From Parahoeflea alexandrii (GTDB lineage Bacteria > Pseudomonadota > Alphaproteobacteria > Rhizobiales > Rhizobiaceae): a stretch of 64,000 nucleotides of DNA. The stretch is taken from NCBI RefSeq assembly GCF_027214025.1, contig NZ_JAPWHB010000002.1:806001-870000 (forward strand), in the 5' to 3' direction. Both the position numbers and the translations under genes were made by a program. Shown here one piece after another: positions 1 to 64,000 of this stretch. The notes under the pieces were generated by a model that saw only the letters and a program-made list of their open reading frames with translations, searched no databases and was not told the origin of the DNA. Position 1 is the first letter of the stretch; each line of letters begins with the position of its first letter.

Positions 1-1
1 C

Positions 2-121
2 TGGGTCCGCGAATATCCCGGTCAGTGGCAATGGTTCCATGACCGATGGAACATCAAGCACCAACTCAAGCAGGCGAAAAGGCCCGGCAGCCCCGGGCCC
101 GATGCATCATCCAAGTCTTAA
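2..121 (+). CDS. C-terminal fragment, probable lipid A-type lysophospholipid acyltransferase (partial)
   Basis: The gene enters from the left edge, so only its last 39 codons are visible, ending in TAA at 119-121. The residues include WVREYPGQWQWFHDRW, which resembles the C-terminal end of lauroyl/acyltransferases of the HtrB/LpxL family (a tyrosine-proline-x-glutamine-tryptophan stretch followed by an aromatic/basic segment). That family adds acyl chains to lipid A at the inner membrane. The stop codon overlaps the stop of the converging L,D-transpeptidase gene. With so little sequence the family call is tentative; that this is a real coding end is more secure because the frame is open from the edge. 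Confidence 0.5.
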   Translation, partial: WVREYPGQWQWFHDRWNIKHQLKQAKRPGSPGPDASSKS

Positions 122-549
122 TAGTTGATCACGATACGGGTATTCTTGTTGCCGGCCTTTTGCACCAGCGAGAAGAATGTGGCTGCGTTTTCAGGCGCAA
201 GACGAACGCAGCCATGTGATGCAGGCCTGCCGAGACGTTTGGTGTCGTAGGTAGCATGAACCGCATAGCCGCGGTGATAGAACACCGCATACGGCATCGG
301 CGCATTGTTGTACTTGCGCGAACGGTGGTGACGCGACAGCCACTGGGCCGAATAACTTCCGGTCGGTGTGGAGTATCCCTTGCGACCGGTTGAAACAGGC
401 CACTTGTATTTCACAACGCCATTCTGGCTGACCACCATCGTCTGGGTCGAGATATCGACTTTGGCGATGAGGTTCGCCGCAATGGCCGAAGCCGACGACA
501 AAGGCGCAAGTAAGAGAGCAAGAAGCCCAGACAAGAACAGATTTCGCAT
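118..549 (-). CDS. L,D-transpeptidase (YkuD domain), secreted
   Basis: A 143-residue protein with a hydrophobic N-terminal signal peptide (about residues 1-24, ending SASAIA) followed by one YkuD domain. The catalytic signature HATYDTKRLG then SHGCVRL is visible near residues 97-118, with the cysteine as nucleophile and the upstream histidine in place. Such enzymes form 3-3 cross-links in peptidoglycan or anchor proteins to it in the periplasm. The short length with no other domain is usual for the small alphaproteobacterial members. It is monocistronic and converges on the truncated gene at the left edge. Confidence 0.9.
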   Translation of the reverse strand: MRNLFLSGLLALLLAPLSSASAIAANLIAKVDISTQTMVVSQNGVVKYKWPVSTGRKGYSTPTGSYSAQWLSRHHRSRKYNNAPMPYAVFYHRGYAVHATYDTKRLGRPASHGCVRLAPENAATFFSLVQKAGNKNTRIVINY

Positions 550-680
550 GTGTGTTTCCCCAGTTACCCTGCTGCTGAATGTACTAGCCGGCTGCTACTT
601 TAGGCACAGGATTTTGTAAGTTAAAGTTAAAATACTGCATAAAATCCGACAGGCATCCCTATGCCATTGAATTTTGTGAA

Positions 681-1652
681 TTAAATTGAAACAACAAAAA
701 CCAGCCCGACCATCAGCGCCAGGCAGTCGCAGGCGCGCCGGAAAATCATCAGAGCGGCACGGATATCTCCGGCATTCGCGTCTCTTCGGCCTGCCGCATT
801 GAGGCTGGCCTCCATCACCATCTCGCCCCCATATTGCCGCGGGCCGGCCAGCGCCAAGCCGAGAGCACCGGCCATTGCAGCCTCTGGCCAGCCGGCATTG
901 GGGGATCGGTGCAGGCCGGAATCGGTGAGCGCCACGCCCAGGGAACGGCGCATGGCAGTTCGTCCACTCACCAGTCCTGCCCCGGCGGCAATCAGCAATG
1001 CGGACAGGCGGGCCGCCGGCCAGTTGGCTGCGTCATCCAGTTTCGCCGCCGCCCGTCCGAAATCCCGATGCCGCTCGTTGAGATGCCCGATCATCGAGTC
1101 CGCGGTGTTAAGCATCTTGTAGGCCAGGAGGCCGGGCAGCCCGAGTAGCGCATACCACAGTGCCGGAGCGACGATTCCGTCAGAAAAATTCTCGGCCAGG
1201 CTCTCGATCGCGGCTCTGGAGATCCCCGCTTGGTCGAGCGCTTCAGGATCACGCCCGACAATCATCGAAACCGCCCTGCGCCCGCCGGTCAATCCGTTTT
1301 CGCGAAGCCCGACCGCGACCGCAAGGACATGGTCTGCAAGGCTCTTCTGCGCCAGGAACACCGCGACCACCAGCACTTCAAGCACCGTTCCGGCAACACC
1401 CATGCCATCGAACAGCCGGACAAGGCCCCAACCGCAAACCGCCGCCGCCAGCAGCAATGCGAGCATTGCCAGCAGCCCCTTGCGGCGGCGCGTGGCCGCG
1501 GGATCCGAACTCCGGTTGAAGCGCCGGTCGACAAATCCGAGGGCGTGGCCGAAAATCACCACCGGGTGGCTGATCCGCCGCCACAGCCAGTCCGGATCGC
1601 CGATGATGCGATCGACAACCAGGGCGGCCAGCAGAACCGCGAGATGACCCAT
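681..1652 (-). CDS. cobD: adenosylcobinamide-phosphate synthase CbiB/CobD
   Basis: A 323-residue polytopic inner-membrane protein of the CbiB/CobD family, which attaches the aminopropanol arm (or its phosphate) to adenosylcobyric acid. The N-terminal LAALVVDRIIGDPDW motif and the conserved NTADSMIGH stretch are typical. Several hydrophobic segments are evident, including one at the extreme C-terminus (LALMVGLVFVVSI). It is last in a minus-strand cobA-cobB-cobC-cobD run, its start overlapping the cobC stop by one base, which suggests translational coupling. Length is normal for the family. The 131 bases between it and the transpeptidase gene are AT-richer and hold no further gene. Confidence 0.95.
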   Translation of the reverse strand: MGHLAVLLAALVVDRIIGDPDWLWRRISHPVVIFGHALGFVDRRFNRSSDPAATRRRKGLLAMLALLLAAAVCGWGLVRLFDGMGVAGTVLEVLVVAVFLAQKSLADHVLAVAVGLRENGLTGGRRAVSMIVGRDPEALDQAGISRAAIESLAENFSDGIVAPALWYALLGLPGLLAYKMLNTADSMIGHLNERHRDFGRAAAKLDDAANWPAARLSALLIAAGAGLVSGRTAMRRSLGVALTDSGLHRSPNAGWPEAAMAGALGLALAGPRQYGGEMVMEASLNAAGRRDANAGDIRAALMIFRRACDCLALMVGLVFVVSI

Positions 1653-2680
1653 TACGAAGCCTGCGGCCTCGCAAGCCGCAATGTTTCGCGAAGCCTGACG
1701 GCGGACAACTCGTCGGGGACGAGACCGATGCGGATCCGCGACGGGCTGTGCTCGAAGGCCCGCACCAGTACCTTGTGACTGGCGAGAAGGTCGCGAACCG
1801 CGGCACCGTCACCCACCTCGCAATAGAAGAACAGCGCGGTTTCCCCGACAATCGGCACGCTCGCCATTTTCAGCGCCGACCGTGTCATCGCATGGGCCTT
1901 GTCGAGCTTGTTGCGAAGCTCGTTGACGAGATCGCGCCGGGAAAAGGCATGCGCGGCAATTGCCAGCGCCGGGCCGGACACCGCCCAGGGGCCGAGCCGG
2001 TCACTCAGGATCTTCGCAAGCGCGGGTTCGGCGAAAACAAAACCCAGCCGCAGGCCGGCGAGACCGAAGAACTTGCCGAAAGAGCGCATCACCAAGAGAT
2101 TGGGCTCCATCCCGGCTGCCCCGACCATCGTCAGGTCCTGCCGCATGTCTGCGAAGGCCTCGTCGATGATTACCAGCCGGTGGCGCTGCGCCCGGACAAA
2201 ACCGAAGATATCGTCGCGCGGTGTCTCGCGGCCATCCGGATTGTTCGGATTTGCCAGCACCGCAACGCTTGCTCGCGTTACGGTCGCACCATCCAGCGCG
2301 TCGATCGGATCAACCTCCATGTCCATCCGCCGGAAGGCCTGCTCGTATTCGCCATAGGTCGGCGAGACGACGGCGACCTCCGACGCGTTCGGCGTCAGGA
2401 ACGGCAGCAACTGGATTGCCGCCTGCGTGCCGGGTACCGCGATTGGCACCACAGATCCGCCATAGTGCCGCATCGCCAGTTCGCAGACCCGCCGCACTTC
2501 GCTCTGCTCGGGCAGACGCCGCCAGCTGTCGGCTGAAATCTCGGGCAGCGGCAGGCTGAACGGGCTGATCCCGGTCGACAGGTCAAGCCATTCGGAAGCC
2601 GTGCCGCCATACTTGGCGATGGCCTCGGAAAGCGCCCCTCCATGGGCGATCGGTGCAGCGGGCTGTTGGGTCATGTTCAA
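1652..2680 (-). CDS. cobC: threonine-phosphate decarboxylase CobC
   Basis: A 342-residue fold-type I PLP enzyme of the CobC/CobD(Salmonella) decarboxylase family, which makes aminopropanol phosphate for the lower-ligand arm. The HGG motif near residue 13, LDLSTGISPF, ANPNNPDG, IIDEAFAD and the PLP-lysine region RSFGKFFGLAGLRLG can all be seen. It overlaps cobB by four bases at its start and cobD by one base at its end. Similar aminotransferases such as histidinol-phosphate aminotransferase are possible relatives, but the cobalamin context and the N-terminal HGG decide the call. Confidence 0.93.
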   Translation of the reverse strand: MNMTQQPAAPIAHGGALSEAIAKYGGTASEWLDLSTGISPFSLPLPEISADSWRRLPEQSEVRRVCELAMRHYGGSVVPIAVPGTQAAIQLLPFLTPNASEVAVVSPTYGEYEQAFRRMDMEVDPIDALDGATVTRASVAVLANPNNPDGRETPRDDIFGFVRAQRHRLVIIDEAFADMRQDLTMVGAAGMEPNLLVMRSFGKFFGLAGLRLGFVFAEPALAKILSDRLGPWAVSGPALAIAAHAFSRRDLVNELRNKLDKAHAMTRSALKMASVPIVGETALFFYCEVGDGAAVRDLLASHKVLVRAFEHSPSRIRIGLVPDELSAVRLRETLRLARPQAS

Positions 2681-3978
2681 TCTATCCGGTCGATCACATG
2701 CATGAATGATCCTGCAACTCTGCCGCGGCGCAGCCCGGCAGAGCCAAGGTCCGCGCCCAACGCATCGCGCGCTGCGAACAGCCGTCCGTCTGCCTCGCCT
2801 TCCGAGACGACGGTGGCGTAGTGAAACTCGTGCGCCGAAAGCTCCATGTTCCAGAAGAAACCCGGCTCGGGCGTGAGCCGCCTGTAGCCCAGATGTCGTT
2901 TGGGGTTGGCGAAGCTGGTCACCAATGGCAGCGCGCCGAGCATCTCGTGACGCACGCCGTCGGCGTCAATCAGGCCCTCCCCCAGCACCATGTAGCCGCC
3001 GCACTCGCCATAGACCGGAATACCCCGATCGATAGCCGCCTGCATGCCCGCCTTGAACCGACCTGCGCCGGCTATCGCGCCCGCGTGAAGTTCCGGATAG
3101 CCGCCGGGCAGCACCACGGCGTCGCAGTCAGCTGCGGGCGCCTCGTCGGCGAGCGGCGAGAAAAAGGTCAATTCCGCCCCGCGCCGCTGCCAGCCGAGCA
3201 GCATGTGTTCGTAGAAGAACGCGAAAGCCACATCCCTCGCCACGGCGATCTTCTGCCCAGGGGGCGGAAGCCGTGGGATATTGGCGGGCGCCGGCTTGGC
3301 GGGCGCGCGTTGCGCCAGCCTGATCAGCTTGTCGAGATCGATCCGGCTTTCCATCACGTCGGCGGCATCGTCGATCAGCTCGGCAAGCCGCTCGTTCTCG
3401 CCCGCCTGCACCAGCCCGAGATGGCGCTCGGGCAGCACCAGCTTCTCGTTGCGGGGCAACGAGCCGAGTACTTCGACGCGGGCATTCTCCAGTGCCTGGC
3501 GCAACATCCCGTCATGCCGGGGGCTTGCCACGTGGTTGAGGATCACCCCGGGCACCAGCACATCGGGATGGAAATTGGCAAAACCCCGCGCCAGCGCCGC
3601 CACCGAATGCGACATTCCGGTGCAGTCGATCACCAGGATCACCGGCAGGCCGAGAAGACCTGCAAGGTCTCCGGCAGAACCCGAGCCGTCCGCCGCACCA
3701 TCGAACAGCCCCATCATCGCCTCGATCATCAGCATCCGGCCGCCCTGCGATTGCAGCGAGGCATTGGCGAGCAGCAGATCGCTGCGCATCGCCCACGGAT
3801 CGTAGTTGAGGCAGACCTCGCCGCTGGCCGCGGCATGAAACGCCGGATCGATGTAGTCCGGCCCCGCCTTGCCCGGCGCAAGAGCCACGCCGCGGCGCTT
3901 GAGCGCCCTGAGCAGTCCGAGCGTTACCGTGGTTTTGCCGGAGCCCGACCGGGGCGCCGCAATCATCAGGCCTGTCAT
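2677..3978 (-). CDS. cobB: cobyrinate a,c-diamide synthase CobB
   Basis: A 433-residue ATP- and glutamine-dependent amidase that amidates the a and c side chains of (hydrogeno)byrinic acid. The N-terminal DTB-synthetase-like domain carries the P-loop APRSGSGKTTV, and the C-terminal class I glutamine amidotransferase domain carries the nucleophile region YGECGGYMVLGEG. In late-cobalt pathways this enzyme acts before CobN inserts cobalt. It overlaps cobA by four bases (3975-3978) and cobC by four bases (2677-2680). Length is normal. Confidence 0.96.
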   Translation of the reverse strand: MTGLMIAAPRSGSGKTTVTLGLLRALKRRGVALAPGKAGPDYIDPAFHAAASGEVCLNYDPWAMRSDLLLANASLQSQGGRMLMIEAMMGLFDGAADGSGSAGDLAGLLGLPVILVIDCTGMSHSVAALARGFANFHPDVLVPGVILNHVASPRHDGMLRQALENARVEVLGSLPRNEKLVLPERHLGLVQAGENERLAELIDDAADVMESRIDLDKLIRLAQRAPAKPAPANIPRLPPPGQKIAVARDVAFAFFYEHMLLGWQRRGAELTFFSPLADEAPAADCDAVVLPGGYPELHAGAIAGAGRFKAGMQAAIDRGIPVYGECGGYMVLGEGLIDADGVRHEMLGALPLVTSFANPKRHLGYRRLTPEPGFFWNMELSAHEFHYATVVSEGEADGRLFAARDALGADLGSAGLRRGRVAGSFMHVIDRID

Positions 3979-4820
3979 GCACTGTCTTTCTGCGCGTTTG
4001 CGCGATTTCCCAGGGGATCGGCGGTCAACACCCTGCCGGCTGCAGCGCCCATCCAGTCAAGCGCCGGTCGGAGCCGCACAACCTGCCCGACCACGACAAT
4101 TGCCGGCGGTTCAAGGCCCGATGCAGCCACATCGTCCGCCGCCCTTGCGAGCGTGGTTTCAAGCACGTTCTGCGTGGCGGTGGACGCGTCGGTGACGAAT
4201 GCCACCGGCTCGTCCGCGTCGCGCCCGGCCGCCATCAGCCGAGAGGTAATCGTGGGGATGTGCTTCATCGCCATGTACATGACGATGACCTGGCTTCCCC
4301 GGGCGACCCCGTCCCAGTCGATCTTGTCGGGAACGACACCGCTGGAATCATGCCCGGTCAGGAAGGTGACTGTATGATTGGTGTCGCGATGCGTGACCGG
4401 GATGCCCGCATAGGCCAGCCCGCCGATGCCGGCGGTGATCCCCGGCACAATGCGGAACGGGATGTGATGCTCGACCAGCGTCAGCGCTTCCTCGCCGCCG
4501 CGCCCGAAGACAAACGGATCGCCGCCCTTGAGCCGCAGCACCCGGTGTCCTTCGCGCGCCAGTTCGACCAGCCTCAGCGAGATGTCGCGCTGCTTGGCCG
4601 ACGGCTTGCCGCCGCGTTTGCCGGCGTATTCGAGAACGGCGCCGGTGCGCGCCAGCTTCAGGCAATCGGCATTGACCAGCGCGTCATGAACGATCACGTC
4701 GGCCTGGGCGAGCGCATTGGCGGCATGCAGCGTCAGGAGCCCGGGATCACCCGGACCGGCGCCCACCAGCCACACTTCGCCGGGCTTCATCTGCGGCAGA
4801 TTCTGTTGCCAGTCGCTCAT
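3975..4820 (-). CDS. cobA: uroporphyrinogen-III C-methyltransferase CobA
   Basis: A 281-residue SAM-dependent methyltransferase that methylates uroporphyrinogen III at C2 and C7 to precorrin-2. The signature VWLVGAGPGDPGLLT is near the N-terminus, followed by YAGKRGG, RLKGGDPFVFGRGGEE and PGITAGIGG. I chose ATG at 4820, with a weak GGA-type ribosome site just upstream, over a TTG at 4856 that would add 12 residues running into a hairpin. It has only the SUMT domain, with no CysG fusion. It is first in the cobA-cobB-cobC-cobD run and divergent from cbiD, with about 110 bases of shared upstream DNA. Confidence 0.95.
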   Translation of the reverse strand: MSDWQQNLPQMKPGEVWLVGAGPGDPGLLTLHAANALAQADVIVHDALVNADCLKLARTGAVLEYAGKRGGKPSAKQRDISLRLVELAREGHRVLRLKGGDPFVFGRGGEEALTLVEHHIPFRIVPGITAGIGGLAYAGIPVTHRDTNHTVTFLTGHDSSGVVPDKIDWDGVARGSQVIVMYMAMKHIPTITSRLMAAGRDADEPVAFVTDASTATQNVLETTLARAADDVAASGLEPPAIVVVGQVVRLRPALDWMGAAAGRVLTADPLGNRANAQKDSA

Positions 4821-4842
4821 GCGTTTCCGTTCAACCTTGTAA

Positions 4843-4862
4843 GGTGATTTCGACAAATCACC
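4843..4862. promoter_or_regulatory. short perfect hairpin in the cobA/cbiD divergent region
   Basis: Bases 4843-4862 form GGTGATTT-CGAC-AAATCACC, an 8-bp perfect inverted repeat with a 4-base loop. It lies upstream of the chosen cobA start and in the region shared with cbiD. It could be an operator or a leader hairpin of the cobA mRNA. No T tract follows in either direction, so a terminator is unlikely. The function is unknown. Confidence 0.35.
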
Positions 4863-4929
4863 ATGGGTTACACCCGTATCAATCGCACTCTATAACGGCA
4901 ACAGGCAAGACACGACCGGGAACTGCGAC

Positions 4930-6036
4930 ATGGACGCTGGCGAAAACGAAATCCGGCTGGAAAAGCCCGCCACGGCGCTGCGCCGCGGCTGGACCACCGG
5001 GGCCTGCGCCACCGCCGCGACCAGGGCGGCGCTGACAGCGCTGCTTACCGGCGAATTCCCCGACCCCGTCGAAATCACCCTGCCCAGGGGCGAGACACCC
5101 AGCTTTGCGCTGGCGCGCGAACAGGCAGACAGCGACCGGGCCATGGTCGGCATCATCAAGGATGCCGGCGACGATCCGGATGTCACCCACGGCGCTCTGG
5201 TGATGGCAACCGTCCGCCTCCTGTCCCAAGGCTCGGGCATTGTCTTCAAGGCGGGCGCAGGCGTGGGTACCGTCACCAAGGCGGGTCTCCCCGTCCCGGT
5301 CGGCGAGCCGGCCATCAACCCGGTTCCCCAGATGATGATGACGGAGGTGGTCACGGCCCTGTGCCATGAGCACGGCATTACGCCCGACATCGAGATTGAG
5401 ATCGCCATCGAGAACGGCGCCGAGCTGGCGCTCAAGACATGGAACCCGCGGCTCGGCATCGTCGGCGGGCTTTCCGTGCTCGGCACCACCGGCATCGTCC
5501 ATCCTTTTTCCTGTGCCGCCTGGATCCACTCGATCCATCGCGGCATCGATGTCGCCCGCGCCGAAGGGTTTCCGCATGTACTCGGCGCCACCGGCTCAAG
5601 CTCGGAGAAGACCGCACAAGCCTTTCATGGCCTGTCCGACATTGCCTGTCTCGACATGGGCGATTTCGCCGGCGGCCTGCTTAAATATCTCCGGGCCCAT
5701 CCTGTCCCGCGCCTGACCATCGCCGGCGGCTTCGCCAAGATGTGCAAGCTGGCGCAAGGGGCCATGGATCTGCACTCGGGACGCAGCCAGGTCGACATGG
5801 AATGGCTCGCGAGCCAGGCGGATGCGCTTGGTGGAATCCACTTGAAGGACAGGATTCTGGCAGCCAACACGGCGCTGGAAGTACTTGAAATGACTCGCAG
5901 TGAAGGCATCGATCTTCCGACAGCAATCGCGGATAAGGTGCGCTCGGTCGCGCTCGATGCCCTGCGAGGCGCGCCGGTTGCAGTCGATGTCATGGTCACC
6001 GATCGTTCAGGAAATCTGCTCGCCCATGCCCAATAG
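4930..6036 (+). CDS. cbiD: cobalt-precorrin-5B C1-methyltransferase CbiD-like
   Basis: A 368-residue protein of the CbiD family. The N-terminal RRGWTTGACATAATRAAL and the GAGVGTVTKAGLPVPVGEPAINP region are characteristic, as is the ATGSSSEKTAQ segment. CbiD methylates C1 in the early-cobalt (anaerobic) pathway. In this cluster it takes the place expected for CobF, which is not in the window. It is divergent from cobA, and cobK begins inside its 3' end (overlap 6026-6036). An upstream ATG is not available in frame, so the start at 4930 is accepted. Confidence 0.93.
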   Translation: MDAGENEIRLEKPATALRRGWTTGACATAATRAALTALLTGEFPDPVEITLPRGETPSFALAREQADSDRAMVGIIKDAGDDPDVTHGALVMATVRLLSQGSGIVFKAGAGVGTVTKAGLPVPVGEPAINPVPQMMMTEVVTALCHEHGITPDIEIEIAIENGAELALKTWNPRLGIVGGLSVLGTTGIVHPFSCAAWIHSIHRGIDVARAEGFPHVLGATGSSSEKTAQAFHGLSDIACLDMGDFAGGLLKYLRAHPVPRLTIAGGFAKMCKLAQGAMDLHSGRSQVDMEWLASQADALGGIHLKDRILAANTALEVLEMTRSEGIDLPTAIADKVRSVALDALRGAPVAVDVMVTDRSGNLLAHAQ

Positions 6037-6718
6037 CACCGGACCTGTCGAAACCATCCTGATCCTCGGGGGAACCCGGGAAGCGGCGCAACTCGCCAAA
6101 GAGCTGGTCGCAACCCATCCCGACGCCCGCATCATCACCTCGCTCGCCGGCCGCACGAAGGAACCTGCGCCGCTCGCCGGCGAGGTCCGCACCGGCGGCT
6201 TCGGCGGTGTCGACGGGCTCGCGCGCTATCTCGTCGAAAATACCGTGACCCGGCTGATCGATGCCACCCACCCTTTTGCCCGCCAGATCAGCGCCAATGC
6301 TCTCGAAGCTTCAAGAGTTTCCGGCGTGCCGCTCGAGATCCGCACCCGCAAGCCCTGGACCCGGCAACCCGGCGACACCTGGATAGAGGTGGAAACGCTG
6401 GAGCAGGCGCGCGACGCCATCCCGCCCCGCGCCCGGGTGCTGCTGGCGCTCGGCTCCCAGCACATCGGTCTGTTCGCCAGCCGCGACGACGTGCATTTCG
6501 TTGTCCGCATGATCGACCCGCCAACTGTCCCGCTCGACCTGCCCGATCACGCCCTTGTGCTCGGCCGGCCCGGCGACACGGCGGCAGTGGAAACCATGCT
6601 GCTGATCGCCCACTCCATCACCCACATCGTCTGCCGCAACTCCGGCGGCACCGCCGCCTACGCCAAGATCGAGGCGGCGCGGGAATTGGGGCTGCCGGTG
6701 ATCATGGTTGGGCGCTGA
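6026..6718 (+). CDS. cobK: precorrin-6A reductase CobK
   Basis: A 230-residue NADPH-dependent reductase that reduces precorrin-6A to precorrin-6B. The N-terminal ILILGGTREAAQLAKEL is the nucleotide-binding signature; LIDATHPFARQISANA and CRNSGGTAAYAKIEAARELGLPVIMV are also typical of CobK/CbiJ. I chose ATG at 6026, which overlaps the end of cbiD, because an open frame going further upstream lies entirely inside cbiD. Late-cobalt bacteria need CobK at this step, so it marks the aerobic-type route. Confidence 0.94.
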   Translation: MPNSTGPVETILILGGTREAAQLAKELVATHPDARIITSLAGRTKEPAPLAGEVRTGGFGGVDGLARYLVENTVTRLIDATHPFARQISANALEASRVSGVPLEIRTRKPWTRQPGDTWIEVETLEQARDAIPPRARVLLALGSQHIGLFASRDDVHFVVRMIDPPTVPLDLPDHALVLGRPGDTAAVETMLLIAHSITHIVCRNSGGTAAYAKIEAARELGLPVIMVGR

Positions 6719-6767
6719 CAAGACCTAGCCATCGATGCGCATAGTTGTCTGTTTCCTGTCATCGATC

Positions 6768-6796
6768 TTGACAATTAATGAGTAATTACTCATAAT
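6768..6796 (+). promoter_or_regulatory. sigma70-like promoter of the toxin-antitoxin operon
   Basis: A consensus -35 TTGACA (6768-6773) is followed after 17 bases by CATAAT (6791-6796). The predicted transcription start is about 6803-6804, exactly at the toxin ATG (6804), so the mRNA would be leaderless or nearly so. A perfect palindrome lies in the spacer and reaches the -10 element. Confidence 0.65.
6778..6793. promoter_or_regulatory. 16-bp perfect palindrome, likely autoregulatory operator
   Basis: ATGAGTAATTACTCAT is a perfect inverted repeat between the -35 and -10 elements of the toxin-antitoxin promoter. Binding here by the XRE-type antitoxin, alone or with the toxin, would block RNA polymerase, the usual arrangement for HigBA-like systems. 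The assignment of binding protein is inference. Confidence 0.6.
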
Positions 6797-6803
6797 CCCG
6801 GAT

Positions 6804-7187
6804 ATGGACCGCTTACCACGCCCCGAACGTCCCCTGTTCTGGATCGCCACAAGTCGGAAGGACTACGCCGAATTCCCGCCGAGAATTCAGGAAGAATTCG
6901 GATTTCAGTTGTTCCTGGCTCAAACCGGCCAGCATCCGCCCTCCGCGAAGGCACTCAAGGGACTGGGTTCAGGAGTCGTTGAACTGATCGGTGACTATGA
7001 TGGCGACACATTTCGTTCCGTCTATACGGTCCGTTTTGAAACAGCGGTCTATGTGCTGCACAGTTTCAAGAAGAAATCCAAGCGCGGAATCAGAAGCCCG
7101 AAGGCCGAACTGGATCTTATCAAACGTCGGCTCCAAGTCGCACAAGCGGATTACAAATTGCGCATGCATGAGGATTACAAGAAATGA
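6804..7187 (+). CDS. RelE/ParE superfamily toxin, HigB/Gp49-like
   Basis: A 127-residue toxin of the phage-derived Gp49-like branch. The conserved pattern ALKGLGSGVVELIGDYDGDTFRSVYTV, then YVLHSFKKKSKRGI and a C-terminal basic helix with RRLQVAQADY, is typical. Such toxins usually cleave ribosome-bound mRNA. Toxin precedes antitoxin, the HigBA order, and overlaps it by four bases (7184-7187). N-terminal residues 1-10 are proline-rich and unusual. The promoter places the transcription start at the first codon, so initiation may be leaderless. Confidence 0.85.
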   Translation: MDRLPRPERPLFWIATSRKDYAEFPPRIQEEFGFQLFLAQTGQHPPSAKALKGLGSGVVELIGDYDGDTFRSVYTVRFETAVYVLHSFKKKSKRGIRSPKAELDLIKRRLQVAQADYKLRMHEDYKK

Positions 7188-7522
7188 ACACTGACCCCGA
7201 CCAGATCTATGCCAGCGATCCCAACATCTTCGCAGAGTTGGGACTGCCGGACGCCGACAATCATTTCTTGAAAGCCCAGATCGTAGCTGAACTGTATCGG
7301 CTCACGCAGCGCGCGAAGATGACTCAGGCTCGCGCCGGCGCCTTTATGGGAATCAGCCAGCCGGAAGTCTCGCGCCTTTTCAAGGGCAACTTTCGCGAAT
7401 ATTCGATGGAGCGGTTGATTGGCTTTCTCACGGCATTCGATCAGGATGTCGAGATCGTCGCCAAACCGCGGGTCAAAGACAGCGTGCGGGGCAAGATCAC
7501 TTTCAGGCCAGTCGACGCATAG
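7184..7522 (+). CDS. XRE-family antitoxin, HigA-like
   Basis: A 112-residue protein with a central helix-turn-helix of the XRE/HigA2 type (about residues 34-88: AKMTQARAGAFMGISQPEVSRLFKGNF). It is the second gene of the toxin-antitoxin pair and probably both neutralises the toxin and represses the operon through the 6778-6793 palindrome. It starts in the toxin stop codon (ATGA overlap), so the two are likely translated in a fixed ratio. Confidence 0.87.
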   Translation: MNTDPDQIYASDPNIFAELGLPDADNHFLKAQIVAELYRLTQRAKMTQARAGAFMGISQPEVSRLFKGNFREYSMERLIGFLTAFDQDVEIVAKPRVKDSVRGKITFRPVDA

Positions 7523-7561
7523 TCATTTATTCGGAATGTCTCATGCAATAGGCACAAGCCG

Positions 7562-7912
7562 ATGAGCCGTGAAACCGTCAACTCCATCTGCGCGACCCTG
7601 CCGGGGGCTGAAGTCTCCGATCCCTGGGGTGGAGGTCACGATGCCTGGAAGATCGGCGGCAAGATGTTTGCCTCCATCGGCGCGGTGATGCCCGGCGTCG
7701 CGGTAAAGACCGACAGCGTCGAAACGGCGGTCATGCTCATCGAGATGGGCGTCGGAACCAAGGCACCGTATTTTCACGCCTCCTGGGTGCTGCTTGACTG
7801 GGACATGGAGCCAGAGGAACTCAGAGCGCGCGTCCTCCAGTCCTATCGTCTCGTTCGCAAGAGCCTGCCAAAGAAAACCCAGGCCGGGCTGCCGGAATTT
7901 TCCGAAGGGTAA
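7562..7912 (+). CDS. MmcQ/YjbR family protein
   Basis: A 116-residue protein of the MmcQ/YjbR family (CyaY-like fold). N-terminal CATLPGAEVSDPWG, central DAWKIGGKMFASIG, and YFHASWVLLDWD followed by a C-terminal helical pair fit the family. Some members bind DNA, but most are uncharacterised. It is transcribed towards cobM and separated from it by three bases between stop codons. No clear ribosome site precedes the ATG. Confidence 0.8.
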   Translation: MSRETVNSICATLPGAEVSDPWGGGHDAWKIGGKMFASIGAVMPGVAVKTDSVETAVMLIEMGVGTKAPYFHASWVLLDWDMEPEELRARVLQSYRLVRKSLPKKTQAGLPEFSEG

Positions 7913-7915
7913 CGC

Positions 7916-8698
7916 TCAGACAGCCTTCGCCTTCTTCTTTTTCCCGACATTCCGGAGCACATGCGAGTAATCGGAATTGTACAGATCGCTGTCGCGGAAA
8001 TTGTTCTCGCCGAACACCTTGCCGACCAGAATGAGCGCCGTGCGGGTGATCTTGTGGGCGCGGACCTCTTCCTTCATCCCTTCCAGCGTGGTGCGGATGT
8101 AAAGCTCGTCCGGCCAGGTGGCGCGATAGGCGATCACCACCGGGCAATCGGCGCCGTAGAACGGCTCCAGCGAGCGGCGGACATAGTCGAGATTGCGGAT
8201 GGACAGGTGGATGGCGAGCGTCGCCCGCGACTGGCCGAGGATCTCGAGTTGCTCGAATTCCGGCATCGAGGATGCCTTCATGCCTGTGCGGGTGATGATC
8301 ACCGTCTGGGCAATTTCCGGCAATGTCAGCTCGGTCGCCAGTCTCGCGGCCGCCCCGGCGAAGGCCGGCACACCGGGCACCACTTCATAATCGATCCCGA
8401 GCGCATCGAGCCTGCGCATCTGCTCGGCGACCGCGCCGTAGATCGCCGGATCACCCGAATGCACCCGCGCCACGTCCTGACCGGCCGCATGGGCGGTCTT
8501 CATTGCCGCGATGATCTCGTCGAGATGCATCGGCGCGGTGTCCCTGACCAGAGCATCGGCGGGCGCCGCATGCACGATCTCCTCGGGCACCAGCGATCCC
8601 GCATAGAGGCACACCGGGCAGCGCTGGATCAGCTTGAGGCCACGCACCGTGATGAGGTCCGGTGCGCCTGGTCCAGCCCCGATGAAATAGACGGTCAT
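7916..8698 (-). CDS. cobM: precorrin-4 C11-methyltransferase CobM
   Basis: A 260-residue SAM methyltransferase that methylates C11. Signature VYFIGAGPGAPDLITVRG near the N-terminus, VARVHSGDPAIYGAV and YEVVPGVPAFAGAAA are visible. ATG at 8698 overlaps the upstream cbiG-cobJ stop by four bases, which decides the start; the reading frame stays open further upstream but that part lies inside the neighbour. The C-terminus is lysine-rich (KKKKAKAV). It is last in the DUF6732-cbiX-cobH-cobL-cobI-cbiG/cobJ-cobM run. Confidence 0.95.
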   Translation of the reverse strand: MTVYFIGAGPGAPDLITVRGLKLIQRCPVCLYAGSLVPEEIVHAAPADALVRDTAPMHLDEIIAAMKTAHAAGQDVARVHSGDPAIYGAVAEQMRRLDALGIDYEVVPGVPAFAGAAARLATELTLPEIAQTVIITRTGMKASSMPEFEQLEILGQSRATLAIHLSIRNLDYVRRSLEPFYGADCPVVIAYRATWPDELYIRTTLEGMKEEVRAHKITRTALILVGKVFGENNFRDSDLYNSDYSHVLRNVGKKKKAKAV

Positions 8699-10545
8699 GC
8701 CGCGTCTCCTGCAATGGTGTTGGTCATGGCCGTTCCTTCCTTCCGCGCGTAACCACGTGGCGTGTAGACCCAGGTCCTGCCGTCGCCGGTCGTCACCGTC
8801 GAGGAATTGGATGAACCCACGACAACCACGGTCAGCATGTCGACATCGTCGACATTGAGGGAGCCTAGGGCCACGATGCGGATGAGTTCCCCTTCGCGAC
8901 CGAGATTGGTGGCGAGGATCACCGGGGTCGATGCCGGGCGATGCTCGAGCAGCTTGTCGCGCGCCCAGGCGAGCTGCGTCCGCCGCTTCTTCGACACCGG
9001 ATTGTAGAAGGCGATGACGAAATCTCCCTCGCCCGCCGCCGTCACCCGCCGCTTGATATCCTCCCATGGTGTCAGGAGATCCGACAGCGAGATGGTGCAG
9101 AAATCGTGTCCGAGCGGAGCGCCGGCGCGCGCGGCGGCGGCCTGCAGCGCCGAGATTCCCGGCGACACCGCGATTTCGATCCGCCGCGCCTCCGGCGTCA
9201 AACCTTCAGGCCCCTCGGCCTTGTCGAGCAGTTCGAAGACCAGCGTCGCCATCGCATAGATGCCGGCGTCGCCGGAACAGACCAGCGCCACGGATTTTCC
9301 CTCGCCCGCCAGTTCCATCGCATGGCGCACGCGGGCCTCTTCCTTGCCGAGATCGAAATCATGCCGGGCCTTGCCCTTGGCCAGCGGTCCGAGCAGATCG
9401 AGATAGAGCGAGTAGCCAACCAGATCGGTGGAGGCCGAAACCATTGCCGAAACCTCCGGCGAACGCCAGCCGCCGGCCCCCGGCCCGATGCCGACCACCA
9501 TCAGCCTGCCGCGGGCCCGACCCGGCAGGGTCGCCTCGGTGAAAGCTTGCGGTGCCTGTCCGATGGCGCATGTCGCGCGGCGGCTCTTGCGTTTCTCCGC
9601 GATCAGCTCGCCCGATGGGCCAGCGGCCGCCAGTGCTGCACCCTCGGCCACGCCATGGCAGCCGACTTCGGCGAAGACGATGTCGGAAGGGGTCTTGAGC
9701 CGAGGCGTTTCGGTTTCCAGCGTCGCCGCATCGAAGAACCGTGCGGGGCAACCGAAGTGCTTCGCCACGTGGTGAACTGCCGTCTCGTCAGCTTTCACAT
9801 CGATCGACGCAACCAATCCAACCGACGCAGGAGACAGGCCAGCCAGAGCAAGAGTGTCGAGCGCCAGAGCAAGAGCTTCCTCCCCATCCGCACCACGTTC
9901 GCAGCCAATCCCGAGAACGAGATTTTTCGGGTGGTAGAGCAGCGCGCTAGCAAGCGGCGAAACAATCGTGTTCGAGGTGGCCAGGACAACCTCGCCATCA
10001 GCCGACAGCGGCAGACCGCTGTCGCTCAGCCATGCCGCCTCACCCTCCAGCCGCGCCGACTTACCGGCAACAAGATCCGCCATCGCCTGCTTGGCATTTT
10101 CCGGGTTGGCCAGCACCCAGCCTTCCGGCGGCTGGTCGAGCGCGACGCCGAACTTGAGATCGCCCGCCGTGGTGATCGCGGCAAACCCGTCAAGGGCACT
10201 GGCAAGCTCACGCGCCAGATCATTGCCTCCGTGATGCCCACCCAGAAGCGGAACCACACACGACCCGTCTTCGGCGACAGCGATCACGGGAGGCTCGCTC
10301 ATCTTGTTACCGAGGTGCGGAGCCAGAAGCCGGATCACCGCACCCGAGGCCATCAGCGCGACGATGGAACGACCGCCCTGAAACAGGGAGGCTAAATGTG
10401 ACCCCACATCTGTAAAGGTTACGTCAATGGTTTCCGTTATACGCCGGTCCAGCCCGTGCACCTCGCCGCCGGTCGCCCGGGCAATGCGCCTCGCCATCGG
10501 CAGGGCCGCGTCGGAAAGGATGATGATGGCGGGAGATGTGGTCAT
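8695..10545 (-). CDS. cobJ: CbiG-CobJ fusion: cobalamin biosynthesis protein CbiG plus precorrin-3B C17-methyltransferase
   Basis: A 616-residue fusion. Residues 1 to about 340 are CbiG-like: an N-terminal domain with LPMARRIARATGGEVHG and SGAVIRLLAPHL, a central region with GGHHGGNDLAREL, and a C-terminal CobE-like part starting GIGCERGADGEEALALAL. From about residue 344 the SAM-methyltransferase CobJ follows, with LMVVGIGPGAGGW, ALVCSGDAGIYAMA and VSPGISALQAAAARAGAPLGHDFC. CobJ performs C17 methylation and ring contraction; CbiG opens the delta-lactone in the anaerobic route, while its C-terminal part equals CobE of aerobes. Both stop and start overlap neighbours by four bases. Confidence 0.93.
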   Translation of the reverse strand: MTTSPAIIILSDAALPMARRIARATGGEVHGLDRRITETIDVTFTDVGSHLASLFQGGRSIVALMASGAVIRLLAPHLGNKMSEPPVIAVAEDGSCVVPLLGGHHGGNDLARELASALDGFAAITTAGDLKFGVALDQPPEGWVLANPENAKQAMADLVAGKSARLEGEAAWLSDSGLPLSADGEVVLATSNTIVSPLASALLYHPKNLVLGIGCERGADGEEALALALDTLALAGLSPASVGLVASIDVKADETAVHHVAKHFGCPARFFDAATLETETPRLKTPSDIVFAEVGCHGVAEGAALAAAGPSGELIAEKRKSRRATCAIGQAPQAFTEATLPGRARGRLMVVGIGPGAGGWRSPEVSAMVSASTDLVGYSLYLDLLGPLAKGKARHDFDLGKEEARVRHAMELAGEGKSVALVCSGDAGIYAMATLVFELLDKAEGPEGLTPEARRIEIAVSPGISALQAAAARAGAPLGHDFCTISLSDLLTPWEDIKRRVTAAGEGDFVIAFYNPVSKKRRTQLAWARDKLLEHRPASTPVILATNLGREGELIRIVALGSLNVDDVDMLTVVVVGSSNSSTVTTGDGRTWVYTPRGYARKEGTAMTNTIAGDAA

Positions 10546-11270
10546 GGTTTGCTCCCGGGCAGCGACTGGATCCAGTCCTCGCCGCCCTTGTAGATCAGGA
10601 TCATCGAAAAATACGGAGCCGTGTCCTCGGGGACTTCGGCAAGCGGCATCAGCCGTTCGGCATCGAGCGACACGCGTTCCACATAGATTGCATGAGGCAG
10701 CAGATTCATTTTTTCAATCAACGCTCTCAAGCGCTTGAAATGCCTGCCTATCTTAATGATCGCTAATGCATCTGCGACGTTGAATCGATTTGTGAGCTCT
10801 TCATCGCTAAGTGGACCCGGCACGACGCTGAGCACATCGTTGCGCGCGGCCAGCGGACGCCCCGCAGCACTCGCCGCAGCCATCATCGAAGAGACACCCG
10901 GCACCACCTCGGTCGGGTATTTCTCCGCCAGCCGCTCGAACACATACATGAACGAGCCGTAGAAAAACGGATCGCCCTCACACAGCACCGCCACGTCACG
11001 GCCCGCATCGAGATGCGCCGCAATCTCCGTTGAGGCCTTGTCGTAGACATCGCGCGCCGGGAACCGCTCGGTGCGCATCGGCACCACGATCGGAATTTCC
11101 GTCTGCCCGCCGGGCAGGTGCGGCGCCGCAATCGCGCGCGCAAAACTCGGGCCCGTATCGGGCGCCGGCCAGGCGATCACCGGCACGCTCTGCAGGATGC
11201 GATGCGCCTTCAGCGTGATCAGGTCGGGGTCTCCGGGACCAAGCCCGAGTCCGTAAAGTTTGCCGCTCAT
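10542..11270 (-). CDS. cobI: precorrin-2 C20-methyltransferase CobI
   Basis: A 242-residue SAM methyltransferase that turns precorrin-2 into precorrin-3A. LYGLGLGPGDPDLITLKA at the N-terminus is the family signature; AVLCEGDPFFYGSFMYVFERL and VVPGVSSMMAAASAAG follow. It overlaps cobL (4 bases) and the cbiG-cobJ gene (4 bases). Length matches the family. Confidence 0.95.
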   Translation of the reverse strand: MSGKLYGLGLGPGDPDLITLKAHRILQSVPVIAWPAPDTGPSFARAIAAPHLPGGQTEIPIVVPMRTERFPARDVYDKASTEIAAHLDAGRDVAVLCEGDPFFYGSFMYVFERLAEKYPTEVVPGVSSMMAAASAAGRPLAARNDVLSVVPGPLSDEELTNRFNVADALAIIKIGRHFKRLRALIEKMNLLPHAIYVERVSLDAERLMPLAEVPEDTAPYFSMILIYKGGEDWIQSLPGSKP

Positions 11271-12508
11271 GCATCCAGTCCTTTCGTCGCCGACCAGATC
11301 GTCACCGGCATCAGCGGCTTCCAGCCGAGGTAGCGGCCGACCGGTTCGGCGCGGCTCACCTGCAGCCTCACGAGTTCCCCGCCATGCACCGACTGGAGCG
11401 CGAACAGCCTGGCCTCGCCCTCCACCGTCACCGCGTTCGCGACCAGTCGGCCGGAGGGTTTGAGCGCATCCCAGCAGGCTTCGAAAACGCCATCGTTAGA
11501 GATCCCGCCGCCAATGAAAACGGCGTCCGGCGTCTCAAGCCCGGCGAGCGCATCGGGGGCCGTACCAGCAACGATCTCGAGCCCCGGCGCGCCTAGCGTA
11601 ATCGCGTTGTGCGCCGCCATCTTCCTCCGCACTTCATTGGCCTCGACGGCGATAGCGCGTGCCCCGCGCGCCGTCCGGATCCATTCGATGCCGATCGAGC
11701 CGCACCCCGCACCGACATCCCACATCAAGCCACCCGGCACCGGGCCGAGCCGCGACAATGTCACCGCTCGCACCTCCCGCTTGGTCAGTTGCCCGTCATG
11801 TTCGAACGCCTCGTCGGGCAGCCCCGGAACGGGCGGGAGCAACGCAGCACCCGGCTGCGCCACGCAGGCAATCGCCAGCGTGTTGAAATCCGCGAAGTGC
11901 GGCTTGTCGGCGGCGATCCGGTCGGCGCGCATCACCTTGATCCGTTCGTCCGGTCCGCCCATGTGCTCAGCCACATGCATCTCGGAGCGGCCATAGCCGC
12001 GGGCGCTCAGAATCTGTGCTGCCTCGACAACCGTATGCCCGGTGGAGGTTAGCGCGATGATCCGCGCACCGGGATGAACATGCGAGGCAAGCCCGTGCAC
12101 CGAGCGGCCATGCAGGGAAATCATCGCCACGTCCTGCAGCGCCCAACCGAGCCGCGCCGCAGCCAGCGAAAAGGCCGACGGCGACGGGATCACCCGCATC
12201 TCCTCGGCATTGAGCTGGCGCATCAGCGTCGCGCCGACGCCAAAGAACATCGGGTCGCCTGTCGCCAGGATCGTCACCGGCTTGCGGCGCCGCGCCATCA
12301 CCAGTGCGATGGTCTCCTTGATGCCGAAGGTCCAGGGGATGGTTTCCCGCGCCCCGCAGTCAATCCGCGAGAGCACCCGCTCGGGCGCGATGATGGTCTC
12401 GGCCGCCTCGAACAGCAGACGCGCCGGCGGGGTCAGGCTGTCGAGCCCGTTGTCGCCGATACCGATGATGGTGAGCCAGGGCGCTTGCGCGCCCGAACCG
12501 CTAGCCAT
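11267..12508 (-). CDS. cobL: precorrin-6Y C5,15-methyltransferase (decarboxylating) CobL
   Basis: A 413-residue two-domain enzyme. The N-terminal CbiE-like half starts [14 protein letters not shown] and methylates C5; the C-terminal CbiT-like half contains [18 protein letters not shown], a Rossmann SAM site, and methylates C15 with decarboxylation of the acetate on C12. I chose ATG at 12508, which overlaps the cobH stop by eight bases. An ATG at 12529 would add seven residues and a longer overlap. The fused form is usual in aerobic-type producers, whereas anaerobes often keep the halves separate. Confidence 0.94.
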
Positions 12509-13142
12509 GACCCTCAAGCCCCCCGGCAAGCGCGTTGACAGCGGCGCTGGCGAGCGCGCTTCCGCCGCGCCGGCCTTTGACGGTCAGGAACTCGACACCG
12601 CGCGGATCGGCGACAAGCGCCTCCTTGCTTTCCACCGCACCGACGAACCCGACCGGCACTCCGATGATCGCCGCGGGCCTGGGCGCACCGGCATCGATGA
12701 GTTCGAGCAGCCGGAACAGCGCCGTCGGCGCATTGCCGATGGCAATTACCGCGCCCGCCATCCGCTCGGCCCAGAGATCGACCTGCGCCGCTGACCGCGT
12801 GGTCTCGTCGCGCGCTGCAATCTCGCGCACTTCTGGCTCGTTGAGCAGGCACTTGACCTCGTTGCCGGCAGGCATCAGCCGCGTGATGATCCCGTGCCGA
12901 ACCATCTCCGCGTCGCACAGAACCGGCGCGCCCGCTTCCAGCGCCGTCCGTGCGCTCTTCGCGAACCCGGGCGACACGACGATGTCGTCGGCAAGATCGA
13001 CCATGCCGCAGGCATGGATCATCCGCACCACGATCGACCTTGTGTCCGCGCCGAAACGAGCCAGATCCGCTTCCGCCTGGATGATGGCAAACGACCGCCG
13101 GTAGATTTCCGCCGGATCACGGATGGGCGTTGGCGCGATCAA
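12501..13142 (-). CDS. cobH: precorrin-8X methylmutase CobH
   Basis: A 213-residue enzyme that moves a methyl group from C11 to C12, giving hydrogenobyrinic acid. The catalytic-histidine segment [16 protein letters not shown] is present at about residues 42-57, and the C-terminal [15 protein letters not shown] is conserved. The start appears to be TTG at 13142, three bases after the cbiX stop; the next in-frame ATG would delete the catalytic histidine region, so TTG is preferred. Confidence 0.93.
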
Positions 13143-13145
13143 GTT

Positions 13146-14318
13146 TCAGCTCTTCTTCTTTTCCATCGAGCGCGGACCGTGCGGATGGTCGGCATGCGGA
13201 TAGGGATGGTGATGATGATCGTGCGAATGGCTATGGTCGTGATCATGCGGGTGGTCGTGCGGACGATCATGGTCATGCGAATGGTCATGCACCGGCTCGA
13301 GCGAAGCCGGGCTTGCATGGCTGTGCACCGGTGTCCACGGCAGCCCGTGCGCCTTGCAGAAATCCTCGTCCCGGCACGACGCGTCGCAGTCGCCGTTGCA
13401 GGGGCAGTTTTCCAGCCCGCCGCCAATGCCCTCCACGTGATGGTGATGGCTCTCCTGCGGCAGGCCGACCTCGGCCTCGAAGCCCAGCACCTGTTCGCGG
13501 TACTTGCACATCTGGCAATTCATCAGTGCCTGGCCTTCGACGATCTCCTGCACCCGGTCCTGGAAGGTGTCGAGCACCAGCGGATGATCGCTAAGGTAAG
13601 ACGCCTTTATGAACTGAATCTCGGGGTGGTTGGCCGCCACCGCGTCGGTCTCGGAATAGATCCGCTTCACCAGCACGCCGGTGAACAGGAAATAGGGGAA
13701 CACGATGATGCGCTTGTAGCCGAGCTTCGCCGCATGGCTGAGCCCCGGTCCCACCAGCGGAAAGGTGACGCCGGAATAGCAGGTTTCGCCCCAGCCGAAG
13801 CCGAAGCCTTCCCAGAGCATCCGCATCACCTTCGACACATTCGAATTGGCATCGGGATCGGATGATCCCCGGCCGACAACCATCAGCAGTGTGTCATGCA
13901 AGGCCACCTCGCCCTGCTCCCTGTTGGCCGTGTCGAGCGCCTCCTGGATGCGCGCGCCGGCGGCGCGGATCATCTTCAGGTCGATGCCGAGTTCGCGGCC
14001 GTAATTGATCACCGTTCCGGGATTTTGCGCCTGGTAGGTGTTGAGCACCGAGGGGATGTCGTTCTTGGCGTGGCCTGCGGCAAACAGCATGCCCGGCACC
14101 GCTAGAACCCGGGTGACGCCCTTGGCGCGCAAGCGGTCGAGCCCTTCGGAGATCACGGGATTGCAGAATTCGAGGTAGCCGTATTCCACCGGAACATCCG
14201 GATAGCGGGCCTTCAGCCCCTCGGCGACCGTGGCAAATTCGCGTGCTGCGTTCTGGTTGCGGCTGCCATGGCCGCAGACCATGATGCCGGCCTTGTCCGG
14301 AATTCCGTTGCTGCTCAC
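13146..14318 (-). CDS. cbiX: CbiX-type sirohydrochlorin cobaltochelatase-like protein with Cys motif and His-rich tail
   Basis: A 390-residue protein with two CbiX-like halves. The first has CGHGSRNQNAA and the metal-site GHAKNDIPSV; in the second the first-half histidine motif is replaced by VVGRGSSD. A cysteine-rich segment (NCQMCKYREQ near residue 267, then CPCNGDCDASC) resembles the Fe-S motif of long CbiX proteins. The last 60 residues are strongly histidine/aspartate-rich (HDHSHDHDRPHDHPHDHD), probably storing or delivering metal. The start is GTG at 14318. In a late-cobalt pathway an early chelatase is unexpected; a role in siroheme, cobalt storage or a side branch is possible. Confidence 0.85.
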   Translation of the reverse strand: MSSNGIPDKAGIMVCGHGSRNQNAAREFATVAEGLKARYPDVPVEYGYLEFCNPVISEGLDRLRAKGVTRVLAVPGMLFAAGHAKNDIPSVLNTYQAQNPGTVINYGRELGIDLKMIRAAGARIQEALDTANREQGEVALHDTLLMVVGRGSSDPDANSNVSKVMRMLWEGFGFGWGETCYSGVTFPLVGPGLSHAAKLGYKRIIVFPYFLFTGVLVKRIYSETDAVAANHPEIQFIKASYLSDHPLVLDTFQDRVQEIVEGQALMNCQMCKYREQVLGFEAEVGLPQESHHHHVEGIGGGLENCPCNGDCDASCRDEDFCKAHGLPWTPVHSHASPASLEPVHDHSHDHDRPHDHPHDHDHSHSHDHHHHPYPHADHPHGPRSMEKKKS

Positions 14319-14321
14319 GAT

Positions 14322-14561
14322 TCAGGCCTCCGCTGTTTCGGTGTTCTTGCCGCCATCGGCCTTGTCCGACGTGTCCTTGGCGGCAGACTTGCTCTTGCTG
14401 CCACGCTTGATCGCCCAGGCCGCAATCGCGCCCGCGGCAGCAGCCGCTGCCCAGCCGAGCCAATGCGAATGGCCCGCCAGATCACCGACATGACCGCCAT
14501 GGGCCAACGCCGCATGAGCGAAAATGAAAGAACCAGCAATGGATAAGGCAAGCGTGCGCAT
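14322..14561 (-). CDS. small membrane protein, DUF6732-like
   Basis: A 79-residue protein with a signal peptide or first helix (residues 1-20, ending AHAALA), a histidine-bearing segment HGGHVGDLAGHSHW, one transmembrane helix (LGWAAAAAAGAIAAWAI) and a charged lysine-rich cytosolic tail. ATG at 14561 has a clear GGAGG eight bases upstream, which decides the start. It leads the cbiX-to-cobM run, three bases before cbiX. The periplasmic histidines suggest metal (cobalt) handling, but that is inference; the family is uncharacterised. Confidence 0.7.
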   Translation of the reverse strand: MRTLALSIAGSFIFAHAALAHGGHVGDLAGHSHWLGWAAAAAAGAIAAWAIKRGSKSKSAAKDTSDKADGGKNTETAEA

Positions 14562-14829
14562 CGGGGCCTCCGGACAACGTGACAACAACAGCACGATACG
14601 CCGGATGAAGAGACGCCGGCCCTGAAGCCGCATCCCGTCTTACCGAACCGGACAGCCCCGGATTTGGCCCTTGATTTAAGTCGGCCGCACCGGAATTTCT
14701 CTCAGCCTGTCATCAGGCGCCGTCGCACATGGGCCGAGTCATAGGGGTTCGGGATTTGGAGGTCAAACCCCGATTGCGCCAGCCAGGCGCTGATCTGCGC
14801 CAAAGCCGAAATGAGAGCCGGATCGCCTC

Positions 14830-15699
14830 TCAGGCAAACCCCAGCCGTCGGGCCGTCGCTTCGAGCAGACGCCGTTCCCGCGCGTCTACCTCGCCATCCG
14901 CCTTGGCGACGGTCGCCAGGTGATCGAGGATCTCCCGTTTCCGCGCTTCGTCGAGGTCGGCGAGCATGGACGCGGCCTGCGCGTCCGTGGTTTCATAGCC
15001 GAAATCATTGAGGTATTTCAGAATATCGGACAGCTCGTCGCCGTTCAGCCCCAGAAGCCGTGTGCAGATGGCGGCAAAGGCGTCGGCTTCCGCAGGCTCG
15101 ACCGACTTGTCGGCGAATGACATGCGGACCAGAAGCAGCAGCTCCGCCGTCAGCACCGGGTCGTGCGCCACCTTGCTCAGTGACGTGGACTGGTCCAGAA
15201 ACGCCCGGACCCGCTCTCCGAAACTCGGGCTTTTGCCCGCCGCATCATTCATCACCTGTTCCTTCTCCTTGAGATCGATAGCACCCGGCTCCAGCCCGAG
15301 CAGGCTGGCGGTCCTGCGCAGCAATCGTTCATCGCGCTCGTCCCTCGTGGTGTTGGCGCGAGCGATCTGCATCATGTCGTCAAGAAGGATGGTTCGCGCC
15401 TTCGTGTCAAGCTGGCCCAGCAGTGTGAAGGCCTGCGCCTCGTACGACCGGGCCTTGGGCGAGTCGAGAAGCGCGTGCAATTCAGGCATGTCGCGCGGAC
15501 TGATGCCGAAATGCCGCTCACAGATCCGTTCGAAAGCGGTGAGTTGGGAAGGTTGCACGATGCCGTCGGCAAGCACCATCCGGAACAGCAGGAGAATCTC
15601 AGCCAGACGAACCGGATCTTCGGACAGCTCGTCGAGCGCGCCTGAAAACTGCGGCTTGCGCCCGAACAGGCGTGAAATCGAAGTAAAAAGCCCAAGCAT
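14830..15699 (-). CDS. TerB-like tandem-domain protein
   Basis: A 289-residue, mostly alpha-helical acidic protein with two similar halves. Each half has the TerB-like pattern of LxExLLLFRMVLADGIVQPSE-type helices (first half EILLLFRMVLADGIVQ, second half ELLLLVRMSFADKSVE; another repeat near the C-terminus ATVAKADGEVDARERRLL). TerB domains occur in tellurite and stress-response proteins, and the function is usually unknown. I chose ATG at 15699, where homology-like sequence begins (MLGLFTSISRLFGRK); the reading frame extends 28 residues further without domain character. Confidence 0.7.
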   Translation of the reverse strand: MLGLFTSISRLFGRKPQFSGALDELSEDPVRLAEILLLFRMVLADGIVQPSQLTAFERICERHFGISPRDMPELHALLDSPKARSYEAQAFTLLGQLDTKARTILLDDMMQIARANTTRDERDERLLRRTASLLGLEPGAIDLKEKEQVMNDAAGKSPSFGERVRAFLDQSTSLSKVAHDPVLTAELLLLVRMSFADKSVEPAEADAFAAICTRLLGLNGDELSDILKYLNDFGYETTDAQAASMLADLDEARKREILDHLATVAKADGEVDARERRLLEATARRLGFA

Positions 15700-15836
15700 C
15701 CCGGCAGCCCCCTCAGGCCTCGATGAGTCCCCACCGATCAAAAAGTAACCTGTACCTGCCGATTGTCCAGAGCATCCCTGCATGCGATAGGTCCCGCCTC
15801 GTTTCTCCGGTAACTCTCCGCCAGACAGGCTAGCCC

Positions 15837-16622
15837 ATGGAAGACCTGACGCTCTCGCTCACCTTGTTGCTGCTGGCTGCGGCATTCATGGCCGGCTTCA
15901 TCGATTCGATTGCCGGAGGCGGTGGCCTGATCGCGGTCCCCGCACTGCTGCTCGCCGGCCTGAGCCCAGTCGAGGCGCTGGGCACCAACAAGCTGCAGGG
16001 ACTGTTCGGCTCCGCATCGGCCACCGTCGCCTATGCCCGCAAGGGCCATGTCGACCTCAAGACCCAGCTTGCGCCGGCGGCCCTCTCGGCACTTGGGGCG
16101 GCGCTGGGCGCGCTGCTCGCCACCGTCATTCCGGGCGATGTCTTCCGTGCCTTCCTGCCCTTTTTGCTGGTGGCCATCGCGCTCTATTTCGCGCTCAAGC
16201 CGAACATGGACGATATCGACCGCGCCCGCCGGCTCTCGCCCTTCCTGTTCGGGTTGATCGTCGTGCCGCTGATCGGTTTCTACGACGGGGTTTTCGGCCC
16301 CGGCACCGGGTCCTTCTTCATGCTCGCCTTTGTCGCGCTTGCGGGCTACGGCCTGCTCAAGGCCACGGCGCATACGAAGCTTTTGAATTTCGCTTCCAAT
16401 CTTGGCGCCTTCACCGTCTTCGCCTTTGTCGGCGTCATTTCCTGGAAAATCGGGCTGATGATGGGTGTGGCGCAGTTTCTCGGCGCGCAGACCGGGTCGC
16501 GGCTGGCCATGAAGAACGGCGCAAGGATCATCAAGCCGCTGCTGGTGATCACCTGCGTGGCGCTGGCTCTCAAGCTGATCAGTGATCCGGCAAACCCGGT
16601 GCGGGTCTGGTTCGGGATCTGA
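15837..16622 (+). CDS. TSUP/TauE-SafE family transporter
   Basis: A 261-residue inner-membrane protein with about eight hydrophobic helices. The first-half signature GFIDSIAGGGGLIAVPALL with GTNKLQGLFG and the second-half GFYDGVFGPGTGSFFM are the paired motifs of the TSUP family. Members move sulfite, sulfonates or other small anions; in cobalamin neighbourhoods they are sometimes suggested as cobalt transporters, without proof. It converges on the EamA gene. Confidence 0.88.
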   Translation: MEDLTLSLTLLLLAAAFMAGFIDSIAGGGGLIAVPALLLAGLSPVEALGTNKLQGLFGSASATVAYARKGHVDLKTQLAPAALSALGAALGALLATVIPGDVFRAFLPFLLVAIALYFALKPNMDDIDRARRLSPFLFGLIVVPLIGFYDGVFGPGTGSFFMLAFVALAGYGLLKATAHTKLLNFASNLGAFTVFAFVGVISWKIGLMMGVAQFLGAQTGSRLAMKNGARIIKPLLVITCVALALKLISDPANPVRVWFGI

Positions 16623-16626
16623 GCGG

Positions 16627-17058
16627 TCAAAACACCGCGAGCAGGATCGCGCCGGCGCCGATCAGCACCACCCCGAGCCAGTTGAGCGCGGAGAGCTGTT
16701 CGCCCAGGAACAGCACGCCGAAGATCGCCACCAGCACGATCGACAACTTGTCGAGCGGTGCCACCCGCGCCGCGTCTCCCAGTTTGAGAGCCCTGAAATA
16801 GGCAAGCCAGGATGCGCCTGTGGCCAGTCCCGAAAGGCCGAGAAAGACCCAGGTCTTGATCGGGATGGAGGACGGATGGCGCCATTTTCCCATGGCCGTC
16901 AGGATGGCACCGAGCACCAGCATGATCACGCAGGTGCGGATGAAGGTGGCCAGATCGCTGTCGATGTCGCTGATGCCGACCTTGGCGAAGATCGCCGTCA
17001 GCGCGGCGAACACCGCCGCCACCAGCGCCCAGAACTGCCAGCTTGCCGAAAGGCTCAT
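16627..17058 (-). CDS. EamA-family (DMT superfamily) small membrane protein
   Basis: A 143-residue protein equal to one EamA domain with about five transmembrane helices, ending in ALNWLGVVLIGAGAILLAVF. Most EamA transporters have two such domains, so this one should work as a dimer. The substrate is unknown. It follows cobO by 15 bases on the same strand and could be co-transcribed with it. Confidence 0.82.
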   Translation of the reverse strand: MSLSASWQFWALVAAVFAALTAIFAKVGISDIDSDLATFIRTCVIMLVLGAILTAMGKWRHPSSIPIKTWVFLGLSGLATGASWLAYFRALKLGDAARVAPLDKLSIVLVAIFGVLFLGEQLSALNWLGVVLIGAGAILLAVF

Positions 17059-17073
17059 CCCCTGTCCCTTCTG

Positions 17074-17718
17074 TTAGAACTCCACACCGATCTGCGCCTT
17101 GATGCCGGACCGGAACGGATGCTTGATCATTTCCATCTCGGTCACCAGATCGGCATACTCGATCAGCTCTTCCTTGGCGTTGCGGCCGGTGAGCACCACA
17201 TGGGTCATCGCCGGTTTCTCGGCCTCCAGAAACGCGATCACCTCGTTCACATCGAGATAGTCATAGCGGATGGCGATGTTGATCTCGTCAAGCAGCACCA
17301 TTGAATTGCGCTCGTCGCGGATCATCTCTTTTGCTTTCTCCCAGGCGGCCTTCGCCATCTCGATGTCGCGCGCCTTGTCCTGGGTGTCCCAGGTGAAGCC
17401 CTCGCCCATGGTGTGGAACTGGCACAGGTCGGAGAAATGCCTGAGGATCAGGTCACGCTCGCCGGTCGACATCGCGCCCTTGATGAACTGCACCACGGCG
17501 CAATGCTTGCCGTGGGCGATATGACGGAAGATCATGCCGAAGGCGGCCGATGACTTGCCCTTGCCCTTGCCGGTATGGACGATCACCAGCCCCTTCTCGC
17601 CTGTCTTGGTGGCCATGATCTTCTCGCGCGCCACCTTCTTCTTGGCCATTTTCTCGGCATGGCGGGCGTTGAGTTCGTCCTCGCTCATGCCATCGGTGAT
17701 TTTTCCGCGTTCGCTCAT
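17074..17718 (-). CDS. cobO: cob(I)yrinic acid a,c-diamide adenosyltransferase CobO
   Basis: A 214-residue CobA(Salmonella)/CobO/BtuR-type corrinoid adenosyltransferase. The P-loop VIVHTGKGKGKSSAAFG is visible near residue 45, followed by VVQFIKGA and LLDEINIAIRYDYL. The start at 17718 (MSERGKIT) is chosen over an upstream in-frame codon without conserved sequence. It adds the adenosyl group to the cobalt after reduction to Co(I), directly downstream of CobN function. Confidence 0.95.
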   Translation of the reverse strand: MSERGKITDGMSEDELNARHAEKMAKKKVAREKIMATKTGEKGLVIVHTGKGKGKSSAAFGMIFRHIAHGKHCAVVQFIKGAMSTGERDLILRHFSDLCQFHTMGEGFTWDTQDKARDIEMAKAAWEKAKEMIRDERNSMVLLDEINIAIRYDYLDVNEVIAFLEAEKPAMTHVVLTGRNAKEELIEYADLVTEMEMIKHPFRSGIKAQIGVEF

Positions 17719-17787
17719 CGCATATCCATCCTGTCCATCATCATGTCGGACAAGCGGCAATGGCCGCCTGCCGTTTTCCTATTGGGC

Positions 17788-18225
17788 CTACACAACCCCG
17801 GCGATGTCAAAGGTCTTTGCAAACCAGATCCGCTGCGGCGCGCCGCCATGGGCAGGCAACCGGCCACATTCGGTGTAGCCGAGACTTTCGTAAAACCGTG
17901 GCGCCTGGAATTCGAACGTGTCGAGATAGACCCCGACAAGCCCCCGCTGCCGGGCGATCTCTTCCGCCCTGGCAAGCAGCATTTTGCCAATCCCGCTGCC
18001 CCGCTGCTCCTCGGTGACCCCAAGCAGCTTGATGAACAGCCAGCGCTGCACCGAATGCGCCGTCAGGCCCCCGGCCAACCGGCCACCGGCATCAACCGCC
18101 TTGAGATGCAGCGGCACCGGATCGAACGGATGGCCCCGCCTGGCGGCCGGCTCGTCGACAATCGCCTCGATCGTTGCGGCGAATTCGGGGTCGCCGATTT
18201 CGTCAACCGTGATTTCAAACGTCAT
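17788..18225 (-). CDS. GNAT-family N-acetyltransferase
   Basis: A 145-residue single-domain GNAT protein. The acetyl-CoA site pattern LGVTEEQRGSGIGKMLLARAEEIA and the C-terminal FYESLGYTECG are clear. The substrate is unknown. It sits between cobN and cobO on the same strand, spaced by 46 and 69 bases, so co-transcription is possible, but nothing links it to cobalamin chemistry. Confidence 0.85.
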   Translation of the reverse strand: MTFEITVDEIGDPEFAATIEAIVDEPAARRGHPFDPVPLHLKAVDAGGRLAGGLTAHSVQRWLFIKLLGVTEEQRGSGIGKMLLARAEEIARQRGLVGVYLDTFEFQAPRFYESLGYTECGRLPAHGGAPQRIWFAKTFDIAGVV

Positions 18226-18271
18226 GCAGTGTCCCTATCCAATCGCGCTGCCGGCCCATGACCGCGCAGCC

Positions 18272-21200
18272 TTATTCACGCCCGGGCGCTTGTCCCGCCA
18301 GTTCGCCAAGCGCAAACTTGGCCGAATTGCTCTTCGGCGTCCACAGCCCGCGCTCGATCGCCTCTTCGAATTTCGCCGCCATTTCCTGAAGCGCATCGGG
18401 GTTCTTGTCGCGCAGGAAGGCGAGCGTCTCCTCGTCCATCAGGTAGGCCTGGTAGACCGCGTCGAAATGCGCGTCGCGCACCGCCCCGGTGGTCGCGGCA
18501 AAGGCGAACAGGTAATCCACCGTCGCCGCCATTTCGAAGGCGCCCTTGTAGCCGTGCCGCTTGACGCCATCGATCCACTTCGGATTGACCGCGCGGCCGC
18601 GCACCACACGCGCAATTTCTTCTTCCAGCGAACGGATCACCGGACGTTCGGGCCGGGAATGGTCGTTGTGATAGATCGCAGGCCGCGTGCCCCTTGCTGC
18701 TTCCACCGCGGCCGTCATGCCACCCTCGAACTGGTAGTAGTCGTCGGAATCGAGGAGGTCATGCTCGCGGTTGTCCTGGTTCTGCACCACCGCCTCCACC
18801 GTCGAGAGCCGCTGTTCGAAGAGCTTGTGCGCCGCCTGCCCCTCTTCGCCCGCGCCATAGGCATAGCCGCCCCAGACGACGAAGGCCTCGGCCAGGTCGC
18901 TGCGGTCGGTCCAGCCGCCCTCGTCGATCAGCGCCTGCAGTCCGGCGCCATAAGCACCCGGCTTTGAACCGAACACCCGGAACGAGGCCCGGCGATAGGC
19001 CTCTGCTTCGCTCATCCCGGCCTCGACCAGCCGCGCGCTTTCGGCCCTCGCCCGCGCCGCAAGCGGATTGTCGGCCGCATCCTCGTCAAGTGCCGCCACC
19101 GCGCGCACCGCCCGGTCAAACAGCGAGATCTGGTCGGGAAACGCATCCCGGAAAAAGCCCGAAATCCTCAAGGTCACGTCGACGCGCGGCCGGTTCATCA
19201 TCGCCAGCGGAATGATCTCGTAGCCGGTCACCCGCCGCGAAGCCGGGTCCCACAGCGGCTTGGCGCCGATCAGCGCCAGCGCCTGCGCGATGTCGTCACC
19301 GCCGGTGCGCATGTTTGACGTACCCCATGCGGTCAGCGCCATCGAGGTCGGCCATTCGCCATGATCCTGCACGTGGCGGGTGACCAGGAGCTCCGCCGAT
19401 TTCCGGCCAAGCTCCCAGGCCGCCGGCGTCGGCACCGCGCGGCTGTCGACCGAATAGAAATTCCGCCCCGTCGGCAGCACATCCGGCCGCCCCCGCGTCG
19501 GTGCGCCCGATGGTCCAGGGGCCACGAACCGTCCGTCGAGTGCGGTGAGAAGTCCGTCGATCTCCGCGGCTCCACAGGCCTCGACCGACGGCTTGATCCG
19601 CTGTTCGATCTCCTCCATCACCGCCCGCGTCTCAGCCCAGCCGTCCGACACCGGTGTGCGCCCCGAGACCAGGTCGATCGCCAGCAGCTCGATGCGCTCC
19701 ACCGTATCGCCATTGCTGCGCCAGGGGTCGGCGGAGACGGCTTGCAGCTCTGCCGGCCTGGGACCGGTCCAGGGATCGGCCATGGCGCAGTCGAGCGGAT
19801 CGAACGAAGCCCCCTCCCCACCCCCTCCCCACACGGGGGAGGGGCTCGGCTCAGCATTCCCGGGGCGGTCTCGGAGACCCTTTGGCGTCTGAGACTGCGG
19901 ATCGTCTGTAACATCATTTACTGGCGACACAGCTGCCTGAACTTTTGGTGCGATGGCACGACCTGCTAGCCCCTCCCCCTTGTGGGGAGGGGTTGGGGAG
20001 GGGTCTTTCTTGGACAACCCCAGATCACGCGCGATCGCCCGGTGCAGGCTATCCTCGCCAGGCCCCTCGCCGCGTTTGATCCGCGCCAGCGCCACCGTCA
20101 GGTCGGTCAACAATCCACCCTCCGGCGATTTGCCGAAAATGTGCAGCCCGTCGCGGATCTGCATTTCCTTGAGGTCGCACAGCCAGGCGTCGAGCTTTTC
20201 AAGCGCCAGGTCATCGTCATCGCCCGGTGCGATCCCTGCGTCCGCATCAAGCCCGATGTCGCGCACCAGATCGAGGATCTGGCCCTTAAGCAGCTTCAGC
20301 CGTCGCGGATCGTGGCCCGATGCCTCGTAATATTCATCGACCAGCGCTTCCAGATCCTTGAGCGGGCCGTAGCTTTCCGCCCGTGTCAGCGGCGGCGTCA
20401 GATGATCGATGATGACGGCCGAAGTGCGCCGCTTGGCCTGCGTCCCCTCGCCCGGATCGTTGACGATGAACGGATAGACATGCGGTGTCGGCCCGAGCAC
20501 GGCTTCGGGGAAACACGCGCGGGAAAGTGCCAGCGCTTTCCCCGGCAGCCATTCGAGATTGCCGTGCTTGCCCATGTGGATGACGGCATGCACATCGAAT
20601 TGCTCCCGCAGCCACGCATAGAAGGCGAAATAGCCATGCGGCGGCACCAGGTCCGGCGCGTGATAGCTTGCCTTCGGATCGATGTTGTAGCCGCGCGCCG
20701 GCTGGATGCCGACAACCACATGGCCAAAACGCAACAGCCCGAGACGGAAGGCTCCGTCTCGAAAGAACGGATCGTCCTCCGGGCGGCCCCAACGCTCATA
20801 CACTGCATCCCTGATTGACGGATCGAGTGTTTCGAAGAAAGCCTGGTATGCATCAAGCGCCAGTTGCTCGCCGCCTTCACGGTCAGCGCGGTTCGCATTG
20901 GTCGGCCCGGCCTTCAGCGCCGTCACCAGCGCATCCCCATCGGCGGGCAGGTCACCGGTTTGATACCCGGCCGCCGCCATCGCGCGCAGCACTTCCACCG
21001 TGCCCGCCGGCGTATCGAGCCCGACACCGTTGGCGATGCGGCCATCACGATTCGGATAGTTGGCCAGCACGATCGCCACTCGCCGCTCGGCCGCCTCGGT
21101 ACGCCGCAACCTTGCCCAGCGTGAAGCCAGCTCGGCGACAAACCGCACCCGGTCAGGTTCCGGCGCATGGGTGACGATGTTGGCTTCGACCGTCTCGTCA

Positions 21201-22213
21201 AACCGCGCCGCCGACTTGAACGACACCGCCCGGCTCAGGACCCGGCCGTCAACCTCCGGCAATGCCACATGCATCGCCAGGTCGCGCGATGTCAGGCCCT
21301 GCTGCGATCCGGCCCAGGCCTCGCGCCCGCCGCCGGCAAACACCGCCTGCAGCACCGGAGCGCCGGTCGATTCGAGCACGGTGCCCCTGGTCGCGCCGCC
21401 CGGCGAAGACACCGCGAACCCGGTTGCGTTGATCACCACGTCCGGCGCGGCATCGGAAAAGATCGCTTCGACCGTCCCCACCGAAACCGGATCCTTGAGG
21501 CTCGAGACGAACACCGGCAGCGCATTGATGCCCTGATCCGCCAGCGCCTCGCACAGGGCTGCGACAGGGGCGGTCTGGCCGCTCTGCACCAGCGCCCGGT
21601 AAAAGCAGATCGCAGCCACCGGCGCGCCATCCCGCCAGCCCTTGCGAAGGTCCGCCAGCGTGGGGTTGGACGCGCCCGGATGCCACAGCCCCGCCTTCAG
21701 CAGCGGAGCGGCAGGCGCGGGCCGTTCGCCGCCGGAGATCAGTGCTTCGGCAAACTCGATGAGCCCGCGCGCATTCTCCGCGCCGCCTTCGATCAGGTAG
21801 GCCCACAATTGCTCGCGCGCTTCCCTGTCCAGCGTCGACAATGGCTCCAGCCCCGGGTCGGGCCGGTCATCGCCGGGAAGTGCTGCGATCTGGAAACCAT
21901 GCGCAACCGAGGCCGCATGCAGGCTTTCAAGCGCATAGGAGAAATAGCTGGCGCCGCCGAGCGCCCGCACGATCACCAGCTTGGCATGCCGCGCCATCTT
22001 GGCAACGAAGGTGTCGACCGACATCGGGTGCTTGAGATCGGAAAGGCTTGCCAGCCGCCATTTCAGCCGCCCGGTTGTCTGCCGTGCGGCGGCTACGCTC
22101 GCAAGTTCGGTATCCGCCGCGCTCAGAAACAGGATGTCGCCGGGCGACTGGCCCAGATCGACGGCCTCGTCGCCATCGCTCAGGCTTCCTTTCTGCGCGA
22201 CAAGAAGATGCAT
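18272..22213 (-). CDS. cobN: cobaltochelatase subunit CobN
   Basis: A 1313-residue large subunit of the ATP-dependent aerobic cobaltochelatase, which inserts cobalt into hydrogenobyrinic acid a,c-diamide together with CobS and CobT (neither is in the window). Conserved stretches such as GIQPARGYNIDPKASYHAPDLVPP (abbreviated here), HMGKHGNLEWLPGKA and GTSNMRTGGDDIAQAL are visible. Residues about 736-802 are proline/glycine-rich low-complexity sequence encoded by a palindromic repeat pair (19808-20006), apparently an in-frame insertion; it falls between conserved blocks, so activity is probably kept. It follows cobW by a few bases. Confidence 0.95.
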   Translation of the reverse strand: MHLLVAQKGSLSDGDEAVDLGQSPGDILFLSAADTELASVAAARQTTGRLKWRLASLSDLKHPMSVDTFVAKMARHAKLVIVRALGGASYFSYALESLHAASVAHGFQIAALPGDDRPDPGLEPLSTLDREAREQLWAYLIEGGAENARGLIEFAEALISGGERPAPAAPLLKAGLWHPGASNPTLADLRKGWRDGAPVAAICFYRALVQSGQTAPVAALCEALADQGINALPVFVSSLKDPVSVGTVEAIFSDAAPDVVINATGFAVSSPGGATRGTVLESTGAPVLQAVFAGGGREAWAGSQQGLTSRDLAMHVALPEVDGRVLSRAVSFKSAARFDETVEANIVTHAPEPDRVRFVAELASRWARLRRTEAAERRVAIVLANYPNRDGRIANGVGLDTPAGTVEVLRAMAAAGYQTGDLPADGDALVTALKAGPTNANRADREGGEQLALDAYQAFFETLDPSIRDAVYERWGRPEDDPFFRDGAFRLGLLRFGHVVVGIQPARGYNIDPKASYHAPDLVPPHGYFAFYAWLREQFDVHAVIHMGKHGNLEWLPGKALALSRACFPEAVLGPTPHVYPFIVNDPGEGTQAKRRTSAVIIDHLTPPLTRAESYGPLKDLEALVDEYYEASGHDPRRLKLLKGQILDLVRDIGLDADAGIAPGDDDDLALEKLDAWLCDLKEMQIRDGLHIFGKSPEGGLLTDLTVALARIKRGEGPGEDSLHRAIARDLGLSKKDPSPTPPHKGEGLAGRAIAPKVQAAVSPVNDVTDDPQSQTPKGLRDRPGNAEPSPSPVWGGGGEGASFDPLDCAMADPWTGPRPAELQAVSADPWRSNGDTVERIELLAIDLVSGRTPVSDGWAETRAVMEEIEQRIKPSVEACGAAEIDGLLTALDGRFVAPGPSGAPTRGRPDVLPTGRNFYSVDSRAVPTPAAWELGRKSAELLVTRHVQDHGEWPTSMALTAWGTSNMRTGGDDIAQALALIGAKPLWDPASRRVTGYEIIPLAMMNRPRVDVTLRISGFFRDAFPDQISLFDRAVRAVAALDEDAADNPLAARARAESARLVEAGMSEAEAYRRASFRVFGSKPGAYGAGLQALIDEGGWTDRSDLAEAFVVWGGYAYGAGEEGQAAHKLFEQRLSTVEAVVQNQDNREHDLLDSDDYYQFEGGMTAAVEAARGTRPAIYHNDHSRPERPVIRSLEEEIARVVRGRAVNPKWIDGVKRHGYKGAFEMAATVDYLFAFAATTGAVRDAHFDAVYQAYLMDEETLAFLRDKNPDALQEMAAKFEEAIERGLWTPKSNSAKFALGELAGQAPGRE
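19808..19846. repeat. 39-nt C/G-rich repeat arm, left copy, inside cobN
   Basis: The sequence reads as a CCCCTCCCC-rich run followed by a small GGGGGAGGGG hairpin half. It is an inverted copy of 19968-20006, with 36 of 39 positions identical by my alignment. Both copies lie in the coding sequence of cobN. The pattern is common as an intergenic palindromic repeat in alphaproteobacteria. Confidence 0.8.
19968..20006. repeat. 39-nt C/G-rich repeat arm, right copy, inside cobN
   Basis: An inverted copy of 19808-19846 with three mismatches. The two arms enclose 121 bases. Together they contribute about 67 codons to cobN without breaking the frame, giving residues such as PTPPHKGEGLAGRA and PSPSPVWGGGGEG. 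Confidence 0.8.
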
Positions 22214-22218
22214 CCCGC

Positions 22219-23274
<1,056 letters not shown>

Positions 23275-23278
23275 CGGG

Positions 23279-23803
23279 TCAACCCTTCATCTTCATTGGC
23301 AGGCCGGCGGCGACGAAATAGACCTCGTCGGCCAGTCTTGCGATTGATTGGTGGAGGCGGCCGGCATGATCGCGAAACGCGCGCGCCATGGCGTTGTCAG
23401 GCACAATGCCGAGACCCACCTCATTCGATACGAAGACCACCGGCCCTTTCAGCAAAGGCAGCGATCCGGAAAGTTCGGCAAACGCGGCGTCGAGATCGTG
23501 CTCGCCGAGCATCAGATTGGTGACCCACAGGGTCAGGCAGTCGACGAGGACCGGACGATCGGCGCGCGCATTCTCAGCGAGCGCCCCGGCCAGTTCGACA
23601 GGCGCCTCGACGGTTTCCCATCCTGCTCCGCGCCGGTCCTGATGCGTCGTGATGCGCGCGCGCATTTCATCGTCCCAGGCCTGGCCTGTCGCAAGGTAAA
23701 GCCTTGACTCAGAAGCCTGCTCGACCAGACCTTCGGCAAAGGCGGACTTGCCCGAGCGCGCCCCGCCGAGCACAAGCGTCACCGCTGGCAGATTGCCCGT
23801 CAC
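23279..23803 (-). CDS. cobP: adenosylcobinamide kinase / adenosylcobinamide-phosphate guanylyltransferase CobP
   Basis: A 174-residue bifunctional enzyme that phosphorylates adenosylcobinamide and then forms GDP-cobinamide. P-loop [14 protein letters not shown], then [17 protein letters not shown] with the HQDRRGAGW guanylylation-histidine region, [11 protein letters not shown] and [12 protein letters not shown] are present. I chose GTG at 23803, seven bases after the cbtA stop; the frame is open for another 67 codons upstream but only in cbtA shadow. The resulting length is normal for CobP. Confidence 0.92.
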
Positions 23804-23810
23804 GCCCCGG

Positions 23811-24566
23811 TCACGCTTCTGCGTCCCTGGGAATTCGGGACAGGAAAAATCCCAGCAGACCACCGAGCAACAGCCAGAAGAACAATGTGGTTGCGAGCGA
23901 CGCAGCCGCATAGGCCGAGGCGATATAGGCGGGAACTTCGCTCGAAAGATCCTCAGGCACCGGTGATCCCCACACATGCGGCGCAACGATGATGACGACA
24001 CCAAGCACCTTGACCAGCCATTCCGGCCGCATCGTCAGACACCAGACCCCGATTGCGGAAGCCAGCACGGCAATCATCCACCAGGCCTGCCGGTCGCCGA
24101 GATCGGCGTAGGGAAACCCCGGCACCGCCGGCGGCAGGCTCATCGCGGGCGCAAGCTGGACGCAGAACCATGCAGCCGTCCCGAGCAGCACGCCTCGCAC
24201 CACGCCGTCACGGCCTGCCGGGAACTCGAGCCCCGCGAGCAGCGCCACGGCTGCCAGCATCAGCGCAAAGCCGGCGCCGGCAACCAGGTTGGCAAGAATT
24301 GTATCGCCCAGCCGACCAAGACCGAGCATGGAGCCGTCATCCTCGCTGCCGGAGCCGTGCGCACCTGCGTCATGGCTGTGACCGGCGGACTCCGTGTCTT
24401 CTGCCGTGCCTGCATCAGCCGTACCGTGATGGTGTCCGGCTTCGCCATCCTCATAGGCCTCGGCCTGCATGATCAGCGGAATCGTCTTGACATATTGGGC
24501 GGGCGTTATTGCCATACCGGCAATCAGCCCGGCGGCCAGAGCCGCCAGGAGCAACCTGACAATCAT
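23811..24566 (-). CDS. cbtA: CbtA family predicted cobalt transporter subunit
   Basis: A 251-residue membrane protein with about six hydrophobic helices and a histidine-rich loop between the first and second ([13 protein letters not shown] and [10 protein letters not shown], about residues 41-72). This matches CbtA, predicted to form a cobalt importer with CbtB, assigned by others from B12-riboswitch context. It lies 12 bases after cbtB and directly before cobP, under the riboswitch at 24816-25173. Confidence 0.88.
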
Positions 24567-24578
24567 GAGATCAATTCC

Positions 24579-24758
24579 TTAGTGGCAGGGAAAGCCGTAG
24601 GAATGACGGGTGTCGTGCGCCGCATCGTGCAGCGTCTGCGAGTTGGCAAGGCCAACCCCGAACACCAGAATGGAACCGATGACCAGAGCCATCAGGCCGG
24701 CAACGGTGCGTGCGCCGTTACGATCGGTCAGGGAAAGCGAAACAGATTTAGCAGTCAT
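24579..24758 (-). CDS. cbtB: CbtB family small membrane protein
   Basis: A 59-residue protein, too short for many gene callers. It has one transmembrane helix (about residues 20-38, with VAGLMALVIGSILVFGVGLA) and a C-terminal histidine-containing tail with HDAAHDTRHSYGFPCH, the CbtB signature. GGAGG lies six bases before ATG at 24758. It is the first gene after the cobalamin riboswitch and is followed by cbtA. The terminal histidines suggest metal capture on the periplasmic side. Confidence 0.9.
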   Translation of the reverse strand: MTAKSVSLSLTDRNGARTVAGLMALVIGSILVFGVGLANSQTLHDAAHDTRHSYGFPCH

Positions 24759-24815
24759 GACAACCTCCGTGAATGACTTCGGGAAAACATTCTCCCAAAG
24801 GTCCGGCTCTCAACC

Positions 24816-25173
24816 GGTGCGAATGGCAGGTCTCCTGGCTCACGGGTCGCGTCGACGTTGCCGTCGAACATCGGCTGATATCGGCCTTCCCAACGTTGAG
24901 GCGGTCATGAAAACGGGACGATTCGTAGACAAAGAGGCGTCCGCGCCGATTGATCATGCCGCCACGTCAGTGGCTTGTCCGGTCCGGAAGCTTCAGGTTG
25001 ACGGAACGGCACCATTGCCCTCCGCTACACTGCCCTTCCAGGGCCGGTGATATCTGCCTCGCCGCTCTACAGTCGCGGGGTCGGCTGCGATAAGGATGCC
25101 CTGATTGGGTCCACCCCGTCGCATTCCCTTTTGATCCTGAAAACCAACTTGGGTTTCTGGAACCATTCGAACC
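24816..25173 (-). ncRNA. cobalamin riboswitch upstream of cbtB-cbtA-cobP
   Basis: On the minus strand the B12 box AGCCAGGAGACCTGCC is at 24840-24825. Upstream are AAAAGGGAA, the core-type CCCCGCGACTGTAG, GCCACTG and GGGAAGG, in the usual order for a cobalamin riboswitch. The ends pair as P1: GGTTCGAATGG (25173-25163) with CCATTCGCACC (24826-24816), one mismatch. At about 358 nt it is longer than the common form of around 200 nt, with extra sequence before the B12 box and around P6. It should lower cbtB expression when cobalamin is plentiful. The 57 bases down to cbtB hold a short GGGA/TCCC hairpin that may act with it. Confidence 0.92.
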
Positions 25174-25232
25174 TCAACTGATAGGCCGCACACTGCGGAC
25201 TGTCAATCGAGACTGCGCCATCGCGCGATCCG

Positions 25233-26699
25233 TCAGCGACGCATCAGTGCGGATGTCTGCATCAGGCGCTCGAACCCGACGAGACGGTCAAGCTCGGCGG
25301 CGATATCATCCAGCGCCGCATCGACATCGGCGCGATAATTGGTTTCGCCACCGCGGATTCCGAACTCGGCCAGCAACCTCGCGCGATAGGCGTCTGAATC
25401 GAACAGGCCGTGCAAATAGGTTCCCGACACCTTGCCGTCGGGCGAAATCGCGCCGTCCGGACGTCCGTCGAGAAACGTCATCGGCCGGGCGCTGTCCGGG
25501 CCGTGGCTGACGCCGAGGTGGATCTCGTAGCCGGACAGATCGACGTCGTGCTCGGCCGAGCGCGCCTGGATGTTGCGGACGGTCTTCTCGGGCGCCATTT
25601 CGGTCTCGATGTCGAGCAGACCGAGCCCTTCGACGACCCGGTCTTCGCCTTCGAGCCCGAGCGGGTCGCTGACCCTGCGCCCCAGCATCTGGTAGCCGCC
25701 GCAAATGCCGATGATCCGCCCGCCGCGCCGCTGATGCGCGAGCAGATCGGCGTCCCAGCCCTGTCGGCGGAAATCGGCCAGGTCGGAAATCGTCGATTTC
25801 GATCCCGGCAGGATCACCAGAGCGGCATCTTCGGGCAGCCGCTCGCCTGGACGCACGAACGCCAACTCCACATCCGGCTCGGCCTTGAGCGGATCGAAAT
25901 CGTCGAAATTGGCGATCCGCGACAACACCGGCACCGCGATCTTGAGCCCGCGCTTGGCGCCCTGAACCAACCGCTCGAGCGCAACCGAATCCTCCGCCGG
26001 CAGCCGCGCCGCGGCCTTCAACCAGGGCACGACGCCCAGGCAGGACCAGCCGGTGAAACCGCCGACGGCGGCGATGCCGTCGTCAAACAGGCTGACATCG
26101 CCGCGGAACTTGTTGATCAGATAACCCGCGACCATCGCCCGGTCTTCATCCGGAAGGATCGTGTGCGTGCCGACGATCGACGCGATCACTCCACCGCGGT
26201 CAATATCGCCGACAAGAACGACCGGAACACCGGCCAATGTCGCAAACCCCATATTGGCGATGTCGCCAGCCCTCAGGTTGATTTCCGCCGGCGAGCCGGC
26301 GCCCTCCACCAGCACCAGATCCGCCTCGGCGCTGACGCGGCCGAAACTCTCCATCACCGCCGCCATCAGCTGTGGCTTGAGTTTCTGGTAATCGCGGCCC
26401 CGGGCATGGCCGAAGACCCTTCCCTGCACCACCACCTGCGAGCCGGTTTCCGACTGCGGCTTGAGCAGCACCGGGTTCATGTGCACGCTCGGCGGCACCC
26501 GGCAGGCCAACGCCTGCAGCCATTGCGCCCGTCCGATTTCGCCGCCGTCGTCGGCAACGGCGGCGTTGTTGGACATGTTTTGCGGCTTGAACGGACGAAC
26601 CTTCAGGCCGTGATTTGCCGACAGCCGGCAAAAGCCCGCAACCAGCACGGTCTTGCCGACATCCGACCCTGTACCCTGAAACATCAATGCCCTTGTCAT
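25233..26699 (-). CDS. cobQ: cobyric acid synthase CobQ
   Basis: A 488-residue ATP- and glutamine-dependent amidase that amidates side chains b, d, e and g of adenosylcobyrinic a,c-diamide. The N-terminal domain has [17 protein letters not shown] and [11 protein letters not shown]; the C-terminal glutamine amidotransferase has [13 protein letters not shown] and [15 protein letters not shown] with the nucleophilic cysteine. It is separate from the cbt operon: its end lies 60 bases beyond the riboswitch start, so it needs its own promoter upstream of 26699. Confidence 0.96.
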
Positions 26700-26931
26700 G
26701 GAGCCGTCGATAGCACCGCGGACCGCGGATCAAAAGGGCTTTCGTGGCTCTCCCGGCAACCATTGCTTCACCCTGTTTTCGCAACTGCGGGAAATTCTTT
26801 TTGCGACATCTGAATTGCGACACGACGCGACGGTTTCGATGCAGCTTGGCGCTCGCGATGAGCATAGATCAGCCACAGATGGTGCTTGCCATTTGAAGAA
26901 TGTCGTCAACACCAAACGGAAGGACATCGCC

Positions 26932-27063
26932 ATGTTGTACGTATTCAACTCCGCCAATCGCGTTCAGATCGCATGGAACAGCGTGCTTCCGGCTCCGAAG
27001 GCAAACGAGAAGCCCCGTTCCGGCGCGCTCAACAACCTCATCCGTACACTTTCCGCCGGCTGA
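26932..27063 (+). CDS. small hypothetical protein, 43 aa
   Basis: An open frame of 43 codons with a good ribosome site (GGAAGGA about six bases before ATG) and a strong intrinsic terminator 40 bases after the stop, so it looks like a separate transcript. The product (MLYVFNSANRVQIAWNSVL then a proline/lysine-rich middle and SGALNNLIRTLSAG) has no motif I recognise. Short proteins of this style in rhizobia are often stress-induced. The upstream 232 bases after cobQ contain no other gene. Confidence 0.5.
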   Translation: MLYVFNSANRVQIAWNSVLPAPKANEKPRSGALNNLIRTLSAG

Positions 27064-27103
27064 AGTGCCCTCCCGGAAACACCGGAAGCAATAAATTCAG
27101 ACA

Positions 27104-27139
27104 GGCCGGATGCGCAAGCGTCCGGCCTTTTTCTTTTTT
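27104..27139 (+). terminator. intrinsic terminator after the 43-aa gene
   Basis: A stem GGCCGGATGC / GCGTCCGGCC (27104-27113 and 27118-27127, one T-G pair) with a GCAA loop, followed by a T-rich run to 27139. This is a strong rho-independent terminator for plus-strand transcription. Confidence 0.85.
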
Positions 27140-27160
27140 CCACAAGCTCTAAAATGCGAA

Positions 27161-27190
27161 GGCCGCCGGGCTCTTTCGATCCCGGCGGCC
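27161..27190. repeat. 10-bp perfect hairpin
   Basis: GGCCGCCGGG (27161-27170) and CCCGGCGGCC (27181-27190) form a perfect inverted repeat around CTCTTTCGAT. There is no T run on the plus strand. On the minus strand it is followed by a weak T-rich stretch, so a weak minus-strand terminator is possible. Confidence 0.5.
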
Positions 27191-27687
27191 TGCCAAAATA
27201 CACTGACGCCCTCACAAAAACGCGCGAGGGTCGCGACATCCCGGTACGCAATACCTGATCCGGGATGGTCGGCGGTTGTCCCCCGCCGTGCAAACAGGTT
27301 TAACCCGGACATCCTTACCGGAGGGTTATTGAAACCCTAAGCATTCGTGAATCCTGCGAATTATTTCGGCATACCCCTCACATATGATGCGCTGCACTAC
27401 CGGTGACCGTCTGAATCACGAATTCTCGATGCTACGGTTGATTTCTTTCGCCAAGTCCTTACCCTGATAGACGGCATTTCAATTGGCCATTCGCCTTCGA
27501 CAGAGTTCCGTTGGCTCAACTTGCGCCGTTTGATGTCGCCTTTGCGTCTTAGTTGGCGCTTGAAATGGTTTTCAATGACCATGAGGCGAATTGCCTTCAA
27601 TTCCATCGGTGTCCGGTAATCAGCAGTGACCGGGTCTGCCGAAAAACGGAACAACCACTGCATCAATAAGACTGGGAGGTCTTACAT
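27191..27687. other. 497-bp region without a convincing gene, upstream of the ABC transporter
   Basis: This stretch is AT-richer than its surroundings and carries several short stops in all frames. A minus-strand open frame of 89 codons (27397-27666) has no ribosome site and no domain character. The final bases (GGGAGG eight bases before ATG 27688) are the ribosome site of the binding-protein gene. The promoter and any GbdR-type or osmotic-control sites for the transporter should lie here; I cannot point to a specific element. Confidence 0.5.
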
Positions 27688-28695
27688 ATGAAGAAGCTTC
27701 TCGCTTCCACCGTCCTCGCCGTTGGCCTTATGGGCTTTGCCGGCGCAGCATCCGCTGAAGATTGCGGACGCGTAACCATCGCCAACATGAACTGGGCATC
27801 CGCCGAAGTTCTGGCCAATATCGACCAGATCATCCTTTCCGAAGGCTATGGCTGCGAAGCCGAACTGGTCGCCGGCGACACCACGCCGACGCTCACTTCC
27901 ATGGTTGAAAAACAGGAGCCTGACGTTGCTCCCGAAGCCTGGATCAATTCGCTTCGCACCCTGCTCGATGCGGCCGTTGCAGAGGGCAAGCTGCACTATG
28001 CGTCCGAATCGCTCAGCGATGGCGGCGTCGAAGGCTGGTGGATCCCGAAATATTTCGCGGAAGCCCATCCGGAGATCAAGACGATTGATGACGCCTTGGC
28101 CAAGCCCGAGCTGTTCCCTGCCCCCGGCATGGAAAATGCCGGCAAGGGCGGCGTCTACAACTGCCCGGAAGGCTGGGGCTGCCGAATCATCACCACCAAC
28201 CTGTTCAAGGCCTATGGCGCTGCGGACAAGGGCTGGGTAACGGTCGAAACCGGTTCCGCCGCGGGCCTCGACGGCTCGATCGCCAAGGCCTATGAGAGGG
28301 AAGAACCGTGGCTCGGCTACTACTGGGCCCCCACCGCAATCCTTGGCAAGTACGAAATGGTCAAGCTTGACCATGGCGTCGAGCACAACAAGGAAGAGTG
28401 GGACCGTTGCACCTCCATCACCGACTGCCCGGATCCCAAGAAGAACGCCTGGTCCAAGTCCGAAGTCTACACGGTCGTGACCGACAGCTTCAAGAAGCGC
28501 GCCGGTCCGGCCTATGACTACCTCGCATCCCGCAGCTGGCCCAACTCCACTGTCAACGGCTTGCTGGCATGGATGGCCGACAACCAGGCGACCGGTGAAG
28601 CCGGCGCTCGTCATTTCCTCAAGGAAAACGAAGACATCTGGACCAAGTGGGTCTCCCCGGAGGCGGCCGAAAAGGTCAAGAAAGCAGTGATGTAA
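27688..28695 (+). CDS. ABC transporter substrate-binding protein, glycine betaine/choline type (ProX/OpuAC)
   Basis: A 335-residue periplasmic binding protein of the OpuAC family with a signal peptide (residues 1 to about 23, cleaved after AASA). Aromatic residues likely to form the quaternary-ammonium cage are abundant (NMNWASAEVL, EGWWIPKYFAE, WGCRI, YYWAPTAI). It probably captures glycine betaine, proline betaine or choline. It leads a binding protein-permease-ATPase operon, separated from the permease gene by a terminator-like hairpin. The context of betaine-metabolism genes supports a catabolic as well as an osmotic role. Confidence 0.9.
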   Translation: MKKLLASTVLAVGLMGFAGAASAEDCGRVTIANMNWASAEVLANIDQIILSEGYGCEAELVAGDTTPTLTSMVEKQEPDVAPEAWINSLRTLLDAAVAEGKLHYASESLSDGGVEGWWIPKYFAEAHPEIKTIDDALAKPELFPAPGMENAGKGGVYNCPEGWGCRIITTNLFKAYGAADKGWVTVETGSAAGLDGSIAKAYEREEPWLGYYWAPTAILGKYEMVKLDHGVEHNKEEWDRCTSITDCPDPKKNAWSKSEVYTVVTDSFKKRAGPAYDYLASRSWPNSTVNGLLAWMADNQATGEAGARHFLKENEDIWTKWVSPEAAEKVKKAVM

Positions 28696-28708
28696 TCCAT
28701 CGCAAACA

Positions 28709-28738
28709 ATGTGGCGGGCTCCGGTCCGCCACATTTTT
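28709..28738 (+). terminator. intrinsic terminator / attenuator between binding protein and permease genes
   Basis: ATGTGGCGG (28709-28717) and CCGCCACAT (28726-28734) form a perfect 9-bp stem with an 8-base loop followed by five T residues. Placed just after the binding-protein stop, it likely leaves the upstream mRNA more abundant than the permease-ATPase message. Confidence 0.75.
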
Positions 28739-28896
28739 ATCCAGATGATTGCGGTCGGGGAAGACAGCACCGCAACGGTCTGGAACCGCAACCGGGGGCA
28801 GCGACTAAAAGGAGCATTCATCTGGCCAAAGGCGGGTATGAATTGCTGATCGACTGATGACCGGCCAACAGAATTATCCGTATTTGGAGCGTCAAT

Positions 28897-29784
28897 ATGG
28901 ACTGGCTCATAAAATTTCCCGCCATGGATACCGAGAGACTGACAGCCTTGAAAAAGGCGATCGATCTCGGTTTTCGCGATTTCACCCGTGCTTATGGCGA
29001 TGTATTTGAAACAGCGCTCTATCCGGTGCAGTACTTCATGTATCGCGTCGAACAGCTGCTCACCACCTCGCCCTGGCCCCTGGTAATCCTGGCTTTCGCA
29101 GTGATTGCATGGCTGGCAAGCCGCAGTTGGAAAATCACCCTCGGTGTTGTCATCACGCTCTTGCTGATTGGCTATTTCGACATGTGGGAAGACACCATGA
29201 AGACCGTCGCGATGACGGTGGTGGCGACGATCATGGCGATTATTTTCGGCATACCCATCGGCATCCTGATGGGGCGCTCGGACCGGGTCCAGGCAATCCT
29301 CAATCCGATCCTCGACGTGATGCAGACCATGCCGAGTTTCGTCTATCTCATTCCGGTGGTCATGCTGCTCGGTATCGGTCGCGTCCCTGGCCTGATCGCG
29401 GTGATGGTCTACGCCATTCCACCGATCATCCGCCTGACCAATCTCGGCATAAGGCTCGTCGACAAGGATGTGCTTGAGGCAGCCGACGCCTTCGGCTCAT
29501 CCAACTGGCAACGCCTCAAGAACGTGCAGATGCCGCTGGCGCTGCCGACCATCATGGCCGGCGTCAACCAGACCATCATGATGGCGCTCGCCATGGTCGT
29601 GGTCGCCTCGATGATCGGCGTTCAGGGTCTCGGTCTGCCGGTGCTCAAAGCCATCGCCAACCAGTACTTCACGCTGGGTATTTTCAACGGCCTCGCCATT
29701 GTCGGCATTGCCATCATTTTCGACCGCACCAGCCAGGCCTATGGCAAGCGGCTGCAGAAGCACCTGGAGGTGGTACATGGCTGA
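28897..29784 (+). CDS. glycine betaine/proline-type ABC transporter permease (ProW-like)
   Basis: A 295-residue inner-membrane permease with about six to seven transmembrane helices and a BPD_transp_1 domain. The EAA-type loop EAADAFGSSNWQRLKNVQMPLALPTIMAG is visible near residue 196. The N-terminal 50 residues form an amphipathic extension (YPVQYFMYRVEQLL) common to ProW. Its stop overlaps the ATPase start by eight bases. The 157 bases before it hold no further gene. Confidence 0.92.
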   Translation: MDWLIKFPAMDTERLTALKKAIDLGFRDFTRAYGDVFETALYPVQYFMYRVEQLLTTSPWPLVILAFAVIAWLASRSWKITLGVVITLLLIGYFDMWEDTMKTVAMTVVATIMAIIFGIPIGILMGRSDRVQAILNPILDVMQTMPSFVYLIPVVMLLGIGRVPGLIAVMVYAIPPIIRLTNLGIRLVDKDVLEAADAFGSSNWQRLKNVQMPLALPTIMAGVNQTIMMALAMVVVASMIGVQGLGLPVLKAIANQYFTLGIFNGLAIVGIAIIFDRTSQAYGKRLQKHLEVVHG

Positions 29785-30829
29785 GCAAGAATCCGGCATC
29801 GGAATAAACGTCCGCAATCTCTACAAGATATTCGGCGCCAATCCGGATGCCTATATCGACGCCGTCAAGGGCGGCATGACCAAGGCCGAACTCAACGAAA
29901 AGCACAACCATGTGCTGGGCCTCAAGGACATCAATATCGATATGCCCGGCGGCGGCATCCAGGTGGTCATGGGCCTGTCCGGCTCGGGCAAGTCGACGCT
30001 GATCCGCCATATCAACCGGCTGATCGACCCGACCGCGGGCGAAGTCATCGTCGGCGACGAGGATGTGGTCAAGATGAACGAGGCGCAACTGCGCGAGTTC
30101 CGCCGCCACAAGACCGCGATGGTGTTTCAGAAGTTTGCGCTTCTGCCGCACCGCACGGTGCTTGAAAACACCGTCTACGGCCTGGAAATCCAGGGCGTCC
30201 CCCGCGAAGAGCAGGAAAAGCAGGCACGCGGCTGGATTTCCCGCGTCGGGCTCGACGGCTTCGAGGACAATTATCCCAACCAGCTTTCGGGCGGCATGCA
30301 GCAGCGTGTCGGCCTCGCCCGCGCCCTGACCAACGACGCGCCGATCCTGCTGATGGACGAAGCCTTCTCGGCGCTCGATCCGCTGATCCGCATGGACATG
30401 CAGACGGTCCTGCTCGATCTGCAGAAGGAAATCCGCAAGACCATCGTCTTCATCACCCACGATCTCGACGAGGCGCTGCGGCTCGGAGACCGCATCGCCA
30501 TCCTGCGCGATGGCGAGGTGGTCCAGCAGGGCACCAAGCAGGAAATCGTGCTGCGTCCGGCGGACGAGTACATTTCGAGCTTCGTGCGCGAGGTCAACCG
30601 CGGCCGGGTCATTTCGGTCGACATGGTGATGACACCGCTTTCCGGCGAACCCCAGGGCATGCCGGTGAAGCTGGGCACCGTGCTTGAAGTTGCAGCCAAG
30701 AAAATGACCGACAGCAATGTCCCCATGGCGCATGTCACGGATGCGGACGGCAAGCCGGTCGGTGCGCTGGGCATTAATGAGGTCATCTCGGCAATGGTGA
30801 CGCCGGTCGATCACGAGACTGCCGCCTGA
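29777..30829 (+). CDS. glycine betaine/proline-type ABC transporter ATPase (ProV-like)
   Basis: A 350-residue ATPase. Walker A GLSGSGKSTLIRHINRL, signature LSGGMQQRVGLARAL and Walker B ILLMDEAFSALDPL are present, followed by a C-terminal CBS-like region (about residues 285-340) typical of ProV/OpuAA. ATG at 29777 overlaps the permease end; an upstream in-frame start lies within the permease. It energises uptake of betaines. A strong terminator follows at 30887. Confidence 0.94.
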   Translation: MAEQESGIGINVRNLYKIFGANPDAYIDAVKGGMTKAELNEKHNHVLGLKDINIDMPGGGIQVVMGLSGSGKSTLIRHINRLIDPTAGEVIVGDEDVVKMNEAQLREFRRHKTAMVFQKFALLPHRTVLENTVYGLEIQGVPREEQEKQARGWISRVGLDGFEDNYPNQLSGGMQQRVGLARALTNDAPILLMDEAFSALDPLIRMDMQTVLLDLQKEIRKTIVFITHDLDEALRLGDRIAILRDGEVVQQGTKQEIVLRPADEYISSFVREVNRGRVISVDMVMTPLSGEPQGMPVKLGTVLEVAAKKMTDSNVPMAHVTDADGKPVGALGINEVISAMVTPVDHETAA

Positions 30830-30886
30830 TCTCCGTCTGCCGGGACCAGGGGTCCGGCAAAACGCAGGTTTCAGCCAATGGCCACA

Positions 30887-30921
30887 CCCCGCCGGCGACG
30901 CGATTGCCGGCGGGGTTTTTT
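30887..30921 (+). terminator. intrinsic terminator after the ABC transporter operon
   Basis: CCCCGCCGGC (30887-30896) pairs perfectly with GCCGGCGGGG (30906-30915), followed by TTTTTT (30916-30921). It ends the transporter transcript and separates it from the homocysteine methyltransferase gene. Confidence 0.92.
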
Positions 30922-30950
30922 CATCCGCAACCGTCACATCTATTGCAATG

Positions 30951-30970
30951 ACATAAAGATATCTTTATAC
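30951..30970. promoter_or_regulatory. palindrome upstream of the homocysteine methyltransferase gene
   Basis: ACATAAAGATATCTTTATAC contains the perfect 16-bp palindrome ATAAAGATATCTTTAT (30953-30968). A close match lies before the pterin-binding methyltransferase gene at 42865-42884. The AT-rich inverted repeat resembles operators of ArsR-family repressors, such as SahR-type regulators of the methionine cycle; the identity of the regulator is inference. Confidence 0.6.
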
Positions 30971-30996
30971 GGTGAACAAACCTACAGGAGATCTGA

Positions 30997-32007
30997 ATGT
31001 CCGCATCCAATCCGCTCGCCGACCTGCTGGCCGAAAAAGGCATCCTGCTCGCCGATGGCGCAACGGGCACAAACTTGTTCGCCATGGGACTGGAATCCGG
31101 CGAGGCTCCCGAGCTCTGGCTGGAATCCGCACCCGAGAAGATCACCAAGCTACACCAGGATTTCGTCGACGCGGGGTCGGACATCATCCTGACCAACAGT
31201 TTTGGCGGAACCCGCAACCGGCTCAAGCTGCACCAGGCCGATGACCGGGTGTTCGCGCTCAACAAGAAGGCCGCCGAGATCGCCCGCGCCGTCGCCGACA
31301 AGGCGCCCCGCAAGGTGATCGTGGCCGGCTCTGTCGGCCCGACCGGCGACCTGCTGGTTCCGCTTGGCGCCATGACCTACGACTCCGCGGTCGAATCCTT
31401 CGTCGAACAGATCGAGGGCCTCAAGGCCGGCGGCATCGATATTGTCTGGATCGAGACCATGTCAGCCCGCGACGAGATCCGGGCCGCGGCCGAAGCCGCC
31501 GTGCGCTGCGGCCTTCCTTACGTCTACACCGGCTCTTTCGACACAGCCGGCAAGACCATGATGGGCGTGCATCCGCGTGACATTCATTCCATCGCCAGCG
31601 ATATCGGCGAAGGCCCTGTCGCGGTTGGCGCCAATTGCGGCGTCGGAGCATCGGATATCCTGTCGTCCCTGCTCGACATGACATCTGCAGATCCGAAAGC
31701 CATCGTCGTGGTCAAGGGCAATTGCGGCATCCCGGAATTCAGGGGCACCGAGATTCACTACTCCGGCAACCCGCCACTGATGGCCGATTACGCCCGCCTC
31801 GCCATCGACGCCGGCGCCCGTATCATCGGCGGTTGCTGCGGCACCTCGTGCGACCACCTCGCCGCCATGCGCGAGGCCGTCGACAGCCACATCAAGGCGC
31901 AGCGCCCGACCGTGGAAACCATCGTCGAGCGTATCGGCCCGATGCGCAACACGGTGGCCACCGACAATCCCGCCCCCACCCGCGAGCGCCGCGGCCGACG
32001 CGGCTGA
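30997..32007 (+). CDS. betaine-homocysteine S-methyltransferase-like protein
   Basis: A 336-residue homocysteine S-methyltransferase family protein. The N-terminal GILLADGATGTNLFAMGLESG and the zinc ligands in GANCGVG (near residue 213) and GGCCGTSCDH (near 279-280) are present. It transfers a methyl group from a donor to homocysteine; in rhizobia, relatives use glycine betaine and yield dimethylglycine. The gene lies right after a betaine-type ABC transporter and before corrinoid methyltransferases. The C-terminus ends in an Arg/Gly-rich tail (TRERRGRRG), shared with other proteins of the cluster. Confidence 0.85.
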   Translation: MSASNPLADLLAEKGILLADGATGTNLFAMGLESGEAPELWLESAPEKITKLHQDFVDAGSDIILTNSFGGTRNRLKLHQADDRVFALNKKAAEIARAVADKAPRKVIVAGSVGPTGDLLVPLGAMTYDSAVESFVEQIEGLKAGGIDIVWIETMSARDEIRAAAEAAVRCGLPYVYTGSFDTAGKTMMGVHPRDIHSIASDIGEGPVAVGANCGVGASDILSSLLDMTSADPKAIVVVKGNCGIPEFRGTEIHYSGNPPLMADYARLAIDAGARIIGGCCGTSCDHLAAMREAVDSHIKAQRPTVETIVERIGPMRNTVATDNPAPTRERRGRRG

Positions 32008-32086
32008 AGCGGTGTTCCTGTTCTGAAAAGCCGACAGGCCGGGACTCGCGCTCCGGCCTGTCGCTGTTTGGAACCGTGTGGTTGCG

Positions 32087-34114
32087 CTACCGGTCCAGAC
32101 CGCGCGCCAGCCGCACCAGTTGCAGAAACTCCGACCTGTAGCCGAAAGGATCATCACCGCGCGCCTCGCGGGCAATCCGCTCGATCTCGTCATAGCTGAA
32201 ACCCGCGAGCTGGGCGATGTTGCGCAGTTTCTGGCCGAAGGCTGCCACCGCTATGGAAAACCGCACGTCCTGGGAAGCCGCAGCAAAGCTCTGGGCTTCC
32301 GCCTCCCGCGTCACCGGGATTTCGGTGAGCCGGCTTTCCGCTTCGCCCGGCGTCTTGGCACGGATCTTGAGGAACGCCAGCTCGTCGCCATGCTGGTCCG
32401 GGGTGGCCGGGGTCTCCGCACCATAGCGCAGGTCGCTGTTGAGCACTGCCGGGCTCCCGACCGGCGTGATCTCATAGATCGCGGTCACCGTGTGACCCGA
32501 GCCGATCTCGCCCGCATCCACCAGGTCATTGTTGAAGTCCTCACGGTTCAAGGCCCGGGTCTCGAAGCCGATCTGGCGATACTCCGCCACCATGGCCGGA
32601 TTGAACTCGAGCTGGAACTTTACATCCGACGCGATCGGGAACAGCGACGCCGAGGCTTCCTGCACCAGCGTCTTCTCGGCCTCCGCCAGGGTATCTATAT
32701 AGGCGGCAACGCCATTGCCGTTTTGCGCGATCGCCTGCATCAGCCAGTCGTTGTAATTGCCCTGCCCAAAGCCGAAGATCGACAGGAACACACCGCTCTC
32801 GCGCTTTTGTTCGATCATCGCGGTGAGCGACCGGTCGTCGCTCTGGCCGACATTGAAATCGCCATCGGTTGCGAGCATCACCCGGTTGACCCCGCCCTTG
32901 ACGAAGCCTTTCTCTGCCAGCCGGTAGGCCTCTTCCAGGCCCGCGGCGCCCGCCGTCGAGCCTCCCGGGCGCAGATTGTCCATCGCCTCGAGAACCTTGC
33001 GCTTGTCGGAAACCGGTGTCGGCTCCAGTACCGTACCCGCCTCGCCGGCGTAAGTGACGATCGACACCGTGTCGTCCGGATCAAGGGAGTCGACGAGAAG
33101 CCTGAAAGCCGATTTGAGCAAGGGCAGCTTGTCGGCGTCGTTCATCGAGCCGGAGACATCAATGAGAAACACCAGGTTGGCGGCCGGGCGCTCGGCCGGC
33201 GTGATGTCGTAGCCCTTCACCCCGATATGCAGGAGCCTGGTATCCGGATTCCATGGCGTCGGCGTCACCGTGACTGTGGCGCGAAACGGCGTTTCGGCGG
33301 ACTCCGGACCAGGATAGGCATAAGGGAAGTAATTGACCATTTCCTCCACCCGCACCGTCTCCGGCTCGGGCATCACGCCCTGCTTCAGTGCCCGGCGCAC
33401 CATCGCGTAGGACGAGGTGTCGACATCCGCCGAGAAGGTCGAAACCGGATGTTCGACTACGGACTTGACGCCGTGGCTCACGAAATTCTCGACCCGGTTG
33501 CGCTCTGGTTCAGCAAGCGGCGCGCGATAGGCCCGGTCTGCACCGGCGAACCCTTGCTGATTGACTGAGCCTGCGAGATCCTGCCGCGCGATCGCGCCCA
33601 TCGGCTGACCGATCGACTGCTTTGGCGCTGCGCCGACTGGTTGCAGGGCTTGTCTGGCGGCAGGCGATGCAGCCACCCTGGGCGACGGCGCCGCATCCGC
33701 TAGCTCCATGTCTTTCTGCCCCGAAGCAGGCGGCAATGGTGCTTCCATCGCCATCTCCGGGTCTGCGGATCGGCCCATTTCCAGCGGCGCCAGCAAATCC
33801 GGCGCAAAGCCGTGCTGGTCGCTGGCGATCTGCCAGGTCATGTAGGCTGCCGCAGGCAGGATCATCAAGGTGGCAAGCGCAGTGCCCGCCATATAGCGCT
33901 GGTTCATCAGTCCACTCCGTATCGAGGTTACGATACGGGTTAGACGTCCGACGTCGGGCGATCCTTGGGTGTTGCGTTGTTTTTGGGTGGCGCGTTGATT
34001 TTCCGGACCGGCCTTGTCAAAGGCCTGAAGCGCGCTGTCAAGCGCCTGGCGTTTGGCATCCTCAAGCGGGGGGGGCGCGCTGCGCGCCAGTCTTTTGAGA
34101 TCCTTGTCGATCAT
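32087..34114 (-). CDS. von Willebrand factor A (YfbK-like) membrane protein, partner of the ECF sigma factor
   Basis: A 675-residue protein. The N-terminal 80 residues (MIDKDLKRLARSAPPPLED) are cytosolic, then one transmembrane helix (about residues 80-100, LATLMILPAAAYMTW), a proline/alanine-rich periplasmic linker, a YfbK N-terminal domain, a VWA domain with MIDAS (VFLIDVSGSMND) and a C-terminal DUF3520-like region. ATG at 34114 overlaps the sigma factor stop by four bases and fixes the start. The cytosolic segment could act as the anti-sigma factor, but no zinc anti-sigma motif is seen. Confidence 0.82.
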   Translation of the reverse strand: MIDKDLKRLARSAPPPLEDAKRQALDSALQAFDKAGPENQRATQKQRNTQGSPDVGRLTRIVTSIRSGLMNQRYMAGTALATLMILPAAAYMTWQIASDQHGFAPDLLAPLEMGRSADPEMAMEAPLPPASGQKDMELADAAPSPRVAASPAARQALQPVGAAPKQSIGQPMGAIARQDLAGSVNQQGFAGADRAYRAPLAEPERNRVENFVSHGVKSVVEHPVSTFSADVDTSSYAMVRRALKQGVMPEPETVRVEEMVNYFPYAYPGPESAETPFRATVTVTPTPWNPDTRLLHIGVKGYDITPAERPAANLVFLIDVSGSMNDADKLPLLKSAFRLLVDSLDPDDTVSIVTYAGEAGTVLEPTPVSDKRKVLEAMDNLRPGGSTAGAAGLEEAYRLAEKGFVKGGVNRVMLATDGDFNVGQSDDRSLTAMIEQKRESGVFLSIFGFGQGNYNDWLMQAIAQNGNGVAAYIDTLAEAEKTLVQEASASLFPIASDVKFQLEFNPAMVAEYRQIGFETRALNREDFNNDLVDAGEIGSGHTVTAIYEITPVGSPAVLNSDLRYGAETPATPDQHGDELAFLKIRAKTPGEAESRLTEIPVTREAEAQSFAAASQDVRFSIAVAAFGQKLRNIAQLAGFSYDEIERIAREARGDDPFGYRSEFLQLVRLARGLDR

Positions 34115-34701
34115 TGCTCGTCTCCAGACCCGCGCAGCAGCGTTTCCAGCCGCTTCCGCGCGGTGTGCAGATGGTAGGAAACCGTCGATTCGGCGCAGCC
34201 CATTACGACGGCGGCATCGGCGTGGCTCAATTCCTCGCCGTAAACCAGCAGCACGGCATCGCGCTGCTTGTCCGGCAGGGTACGGACCGCATCCCACACA
34301 TAATCGCTGTGGCTCGGCTTGTAGCTCGCCATGTCATCCCCGAGAGCGGTGGTGTGGACCGCGAGCGCCTCAACCTTACGCATCTCGCGGGCAATGAACC
34401 TGGCATGGTCATGGGCCGCATTGATGGTGATCCGGTAGAGCCAGGTCCTGAACGCACTCTCGTTGCGCCATTTGCGGATCGCAAATCCAAGCCTGACACA
34501 GACATTCTGCGCAATGTCCTCGGCCGCGGACCTGTCGCGGCACCATTTCCAGGCCACGCCATGAATGAAGGCATAGTGGCGCTCGACAAGCATGGCGAAG
34601 GCTTCACGGTCGCCAACAGACGCCCGCTCCGCCAACGTGTCATCCGCCGGCTCTTCGTTGCTCTGGGTCTTCGGCTGCATGCAGGCACGCGTCTCCATCA
34701 T
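34111..34701 (-). CDS. ECF-type RNA polymerase sigma factor
   Basis: A 196-residue sigma-70 family factor with region 2 (residues about 25-95: AFAMLVERHYAFIHGVAWKW, then ITINAAHDHARFI) and region 4 (about 130-185: LPDKQRDAVLLVYGEELSHADAAVVMGCAESTVSYHLHTARKRL). The annotated ATG is 34701; an ATG at 34680 with a GGAG site is an alternative. It is translationally coupled to the VWA membrane protein, which suggests the pair senses an envelope signal. Confidence 0.87.
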   Translation of the reverse strand: MMETRACMQPKTQSNEEPADDTLAERASVGDREAFAMLVERHYAFIHGVAWKWCRDRSAAEDIAQNVCVRLGFAIRKWRNESAFRTWLYRITINAAHDHARFIAREMRKVEALAVHTTALGDDMASYKPSHSDYVWDAVRTLPDKQRDAVLLVYGEELSHADAAVVMGCAESTVSYHLHTARKRLETLLRGSGDEQ

Positions 34702-34752
34702 TGAAGCTTTGACGATACCGATCCGGCAATCCTTGGGTTCTGTGACACAAAT

Positions 34753-35463
34753 TTATGAATAAGCCGTCATATGGAACTGGATCTGTGCATCGTCGTAGCG
34801 ATGCCCGCGCTCGACAGGACAGGCGTCGCGCGCCAGGCAGCCGGACGTCCTGCAGCCTTTCCGGCCGGGTTCGGTCTTGAGCCAGGCGCGGCACGACAAG
34901 ACGTCGAGACCGGCGGGGCCAAACGCATTGACCGGACAGGCGGACAGGCACGGCTTGTCCGCGCAGGCGTCGCAGGGATGCGGCACGTCCGGGCCCACTG
35001 TGGTTTCTTCGATTGCCGCTATTTCCCCCTTTAGCCTCGCCAGCGCCTCCGGCCCGAACAGGATAGCACCGCGATAGCCGTGCCAAAGCCCGAAGTCCGG
35101 GTGAATAAGCATCCCAAGCGGCGAAGGCTTCAGCCCTTCGGCGGCCATCGCCCATTGCTGGAATGGCTGCCAGGGCCGGTCGGAGGGAAACACAGCCTCC
35201 CCGCCTGCAGCCTTAGCAAGCGGGGTGATCACGGTTTTCGACCAGGTGTCGAGCGGATCCGCGATCCCGGGATGCTTCTCCCACCAGGCCTCGAAAACCG
35301 GCCAGAACCCGCCGCCGGTGTGACCGACAAGGCAGATCGCCAATGCATCGCCGCCTGACGCCATGGCGACAGTCGTAATGTCGGGAAAAACCCATCCCCT
35401 CAGGCAAAGCCCGTGCCCGGCCAGCGCGGCATCAAGCGCGTCTATGCCGCCGGCACCGCTCAC
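34753..35463 (-). CDS. 4Fe-4S dicluster protein, QueG-like C-terminal region
   Basis: A 236-residue protein with two 4Fe-4S motifs near residues 163-177 (CDACADKPCLSACPV) and 190-215 (CRAWLKTEPG, then CRTSGCLARDACPV). The motif style resembles the C-terminal part of epoxyqueuosine reductase (QueG), but the cobalamin-binding N-terminal domain is not evident. It could pass electrons to a corrinoid or other enzyme. It lies between the sigma factor and the MttB-family gene, co-oriented but with a separate start. Function is unknown. Confidence 0.7.
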   Translation of the reverse strand: MSGAGGIDALDAALAGHGLCLRGWVFPDITTVAMASGGDALAICLVGHTGGGFWPVFEAWWEKHPGIADPLDTWSKTVITPLAKAAGGEAVFPSDRPWQPFQQWAMAAEGLKPSPLGMLIHPDFGLWHGYRGAILFGPEALARLKGEIAAIEETTVGPDVPHPCDACADKPCLSACPVNAFGPAGLDVLSCRAWLKTEPGRKGCRTSGCLARDACPVERGHRYDDAQIQFHMTAYS

Positions 35464-35576
35464 CGCTCCCGGCCGCCTGTGCCGCCGTCGCGGAACGCGG
35501 ATCTCCAGACCTCCTTGTGAATAAGGCCTGCCACTCTCGCCTGACCGCCTGTCTCCCTGGCTTTATCGGGCTGTGT

Positions 35577-37166
35577 TCAAGTGAACGCGTCGGGCATCGA
35601 ATCCTTGCGCTGGGCGATGTAGTCGAGCAAGGCCTGGTCGATGGCCGGATCCAGCTCGGGCGCCACATAACCATCGAGCCATGAGCGACAGAGCGCCCGG
35701 GCCCGTTCCTCGATGCGCTTCTCGCCTTCGGCCAGCCACTGCTCATAGGAATTGTTGTCGGCCAGCGACGAGCGATAAAACGCCTGCTGGAAATTGGCCT
35801 GCGTATGCGCACAGCCGAGATAGTGGTTGCCCGGTCCGACTTCGGCAATTGCGTCCATCGCCTGACCGGTTTCCGACAGGTCCACGCCTTCGGCAAAGCG
35901 CTGCTGCATGCCGAGCTGATCGACGTCGATCATGAATTTCTCATAAGAGGAGACCAGCCCGCCCTCGAGCCATCCGGCAGAGTGCAGGGCAAAATTGGTG
36001 CCCGCCAGCAGCGTCATGTTCAACGTCGAGGCGCTCTCGTGCGCGGCCTGCGCGTCGGGCACCTTCGAGCCACAGAGCGAACCGCCTGTGCGGAACGGGA
36101 TCTTCAGCCGCCGCGCCAGCTGCGCAGCACCATAGGAAACAAGCGCCGGCTCGGGCGTGCCAAACGTCGGCGCGCCCGACTGCATCGAAATAGACGCGGC
36201 GAAGGTGCCGAACAGCACCGGCGCACCGGGACGGATCAGCTGGGTAAAGGCAGCGCCCGCCAGCACTTCGGCCAGAATCTGGGTAAGCGTACCGGCCACG
36301 GTCACCGGGCTCATCGCACCGGCGAGGATGAACGGCGAGACCACGCAGGCCTGGTTGTTGCGGGCATAGACCTTCAGCGCGCCGAGCATGGTTTCGTCAA
36401 ACACCATCGGCGAGTTGGCGTTGATCAGGTTGAGCGTCACGCAGTTCTGGTCGACGAACTCTGCGCCGAACAGGATCTTGCACATTTCAATCGTGTCTTC
36501 AGCCCGTTCCGGTGCGGTCACCGACCCCATGAACGGCTTGTCGCTGTATTTCATGTGGCTGTAGACCATGTCGAAATGGCGCTTGTTGACCGGCACGTCG
36601 ACCGGTTCGCACACCGTGCCGCCCGAATGGTGCAGCGCCGGCGCCATGTAGGCCAGTTTGACGAAATTGCGGAAATCCTCGATCGTCGCGTAACGGCGCT
36701 CGCCGTCGAGATCCCGCACGAACGGAGGTCCGTAGACCGGGGCGAACACGGTGGCCTTGCCGCCGATCTGCACAGAACGCGCAGGATTGCGAGCGTGCTG
36801 GGTGAACACTTCCGGCGCGGTCTTCAGCAATTCGCGGCACAGCCCCTTCGGGAAGCGCACCCGCTCGCCCTTGATGTCGGCGCCGGCCTCGCGCCACAGC
36901 GCGATGGCTTCCGCGTCATCGCGAAACTCTATGCCGATTTCCTCAAGCACGGTGTCGGCATTGCGCTCGATCAGGCTCAGACCTTCCTCGTCCAGCACTT
37001 CGTAGTTGCCGAGCTTGCGCATGATGAACGGCATCGACTGGCCGGGACCGCCGCCCGAGCGTTGCGCCCGCCGAGCCGCAGCACCCCTGCCGCGCCGGCC
37101 GGCGCCCGCCTCGGGTGCTGCGTCTTGAGCCAAATCGGGTGTGGAAAGCGTATCTGGATGAGCCAT
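35577..37166 (-). CDS. MttB-superfamily methyltransferase, non-pyrrolysine (quaternary amine:corrinoid)
   Basis: A 529-residue member of the trimethylamine methyltransferase family. No in-frame UAG is used, so it is the non-pyrrolysine type, of which MtgB (glycine betaine) and MtcB (carnitine) are characterised. Family-like sequences include FAPVYGPPFVRDLDGERRYAT (abbreviated), GGTVCEPVDVPVNKRH and GTPEPALVSYGAAQLARRLKIPF. The N-terminus has an Arg/Gly-rich tract (GAGRRGRGAAARRAQRSGGG). I prefer ATG at 37166; an upstream ATG at 37199 has no clear ribosome site. It is divergent from the corrinoid-protein gene, with about 250 bases of shared upstream DNA. The substrate (glycine betaine, proline betaine or other) is unproven. 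Confidence 0.88.
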   Translation of the reverse strand: MAHPDTLSTPDLAQDAAPEAGAGRRGRGAAARRAQRSGGGPGQSMPFIMRKLGNYEVLDEEGLSLIERNADTVLEEIGIEFRDDAEAIALWREAGADIKGERVRFPKGLCRELLKTAPEVFTQHARNPARSVQIGGKATVFAPVYGPPFVRDLDGERRYATIEDFRNFVKLAYMAPALHHSGGTVCEPVDVPVNKRHFDMVYSHMKYSDKPFMGSVTAPERAEDTIEMCKILFGAEFVDQNCVTLNLINANSPMVFDETMLGALKVYARNNQACVVSPFILAGAMSPVTVAGTLTQILAEVLAGAAFTQLIRPGAPVLFGTFAASISMQSGAPTFGTPEPALVSYGAAQLARRLKIPFRTGGSLCGSKVPDAQAAHESASTLNMTLLAGTNFALHSAGWLEGGLVSSYEKFMIDVDQLGMQQRFAEGVDLSETGQAMDAIAEVGPGNHYLGCAHTQANFQQAFYRSSLADNNSYEQWLAEGEKRIEERARALCRSWLDGYVAPELDPAIDQALLDYIAQRKDSMPDAFT

Positions 37167-37417
37167 CAAAATGCCTGCACTTTTTAAATTGCGCACCATC
37201 GCGCTGATTTACCCATGCTAGCCAAAACCGGCCACCGCACATTCCTCAAAGCGCCAAGCCTTGGCGCATCAGGAATACCGTATAAAAAGCGCCTCGTCGC
37301 ATTTTCCGTTTTACGCGTCGTTTTCAAGGAACTTTTTGCAAACAATCGCCTATATCGCTAAGCACAATGGGTCTGGTGCGTCGAACCACCGGACGGGCGC
37401 ATTCAAGGGAGATACCG

Positions 37418-38119
37418 ATGTCTGACGAAGAAATCATCCTGTCCGAACTCTCTGACGATGAACTTGTCCAGCAGATGCATGATGATCTGTATGACGGCCT
37501 AAAGGAAGAGATCGAGGAAGGCACGAACATCCTTCTGGGTCGCGGATGGACCCCTTACGACGTGCTCACCGAAGCCCTGGTCGAGGGCATGCGCATCGTC
37601 GGCGAGGATTTCCGCGACGGCATCCTGTTCGTTCCCGAAGTGCTCATGAGCGCCAACGCGATGAAGGCGGGAATGTTCATCCTGCGCCCCCTTCTCGTTG
37701 AAACCGGCGCCCCCAAGCTTGGCAAGATGGTCATTGGCACCGTCAAGGGCGACATTCACGACATCGGCAAGAACCTCGTCGGCATGATGATGGAAGGCGC
37801 GGGCTTCGATGTCGTCGATCTCGGCATCAACAATCCAGTCGAGAACTACCTCGAGGCCATTGAGCGCGAACAGCCCGACATTCTCGGCATGTCCGCCCTG
37901 CTGACCACCACCATGCCCTACATGAAGGTCGTCATCGACACGATGAAGGAAAAGGGCATCCGCGACGATTTCATCGTTCTGGTCGGCGGCGCGCCGCTCA
38001 ACGAGGAATTCGGCAAGGCCGTTGGCGCCGACGCCTATTGCCGCGATGCAGCTGTCGCGGTCGAGACCGCCAAGGAGCTGATCAAGCGCCGACACAACCG
38101 GCTCGCCGCCGGAGCCTGA
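37418..38119 (+). CDS. corrinoid (methyl-accepting) protein, MttC/MtgC-like
   Basis: A 233-residue corrinoid protein. An N-terminal helical cap (about residues 15-100, with LTEALVEGMRIVGEDFRDGILFVPEV) is followed by the Rossmann B12 domain with the cobalt ligand motif GDIHDIGKNLV (His about 114) and GMSALLTTTMP. It carries the methyl group between the substrate methyltransferase and the pterin methyltransferase. The ribosome site AAGGGAGA decides the ATG at 37418. It lies opposite the MttB-family gene, its likely partner. Confidence 0.93.
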   Translation: MSDEEIILSELSDDELVQQMHDDLYDGLKEEIEEGTNILLGRGWTPYDVLTEALVEGMRIVGEDFRDGILFVPEVLMSANAMKAGMFILRPLLVETGAPKLGKMVIGTVKGDIHDIGKNLVGMMMEGAGFDVVDLGINNPVENYLEAIEREQPDILGMSALLTTTMPYMKVVIDTMKEKGIRDDFIVLVGGAPLNEEFGKAVGADAYCRDAAVAVETAKELIKRRHNRLAAGA

Positions 38120-38155
38120 ACGGCTCGGACCTGGTCAACCGAACATGAAAAAGCT

Positions 38156-38179
38156 GCCGGCTGGCCCTGGTCAGCCGGC
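38156..38179 (+). other. hairpin after the corrinoid-protein gene
   Basis: GCCGGCTG (38156-38163) and CAGCCGGC (38172-38179) form an 8-bp stem with an 8-base loop, 36 bases after the corrinoid-protein stop. No T run follows, so termination would be weak; it may instead protect the 3' end of an abundant message. The rest of 38120-38372 shows nothing else recognisable. Confidence 0.4.
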
Positions 38180-38372
38180 CCGCTGGCAAGCAATGGCGTC
38201 ACAGGCTGATGTCACGGGTTGCTTTACGGCACGGCCGTCGCCCCTTATCGTTGGGGTTCATGACGCCGGCGTCGTGGCGAAAACGAAGACTGCGGCAACA
38301 TCCCGATAAGTCATTCCTGCCTGCCCCTCCGGCCCTTGTGACCTGGGATCTGGCTCAGACGAAAGGCATATC

Positions 38373-39011
38373 ATGGCCGATCAACGCGAATTATTGGAAA
38401 CTGTTGAGCTCCCGCACGCGGCCGTAGGCAAAAAGGTCCGGGTGATCGCCTGCGGCATGATCGGTCGCGAGGTCCTGGCGGTCAACCGGCAGCTCGGTCA
38501 CGACCATGTCGACCTGAAATGCATCGACGCCAATTATCATCATTACCCGGATCGCATCGCCCCGGCTGTGGATCAGGCCATCCGCAAGGCCCGCGAGGAA
38601 GGTTTCGAACACATCTTCATCGGCTATGCCGATTGCGGCACGGGCGGCGAACTCGACAAGGTCTGCGCGAGCCACGGCGTCGAACGGATCGAAGGGCCGC
38701 ACTGCTTTTCCTTCTATGTCGGCAACCAGGCTTTCGAGGCCGCCGGTGACGACATGATGACGACCTTCTTCATCACCGATTTCCTCGCCCGTCATTTCGA
38801 GACCTTCCTGATCCGGCCCCTCGGCCTCGACCGGTTCCCGAAGCTGCGCGACACCTATTTCGGCCATTACGAGCGCGCGCTCTATCTGGCCCAGACCGAT
38901 GATCCGGAGCTTGACCAAAAGGCACGCGCCGCTGCCGAGCGTCTCGGCCTGAGATTTGAGCGCCAGTTCACCGGCTACGGCGACCTGGAAAAGGCGCTCT
39001 CACCTCTTTGA
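38373..39011 (+). CDS. DUF1638 domain-containing protein
   Basis: A 212-residue protein of the DUF1638 family. Segments such as VRVIACGMIGREVLAVNRQLG, YADCGTGGELDKVC, EGPHCFSFYVGN and YFGHYERALYLAQTDDPEL are typical as far as I recall. The family is seen beside MttB-type methyltransferases and corrinoid proteins in alphaproteobacteria and some methanogens, which suggests a role in corrinoid or methyl-group handling. Cysteines in ACGM, DCGTG and HCF may bind metal. AAAGG precedes ATG 38373. Confidence 0.8.
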   Translation: MADQRELLETVELPHAAVGKKVRVIACGMIGREVLAVNRQLGHDHVDLKCIDANYHHYPDRIAPAVDQAIRKAREEGFEHIFIGYADCGTGGELDKVCASHGVERIEGPHCFSFYVGNQAFEAAGDDMMTTFFITDFLARHFETFLIRPLGLDRFPKLRDTYFGHYERALYLAQTDDPELDQKARAAAERLGLRFERQFTGYGDLEKALSPL

Positions 39012-39157
39012 TCCCCTGGGCATTGGCTCCCCTGTCTCAATGCCGCAAAGCGTTAACGAAAAATAACTTCTGCTCATCGGAAATGAGGCGATTATTGCCA
39101 CAATTTTTAAGCAATCCATGCTTAGATGGAAGGCAGTCGTCATTCAGGGTATCAGCA

Positions 39158-39802
39158 GTGAGTCACCAGTCCGCCGCCGCAACCGTTCCCGCCATCGCAG
39201 CCAGCTCGCGCCGGCATCCGGAGAAGCTCTCGGAGCTGCTCGAGCGTCTTGCGCGTGATGCAGGCGAACGGGTCAGCATGCGTGAGATCGCCACCGCGCT
39301 TGACGACCGCTCGTTTGGCGCCTTTCTGCTGGTGTTCGCCATTCCCAACCTGATTCCGCTGCCGCCCGGCGCGACGATGGTGCTCGGGCTTCCGATGGTG
39401 TTTGTCGCCTGGCAGATGGTGATCGGCTACCAGAAGGTCTGGTTGCCGCAAGCGCTTGCCAACTACACGATCGACCGCGCCACGTTCCAGCGCATGGTGA
39501 CAAAGGTTTCCCCCTGGCTTCGCGGCGCCGAAAACTGGGTGCGCCCGCGCAACTGGCCGCTGGGCGGAGCGCTGCGCGAACGGCTTTTCGGCATCTTTGC
39601 CCTGCTGCTCGCGATCACCTGTGTCTTGCCTATACCGTTCGGCAACTGGCTGCCGGCCTTTGCTGTTGCCATTCTCGGCGTCGCCCACACCGAGCGGGAC
39701 GGCAATTGCCTGGCTCTCGGCGTCCTGGCCGGCCTCATTTCCGTGGCTGTGGCAGGATTTGTGGTGACCGCCACCGGCGCGTTCCTGATGCTGATTTTCT
39801 GA
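39158..39802 (+). CDS. ExoD-family exopolysaccharide synthesis protein
   Basis: A 214-residue membrane protein of the ExoD family with an N-terminal cytosolic part (LSELLERLARDAGERVSMREIATALDDRSFG) and about four hydrophobic helices including LLVFAIPNLIPLPPGATMVLGLPMV (abbreviated). I prefer a GTG start at 39158, just before VSHQSAAAT; an ATG further upstream at 39083 is possible. ExoD is linked to exopolysaccharide and alkali tolerance in Sinorhizobium. There is no evident connection with the methyl-transfer genes around it. Confidence 0.8.
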   Translation: MSHQSAAATVPAIAASSRRHPEKLSELLERLARDAGERVSMREIATALDDRSFGAFLLVFAIPNLIPLPPGATMVLGLPMVFVAWQMVIGYQKVWLPQALANYTIDRATFQRMVTKVSPWLRGAENWVRPRNWPLGGALRERLFGIFALLLAITCVLPIPFGNWLPAFAVAILGVAHTERDGNCLALGVLAGLISVAVAGFVVTATGAFLMLIF

Positions 39803-39929
39803 CGACCGCGCCATTTGAACACGCCGGTTTCCATTGTAAACCTGCAACAGGGCTGCATTCCGCGCCGACAATAGCCGGATCTTAACCTCGAGCGGACTAT
39901 CCTTGCGTTTTCACCGCGATGGAATCCGC

Positions 39930-40700
39930 ATGGACAGACAAAGCACTATCCTCGTCATTACCGCAGGCGGCGCCTATGCTTGGGTGATCGTCAATGCTCT
40001 GGCCTCCCGCTTTGCGGGACTTGAGGTGGTGCTTGAGCAACCCGAATCCAAGAGCGTGTTTCTCAGGCGGCGGGCCCGCAAGATCGGCTGGCTTCAGACC
40101 GCCGGGCAGTTCGGCACCATGGTCATTTCCCGCTTCGGTAAGCGTTTTGCGAGCAAGCGGACGAACGAGATCATCGCCACGAGCGGCGCCAGGACGGACC
40201 TGGTGCCCGAGGTGCCTGTCACACGCGTGTCCTCCGCCAACGGCGCCGATTGTCTCGACCTGATTGGTGCCCGCAAGCCGGACGTCGTCTTCCTTGTCGG
40301 CTGTCGCATGCTGTCAAAAGCAACACTGGCGGCCATCTCCTGTCCGGTGATCAACTACCACTCGGGCATCAACCCGAAATACCGCGGGCTGGCCGGCGGC
40401 TGGTGGGCGCGCGCCACCGGCGATCATGAAAACTATGGCACCACCGTGCACCTGGTCGATGCCGGGGTCGATACCGGCGACACGCTGCATCAGGCCTTCC
40501 TCACCCCGCACCCGGACGAAACGCTGCTCACCGACTCTCTGGCAATGGCTGCCGGCTCCCGCGACATCGTTGTGCGCGCTGTCGAAGACGTGATCGCGGG
40601 CACGCTTGAGCCCAGGACCAGCGACCTGCCGTCGGTCCAGCGCTTTCACCCGCCGATCTGGACCTATCTCGCCACCGGTCTTTTCAAGCGCATCTGGTAG
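39930..40700 (+). CDS. formyltransferase-domain protein
   Basis: A 256-residue protein with a formyl_trans_N domain. The catalytic pattern VINYHSGINPKYRGLAGGWWA contains the Asn and His of the family, and HLVDAGVDTGD supplies the conserved Asp. N-terminal ILVITAGGAYAWVIVNAL is the start of the fold. It may transfer a formyl group from 10-formyl-THF to an amine, for example on a sugar or in a siderophore. Neighbouring folate-C1 genes make a one-carbon role conceivable but unproven. I chose ATG at 39930 over TTG at 39903. Confidence 0.8.
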   Translation: MDRQSTILVITAGGAYAWVIVNALASRFAGLEVVLEQPESKSVFLRRRARKIGWLQTAGQFGTMVISRFGKRFASKRTNEIIATSGARTDLVPEVPVTRVSSANGADCLDLIGARKPDVVFLVGCRMLSKATLAAISCPVINYHSGINPKYRGLAGGWWARATGDHENYGTTVHLVDAGVDTGDTLHQAFLTPHPDETLLTDSLAMAAGSRDIVVRAVEDVIAGTLEPRTSDLPSVQRFHPPIWTYLATGLFKRIW

Positions 40701-40843
40701 TTTTCCAGGGGTCCCGGTTTGACCGCTGCTCTCAAGCAAAATATCTCCCGCATCACGCAGGTCGTTTTTGACGCGCCGCGCGTCGTCGTGAGCGAAGCTG
40801 TCTGAATTTCCCATGCGCATTGTAACTTTCAAGGAGACCTCAA

Positions 40844-41149
40844 ATGGCCAACCGCATCGTCGTCTACTGGCGTGACATTCCCGCCCAGGTGATCATCAAG
40901 AAGGGACGCGCCACCGCCAAGCGGGAGCTGTCGCTCAGGTTCACCGAGGCGATCGACATGTGCGCCATGCGGACAGGTGCGGCCGAGACCGACGACTACC
41001 TCGCCGAATGGCGCCGGGCCGATCCGGTTGAAGTTTCCGACGATCTGGAAGCCGAGGCCGACAAGGCAGCGGCAGAGCTTGAAGCAGCCTACGACAAGGA
41101 GCGCCTCGTGGCCCTGGTCAAGGGCGGAGGCAGGGAGAGCCATGGCTGA
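40844..41149 (+). CDS. small protein of the virulence-factor family (PF13769-like)
   Basis: A 101-residue protein, basic at the N-terminus (IVVYWRDIPAQVIIKKGR, then AKRELSLRFTEAIDMCAMRTG) and acidic-helical at the C-terminus. It belongs, by recall, to a family labelled virulence factor that occurs with MetV/MetF-type genes in alphaproteobacteria. A good AAGGAGA ribosome site precedes ATG 40844. It overlaps the MetV-like gene by eight bases, so the two products probably act together, perhaps as subunits of the methylene-THF complex. Confidence 0.7.
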   Translation: MANRIVVYWRDIPAQVIIKKGRATAKRELSLRFTEAIDMCAMRTGAAETDDYLAEWRRADPVEVSDDLEAEADKAAAELEAAYDKERLVALVKGGGRESHG

Positions 41150-41729
41150 CCAACCGACCAAACCGACACAGGCGAGCCTCAACAAGAAGGCGGCGCAGAC
41201 CACGTCCTACAAGCCGTCAGGCGTCTCGGCCACGGGCCGCAATGCGCGCAGCTTTGCCATCAGATTGTGGTCGGTGCGGCACTCCCGCGCACTCGAATGG
41301 GTCTACGCGCATTTCGCCGATGTCTTCCTCAAGCTGCATCCGCTCTGGAAGGCCGTCGGCTACGAACGCGCCGAAGGACCGATCAAGTTCATCGAGAAAC
41401 ACACCAAGGGCTTCCTGTTCGACTGCCGCATGTGCGGCCAGTGCGTGCTGTCGTCGACCGGCATGTCCTGCCCGATGAACTGCCCCAAGCAGTTGCGCAA
41501 CGGTCCGTGCGGCGGCGTCCGCGCCAACGGCAACTGCGAGGTCGAGCCCGACATGCCCTGCGTCTGGGTCCAGGCCTGGTCCGGTGCCAGCCAGATGAAG
41601 GGCCGCGACAACATCTTCAATGTCCAGAAGCCGGTCGACCAGTCATTGCGGGAAACCTCGTCCTGGCTGCGGGTCACCGCCGCCGCCGCCGCCAAGCGTG
41701 ATGCCGCCGCCGAGGGAACTGCACAATGA
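41142..41729 (+). CDS. MetV-like protein (methylene-THF reductase C-terminal domain, PF12225)
   Basis: A 195-residue protein with eight cysteines clustered at residues 95-140 (DCRMCGQC, CPMNC, NGPCGG, NC and MPC), consistent with one or two Fe-S or zinc sites. The motif is that of MetV, the partner of MetF in acetogens. It starts within the end of the small virulence-factor-family gene (ATGGCTGA overlap) and ends by overlapping the MetF-like start by four bases, so it is likely part of the same complex. Confidence 0.82.
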   Translation: MADQPTKPTQASLNKKAAQTTSYKPSGVSATGRNARSFAIRLWSVRHSRALEWVYAHFADVFLKLHPLWKAVGYERAEGPIKFIEKHTKGFLFDCRMCGQCVLSSTGMSCPMNCPKQLRNGPCGGVRANGNCEVEPDMPCVWVQAWSGASQMKGRDNIFNVQKPVDQSLRETSSWLRVTAAAAAKRDAAAEGTAQ

Positions 41730-42826
41730 GCCAGGCCGATATCAATCCGCTGGATCCCAGCGCGCCACTCGAGCCGATTCCCGGCCACTCCTCGCACGGA
41801 CGTCTCGAACGCATCCTGCGGCGCGGTGAATTCGCCGTCACCGCCGAACTCAATCCGCCTGACAGCGCCAATCCGCACGATGTCTATGAACGCGCCGCAA
41901 TCTTCGACGGCTGGGTCGACGGCATCAACGCGGTCGACGCCTCCGGTGCCAACGCGCACATGTCCTCGGTTGGCATCTGCGCGCTTCTGACCCGCATGGG
42001 CTACGCGCCGATCATGCAGATCTCCTGCCGCGACAAGAACCGCATCGCCATCCAGGGCGACGTGCTCGGCGCCTCCGCCATGGGCGTGCAGAACATCCTG
42101 TGCCTGACCGGCGACGGCGTGCAGGCCGGCGACCAGCCCGGCGCCAAGCCGGTGTTCGATCTCGACTGCATGTCGCTTCTCGAAACCATCCGGATCATGC
42201 GCGACAACTCGAAGTTCCTGTCGGGCCGCAAGCTGACCAGCCCGCCAACGGTGTTTCTCGGCGCCGCCATCAATCCGTTTGCGCCACCCCATGATTTCCG
42301 CCCGCACCGGCTGGCCAAGAAGATCGCCGCCGGCGCCCAGTTCGTGCAGAGCCAGTATTGCTACGACGTGCCGATGTTCAGGAAATACATGCAACAGGTT
42401 CGCGACATGGGGCTCGACAAGGAGTGCTTCATCATGTGCGGCGTCGGTCCCCTCGCCTCCGCCCGCACCGCCAAGTGGATGCGCTCCAACGTTCCAGGCG
42501 TGCACATTCCCGACGAGATCATCAAGCGCCTGGAAGGCGCCGAGGACCAGAAGAAGGAAGGCAAGCAGCTCTGCATCGACATCATCAACGAGGTCAAGGA
42601 GATCGAAGGCGTCTCCGGCATCCATGTGATGGCCTACCGTCAGGAAGAATTCGTTGCCGAGATCGTCCACGAATCAGGCGTTCTGAAGGGCCGCAGGCCC
42701 TGGCGCAAGGAGCCCAATCCGGTGGACGAACTGGTCGCAGCGAGGATGGAGGAAATCCTCGAGGAACCCAAGCAGGTCCCGCATGAACTGGCAGGCGCCG
42801 TGGGAGATGCGGAGCCCTCCGATTAG
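41726..42826 (+). CDS. MetF-like methylenetetrahydrofolate reductase
   Basis: A 366-residue protein of the methylene-THF reductase family. Elements such as FAVTAELNPPDSANP, ILCLTGDGVQAGDQPGAK and FLGAAINPFAPPHDFRPHRL are family-like; the barrel is followed by an extra 40 residues. It is longer than typical bacterial MetF (around 300 residues) and forms one operon with the MetV-like and virulence-factor-family genes. In this setting it probably runs in the oxidative direction, turning methyl-THF into methylene-THF, but that direction is inference. Confidence 0.85.
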   Translation: MSQADINPLDPSAPLEPIPGHSSHGRLERILRRGEFAVTAELNPPDSANPHDVYERAAIFDGWVDGINAVDASGANAHMSSVGICALLTRMGYAPIMQISCRDKNRIAIQGDVLGASAMGVQNILCLTGDGVQAGDQPGAKPVFDLDCMSLLETIRIMRDNSKFLSGRKLTSPPTVFLGAAINPFAPPHDFRPHRLAKKIAAGAQFVQSQYCYDVPMFRKYMQQVRDMGLDKECFIMCGVGPLASARTAKWMRSNVPGVHIPDEIIKRLEGAEDQKKEGKQLCIDIINEVKEIEGVSGIHVMAYRQEEFVAEIVHESGVLKGRRPWRKEPNPVDELVAARMEEILEEPKQVPHELAGAVGDAEPSD

Positions 42827-42864
42827 AGCCGAAGGCTTGCATCTCGCACCAGAAATCTATAAAC

Positions 42865-42884
42865 ACATAAACAAATCTTTATGT
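42865..42884. promoter_or_regulatory. palindrome upstream of the pterin-binding methyltransferase gene
   Basis: ACATAAACAAATCTTTATGT is an imperfect inverted repeat that matches the palindrome at 30951-30970 (ACATAAAGATATCTTTATAC) at most positions. It lies about 20 bases before ATG 42905. The shared site suggests control of both genes by one repressor. Confidence 0.6.
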
Positions 42885-42904
42885 CTCTACCGCAAGGACC
42901 GACC

Positions 42905-43867
42905 ATGACCCGCACTATCGTCGCCTCAGCCACCCGAGAAGTGATCATCGGCTTTGATCAGCCCTTCTGCGTCATCGGCGAACGCATCAACCCGACCGGC
43001 CGCAAGAAGCTCGCCGCCGAGATGATCGAAGGCAATTTCGACACCGTCATCAAGGACGCGCTGGAACAGGTCGCCGCCGGCGCCACCATGCTCGACGTCA
43101 ATGCCGGCGTCACCTCGGTCAATCCGAACGAGACCGAACCGGGTCTGCTGGTCCAGACCATGGAGATCGTCCAGGGCCTGGTCGACGTGCCGCTGTCGAT
43201 CGACAGTTCGGTGACGGCCGCTATCGAGGCCGCGCTGAAGATCGCCAAGGGTCGGCCGCTGGTCAACTCGGTCACCGGCGAATTGGAAAAACTCGAAGCC
43301 ATCCTGCCGCTGTGCAAGAAGTACGACGTACCGGTGGTCGCCATCTCCAACGACGAGACCGGCATTTCCGAAGATCCCGACGTGCGTTTCGCTGTTGCCA
43401 AGAAGATCGTCGAGCATGCCGCCGACTACGGCATCAAGCCGTACGACATCGTCGTCGACCCGCTGGTCATGCCGATCGGCGCCATGGGCACGGCCGGCCA
43501 GCAGGTCTTCGCGCTGCTTCACCGCCTGCGCAACGAACTCAAGGTCAACACCACCTGTGGCCTGTCCAATATCTCCTTCGGCCTGCCGCACCGCCACGGC
43601 ATCAATGCCGGCTTCATCCCGATGGTGATCGGCGCCGGCATGACCTCGGCGATCATGAATCCCTGCCGTCCGCAGGAAATGGAAGCCGTGCGCGCCGCCA
43701 ACGTGCTCAAGGGCAACGACGCCAACTGCATGAACTGGATCAAGACCTACAAGGACTACCAGCCGCATGTCGCCGGCTCCGCCCCTGCGCCCCAATCGGC
43801 AGCCCCCTCGGGCGGTGATGGCGGCCGCCGCCGCGGCGGCCGCGCAGCCCGCGCCGGCGGAGCGTGA
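42905..43867 (+). CDS. pterin-binding methyltransferase (MtgA / AcsE / MetH-pterin type)
   Basis: A 320-residue TIM-barrel protein of the pterin-binding family, related to the folate domain of methionine synthase and to methyl-THF:corrinoid methyltransferases. VIGERINPTGRKKLAAEM, LDVNAGV, PLSIDSS and LVNSVTGE are the typical motifs. It would move the methyl group from the corrinoid protein to THF. ATG at 42905 has an AAGGA ribosome site. The C-terminus (about residues 290-320) is an Arg/Gly-rich tail (GGDGGRRRGGRAARAGGA). Confidence 0.92.
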   Translation: MTRTIVASATREVIIGFDQPFCVIGERINPTGRKKLAAEMIEGNFDTVIKDALEQVAAGATMLDVNAGVTSVNPNETEPGLLVQTMEIVQGLVDVPLSIDSSVTAAIEAALKIAKGRPLVNSVTGELEKLEAILPLCKKYDVPVVAISNDETGISEDPDVRFAVAKKIVEHAADYGIKPYDIVVDPLVMPIGAMGTAGQQVFALLHRLRNELKVNTTCGLSNISFGLPHRHGINAGFIPMVIGAGMTSAIMNPCRPQEMEAVRAANVLKGNDANCMNWIKTYKDYQPHVAGSAPAPQSAAPSGGDGGRRRGGRAARAGGA

Positions 43868-43930
43868 TCCAAAAGTCGGACAATGACACTGGCAAACCAT
43901 TGCTTTGGACGGGTGACTGAAATGAAGTCA

Positions 43931-43995
43931 CCCCAACACCCTCATCCTGAGGTGCGAGCTCCGAAGGGGCGAGCCTCGAAGGGCGAGGGTGTTGG
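43931..43995. repeat. palindromic repeat, left copy, flanking a GIY-YIG gene
   Basis: The outer 11 bases CCAACACCCTC (43933-43943) and GAGGGTGTTGG (43985-43995) are a perfect inverted repeat. The inside carries ATCCTGAGGTGCGAGC and GAGCCTCGAAGGGC. An inverted, partly diverged copy lies at 44312-44379. The motif is like rhizobial palindromic repeats. Confidence 0.85.
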
Positions 43996-44005
43996 CCTTC
44001 TGGCG

Positions 44006-44311
44006 CTATGGTTTCGGCACAAGATGCCCGCGCCGCGAAAGATCTGGCAATCCTTCATAATCAAGGGCGATCAAGGCCTGCTTTTTTCGCCTCGACCATC
44101 CCTTGATTTGCCGCTCGCGCGCGATCGCATCGGTCACCAGATCGTAAGTCTCGGAGAACACCAGTTCCACCGGGCGCCGCTTGGCCGTATAGCTGGTTTC
44201 GCTCGGAAGGTTGTTGTGCTCCCATACACGCGCCTCGAGCGCCTGCTTCGTCAGTCCCGTGTAGTAGCTGCCGTCCGCACAGCGCAAAATGTAGACAGTT
44301 GCCTCAACCAT
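44006..44311 (-). CDS. GIY-YIG nuclease-family protein
   Basis: A 101-residue single-domain GIY-YIG protein. The motif appears as VYILRCADGSYYTGLT with the arginine helix REVW-like (EARVWEHN) and the conserved ERQIKGWSRRKKQALI segment. This short form (UPF0213-like) is common in rhizobia near palindromic repeats. It is transcribed opposite to the methyltransferase operon and is flanked by two inverted repeat copies. ATG at 44311 is chosen; the frame continues upstream through the repeat itself. Confidence 0.88.
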   Translation of the reverse strand: MVEATVYILRCADGSYYTGLTKQALEARVWEHNNLPSETSYTAKRRPVELVFSETYDLVTDAIARERQIKGWSRRKKQALIALDYEGLPDLSRRGHLVPKP

Positions 44312-44379
44312 CCTGCCCCTCGCCCTTCGAGGCTCGCATTCGCCTTGCTCATGCTCGCACCTCAGGATGAGGGTCAGGA
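44312..44379. repeat. palindromic repeat, right copy, flanking a GIY-YIG gene
   Basis: In reverse complement this reads ACCCTCATCCTGAGGTGCGAGC, an unmatched centre, then GCGAGCCTCGAAGGGCGAGGG, matching the two halves of the left copy. It begins at the base after the GIY-YIG start codon and ends 36 bases before the activase start. Confidence 0.85.
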
Positions 44380-44415
44380 TAGAGCATCGCGCCTCACTTG
44401 CAAAATGGTGACCCA

Positions 44416-46455
44416 ATGACCGACCATCTCGTCCTGTTCATGCCCTCGGGCAAGCGTGGCCGCTTTCCCACCGACACGCCGGTGCTCGATGCCGCGCGGC
44501 AACTGGGCGTGCATGTCGAGAGCGTTTGCGGCGGCCGCGGCATCTGCGGCCGTTGCCAGGTCGACGTCCAGGAAGGCGTCTTCGCCAAGCACGGCATCAC
44601 CTCGTCCAACGAGCACATCTCGCCGTTTGGCGGCAACGAGGTGCGCTACGCCGAAAAACGCGATCTCAAGGCCGGCCGCAGGCTGTCCTGCTCGGCAAAG
44701 ATCCTCGGCGACCTGGTCATCGATATCCCGCAGGACGCCGTGGTCAACGCGCAGGTCGTGCGCAAGGATTCCGACGGGCGCGTCATCGAACGCAATCCGG
44801 CCATTCACATGTGCTATGTCGAGGTCGAGGAGCCGGACATGCACAAGCCGCTCGGCGACCTTGACCGGCTGCTGCTGGCGATCGAGGCCGACTGGGGCTT
44901 CAAGGGCCTGGCCATCGACACCTACCTGCTCGGCCAGGTGCAGCAGATCCTGCGCAAGGGCGACTGGAAGGTCACCGCCGCCGTGCACGAACCCGTCGAC
45001 GGCGGACAGGCGACACTGGTGGCACTTTATCCGGGGCTGAAGAACGAGGCCTACGGCATTGCCTGCGACATCGGCTCGACTACCATTGCCATGCACCTGT
45101 CGTCGCTGCTTTCGGGCCGCACGCTCGCCTCGTCGGGTACGTCGAACCCGCAGATCCGCTTCGGCGAGGATCTGATGAGCCGCGTCTCCTACGTGATGAT
45201 GAACCCGGAAGGCCGCGAAGGCATGACGGTGGCCGTGCGCGAGGCGATCAACGGACTGATCGACAAGGTCTGCGCCGAGGGCGGGATCGACCGCACCGAC
45301 ATCCTCGACGCGGTCTTCGTCGGCAACCCGATCATGCATCACCTGTTCCTGGGCATCGATCCGACCGAACTCGGCGGCGCGCCTTTCGCGCTCGCCGTCT
45401 CCGGCGCCGTCAACGTCAAGGCCTCCGAGATCGACATTCCGCTCAACAGGGGCGCACGGGTCTACATGCTGCCCTGCATCGCCGGTCATGTCGGCGCCGA
45501 TGCGGCAGCGGCAACGCTCACCGAAGGCCCGCACCGGCAGGACGAGATGATGCTGCTGGTCGATGTCGGCACCAATGCCGAGATCGTACTCGGCAACTCG
45601 GCCCGCACGGTGGCCGCCTCCTCGCCCACCGGCCCCGCCTTCGAGGGCGCTGAAATCTCCTGCGGCCAGCGCGCCGCACCCGGCGCGATCGAGCGCATCC
45701 GCATCGATCCGGAAACGCTTGAACCGCGCTACCGCGTCATTGGCATCGAGCCCTGGTCGGATGAGCCCGGGTTTGACGAGGCCGCGAAGAAGGTCGGCGT
45801 CACCGGCGTCTGCGGCTCCGGCATCATCGAGATCATCGCCGAGATGTACCTCGCCGGCATCATCACCGAGGATGGCGTCATCAACGGCGATCTCGCCGCC
45901 CGCAGCCCGCGGATCACCGGCAATGGCCGCACCTTCTCCTACCTGCTGCGCGATGGCGAGCAGCGGCTGATGGTGACCCAGACCGATGTCCGCGCAATCC
46001 AGCTGGCCAAGGCGGCACTCTATGCCGGCGTCAAGCTGTTGATGGACAAGCAGGGTATCGATCATGTCGACCGTATCGGGCTGGCCGGCGCCTTCGGCTC
46101 GTTCATCGACCCGAAATATGCCCTCGTGCTGGGTCTCGTGCCCGATTGCGATCTCGAGAAGGTCAAGGCCGTCGGCAACGCGGCGGGCACGGGCGCCCGC
46201 ATGGCGCTGCTGAACCGCGATCACCGTCGCGAGATCGAGCAGACCGTCACCCGGATCGAAAAGATCGAAACGGCGCTTGAGCCGAAATTCCAGGAGCATT
46301 TCGTCAACGCCATGGCCTTCCCCAACAAGGTCGATGCGTTCCCGAAGCTCACCGAGGTGGTCAAACTGCCGGAACGCTCGATGGACACCGATGCCGCCGA
46401 CGGCATCGAGCCCGGCGCCGGACGCCGCCGCGGAGGCCGGCGCAACCGGGGCTAG
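44416..46455 (+). CDS. RamA-like reductive activase of corrinoid proteins (2Fe-2S plus ASKHA)
   Basis: A 679-residue activator of corrinoid methyltransferase systems. An N-terminal plant-type ferredoxin domain has Cys38, Cys44, Cys47 (CGGRGICGRC) and Cys92. It is followed by a middle linker and an ASKHA ATPase-like domain starting ACDIGSTTIAMHL, with VDVGTNAEIVLGN and GLAGAFGSFIDP. It reduces oxidised Co(II) corrinoid back to Co(I). I chose ATG 44416 with GGTGA upstream, not the TTG at 44398. The C-terminal GAGRRRGGRRNRG is another Arg/Gly-rich tail. A repeat-GIY-YIG element separates it from the methyltransferase gene. Confidence 0.92.
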   Translation: MTDHLVLFMPSGKRGRFPTDTPVLDAARQLGVHVESVCGGRGICGRCQVDVQEGVFAKHGITSSNEHISPFGGNEVRYAEKRDLKAGRRLSCSAKILGDLVIDIPQDAVVNAQVVRKDSDGRVIERNPAIHMCYVEVEEPDMHKPLGDLDRLLLAIEADWGFKGLAIDTYLLGQVQQILRKGDWKVTAAVHEPVDGGQATLVALYPGLKNEAYGIACDIGSTTIAMHLSSLLSGRTLASSGTSNPQIRFGEDLMSRVSYVMMNPEGREGMTVAVREAINGLIDKVCAEGGIDRTDILDAVFVGNPIMHHLFLGIDPTELGGAPFALAVSGAVNVKASEIDIPLNRGARVYMLPCIAGHVGADAAAATLTEGPHRQDEMMLLVDVGTNAEIVLGNSARTVAASSPTGPAFEGAEISCGQRAAPGAIERIRIDPETLEPRYRVIGIEPWSDEPGFDEAAKKVGVTGVCGSGIIEIIAEMYLAGIITEDGVINGDLAARSPRITGNGRTFSYLLRDGEQRLMVTQTDVRAIQLAKAALYAGVKLLMDKQGIDHVDRIGLAGAFGSFIDPKYALVLGLVPDCDLEKVKAVGNAAGTGARMALLNRDHRREIEQTVTRIEKIETALEPKFQEHFVNAMAFPNKVDAFPKLTEVVKLPERSMDTDAADGIEPGAGRRRGGRRNRG

Positions 46456-46500
46456 AATTCGCCCTTTACCCGAATCGGGCTTGGGTCTACGGCCATTGGG

Positions 46501-47691
46501 ATGTCTTCCCTTTTCCGATCACCGCTGTTCCTGGTCCTCGCCCTGTGGGGTGCGGGCCTGGGAGCAGCGGCGCAATTCGCCAAGATCGTGGTGATCTTCC
46601 CCGAACTGCAGGCCCATTACGGCGAGACGGGTGCCGCCTCGGGATATCTTGTCTCGCTGATCTCGGTCATCGGCATGCTGTTAGGGATGGTCGCCGGCGT
46701 CATCGCCATCCAGCTCGGCGTCCGCCGCCTGCTGATCGCGGGCCTCTATCTCGGCGCCGCCGTTTCCGCCTGGCAGACCATGCTTCCCGGGTTCGAGTGG
46801 ATGCTGGCAAGCCGGCTCATCGAGGGTATGTCGCATCTGGCGATTGTCGTCACCGCGCCGACACTGATCGCCCAGTTGACAACGAAGCGCCATCAGGCTG
46901 CGGCGCTCACCCTGTGGGGCACCTATTTCGGCGTCGCCTTCGCCGCCATCGCCTTGACCGCGCCTCATATCATCCGGATTGCAGGACTGTGTGGATTGTC
47001 GGCGATCCATGCGGCCTACATGGCGTCTTTCGCGATTCTTCTGACGATTGTCCTGCCAGGGGAAGATCGCACCGGCGCCCCGCCATGGCCTTCGCTCGGG
47101 AACATCCTGCATCGGCACCTGACGGCCTACGCTTCCCCCTTCATCGCCGCTCCCGCGCTCGGCTGGCTGTTCTACACACTGACCTTCGTCTCGATGCTCG
47201 CCATCCTGCCGACCATGGTGGATCCGTCGCAGCGCGCCTTCGCCGCCGCCGCCATGCCGCTGTCCAGCATCGTCTCGTCGATGACGCTCGGCAATGTCTT
47301 GCTCAGATACATGTCCGCGGTCAGCGTCATCGTCACCGGCTTCGCGACAGCCATCGTCCTGGTGCTGGTGTTTCTGCTCACAGGCCCCGGTGCCTGGCTC
47401 TTCATCGCGCTGTTCGCGTGTCTTGGCCTGGTTCAGGGCGCGAGCTTCGCGGCAGTCCCGCAACTCAATATCTCGCTCGAAGATCGCGCGCTGGCCAATG
47501 GCGGCATCGCCCAGACCGGCAATATCGGCAATGCGCTCGGCACGCCGGCAATGCTGGCCGTCGTTGCGACGGGCGCCGACACCGGGCTGCCGGCCCTGCT
47601 GATCGGCTGCTACGCCTCGGCGATCATCGTCCATCTGGCATTGGCCCGCGGCCGGGCCAATGCGGAAAGGGCCTCGGCTCCGAAGAACTGA
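46501..47691 (+). CDS. MFS transporter
   Basis: A 396-residue protein with about 12 transmembrane helices of the major facilitator superfamily. The first helix pair with the GMLLGMVAGVIAIQLGVRRLLIAG loop (abbreviated) is MFS-like, and the later central loop PGEDRTGAPPW separates the halves. The substrate is unknown. It starts 45 bases after the activase gene on the same strand and could be co-transcribed, so a methylated amine or a related compound is a possible substrate. Confidence 0.85.
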   Translation: MSSLFRSPLFLVLALWGAGLGAAAQFAKIVVIFPELQAHYGETGAASGYLVSLISVIGMLLGMVAGVIAIQLGVRRLLIAGLYLGAAVSAWQTMLPGFEWMLASRLIEGMSHLAIVVTAPTLIAQLTTKRHQAAALTLWGTYFGVAFAAIALTAPHIIRIAGLCGLSAIHAAYMASFAILLTIVLPGEDRTGAPPWPSLGNILHRHLTAYASPFIAAPALGWLFYTLTFVSMLAILPTMVDPSQRAFAAAAMPLSSIVSSMTLGNVLLRYMSAVSVIVTGFATAIVLVLVFLLTGPGAWLFIALFACLGLVQGASFAAVPQLNISLEDRALANGGIAQTGNIGNALGTPAMLAVVATGADTGLPALLIGCYASAIIVHLALARGRANAERASAPKN

Positions 47692-47695
47692 GGGC

Positions 47696-48061
47696 TCATT
47701 CCGGCCAGATATACTTGCCGCGCGCCCAGCCAAGCTCGGCGTCGTCGGTCATCACCTGGCACCAGACATTGGCCTTCTTCATCTGGGCATATTTCCACTC
47801 GATGCTGCCATAGCCGTCAATCCGGAACGAGACATTGGTGACGATGTTCTTGCAGCGCCCGGTCATGCTGATTTTTTCATTGAGCTCATAGGCATCGATG
47901 ATCTGCGATTGCGCCGATGGCCATTTGCGGATGTTGAGAGCGTCGTCCGGTGCGATTGCCGTGATCGTGCCTGCCGTAAAGGCCGACGAAAGGGCCGGAG
48001 CGGATGTCGCGCCAATGGCCGCAGCCGCAAGCGCCAGAATGATGCGGATGGATGATTTCAT
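47696..48061 (-). CDS. secreted SH3-like domain protein
   Basis: A 121-residue protein with a signal peptide (residues about 1-23) and a bacterial SH3-like domain (LNIRKWPSAQSQIIDAYELNEKISMTGRC, then the closing WARGKYIWPE). Two cysteines probably form a disulfide. Such proteins bind cell-wall or other ligands in the periplasm. It converges on the MFS gene. Confidence 0.7.
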   Translation of the reverse strand: MKSSIRIILALAAAAIGATSAPALSSAFTAGTITAIAPDDALNIRKWPSAQSQIIDAYELNEKISMTGRCKNIVTNVSFRIDGYGSIEWKYAQMKKANVWCQVMTDDAELGWARGKYIWPE

Positions 48062-48181
48062 TGTCTTTCTCCCCTTCAGCGCCGGGTTGGATGCGCTGTT
48101 GTCTGCAAACTGGACGATTACGGCTGGCTATACCCTGAACAGGCCGTTCAGGCGGCATTCATCCCCGCAGATCCGCAGATA

Positions 48182-49096
48182 TCACACTGCTGACGCATCG
48201 AACGATCCGGTCTGGTTGAACCGTTCGAAACCCGCACGGAAATGATCGCTGAGTGCGCAGATCTGTGGCGACGGATCGGCCGCCACCTTGAGCAGCAACT
48301 GGTACTCGCCGGGCGCCGGCAGCCCGCAATTCTCGTCGAGGATCTGGATATCCGGTCCAACAAAGCTCCGCCCCATCGGCGCGATCGCCAGGTCGGCCAG
48401 GATCGCCGCGCGTTGCCCGGCCATGTGCGAGGTCATGAACGCCACCCGGTAGGCCCGGCCAACCCTGTCGAGCGCCGACAGCGCGCTTTCGCGCCACACG
48501 CACCCCTCGTCCCACATCGACACCGGCAGCGGGTCCATCAGGCAGGCCTGGCCGCCCTTGGCGCCGGCCCAGACAATCTCGTCCGTCATCATCACTTCGT
48601 CGGGCGTCGGCGTCAGATGCTTCATGCAGCTGACCAGGGCGATGTCGAGGTGCCCCGAGGCAAACCGCTTCAGAAGGCTCGAGGACTGGTCGATCACCAC
48701 GTCGACGACCACCGAAGGGTGCGATTTGGCAAACAGCTTGAGCACGCCCGGCAGCACCGCCTCGCCATAATCCGACGGCGATCCGATCCGTACGACGCCG
48801 GAGACCTCCGACGTCACGAACCGCGAGATCGCTTCCCGGTTGAGCGCGATCAGCCGCCGCGCATAGCCAAGCAGCACCTCCCCGTCATGGGTGAGCGACA
48901 CGTTGCGCGCATCGCGCAGGAACACCGAGACGCCCAGCTGCTCCTCGAGGCGCTTGATCTGCATCGAGACGGCTGATGGCGTCCGGTAGATCCGCGCGGC
49001 CGCGGCCGTGAAACTGCCGGTCTCGGCGATCGCGACAAAGCTGCGCAGGACATCCGGATCCAGCATCAGCAGCGGGTGGTTGAGGGGTGCATTCAT
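48182..49096 (-). CDS. LysR-family transcriptional regulator
   Basis: A 304-residue LTTR. The N-terminal winged helix (residues about 12-70: LRSFVAIAETGSFTAAAARIYRTPSAVSMQIKRLEEQLG, abbreviated) is followed by a LysR substrate-binding domain. ATG at 49096 with GGAAT upstream is preferred over ATG 49111 or 49132. The region between it and the short plus-strand gene at 49215 (GAATTGAATGAT repeats) probably holds its operator. The target is not evident. Confidence 0.88.
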   Translation of the reverse strand: MNAPLNHPLLMLDPDVLRSFVAIAETGSFTAAAARIYRTPSAVSMQIKRLEEQLGVSVFLRDARNVSLTHDGEVLLGYARRLIALNREAISRFVTSEVSGVVRIGSPSDYGEAVLPGVLKLFAKSHPSVVVDVVIDQSSSLLKRFASGHLDIALVSCMKHLTPTPDEVMMTDEIVWAGAKGGQACLMDPLPVSMWDEGCVWRESALSALDRVGRAYRVAFMTSHMAGQRAAILADLAIAPMGRSFVGPDIQILDENCGLPAPGEYQLLLKVAADPSPQICALSDHFRAGFERFNQTGSFDASAV

Positions 49097-49214
49097 ATCA
49101 TTCAATTCCATTGATCGTTGAGGTAAATTCATTTCGTTTGATTGAATGATGCATCGGAGCGATGCTGTTGTCAATCCAGCCTGGCTGGTCAACACCGACA
49201 CAGGAGACACAGCA

Positions 49215-49403
49215 ATGTTCGGTCTTTCGCAAATCGCCCGCCATGCCCGCCGCTGGCATGCCAATCACAAGCGTGCCGTCATGGAACGGACCCTGCTCGA
49301 TCTGCCGCTCGAGCTGCAGAAGGACATCGGCTGGCAAGCGCCCCGGGGCCATGTTTCGGAGAACACGACACGCGCTGAAATTCTTGCCCGCCCGATGCTG
49401 TGA
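49215..49403 (+). CDS. small DUF1127-like protein
   Basis: A 62-residue basic protein. HARRWHANHKRAVMERTLLDLPLELQKDIGW resembles the arginine/leucine-rich YjiS/DUF1127 motif (helix with LxxLPLxLxKDIGW). AGGAGA lies about seven bases before ATG 49215. DUF1127 proteins in rhizobia affect RNA turnover and phosphate or C-N metabolism. It is divergent from the LysR gene, its likely regulator. Confidence 0.7.
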   Translation: MFGLSQIARHARRWHANHKRAVMERTLLDLPLELQKDIGWQAPRGHVSENTTRAEILARPML

Positions 49404-49532
49404 CGCCTGTCGTCCATCCCCGATCCCCATGTCGCAAGGCGAAAAAATCCGGTGTCATCCCAGTGACAAAACGCGATTTTTGTGGCCTGATCGCGACATG
49501 GGCCTCTGGGAGGCGCGCACAGGATTGTTGGC

Positions 49533-50534
49533 ATGGCCTCACCGAACAAACAGAAGCGGTCGATCGTCTTTTTCATGGTTCCGGAGTTTTCGATGATCGC
49601 CTTCTCGATGGCGATCGAGCCGTTGCGTCTGGCCAACCGGATGCTCGGATACGAGTGCTACAAATGGCGGCTGACGTCCCATGATGGAGAGCCGGTGCCG
49701 GCCTCCAACCAGGTTGTGGTCGGCGTCAACACCTCGCTCGCCGACGAACGGCGCAGCCTGTCGGGCGAAAACCGGCCGACAATGGTGTTTGTCTGTTCCG
49801 GCGTCAATGTCGAGCGATTCCAGAACAAGTCGGTCCTGGCCTGGCTGCGCGAGGAGCACAATCGCGGTGTTGCCGTCGGCGGCCTGTGCACCGGCGCCCA
49901 CATCCTGGCGCAGGCGGGCCTGCTGTCGGGACGTCGTTGCGCCATCCACTGGGAGAACCTGCCTGGCTTCGCCGAAGCCTTCCCGAAGGCCAATGTCTAT
50001 GCCGATCTTTATGAAATAGACGGATCGATCCACACCTGCGCCGGCGGCACCGCGGCACTCGACATGATGCTGAGCCTGATCGGCGAAGATCATGACGACA
50101 CGCTGGTCAACCGCATCTGTGAAATGGCGCTGACCGATCGCGTCCGCAATGCCCACGACCGCCAGCGCCTGCCGTTGCGCGCCCGTCTGGGTGTGCAGAA
50201 CGCCAAGGTGCTCTCCATCATCGAGTTGATGGAGGCAAATCTCTCAGAACCGCTGTCGCTGATCGAGATCGCCGACGATGCCGGCCTGTCGCGGCGGCAG
50301 ATCGAGCGCCTGTTCCGCCAGGAAATGGGCCGTTCCCCGGCCCGCTACTATCTGGAAATCCGTCTCGACCGGGCCCGGCACCTGCTCATCCAGTCACCGA
50401 TGCCGGTGGTAGAGGTGGCGGTGGCCTGCGGCTTCGTCTCCGCCTCGCACTTCTCCAAGTGCTACCGCGAACTCTACAACCGCTCGCCGCAGCAGGAACG
50501 CGCCGAGCGCAAGCAGTACCAGACGGCAGCCTGA
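49533..50534 (+). CDS. GlxA-family AraC-type regulator (GbdR-like)
   Basis: A 333-residue protein with an N-terminal DJ-1/PfpI-like domain (residues about 10-180, with VAVGGLCTGAHILAQAGLL) and a C-terminal AraC helix-turn-helix pair (about 225-325, with LIEIADDAGLSRRQIERLFRQEMG and VACGFVSASHFSKCYREL). GbdR and related regulators that respond to glycine betaine and dimethylglycine share this build. The placement next to the betaine/methyl-transfer region supports such a role, but targets are inferred. Confidence 0.87.
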   Translation: MASPNKQKRSIVFFMVPEFSMIAFSMAIEPLRLANRMLGYECYKWRLTSHDGEPVPASNQVVVGVNTSLADERRSLSGENRPTMVFVCSGVNVERFQNKSVLAWLREEHNRGVAVGGLCTGAHILAQAGLLSGRRCAIHWENLPGFAEAFPKANVYADLYEIDGSIHTCAGGTAALDMMLSLIGEDHDDTLVNRICEMALTDRVRNAHDRQRLPLRARLGVQNAKVLSIIELMEANLSEPLSLIEIADDAGLSRRQIERLFRQEMGRSPARYYLEIRLDRARHLLIQSPMPVVEVAVACGFVSASHFSKCYRELYNRSPQQERAERKQYQTAA

Positions 50535-50567
50535 CGAACTGCGGCTGCCCTTAGGTTGGCTGATGGA

Positions 50568-51428
50568 TCAGGCCGGCACCGCGACGGCTGGATGATGCCG
50601 TGCCGCGGCCCTCTTCAGGGCTTCCATCTTCATCAGGATGCCGATGTTCTGAGCAATCCGGCACTGGAACTCCTCCTGGACAAACGGCCGGTAGAGAAAA
50701 TCGCTGGCTCCGGCCTTCAGGAAGCTTGCCGAAAGCTCCGGATCGTTTGAATTGGAAATGCCGATGATGCGCAACATGTCGTCGGTGTAGTCGCGGCGCA
50801 GCTTGCGGGTCAGCTGATAGCCGTCCATGTCGCCCATGTGATAGTCGGTCAGCACCAGCTTGATGTCGGGATTAGCCGCAATAGCCTCCAGCGCCTGCTG
50901 GCCCGATGCAGCTTCGACCACTTCGAACTTCTGCGCCCGCAGCATCGACGAGAGAATGCTGCGCTGGGTCTTGGTGTCATCCACCACGAGAATGCGGTAG
51001 TTGCGGTTGGACATGATCCGCTGCACGGCATTGACGATTTCGTCGAAAGCCCGGTCGGTATCCTTGATCACGTAGTCGAGCACATTCTTCTTCAGAATGC
51101 TGGCGCGCGTGTTGAAATCGAATTTTCCAGTAAAGACGATCGTCGGCAAGTCGATATCGAGGGCATAATCCAGTGCCTCGCAATGCGGCGAATCCGGCAG
51201 GTTGAGGTCCGTGACGGCGACGAAGAAACCGTGACTGGCATCGTTTGCCGCCCGCTTCATTTCCGCCAGCGAACTGCAGGTGACGACATCGACGCCAAGA
51301 TCGGTCTCGAACCGGAACTTGAGCGCCGAGGTGAACATACGGGAATCCTCGACCAGCAGCACCCGAAGGCGCTCCCCTGCCATGAGCGGATTGGCTTGCA
51401 TTTCGAGTTCATTTGAAGCTCTCGGCAT
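50568..51428 (-). CDS. response regulator with two receiver domains (REC-REC)
   Basis: A 286-residue protein with two receiver domains and no output domain. REC1 (about residues 15-130) has VLLVEDSRM and the phospho-acceptor in FVAVTDLNLPDSPH. REC2 (about 140-265) has ILVVDDTKTQRS and VLTDYHMGDMDGYQL. GGAG precedes ATG 51428. It may act as a phosphate sink or an adaptor in a phosphorelay. A closely related paralogue follows. Confidence 0.88.
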   Translation of the reverse strand: MPRASNELEMQANPLMAGERLRVLLVEDSRMFTSALKFRFETDLGVDVVTCSSLAEMKRAANDASHGFFVAVTDLNLPDSPHCEALDYALDIDLPTIVFTGKFDFNTRASILKKNVLDYVIKDTDRAFDEIVNAVQRIMSNRNYRILVVDDTKTQRSILSSMLRAQKFEVVEAASGQQALEAIAANPDIKLVLTDYHMGDMDGYQLTRKLRRDYTDDMLRIIGISNSNDPELSASFLKAGASDFLYRPFVQEEFQCRIAQNIGILMKMEALKRAAARHHPAVAVPA

Positions 51429-51486
51429 CAGCTACTCCATTGGTAAGCAGGCCAATCACGCGGCGGCAAACCGGGTACGGATCGGG

Positions 51487-52332
51487 TTATGCGACTTTCG
51501 CCGCCTCTGTATTTCCCTTCAACCGGCGTGCGGACTTGATCTGGTCAAGCGTGTCCAGGTTCTGGTTCACACGGCAGTAGAATTCCTCGTCGATATAGGG
51601 CCTGAGCATGAAATCATTGCCGCCGGCCTTCAGGAACCGCGCCGAAAGCAGCCGGTTGTCGGACGACGAGACGCCGATGATTCTGAGCTCATGGCTGCCG
51701 CGCACCGAGCGCAGGCGCCGTGTCAGTTCGAAACCATCCATGTCGGGCATGTTGTAGTCGGTAATCACCAGGCCGATGTCCGGCGTCACCTTCAGGATCT
51801 TCAGGGCCTCCGCCGCGCTCTCGGCGGCGCTGACCTTGAAGTTGAAGCGCTCCAGCCGAGTGCGCAGCAGCGCGCGCGCCGTCGGGCTGTCATCGACGAT
51901 CAGCACATGGTGGCGGTGATTGGTCAGGAAGCGGCAGACCGACTCCTCGAGCATGTCGATCGCAAGCACACTGTCCTTGATCACGTAGTCAACGATGTCA
52001 CGGGCAAGAATCCCTTCCCGGGTCTTCTCGTGGAATGTTCCGGTAAAGACGATGATCGGGATCGACAGTCCGGCCAGATAGGCCAGCGCCTCGCCGTTCT
52101 CCGCCCCTGGCAGATTGACATTGGAAATGGCCAGCGTGATCGGCCGGTCATTGTAATCATAAGCCAGTTGAAGCTCTTCGAAGGAACGGCAGATCTCGAT
52201 GTCAATATCGAAGCTTTCCTTCAGCTTCTGGCCAATCATCGAGGTGAAGACATTCGAGTCCTCAGCCACAATGATGCGGTGGTCACGAAGCGATCCACCC
52301 GTATACTGCATTCCCGAAAGCCCGATGAACAT
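51487..52332 (-). CDS. response regulator with two receiver domains; first one degenerate
   Basis: A 281-residue REC-REC paralogue of the neighbouring gene. REC1 has IIVAEDSNVFTS but AISNVNLPGAEN where the partner has AVTDLNLPDS, so the phospho-acceptor aspartate is replaced by asparagine. REC2 keeps VLIVDDSPTARAL and VITDYNMPDMDGFEL. This suggests one active and one pseudo-receiver. The gene pair is 58 bases apart on the same strand and likely arose by tandem duplication. Confidence 0.87.
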   Translation of the reverse strand: MFIGLSGMQYTGGSLRDHRIIVAEDSNVFTSMIGQKLKESFDIDIEICRSFEELQLAYDYNDRPITLAISNVNLPGAENGEALAYLAGLSIPIIVFTGTFHEKTREGILARDIVDYVIKDSVLAIDMLEESVCRFLTNHRHHVLIVDDSPTARALLRTRLERFNFKVSAAESAAEALKILKVTPDIGLVITDYNMPDMDGFELTRRLRSVRGSHELRIIGVSSSDNRLLSARFLKAGGNDFMLRPYIDEEFYCRVNQNLDTLDQIKSARRLKGNTEAAKVA

Positions 52333-52541
52333 ACATGCACCCCTTTGTATGCGTCAGGCTAATCATGCCGGGATTGAATTTCGGTTAACATCAACCGGTC
52401 AATACCAGCATTTCCAGGGGATGAGACGGCCGGAAACCGGCGGTTCTGCGACCTGCCTCGAGGCTCAGGCCGACAGGCTGCAGCTGGCCCACGCGAAGAA
52501 TGGCGTAAACCGCCCGTTTTCGGGCAGATGCAGCAATACCT

Positions 52542-53375
52542 CTAGGGGTCATCGAACATCCATCGCCGCTGATCCCAGATCTTCTCGCCGATCAGGCAGT
52601 CATAAGGCTCGGACGGCGCCCGGAATCCCAACCCCGGCGGGGATTGCGCCGGAATGACCGATTGCTCCACCGGTGGCAATCCGCCTATCTCGAGGATGAG
52701 CTTGCGCCGGATCGCTTCGGGAAACTGGTCCCAGCTTGTCACCGGAACCAGGAAACTCCCCGGTCCGCCGATCACGCATTCGCTGTAATAGGTATCGAGA
52801 TCGGCGATGTTGAAGCCGCTGCCGAATCCGTCGCTGGTCATCAGCGGAAGCCCGTTGATGACAATGCGGTTGGCGAGCGCCGCCTCGCGTGCAGCCAGCA
52901 CCGGCTGCCCCTGGTTGTTGGGACCGTCGCCGGAAACATCGATCACCTTGCGAAACCCGTCGAAGGGCGCTTCTTCCAGAAGCTTCAGTGCGTGCAGGAT
53001 GGCGCCGGAAATCGATGTCCGGCGCAGGCCGACCGGACTGGAACTGCCGACAATCGCCGAGAGCTGGTCCGCATCCGCGCCTGTTTCCACAAGCGTCCAG
53101 CCGAACACCTCGCGGATCGCACTGTTGCCGGCCCACTCGAACATCGTCACGGCTATGCGGCCATAGGCGCCCTGCCTGATGGCCCGGATGACGTCGGGAT
53201 GATTGAGCGCCGCGGCATAGCCGTCGCGCTGGATGGTGAGTTCCCGTGCCGACATCGAGCGCGACACGTCGACCGCCAGTACCAGCGCGACATCGACCGG
53301 CTCCCGCGCTTGCGCGCCGGGCGATGCCACCAGCAAAGCTGCGGCTGCCAGCGCAGCCCTGATCCATCCGGTCAT
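52542..53375 (-). CDS. DUF1194 secreted VWA-like protein
   Basis: A 277-residue protein with a signal peptide (residues about 1-23, ending GAQA) and a VWA-like domain whose metal site reads AVDVSRSMSARE. VIDVSGDGPNNQGQPV is the DUF1194 signature. A C-terminal 25-residue stretch (ending DQRRWMFDDP) is conserved in the family as far as I recall. Presumably it is periplasmic; its function is unknown. Confidence 0.85.
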   Translation of the reverse strand: MTGWIRAALAAAALLVASPGAQAREPVDVALVLAVDVSRSMSARELTIQRDGYAAALNHPDVIRAIRQGAYGRIAVTMFEWAGNSAIREVFGWTLVETGADADQLSAIVGSSSPVGLRRTSISGAILHALKLLEEAPFDGFRKVIDVSGDGPNNQGQPVLAAREAALANRIVINGLPLMTSDGFGSGFNIADLDTYYSECVIGGPGSFLVPVTSWDQFPEAIRRKLILEIGGLPPVEQSVIPAQSPPGLGFRAPSEPYDCLIGEKIWDQRRWMFDDP

Positions 53376-53523
53376 GGTTCAGCTTATCATGGCAGCAAGC
53401 GAGGCTGAACCGGATTTTCGGTTGGCGGTGGTGCAGATGGTGGGCAATCTGTGCCCGCAACTCCCAGAGGCCGGTGTTGCAGCGGCAGCAGGGACCAACC
53501 TCGCGACAACGGGTCCGTCCGCA

Positions 53524-53559
53524 AGAAAAAGCCGTGCTGCCCCAGGTGAGCAGCACGGC
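53524..53559 (-). terminator. intrinsic terminator after the dimethylglycine dehydrogenase-like gene
   Basis: On the minus strand GCCGTGCTG (53559-53551) pairs with CAGCACGGC (53539-53531), followed by TTTTTC (53530-53525). It lies 26 bases after the stop at 53586 and ends that transcript. The remaining bases of 53376-53585 hold no gene that I can support. Confidence 0.85.
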
Positions 53560-53585
53560 CATTCATTCCGGCAATAAGCGAACGA

Positions 53586-56147
53586 TCAGCTCCGCGGCTT
53601 GAGGTTTTCCGGGTCGTAAAGCGGCGTGTAGCCAACCGCCGCCACTTCGACCGGGTAGGTTTCGTTGAAGTACTCGACATTGAGCTTGCGCCCGACCTGG
53701 CAGTAATCCCAGGGCAGATAGGCCAGCGCGATGTTTTTGCCGATAGTCGGACCGTAGGCGATCGACGTCGTGTAGGACCGGCGGCCGAGTTCGTCGACAA
53801 GCGTCTCGCCGGTTTCCGGATCCATCACCGGCAGGACGCCGACCGGGTAGCGGGCCACGCCCTTGGCGTCGACATTCTCGGTCATCACCAGCGTGCACAG
53901 CATCGCCGGCTGGTTGGCGCGCGCCTTGTATTCCAGGTGTTTTTCCTTGCCGCGGAAATCGGCTTCCTTGACCTTCGGCCGCGCAAGGTCGCTTTCGATC
54001 AGGTTGTACTGGGTCAGAAGATCGGCGTTCTGCAGCCGCAGGCTCTTTTCCATGCGGCGCGAGTTTGCGTAGGTCTCGACACCGACCGGCATCACCCCGG
54101 TCGACCGCAGCGCGTCCCAGACGGCCAGGCCGTCCTCGTATTTCATGTGCAGCTCCCAGCCCTGCTCGCCGACATAGGAGAGGCGGAAGGCGGAAACCGT
54201 CCTGCCGGCGATCTCGATCGGCTTGATCGCGGCAAAGGGGAAGTTCTCGATGTCGAGGCCCGCCGGATCGGCGACCACCTTCTTCAGCGTCTCGCGGGCG
54301 TTGGGGCCCCAGATGCCGATGGTGATGAACTTCTCTGTCACATCGGTGATGGTGACATCGTAGCCCTTGTCCTGGGCAATACGCTGCATGTAGTGGAAGT
54401 CGCGCGGCCCGGCATCCGCGCCGTTGATCAGCCGGCAACGGTCGGCCATGCGGATGACCGTGAAGTCGGCCCGTACCATGCCCTCGTCGTCGAGGAAGTG
54501 GGTGTAGATACCCTTGCCGATCATGTTGTCGCCGCCGATCTTGGCGGCGCAAAGCCATTCGAGCATCTCGACGTGATCCGGTCCCTCGATGTCGACCATG
54601 TGGAAATGCGACAGGTTGATGATGCCGCAATCTTCGGTCAACTGCAGATGCTCGGCATTCGACACCCGCCAGAAATGACGGTTGTCCCACTCGTTTGCCC
54701 GAACCGGAACCCGGTCGCCGAACTTCTCGAGCAGGTGCGCGTTCGAGGCATAGCCATGTGCGCGCTCCCAGCCGCCGAGTTCCATGAAATGACCGCCAAG
54801 CTCGACTTCGCGCTCGTAGAACGGCGACCGCTTGACGCCGCGGCCCGAAGCATAGGGCTCGCGCGGATGGATCGCCGGGAAGTAGATCTTCTGCGCCGCC
54901 TCGCGGCAGCGGCCCTCGATGAATTCCTCGGTCATCTGGTGCGGGTAGAACCGCGCATAGTCGATCGAGTTATGGTCGATCTCGGTGCGCCCGTCGGTCA
55001 TCCAGTCGGCAATCAGCTTGCCGTAACCCGGACCGTCCTTGACCCATATGGCGACGCAGTACCACAGGCCGCGCACCTTCTGGCTTTCGCCGCAGGAGGG
55101 CCCGCCGGCGGCCGAGACCTGCAGCAGGCCGTTGAAGGAGTGGCTCTCATTGTAGCCGAGCTCGCCGAGGATCGGGGTCAGTTCCATGGCCCGCTCCAGT
55201 GGCTCAAGGATCTGCTCCATCTCGAGATCGCGCTGTGACGGCGAAAGCCGCGCCTCATTCTTTTCCAGGATGTCCCGGGGATGGCACAGCCGCGGCTCGT
55301 CGGTCTCGTAATAGCCCCATTCGATCTGGCCGCCCTCGGCGGTCTTCGGATCGCCGGTGTCGCGCATATAGGCCGAATTGCCCTGGTCGCGCATCAGCGG
55401 CCAGCCGATGTCCTTGCCGGTGCCTTCGAACTCGTTGTAGGGGCCGAAAAAGGTCAGCGGGTGATCGACCGGCATCACCGGCAGGTCTTCGCCGACCATC
55501 TCCGCGATCAGCCGCCCCCAGATGCCGGCGCAGATGACCACATGGTCGGCCATGATGGTGCCGCGATGGGTGACGACGCCCTTGATGCGCCCGCCCTCGA
55601 CGATCAGCGACTGGGCCGGTGTGTTAGCGAAGACGCTAAGCTTGCCGGTCTTTTCGCCCGCATCGACGAGCTTGCCGGCAACCGTCTGCGAGCGCGGAAT
55701 GACAAGGCCTGCGTCCGGGTCCCACAGGGCGCCCGCGACCATTTCTTCCTCGACCAGCGGGAACTTTGCCTTCACCTCAGCCGGACCGATCAGGCTCGCC
55801 CGCGTCCCGAAGGCTTTGCCGGAGGATATCTTGCGCTTGATCTCTTCCATCCAGGTCTCGTCGCCCGCGCGCACGATTTCCAGTCCGCCGATACGGGCGT
55901 AGTGGCCCATCTTCTCGAAGAAATCGATCGAGTACTGCGTCGTCCAGACCGACAAATAGTCGTGGCTGGTCGTGTAGCAGAAATCCGAGGCATGCGCCGT
56001 GGACCCGATGTCGGTCGGCACGCCGGACTTGTCGATGCCGACAATGTCGTCCCATCCACGTTCGATCAGATGGTGCGCGATGGAGGCGCCGACAATCCCG
56101 CCCACACCGATGATCACGACCTTCGCCTGCTTCGGAAACTCTGCCAT
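53586..56147 (-). CDS. dimethylglycine/sarcosine dehydrogenase-like FAD protein with GcvT domains
   Basis: An 853-residue flavoenzyme. An N-terminal DAO domain carries the FAD site VVIIGVGGIVGASIAHHL and, at about residue 53, STAHASDFCYTTSHD containing the histidine used for covalent FAD in the family. An FAO_M-type linker is followed by a GcvT domain and a GcvT C-terminal domain (about residues 440-850), which use THF to accept the one-carbon unit. It should oxidise dimethylglycine or sarcosine and give methylene-THF. It is monocistronic, ended by the terminator at 53524. Confidence 0.88.
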   Translation of the reverse strand: MAEFPKQAKVVIIGVGGIVGASIAHHLIERGWDDIVGIDKSGVPTDIGSTAHASDFCYTTSHDYLSVWTTQYSIDFFEKMGHYARIGGLEIVRAGDETWMEEIKRKISSGKAFGTRASLIGPAEVKAKFPLVEEEMVAGALWDPDAGLVIPRSQTVAGKLVDAGEKTGKLSVFANTPAQSLIVEGGRIKGVVTHRGTIMADHVVICAGIWGRLIAEMVGEDLPVMPVDHPLTFFGPYNEFEGTGKDIGWPLMRDQGNSAYMRDTGDPKTAEGGQIEWGYYETDEPRLCHPRDILEKNEARLSPSQRDLEMEQILEPLERAMELTPILGELGYNESHSFNGLLQVSAAGGPSCGESQKVRGLWYCVAIWVKDGPGYGKLIADWMTDGRTEIDHNSIDYARFYPHQMTEEFIEGRCREAAQKIYFPAIHPREPYASGRGVKRSPFYEREVELGGHFMELGGWERAHGYASNAHLLEKFGDRVPVRANEWDNRHFWRVSNAEHLQLTEDCGIINLSHFHMVDIEGPDHVEMLEWLCAAKIGGDNMIGKGIYTHFLDDEGMVRADFTVIRMADRCRLINGADAGPRDFHYMQRIAQDKGYDVTITDVTEKFITIGIWGPNARETLKKVVADPAGLDIENFPFAAIKPIEIAGRTVSAFRLSYVGEQGWELHMKYEDGLAVWDALRSTGVMPVGVETYANSRRMEKSLRLQNADLLTQYNLIESDLARPKVKEADFRGKEKHLEYKARANQPAMLCTLVMTENVDAKGVARYPVGVLPVMDPETGETLVDELGRRSYTTSIAYGPTIGKNIALAYLPWDYCQVGRKLNVEYFNETYPVEVAAVGYTPLYDPENLKPRS

Positions 56148-56411
56148 TTTGATCTGCCCTGATTGCGCTTTGAACAGAATTTAGAATCTGCCGCATCAAA
56201 ACTAGAGCCTGTCTACGACATAATCACAATGCAGGACGACGGGCAGAACCTTGCAAATTTGGGGATGGTGATTTCGCCGCTTGATCCTCAAGGAGCGGAG
56301 GCTGCCAGCTTCCGGCAGCCGCAGGTGGCGCGTGAATAAAGCGTGAGGTCACATCCTGAGCATTTGGACGTCGAGAAAACGCAGTATAGTTGCTTTTTGA
56401 GGAGGCTCCAC

Positions 56412-58619
56412 ATGCGTTACGTCGACCGCAGCAATGTGTCACCGCCCACGTCGTTGGCTGACGACGATTTCAAGAAAATGCGGATGGCATACCTTCAATA
56501 TCTGAGCCTGCCCGACAAGGAACGGGTCCAGCACACCCCCCCGGACAGACACCTGCTCCATGATTCGAACTTGAACAACGCGCTGTCGAAGCTGTTTTCA
56601 GGACGCTGTGCGTTTTGCGAAACGCGGACCAGACTGGAGACCTATCGCTTCCGCCCGACCAGAGAAGCTCTGCCGCTCGACAAGGACGAATTCGCCTTCA
56701 TGGCCTATGGCTGGCTGGCCGACGCCTGGCAGAATCTCTACCCGATCTGCAAGGAATGCCGCCCCCGCCGCCTCAACTTCTTTCCCGTGGACGGCCGCCG
56801 CAGCAAGGCTCCGACGGCGGCGCAGTATAGGGCCTATGCCGAGCGAAACGATGGCAACTGGCTGCTGTCGATTTCGGAGAGGAACATCCTGCTCGATCCC
56901 TGCAATGACCAGGACATCTCAAGCCACATGATCATGGGCCGCAACGGGTTCCTCAGACCACTTTCGCCGCGCGGCGAGGAAACCATTGCCCATTTTGGCC
57001 TTAACCGGCTGAGCCTCGCCAACAGACGCGGTAAAGAGCGTGAGCGCGTCGTGCCGGACCTGTCGGTTTTTGGCGGCAGACCGGATTCCTATTTTGCCTC
57101 CGAGGCCTGGAAGCTCGAAACAGAGTTTCCGGGACTGATTGCCGGCTACATCAAGTCGGAAAGAACCGGTGCAAATGACTCCGTCGGCCGCGCCGCAAAT
57201 CCGGCCACCAAGCGTTCTCCCGCGCGCAAGGTCGGTACGGCACGAGCGGCAAAGAAGCAGACCAGGCAAGACTGGCGGCTCAGCAGCGTCCGGCTCAAAT
57301 CTTTCAAATCGCTCGAAAAGCTCGAGTTCGAAATGCCCCGCCGCAAGCACGGCCGGGAACCGGGACAAACCCCGGCGCTGCTGATACTTGGCGAAAACGC
57401 ATCCGGAAAGAGCTCGATCCTCGAAGCCATCACGCTGGCCCTTAGCTCGGAGGCGGCACTGGAAAAACTCGGCGTCGAGGCCGGCCGGCTGCTGCTCGAC
57501 CCGACTTTTCTGGGCGATCAGAAGAAACGCCGGCGTACCCATTCGAGCGTCGAACTCGATTTTGCCGACGATACCGGCAAGTCCCAAACCGTCAGCTTCA
57601 AACTGAGTTCGAAGGGGTTTCAGGCAGAGAGCGCTGTTCCGGCCAACATGCCGGTCTTCGCCTATGGTGCCTATCGTCATTACCTGGACGATTTCTACGA
57701 ATGGGAGCCGCACCGGGGGATCGTCAGCCTGTTCCGCAGCGACAACCTACTGTCCAATCCGGAAAAATGGCTGCTACAGATCAGCCAGAACAAGTTCAAC
57801 ATGGTCGTCAGATCGCTGCGGCATGTCTTCGGCATCGGTGAAAACTTCAACGTTATCGAACGCGACAAGAAGGCCAAACGATGCCTCGTCGTCGTCGAAC
57901 TGGCGAATGGAAAACTGTCCAGGACGCCTTTGTCCAGCGTCTCCTCCGGTTTCCGGACTATTCTGGCCCTCACCTGTGACGTCATGCGCTGGCTGCTCGA
58001 TGACAAGCGCGGGTGGAATTTCCAGACCCTGAACGACGCCCACGGCATCATTATGATCGACGAGGTGGAGGCGCACCTGCATCCACGCTGGAAAGTCCGC
58101 ATCATCGAAGGCTTGCGCAAAGCGCTTCCCAACATGACCTTCATCGTCACCACCCACGACCCGCTGTGCGTCCGCGGGATGCACGACGGCGAAGTCATGG
58201 TGCTGCAGCGCCTGCCGGGCCGCGCCCTGGGATCGAAACTGCCTGTGGTGATCGAAACCCTGACAGAGCTCCCGAATGTATCGCAATTGACCATCGAACA
58301 ATTGCTGACCTCCGATCTTTTCAGCCTGTTCGACACGGATGATCCTGTGAGCGGCAAGGCAATGGCGCAACTCGCCGACAGCCTGGTCAAGGCCAAGACC
58401 GATAAGATTGATGACAACTCCGAAGAAGGCCAGATGCTGCGGAAGTTCCGCCGCGAGATCGAAGAGGCGTTGCCGATCGGCACCACCCAGGTTTCGCGGA
58501 TCGTCCATGAAGCGGTCAGCGATTACATCATCAAGCGCGGCAACGTGAGTGCCAACGCCTATGCCGGTTTGCGCAAGGAAACCAAGGAGCGCATCCTCGA
58601 AGCACTGGAGCGTGTATGA
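56412..58619 (+). CDS. AAA ATPase with N-terminal degenerate HNH-like domain (PtuA-like)
   Basis: A 735-residue protein. Residues about 1-230 are homologous to the neighbouring stand-alone HNH protein (same MRxVDRxxxxPP start, CxxC at 66-69, Asn108, CxxC at 113-116 and an LLDPC block), but the catalytic His-Phe-Arg-Pro is Arg-Phe-Arg-Pro (Arg79). After a basic linker (about 255-285) an ABC-type ATPase follows: Walker A GENASGKSS (about 326), signature SSVSSGFRTIL, Walker B IIMIDEVEAHLHP (about 544) and H-loop IVTTHDP. A strong GAGGAGG site fixes ATG 56412. It resembles PtuA of Septu. Confidence 0.85.
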   Translation: MRYVDRSNVSPPTSLADDDFKKMRMAYLQYLSLPDKERVQHTPPDRHLLHDSNLNNALSKLFSGRCAFCETRTRLETYRFRPTREALPLDKDEFAFMAYGWLADAWQNLYPICKECRPRRLNFFPVDGRRSKAPTAAQYRAYAERNDGNWLLSISERNILLDPCNDQDISSHMIMGRNGFLRPLSPRGEETIAHFGLNRLSLANRRGKERERVVPDLSVFGGRPDSYFASEAWKLETEFPGLIAGYIKSERTGANDSVGRAANPATKRSPARKVGTARAAKKQTRQDWRLSSVRLKSFKSLEKLEFEMPRRKHGREPGQTPALLILGENASGKSSILEAITLALSSEAALEKLGVEAGRLLLDPTFLGDQKKRRRTHSSVELDFADDTGKSQTVSFKLSSKGFQAESAVPANMPVFAYGAYRHYLDDFYEWEPHRGIVSLFRSDNLLSNPEKWLLQISQNKFNMVVRSLRHVFGIGENFNVIERDKKAKRCLVVVELANGKLSRTPLSSVSSGFRTILALTCDVMRWLLDDKRGWNFQTLNDAHGIIMIDEVEAHLHPRWKVRIIEGLRKALPNMTFIVTTHDPLCVRGMHDGEVMVLQRLPGRALGSKLPVVIETLTELPNVSQLTIEQLLTSDLFSLFDTDDPVSGKAMAQLADSLVKAKTDKIDDNSEEGQMLRKFRREIEEALPIGTTQVSRIVHEAVSDYIIKRGNVSANAYAGLRKETKERILEALERV

Positions 58620-59593
58620 TGCGCAAGGTTGACCGCAACACCATCGATCCCCCGAGCTATTTGACCGGCCCCGACTCGCGCGGTCGCGAAGAGCTGGAGA
58701 AAGCCCGCAGTCACGTATCCAACGCGGCCTTGCGCAAGAAAGCGTTCCCGTTCAAGGTCTACAAGAACGACGGCGTCAAGACGGCGCTGCATGCGCTGTT
58801 TCATGGCAAGTGCGCCTATTGCGAAAGCTATTACCAGGCCCAGGCGCCGGTGGATGTCGAGCATTTCCGCCCCAAGGCTGCGGTGGAGGGCGAGGATGAT
58901 CATCCAGGCTACTGGTGGCTGGCGATGAACTGGGAAAATCTTCTTCCGAGCTGCATCGATTGCAACCGCAGACGCCGGCAGGAAATTCCCTCGCCGAGGG
59001 TCAGCCTCAGCGATTTGCACGAAGCCGAGATGGCAACCAGAAGCACCGGAAAGGGCCCCGCATTTCCCATTGCAGGCACCCGTGCGGTCACCGAAGCCGA
59101 TAGCATAGAACGCGAAGCGCCCTATCTGCTTGATCCATGCCGCGACGACCCGGCCGAACACCTGGAATTCTATATCAATCACGACCGCCCGATCGGGCTG
59201 GTTCTGCCGAAAACGCTATCAGGCGGCACCGAGGCCGTACCCGACACCGGGAATACAGGAGCAATCGTCAGCGGCGCCCAGGCGCGGAAGAACGCTGTGC
59301 GCGGCGCTGTGTCGATCCAGGTCTACGGCTTGAACCGTCTGGGTCTGGTGCAGGAGCGCACGCGGATCCTGCGCCATCTTGAGTTCCTTCGCCATCTCAT
59401 CGCCGAGATCGACAAGACATCCCGACAACTGGCCCGCTCGCGAACCGCCAAGGTCAGGGCTGCTGCCATCAAGCTCGACAACCTCATTGAACTCATCATC
59501 GCCGAAATCGCGGCGATGGCCGAACCCGACCAGCCCTACAGCGCGATGGTCCGGCAATGGATCGACGCTTTCAAGCAAGAACTCGCGACCTGA
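58616..59593 (+). CDS. HNH endonuclease, PtuB-like
   Basis: A 325-residue protein with an HNH nuclease at its N-terminal half: CAYC at 66-69, DVEHFRPK with catalytic His83, Asn108 and CIDC at 113-116. The later LLDPCRDDPAEH and GLNRLGL segments match the N-terminal domain of the upstream ATPase gene. It starts by overlapping the ATPase stop by four bases (58616-58619), so coupled expression and a complex are expected. This is the only one of the two HNH domains that looks catalytically complete. Confidence 0.87.
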   Translation: MMRKVDRNTIDPPSYLTGPDSRGREELEKARSHVSNAALRKKAFPFKVYKNDGVKTALHALFHGKCAYCESYYQAQAPVDVEHFRPKAAVEGEDDHPGYWWLAMNWENLLPSCIDCNRRRRQEIPSPRVSLSDLHEAEMATRSTGKGPAFPIAGTRAVTEADSIEREAPYLLDPCRDDPAEHLEFYINHDRPIGLVLPKTLSGGTEAVPDTGNTGAIVSGAQARKNAVRGAVSIQVYGLNRLGLVQERTRILRHLEFLRHLIAEIDKTSRQLARSRTAKVRAAAIKLDNLIELIIAEIAAMAEPDQPYSAMVRQWIDAFKQELAT

Positions 59594-59622
59594 CTTGCAA
59601 CGGTTTGAACTGGAGACATGCC

Positions 59623-61344
59623 ATGACGGCGCCGCAACGGAAATGCGATCTGGTGATGAAAGGAGGGATCACCAGTGGAGTGGTCTACCCGATGGCCGTG
59701 GTCGAACTCGCCAAAAAGTACCGGTTCGAGAACATCGGCGGCACCTCTGCCGGCGCGATTGCAGCAGTGGTGACTGCCGCCGCCGAATACGGCCGTGACA
59801 AGGGCGGGTTCAAGAAGATCGGCGAATTGCCGGAGGAACTCTCGGCCGATCTGATCGGCAAGTTCCAACCGGTTCCCGAATTGCGGCCGCTGTTCAATTT
59901 CATGCTCGCAGCCTTGTCGAAAAGCATGAGCAAGATCGTTGCAGCGCTCCTGGGTAATTATCGCAGAAAAGCCCTGATATGGGCCCTCCCCGGGATGGTG
60001 ATCGCAATTGCTCTGGGAATTCTCCCCCATTCGCTCGGCTTCACCCTGCTGGGCCTGTTGCTTGCGGTTCTGGGCGCTTTTGCAGGTGCTGGCGCAGCCT
60101 TGCTGCGGCAGGTCACGGTGACCTTGCCCGAACATGATTACGGGATCTGCCCGGGCCTCACACAGGCCAACAGCAAAGGCGCGGCCCTCACCGATTGGCT
60201 AAGCCAGACCATCGATGCCGTGGCGGGCCTCGATGACAGCGAGGGCCCTTTGACCATTGCGCACCTCAAGGAAAAGGGGATCAACGTAAAAACCGTCACC
60301 ACGGACATCACCACCCACCGGCCCTACATCCTGCCGATTGCAAACAACAACCACGCTTTCTCCGAAGCCGAATTCCGCAAGCTGTTTCCCGGCAAGGTGG
60401 TGGACCATATGATCTCGCGTTCCTCCAAAGTGAGCGCAAAATGGGGGAAAGATGCCGGTGATCTGCACTACTTCCAATCAGATCAATTGCCTGTCGTCGT
60501 GCTGGCGCGCATGAGCCTGAGTTTTCCCGGGCTGATTTCGGCTGTGCCACTGCACCGGATTGACTACACGCTGGTCAACCAGGCGGTCTATCCGGCGGTC
60601 AAGCGCTGCCTGTTCTCCGACGGCGGGCTGTCGAGCAATTTTCCGGTTCACTTCTTTGATGAATTCCTGCCGCAAACACCGACATTCGGTGTGTCGCTCT
60701 CCGAATATCATCCCATGCGCATCAGGAAAGAGGATGCCGGCAAACCGAAAGCCGGACGGATCACCCTGCCAGTTGAAGCAGCAAGTGGCCGCTTGCTGCC
60801 AACCCACCAATTCAAGGGCCTGTTGGGCTTTGTCATGGCCATGTTTGACAGCGCCAAGGACTGGCAGGACTCGCTGCAGTCCATCTTGCCGGGCTATCGC
60901 GAACGCATCGTCACGGTGAATTTGAAAGAAGATGAAGGCGGACTGAATCTCGAGATGAAAAGCCCAACAATCAAATTGCTTTCAGATTTCGGCCAGGATG
61001 CCGGCCAGGAAATCGACCACAAGTTCGATCTCGATGAACATCGCTGGAGACGATACCTGGTGGAAATCCAGGCGATCGAGGAAATGCTGGAGCAATTCTC
61101 AAAATCCTACTCGGACACGACACCGCAACCCGACAGCCTCGCCTACCCCGACCTTGCAGTCGACTACCGCCCGAAATCCTTCGACAAACTGACAGACGAG
61201 CAACGCAGGGTGATCAAGTCAAAGGCCGAGCAGATCGCGGCTCTGGGCAAGGCATTGACGGCGGAAACGCCCATCAGCAAATACGCGGCGGCTTTGCCCA
61301 AGAGCCAGTCCAAACTGCGCAACATCGCCAGCATGGACCAGTAG
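59623..61344 (+). CDS. patatin-like phospholipase with transmembrane hairpin
   Basis: A 573-residue protein. The patatin start KCDLVMKGGITSGVVYPM is followed by the nucleophile elbow GGTSAGAIA (Ser42) and the catalytic Asp in FSDGGLSSNFPV (about residue 332). Inserted after about residue 118 is a hydrophobic double helix (ALPGMVIAIALGILPH and LLGLLLAVLGAFAGAGAALL), so the enzyme is probably membrane-anchored. The C-terminal 150 residues are charged and helical. GGAG precedes ATG 59623. It follows the HNH gene by 29 bases and completes the operon. It may damage host membranes as an abortive-infection effector; that is inference. Confidence 0.87.
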   Translation: MTAPQRKCDLVMKGGITSGVVYPMAVVELAKKYRFENIGGTSAGAIAAVVTAAAEYGRDKGGFKKIGELPEELSADLIGKFQPVPELRPLFNFMLAALSKSMSKIVAALLGNYRRKALIWALPGMVIAIALGILPHSLGFTLLGLLLAVLGAFAGAGAALLRQVTVTLPEHDYGICPGLTQANSKGAALTDWLSQTIDAVAGLDDSEGPLTIAHLKEKGINVKTVTTDITTHRPYILPIANNNHAFSEAEFRKLFPGKVVDHMISRSSKVSAKWGKDAGDLHYFQSDQLPVVVLARMSLSFPGLISAVPLHRIDYTLVNQAVYPAVKRCLFSDGGLSSNFPVHFFDEFLPQTPTFGVSLSEYHPMRIRKEDAGKPKAGRITLPVEAASGRLLPTHQFKGLLGFVMAMFDSAKDWQDSLQSILPGYRERIVTVNLKEDEGGLNLEMKSPTIKLLSDFGQDAGQEIDHKFDLDEHRWRRYLVEIQAIEEMLEQFSKSYSDTTPQPDSLAYPDLAVDYRPKSFDKLTDEQRRVIKSKAEQIAALGKALTAETPISKYAAALPKSQSKLRNIASMDQ

Positions 61345-61463
61345 CGCTGTTACGACACGTTTCCGGCTCCCGGCGTTGCGTTCTGGCCTGGTTCGACCGG
61401 ACCGGAAGCCGGTGGGTCGCATAATCGCTCCAATCCGCGTCCGGTTCCCGCCGGCATTGCAAC

Positions 61464-61727
61464 CTACTTGATCACCGCCGCGCCGTTGACGATGTCGATG
61501 GTTTCACTGCCGGAAAAGGTTTCGCGGTCGCCCGACGGCATGGTCACGAAACAGCCGGTCGGGCAGAAACTGACCGTGGCTCCGGCCTCGACCACCATTT
61601 CGATCTTGGCGCCAGCTTCGGTCACGATCAGCACCTGCGGCTGGGCATCCTTGTTGGTGATGCTCGCGGCCGAGGCGCCGCCAATCATGGCCAGGCTCAC
61701 GGCCATACCCAGATAGAATGTTTTCAT
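61464..61727 (-). CDS. small secreted protein, hypothetical
   Basis: An 87-residue protein with a signal peptide (residues 1 to about 20, ending ASAAS) and a beta-rich mature part with two cysteines (VSFCPTGCFVTMP). ATG 61727 is chosen because the signal peptide starts there; upstream sequence in the same frame is not conserved-looking. It sits between the three-gene operon and the channel gene and belongs to neither by spacing. No family is recognised. Confidence 0.65.
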   Translation of the reverse strand: MKTFYLGMAVSLAMIGGASAASITNKDAQPQVLIVTEAGAKIEMVVEAGATVSFCPTGCFVTMPSGDRETFSGSETIDIVNGAAVIK

Positions 61728-61842
61728 CGGTGTCCGGCGAAGATTTCCGCCGCTCCCTGTTGGAACACTTTCGAGCCGCCTTTGGCCCGGTATGGGTGCT
61801 TTATTGCATTGCGAAAATGAATGCAGCCTGAACGATGCAAGG

Positions 61843-64000
61843 TCAACGGTCGCCCCCGTCGGAATTGCCGCCATCATCCATCGAATCCGGCCGCATCTTC
61901 GGGTTCGGCTTTTTTCTCGAACGCTTGGGCGCGGGTGGCTTGCCAGAGGTGGCGTCGGCAGTCACCGGGCTGCCGGCACCGCCCATTCCACCCATCAGTT
62001 TTTCCGCAAGCACAGCCACCGGTTCGTGTTCGTCGCCGAACTTGACGTTGAGATCGCGCTGCGGGAACGGAATTTCAATACCTTCGGCCTTCAGCCGCTC
62101 GAAGATGCGCAAGCTCAACTCGGTGCGCACGGTTATCCCCGTAAGCACGTCGGCAACATGACACTTCAGCACGAAGTCCAGCGAAGACTCGCCGAATCCG
62201 CTGAAGTGAACCACCGGTTCCGGGTTGTTGAGTACCAGTTCATGGCCCTGGGCAACCTCGATCAACAGTTCGATGAGCCTGCGCGGGTCGGCATCATAGC
62301 TTACGCCAATCGGTACATCGACGCGGCCGAGCTTGTTGCGGTGGGTCCAGTTGCCCACCGGCGAGTTGATAAGTTCGGAATTGGGAACGATGATAGACTG
62401 GCGGTTGAACGTTTCAATCTCGGTGGCGCGGACGGAAATCTTCTTCACAAAACCCTCGGTCGAACTGGTCGACACCCAGTCGCCAACCTTGAACGGCCGC
62501 TCGACCAAGAGGATAAGCCCCGAGACGAAGTTGCTGACGATATTCTGCAGGCCGAAACCGATACCGAGCGAGAGCGCACCAGCGACCAGGGCGAGGCTCG
62601 AAAGATCGATGCCGGCCGCGGAAACCCCGATCAGGCCGGCGATCGCCACACCGAGATAGCCGACCCCGGTCTTGATCGAGTTGCGCACACCCGTATCCAT
62701 CCGGCCCCGCGCCATCACGCTGCCATCCAGCCAGCGCTGGAACCAGCGTGTGACCAGAAGCCCCAGCAGGAACAGCAGGATACCGAAGAGGATGCCGACG
62801 ATGGAAATCGTGATGCCGCCAATGCGGATCTCGGTCATGAACCGGTAGAACCACAGCTCGATATCCTGGACCTGAAAGCCCCATTGCAGGAGGATCAGCG
62901 GCACCCCGAGCAGCAGCACGGCCAGGCTGATCAGCAGTCCGGCGCCCAGTCCGGCCTGGTCGAGTGCCATGTGACCCAGCTTGAATCGATCCTCGACACG
63001 CCGCCCGATCGCGGTCTGCGCAAAGGTTCCGGGCTCGGAAATCGCCTTGCCGGACAGATAGCCGATATACATCGTCGTCAGGATCGCGCCGGTCACCACG
63101 AACTGGGTCGCGGCGAAACGGGCGAACCCGACATAGCCGAGCGAGGCGGTGGCCATGAGTCCGATGCCGGTGGCAAATAGCGCGACCGAAACCGGACGCG
63201 GCCATGGCTGCCCCGGATCCGCCAGGTCTCCGGATGCCGCGACCATGGGGTTGCCCAGCGCCATGCCGATCAGGATCAACGCGATCAGGAACACCGCCAC
63301 GATGCCCTTGAAAACCGTCAGCACCACCGGCGATCCCATCGACTGGCTGACCTGGTCGCCAACGAAATCCAGGCCGTTGACGATCACCATCGCCAAGACC
63401 AGGAAGTAGAGCATGCGGGCGCCGCTGTTGGACACATTGACCAGGCGCCAGGCCGACATCCTCGGCGCGAGTATTCCGCGCGCCAGCTTGCCGACAAAGA
63501 AGATCGCCACAAGCGTCATCAGCACGCTTGCGACAACCGGAGCGACATCGGCACGAAGAATCGAGAAACTCTGCCCCAGCACATAGACCGTCCCCGCCAG
63601 CGCGGTCATCGCCATGCTCGGGATCACCGTCGACCAGAACGCCACCGACAACCGGCTCGTATAGGGCGGGTCCTCGTCTTCCGGGTCACGGTCGATCAGT
63701 CCGCCGAACACCCGGTAGGCGCCCGGCACGAATACCAGCGCCGCAAGCAGCGAGAAGAACGCCCAACCCAGGAGCGCCTGCCATTTGAAGGCCCAGACGA
63801 ATTTCAGCCACGAACCATAGGTGCGGACCACATAGGATCCTTCGTCCTCCATCGCGCTGAGAGCTTGCGCCAGCATCGTTGGCCCGATCTCGGTCCGCTT
63901 GAACAATGTCGTCGTGAAGAGTTCGCGCCTGGCTTGCGTGATCCGGTCACCGAGCTGGCTGGCCCTCACCGAGACAGCCTCGGCGCGGCCGGTCAAGGCA
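61843..64000 (-). CDS. mechanosensitive ion channel (MscS family, DUF3772-type), partial
   Basis: At least 717 residues, with the 5' end beyond the right edge. The visible N-terminal part (ASQLGDRITQARRELFTTTLFKRT) is the end of a DUF3772-like periplasmic domain, followed by about ten transmembrane helices and the MscS core (GVGYLGVAIAGLIG, then SLGIGFGLQNIVSNFVSGLILLVERPFKVGDWV, abbreviated). After the channel core come the cytosolic beta domain and a lysine/proline-rich tail. It probably releases osmolytes on hypo-osmotic shock, fitting a betaine-using organism. The ATG at 63996 is not the true start. Confidence 0.9.
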   Translation of the reverse strand, partial: ALTGRAEAVSVRASQLGDRITQARRELFTTTLFKRTEIGPTMLAQALSAMEDEGSYVVRTYGSWLKFVWAFKWQALLGWAFFSLLAALVFVPGAYRVFGGLIDRDPEDEDPPYTSRLSVAFWSTVIPSMAMTALAGTVYVLGQSFSILRADVAPVVASVLMTLVAIFFVGKLARGILAPRMSAWRLVNVSNSGARMLYFLVLAMVIVNGLDFVGDQVSQSMGSPVVLTVFKGIVAVFLIALILIGMALGNPMVAASGDLADPGQPWPRPVSVALFATGIGLMATASLGYVGFARFAATQFVVTGAILTTMYIGYLSGKAISEPGTFAQTAIGRRVEDRFKLGHMALDQAGLGAGLLISLAVLLLGVPLILLQWGFQVQDIELWFYRFMTEIRIGGITISIVGILFGILLFLLGLLVTRWFQRWLDGSVMARGRMDTGVRNSIKTGVGYLGVAIAGLIGVSAAGIDLSSLALVAGALSLGIGFGLQNIVSNFVSGLILLVERPFKVGDWVSTSSTEGFVKKISVRATEIETFNRQSIIVPNSELINSPVGNWTHRNKLGRVDVPIGVSYDADPRRLIELLIEVAQGHELVLNNPEPVVHFSGFGESSLDFVLKCHVADVLTGITVRTELSLRIFERLKAEGIEIPFPQRDLNVKFGDEHEPVAVLAEKLMGGMGGAGSPVTADATSGKPPAPKRSRKKPNPKMRPDSMDDGGNSDGGDR

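Follow-up and report, generated by a model that had tools for sequence, protein, structure and literature searches.

Genes of the locus

We searched the window, that is, the whole 64,000-nucleotide stretch of Parahoeflea alexandrii DNA analysed here, with protein family profiles. The following features were found outside its cobalamin biosynthesis cluster:

27688..30829, + strand: betaine-class ABC transporter (OpuAC/ProW/ProV), three ORFs
27688-28695, + strand: transporter ORF, OpuAC (208 bits)
28897-29784, + strand: transporter ORF of the betaine-class ABC set
29699-30829, + strand: transporter ORF, proV (TIGR01186, 348.6 bits, cut-off 326.6)
30997..32007, + strand: mtgE/bmt-like homocysteine S-methyltransferase, the MetH homocysteine module (NF005718, 559 bits, cut-off 338; PF02574)
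34753..35463, - strand: [4Fe-4S] (FeS) protein with a predicted MMACHC/QueG-like fold, candidate B12 reductase/loader (conserved Cys and AF2 model)
35577..37199, - strand: MttB-superfamily methyltransferase, non-pyrrolysine, MtgB candidate (PF06253, 781 bits)
37418..38119, + strand: mtgC, stand-alone corrinoid protein, the MetH cobalamin module (PF02607 and PF02310)
38373..39011, + strand: DUF1638 protein, corrinoid reactivation companion (PF07796, 100 bits; fitness phenotype of a homologue in PMC5764234)
40844..41149, + strand: PF13769 ("Virulence_fact") conserved companion of 101 aa (94.7 bits)
41142..41729, + strand: MetV-like protein, DUF5981 (PF12225, 93 bits)
41726..42826, + strand: MetF2, methylene-THF reductase family, presumed methyl-THF oxidation (PF02219, 124 bits)
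42905..43867, + strand: mtgD pterin methyltransferase, the MetH folate module (PF00809; NF005719, 391 bits, cut-off 259)
44398..46455, + strand: RamA/RACo-type ATP-dependent corrinoid activase with an N-terminal 2Fe-2S domain (PF14574, 305 bits; PF17651, PF17650, PF00111)
49533..50534, + strand: GbdR-like AraC regulator (NF052371, 366 bits, below the cut-off of 480)
53586..56147, - strand: DMG/sarcosine-dehydrogenase-type FAD/GCV_T protein (DAO, FAO_M and GCV_T architecture)

A preliminary description of this DNA had named the transporter, MttB, corrinoid protein, pterin methyltransferase, activase, MetV/MetF-like proteins and GbdR-like regulator, and the profile matches confirmed each of them close to where it had been placed. 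The MttB was also correctly described as non-pyrrolysine, since its gene has no in-frame stop. Four genes were missing from that description: MtgE (30997-32007), the FeS protein (34753-35463), DUF1638 (38373-39011) and PF13769 (40844-41149).

The neighbourhood was compared by tblastn (E 1e-8) with the 10-kb flanks of the closest MttB homologues; of 80 loci fetched, 72 had full flanks and were kept, and 8 that did not exceed 21 kb were left out. The results showed that mtgC and the DUF1638 gene were present in 72/72 loci each, the PF13769 gene in 70, mtgD and ramA in 69 each, the FeS gene in 67, mtgE in 62, metV in 51 and metF2 in 50, the loci being related and hence not independent. The transporter ORFs were matched in the flanks of 22, 17 and 33 of the 72 loci, and the GbdR-like regulator in 16, a count limited by the flank. 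In all 72 loci mtgC lay on the strand opposite to mttB, as did mtgE, mtgD, ramA, metV, metF2 and the PF13769 gene wherever they were found, while the FeS gene lay on the mttB strand in 67 of 67. The gene grouping is not due to chance.

The protein at 53586-56147 had been called dimethylglycine dehydrogenase. Its domain architecture is that of the class, but its scores stayed below the cut-offs of all 20 NCBIfam models listed for it, and matches in related loci were few and distant (7/72, median 24% identity, with 10-kb flanks around mttB that would usually end short of its position), so the name is kept as a class name only. Its membership of the mtg system is doubtful.

A probable split methionine synthase with a shared corrinoid protein

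We then searched the whole genome with the metH model. The three strong matches were the MtgE, MtgD and MtgC of the window, which matched model positions 4-325, 319-595 and 633-863, respectively. The genome has no full MetH: no match passed the MetH cut-off, and no PF02965 MetH reactivation domain was found. Because separate genes, for MtgC, MtgD and MtgE, here encode what are three domains in MetH, the locus would also be a methionine synthase. The preliminary description had proposed corrinoid-dependent betaine demethylation in an aerobe. This remains the best interpretation for half of the locus, and the relative studied in R. pomeroyi carries out such demethylation (PMC12478193); the methionine synthase role was missed because MtgE was overlooked.

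The family comparison covered 101 Rhizobiaceae genomes, 70 bearing DUF1638 and 31 others. The presence of DUF1638 agreed with that of MTTB in 100 of the 101, and the MetH reactivation domain was missing from 40/70 genomes with DUF1638 versus 6/31 without it. In the genome of the window, the TIGR02370 model for stand-alone corrinoid proteins had a single match, MtgC, which fell below the model cut-off, as in all 101 family genomes. The curated GBT-specific MtgC models NF047996 and NF047995 scored it at 215 and 174.5 bits, short of their cut-offs of 370 and 310. The genome holds one corrinoid protein by this count, one DUF1638, one PF13769 and five PF06253 places (one truncated), which suggests a hub with several methyl donors.

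The genome thus combines separate MtgE, MtgD and MtgC proteins, a non-pyrrolysine MttB, RamA-like and DUF1638 proteins and no classical MetH, an absence that is usual and not obligatory in MtgBCDE systems. Judged by its genes, the locus is very probably an MtgBCDE system, in which one B12 protein would be common to methionine synthesis and betaine demethylation. We infer that this strain runs both roles, and likewise the role of MetV.

Parts of this system have been characterised elsewhere. MtgBCDE of Ruegeria pomeroyi was reported as a split methionine synthase and glycine betaine demethylase (Mausz 2025, PMC12478193), with mtgC and mtgD mutants, proteomics and ocean transcripts; the earlier statement that in alphaproteobacteria such systems are known mostly from genome context is therefore out of date. 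Those mutants were methionine auxotrophs unable to use GBT, and a dual role was shown for MtgC and MtgD (PMC12478193). As in R. pomeroyi DSS-3 and S. meliloti, the present genome has MtgB, C, D and E, RamA, DUF1638 and MetF2 and lacks MetH; it differs from that account in its Hoeflea-like host, in having the parts in one stretch and in a second methionine route, MesD/MesX. Phaeobacter inhibens has a three-part methionine synthase, in which the homocysteine, folate and B12 modules are likewise encoded by separate genes, and fitness data indicated that its RamA-like and DUF1638 genes are important in making methionine (Price et al. 2018, PMC5764234); its genes are more scattered by locus tag than those of the window. 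MtgB/MtgC/MtgA of Desulfitobacterium hafniense (MtgB: PDB 2qne, 9yce) have the same presumed chemistry and an MttB-family enzyme (413 bits), whereas that organism is an anaerobe with a catabolic system (PMC12478193), and the window MtgC falls below the curated MtgC models.

In the mechanism we propose, MtgC would receive its methyl group by one of two routes: from a quaternary amine through MttB-family enzymes, with glycine betaine the probable amine for the linked MttB, or from methyl-tetrahydrofolate through MtgD. Methyl-MtgC could then hand its methyl group to MtgD, giving methyl-THF whose oxidation by MetF2/MetV would yield energy and carbon, or to MtgE, for the methylation of homocysteine to methionine. 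RamA and DUF1638 would return oxidised cob(II)alamin to cob(I)alamin, and the MMACHC-like [4Fe-4S] protein would probably provide MtgC with usable cobalamin, by removal of the upper ligand of adenosylcobalamin, reduction or both.

The FeS protein and the PF13769 protein

The FeS protein beside mttB has ferredoxin-like motifs, with six invariant and two nearly invariant cysteines in 66 sequences. Its AlphaFold (AF2) model had a pLDDT of 91.6, and the best Foldseek match was human MMACHC/CblC (prob 1.00, E 1.4e-4, TM about 0.55, rmsd 6.6 A, 16% identity), followed by QueG and then reductive dehalogenases, all of them B12 proteins matched over most of the length. The predicted fold resembles those of MMACHC and QueG, and the likeness to MMACHC is one of fold. 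It differs from MMACHC, to our knowledge a protein without Fe-S clusters, in its eight conserved cysteines for probable Fe-S clusters and in the sequence itself (about 16% identity), and at 236 aa it is shorter than QueG chains of about 370-380 aa; no QueG-specific family was among its Pfam matches.

Alternatively, the protein may not bind B12 and may simply pass electrons to RamA as a ferredoxin-type donor, or be an unrelated reductase. RamA/RACo activases require a low-potential electron donor, and the cysteine motifs and weak ferredoxin-type matches (Fer4_11 in 34/66 homologues, best E 0.0033) are consistent with such a role. Against it stand the confidently predicted structure, which matches B12 proteins best, and PF16690, the family matched by most homologues (43/66 at E up to 10, best E 3.3e-4, no match for the window copy), although Fer4_11 is about as frequent. 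We consider this alternative a serious one, if short of an even chance.

Within Rhizobiaceae, the FeS protein was found in 62/70 DUF1638-bearing genomes and 0/31 others (up to 28 candidates scored per genome). Class-wide, 14 genomes had the FeS protein but no DUF1638, and 9 had DUF1638 but not the FeS protein (up to 15 candidates per genome), and 31/36 class loci had no mtg gene or MttB near the FeS gene. Since profile searches scored limited numbers of candidates, some absences may be misses. The link to the mtg system is weaker outside the family, so the protein may have a more general function, in B12 use or in something else.

The PF13769 protein occurred in 69/70 DUF1638-bearing versus 1/31 other family genomes, and class-wide in 30/34 genomes with DUF1638 versus 4/156 without. 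It is not confined to the mtg system, because the Bacillus subtilis control also matched. We found no description of, or role assigned to, the FeS and PF13769 proteins. Both, and MetV, are unnamed in the main text of PMC12478193, in which "MetV", "virulence" and "ferredoxin" have 0 occurrences, and the portion of PMC5764234 consulted does not mention the two proteins.

We propose that the FeS protein loads or reduces cobalamin for MtgC. More broadly and tentatively, alphaproteobacteria with one shared corrinoid protein might use an Fe-S relative of CblC, encoded beside mttB in Rhizobiaceae, that strips or reduces adenosylcobalamin and places it in MtgC; with a PF13769 partner, it would supply the missing B12-loading parts.

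Substrate, roles and the neighbouring cobalamin cluster

The window MttB scored 981.6 bits against PDB 4yyc, 412.6 against 9yce ("Glycine betaine methyltransferase") and 127 against the trimethylamine methyltransferase 7xcl. Among four full-length paralogues, its 9yce score was the highest (413, 384, 346 and 193 bits), and its gene adjoins the betaine-class transporter; the substrate is probably glycine betaine. The 9yce score does not fix this, because the C50 paralogue, 55% identical to the window MttB, scores almost as high (384 bits). That paralogue adjoins an FMN oxidoreductase of what we take to be the StcD type, hinting at proline betaine as its substrate. A split methionine synthase in which the substrate of the linked MttB is a different methylated amine (proline betaine, carnitine or choline derivatives) would agree with this paralogue, with the five MttB places in the genome and with the differing substrates of MttB-superfamily members (PMC12478193), but the top score and the transporter make it rather unlikely.

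Elsewhere in the genome, a short Meth_synt_2 protein (PF01717, 126 bits) lies beside MesX (PF08908, 587 bits). MesD/MesX is B12- and methyl-folate-independent and oxygen-requiring (Price et al. 2021, PMC7857596), and this pair probably provides another, B12-independent way to methionine that is separate from mtg; in air it may therefore hide a methionine phenotype.

The cobalamin cluster and the one riboswitch found are as follows:

681..26699, mostly - strand, CobK on +: near-complete cobalamin biosynthesis cluster
24808-25182, - strand: cobalamin riboswitch in the cob cluster

The cluster contains CbiB/CobD, CobC, CobB, CobA, CobK, three TP_methylase proteins, CbiG-CobJ, CobH, CbiX, CobO, CobN, CobW, CobU, CbtA and CobQ. 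What had been called a full B12 cluster is thus real, but near-complete among the genes looked for, an inventory that left out CobG, CobF, CobS, CobT and CobV. Its adjacency had been pointed out in the preliminary description; co-localisation of mtg genes with the cobalamin operon was already reported for S. meliloti (PMC12478193). That recurrence favours a functional coupling specific to the pathway over inherited chromosomal order. We nevertheless regard such coupling as rather unlikely: no riboswitch was found upstream of the mtg genes, and cobQ was matched inside the 10-kb flank in just 12/72 loci, the window cobQ lying about 9-10 kb away and flanks often ending before it.

Finally, a locus for betaine demethylation only, with catabolic MttB, corrinoid protein and pterin methyltransferase and a BHMT-like gene using betaine directly, would suit the NF005718 model name (betaine--homocysteine S-methyltransferase), the betaine-class transporter and GbdR-like regulator and the separate MesD/MesX route, but is very improbable given three modules that tile most of MetH in a genome with no other, the methionine auxotrophy of mutants in homologues (PMC5764234, PMC12478193) and the BHMT betaine-binding residues reported missing from S. 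meliloti and roseobacter homologues (PMC12478193).

The mtg system itself was published in 2025, and the window adds a clear Rhizobiaceae case; new beyond that account are two conserved genes whose presence follows that of the system from genome to genome. With a single corrinoid protein and several MttB paralogues, the substrate range is directly testable by gene removal. Loss of human MMACHC/CblC causes cblC disease, and the FeS protein, with its predicted CblC fold, would give a bacterial, genetically tractable parallel for B12 delivery to methionine synthase.

Gene content of the mtg region

The host genome comprises 5.54 Mb in 68 contigs. In a scan of genome contigs, the window MttB shared 94% identity with its Hoeflea sp. 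BAL378 counterpart and 99% with the protein of an alphaproteobacterial MAG. The preliminary description had named a set of corrinoid-dependent betaine demethylation genes with a B12 cluster alongside, and this observation was borne out, the genes, apart from the dimethylglycine-dehydrogenase-like one, being located between 27.7 and 50.5 kb and the cluster at 681-26699.

Features of the mtg region and the cobalamin cluster (strand where noted)
681-26699: near-complete cobalamin cluster, upstream of the mtg region (judged on its genes other than CobG, CobF, CobS, CobT and CobV)
24808-25182: cobalamin riboswitch, inside the cobalamin cluster
start of the 27.7-50.5 kb gene run: betaine-class ABC transporter
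30997-32007: homocysteine S-methyltransferase (mtgE)
32087-34701 (-): ECF sigma factor, then YfbK-type von Willebrand (VWA) protein, between mtgE and the FeS/mttB pair
34753-35463 (-): [4Fe-4S] protein (FeS protein)
35577-37199 (-): MttB
37418-38119: corrinoid protein (mtgC), divergent from mttB
38373-39011: DUF1638 protein
between the DUF1638 and PF13769 genes: ExoD gene
39903-40700 (+): formyl-transferase-like gene (Formyl_trans_N), inside the mtg run
40844-41149: PF13769 protein
41142-41729: MetV
41726-42826: MetF2
42905-43867: pterin methyltransferase (mtgD)
44398-46455: RamA/RACo-type activase
after the activase, within 27.7-50.5 kb: MFS protein, LysR regulator and GbdR-like regulator

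We sought the window proteins by tblastn around MttB homologues, using the best 80 of 525 confirmed loci (by name Rhizobiaceae and relatives), 72 of which had full flanks. The results showed mtgC and DUF1638 in all 72 loci, PF13769 in 70, mtgD and ramA in 69 each, the FeS protein in 67, mtgE in 62, metV in 51 and metF2 in 50; as the loci share common ancestry, these counts are not independent trials. Strands were consistent across loci, and gene order agreed with the window by median positions, not locus by locus.

The ECF sigma factor and the VWA gene had matches in 37 and 36 of the 72 loci, respectively. ExoD (27/72) and the formyl-transferase-like gene (43/72) were set aside as parts of the system; the latter matched folate formyltransferases weakly (48 of 150 bits for the PurN model), and a folate link is possible. 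A 178-aa ORF at 43883-44419, with matches in 2/72 loci and no family match, was treated as spurious, its beginning apparently resembling a translated rhizobial repeat element. The dimethylglycine-dehydrogenase-like gene was omitted as an unsupported member, since it reached no model cut-off and had few, distant matches in related loci. It is adjoined by PtuA-like (101 bits, cut-off 500) and PtuB/TIGR02646 HNH-like (39.7 bits, cut-off 52.15) genes at 56343-59593 (+), a Septu/retron-effector-like defence pair. Riboswitch control of the mtg genes was rejected at Rfam gathering thresholds, as the window's one element sits in the cobalamin cluster. That cluster also contains a Gp49/DUF891 gene (6804-7187, +).

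Methionine synthesis and methyl donors

The MetH model (1182 positions) was covered at 4-325 by the homocysteine S-methyltransferase, at 319-595 by the pterin methyltransferase and at 633-863 by the corrinoid protein. Nothing in the whole genome scored above the MetH cut-off; besides these three proteins there was just a 30.9-bit fragment elsewhere, and the MetH reactivation domain (PF02965) was not found in the genome. Because three proteins tile most of the model in a genome lacking both a full-length match and that domain, the locus reads as a methionine synthase in pieces. Such a split arrangement was found by genetics in Phaeobacter inhibens (PMC5764234). In Ruegeria pomeroyi it also serves glycine betaine demethylation: loss of mtgC or mtgD causes methionine auxotrophy, and the mutants still fail to grow on glycine betaine when methionine is added (PMC12478193). 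In S. meliloti, according to that paper, the cobalamin operon lies together with MtgBCDE and both reactivation modules, and the window system is therefore a further case of a published type. The earlier reading as betaine demethylation was thus partly right but incomplete, having missed the methionine synthase role, and has not been new since September 2025; the adjacent cobalamin cluster is present but had already been stated for S. meliloti there.

We dropped the split enzyme as sole methionine synthase because MesD/MesX genes were found. The genome's only PF01717 match, a 365-aa Meth_synt_2 (MesD-like) protein, is encoded next to MesX (PF08908, 587 bits) on contig 66 (L104, 1711-3761), likely providing a B12-independent methionine route. 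MesD/MesX needs neither B12 nor methyl-folate to make methionine but does require oxygen (PMC7857596), so in this strain a methionine phenotype of split-enzyme knock-outs might emerge only if MesD or oxygen is also removed.

The stand-alone corrinoid protein model had a single match in the genome (below the model cut-off, as in all 101 Rhizobiaceae genomes) against five PF06253 places, which suggests one corrinoid hub serving several methyl donors. The paralogue on contig C50 (L100, 8572-12892) shares 55% identity with the window MttB, and the domain scan places after it an FMN/pyridine-nucleotide oxidoreductase, which we take to be of the StcD (N-methylproline demethylase) type; a corrinoid route for proline betaine is possible. 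The C10 paralogue is 45% identical, and a scan of five neighbouring genes revealed none that was obviously catabolic. The divergent C41 copy (27% identical; L102, 7321-15286) neighbours two FAD/GCV_T dehydrogenases of the dimethylglycine/sarcosine-dehydrogenase type and an aldehyde dehydrogenase. The C5 copy (L103, 8523-9113) is probably a remnant; it consists of 196 aa from the C-terminal part, shares 57% identity with C10, and has no further MttB-like sequence near it in the 18.5 kb inspected. Against the solved glycine betaine methyltransferase 9yce the full-length MttBs scored 413 (window), 384, 346 and 193 bits, by which the window copy is the closest of the four, a score that does not settle substrate. 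Passages from PMC9842639 and PMC12155760 gave no help on this point.

The PF13769 and iron-sulphur companions

We determined co-occurrence in 101 Rhizobiaceae and 190 alphaproteobacterial genomes; the Fisher p-values for both sets ignore phylogeny. Among the 101, DUF1638 was found in 70, MTTB in 71, PF13769 in 70 and PF02965 in 55; DUF1638 disagreed with MTTB in 1 genome and with PF13769 in 2, and PF02965 was absent in 40/70 genomes with DUF1638 versus 6/31 others. The FeS profile (E up to 1e-15, at most 28 candidates scored per genome) matched in 62/101, namely 62/70 with DUF1638 versus 0/31 without. Class-wide, DUF1638 and PF13769 each occurred in 34 of 190 genomes and together in 30, so their link holds at that level. 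The FeS profile (E up to 1e-10, at most 15 candidates) matched in 39/190, 25 of them with DUF1638; as 14 genomes had FeS only and 9 DUF1638 only, this link is weaker beyond the family. Among 14 control genomes, DUF1638 matched only in Methanosarcina acetivorans and PF13769 only in Bacillus subtilis, indicating that PF13769 is not confined to the mtg system.

The PF13769 protein (101 aa) is very conserved, with 35 invariant columns among 34 sequences. Its model has moderate confidence (pLDDT 77.9) and no similar structure in the PDB (best E 0.86), so no fold was concluded; a full-text search of open-access papers found none carrying the accession. Its link to the corrinoid hub is one of association.

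The FeS protein (236 aa) alone had no Pfam or NCBIfam match at E 0.001. In a 66-sequence alignment, 35 columns were invariant, six of them cysteines, and two further cysteines were nearly invariant. The AlphaFold model from this alignment (pLDDT 91.6, pTM 0.89) had human MMACHC as top Foldseek match in the PDB (E 1.4e-4, probability 1.00; TM about 0.55, rmsd 6.6 A, 16% identity), with epoxyqueuosine reductase QueG next (E 6e-4) and a weaker match to PCE reductive dehalogenase (E 8e-3). The Pfam MMACHC family was matched by 43/66 homologues (best E 3.3e-4), the window copy not among them, and 4Fe-4S families were also often matched (Fer4_11, 34/66, best E 0.0033). On sequence alone, a profile search of the PDB produced no significant match: three ferredoxin-type chains ranked ahead with E 0.05-0.08, QueG aligned along the Fe-S motif with E 0.14, and MMACHC matched profile positions 120-144 with E 0.3-0.5.

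All three kinds of structural match, MMACHC, QueG and the reductive dehalogenases, are cobalamin-binding proteins, and MMACHC is entered in the PDB as a cyanocobalamin reductase / alkylcobalamin dealkylase. Because de novo B12 synthesis ends in adenosylcobalamin and corrinoid methyltransferases need the bare cofactor, one may reasonably predict that a dealkylating or reducing cobalamin loader is encoded beside mttB, a role for which the modelled FeS protein would be the candidate.

Of 36 class loci around FeS homologues, two (L141, L151) had mtgC and DUF1638 beside the FeS gene, one (L144) mtgD and ramA, and two (L121, L124) MttB within 4 kb; in L121, L124 and L122 a GbdR-like gene lay less than 5 kb away. 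The other 31 showed neither an mtg gene nor an MttB nearby, some flanks being cut by contig ends. Outside Rhizobiaceae, the largest neighbour cluster besides the FeS family (17/36) looks antisense to the FeS gene, judged by the representative's coordinates only; an ABC-transporter ATPase-like protein came next (6/36), and no conserved neighbour was concluded from the 36 loci. Among the open-access papers listed for MMACHC/QueG-like bacterial proteins, PMC13376404 included, none concerned the FeS protein judging by the title or the opening of the abstract. What this locus adds to the published system are two conserved companions, chiefly the iron-sulphur protein predicted to be CblC-like.
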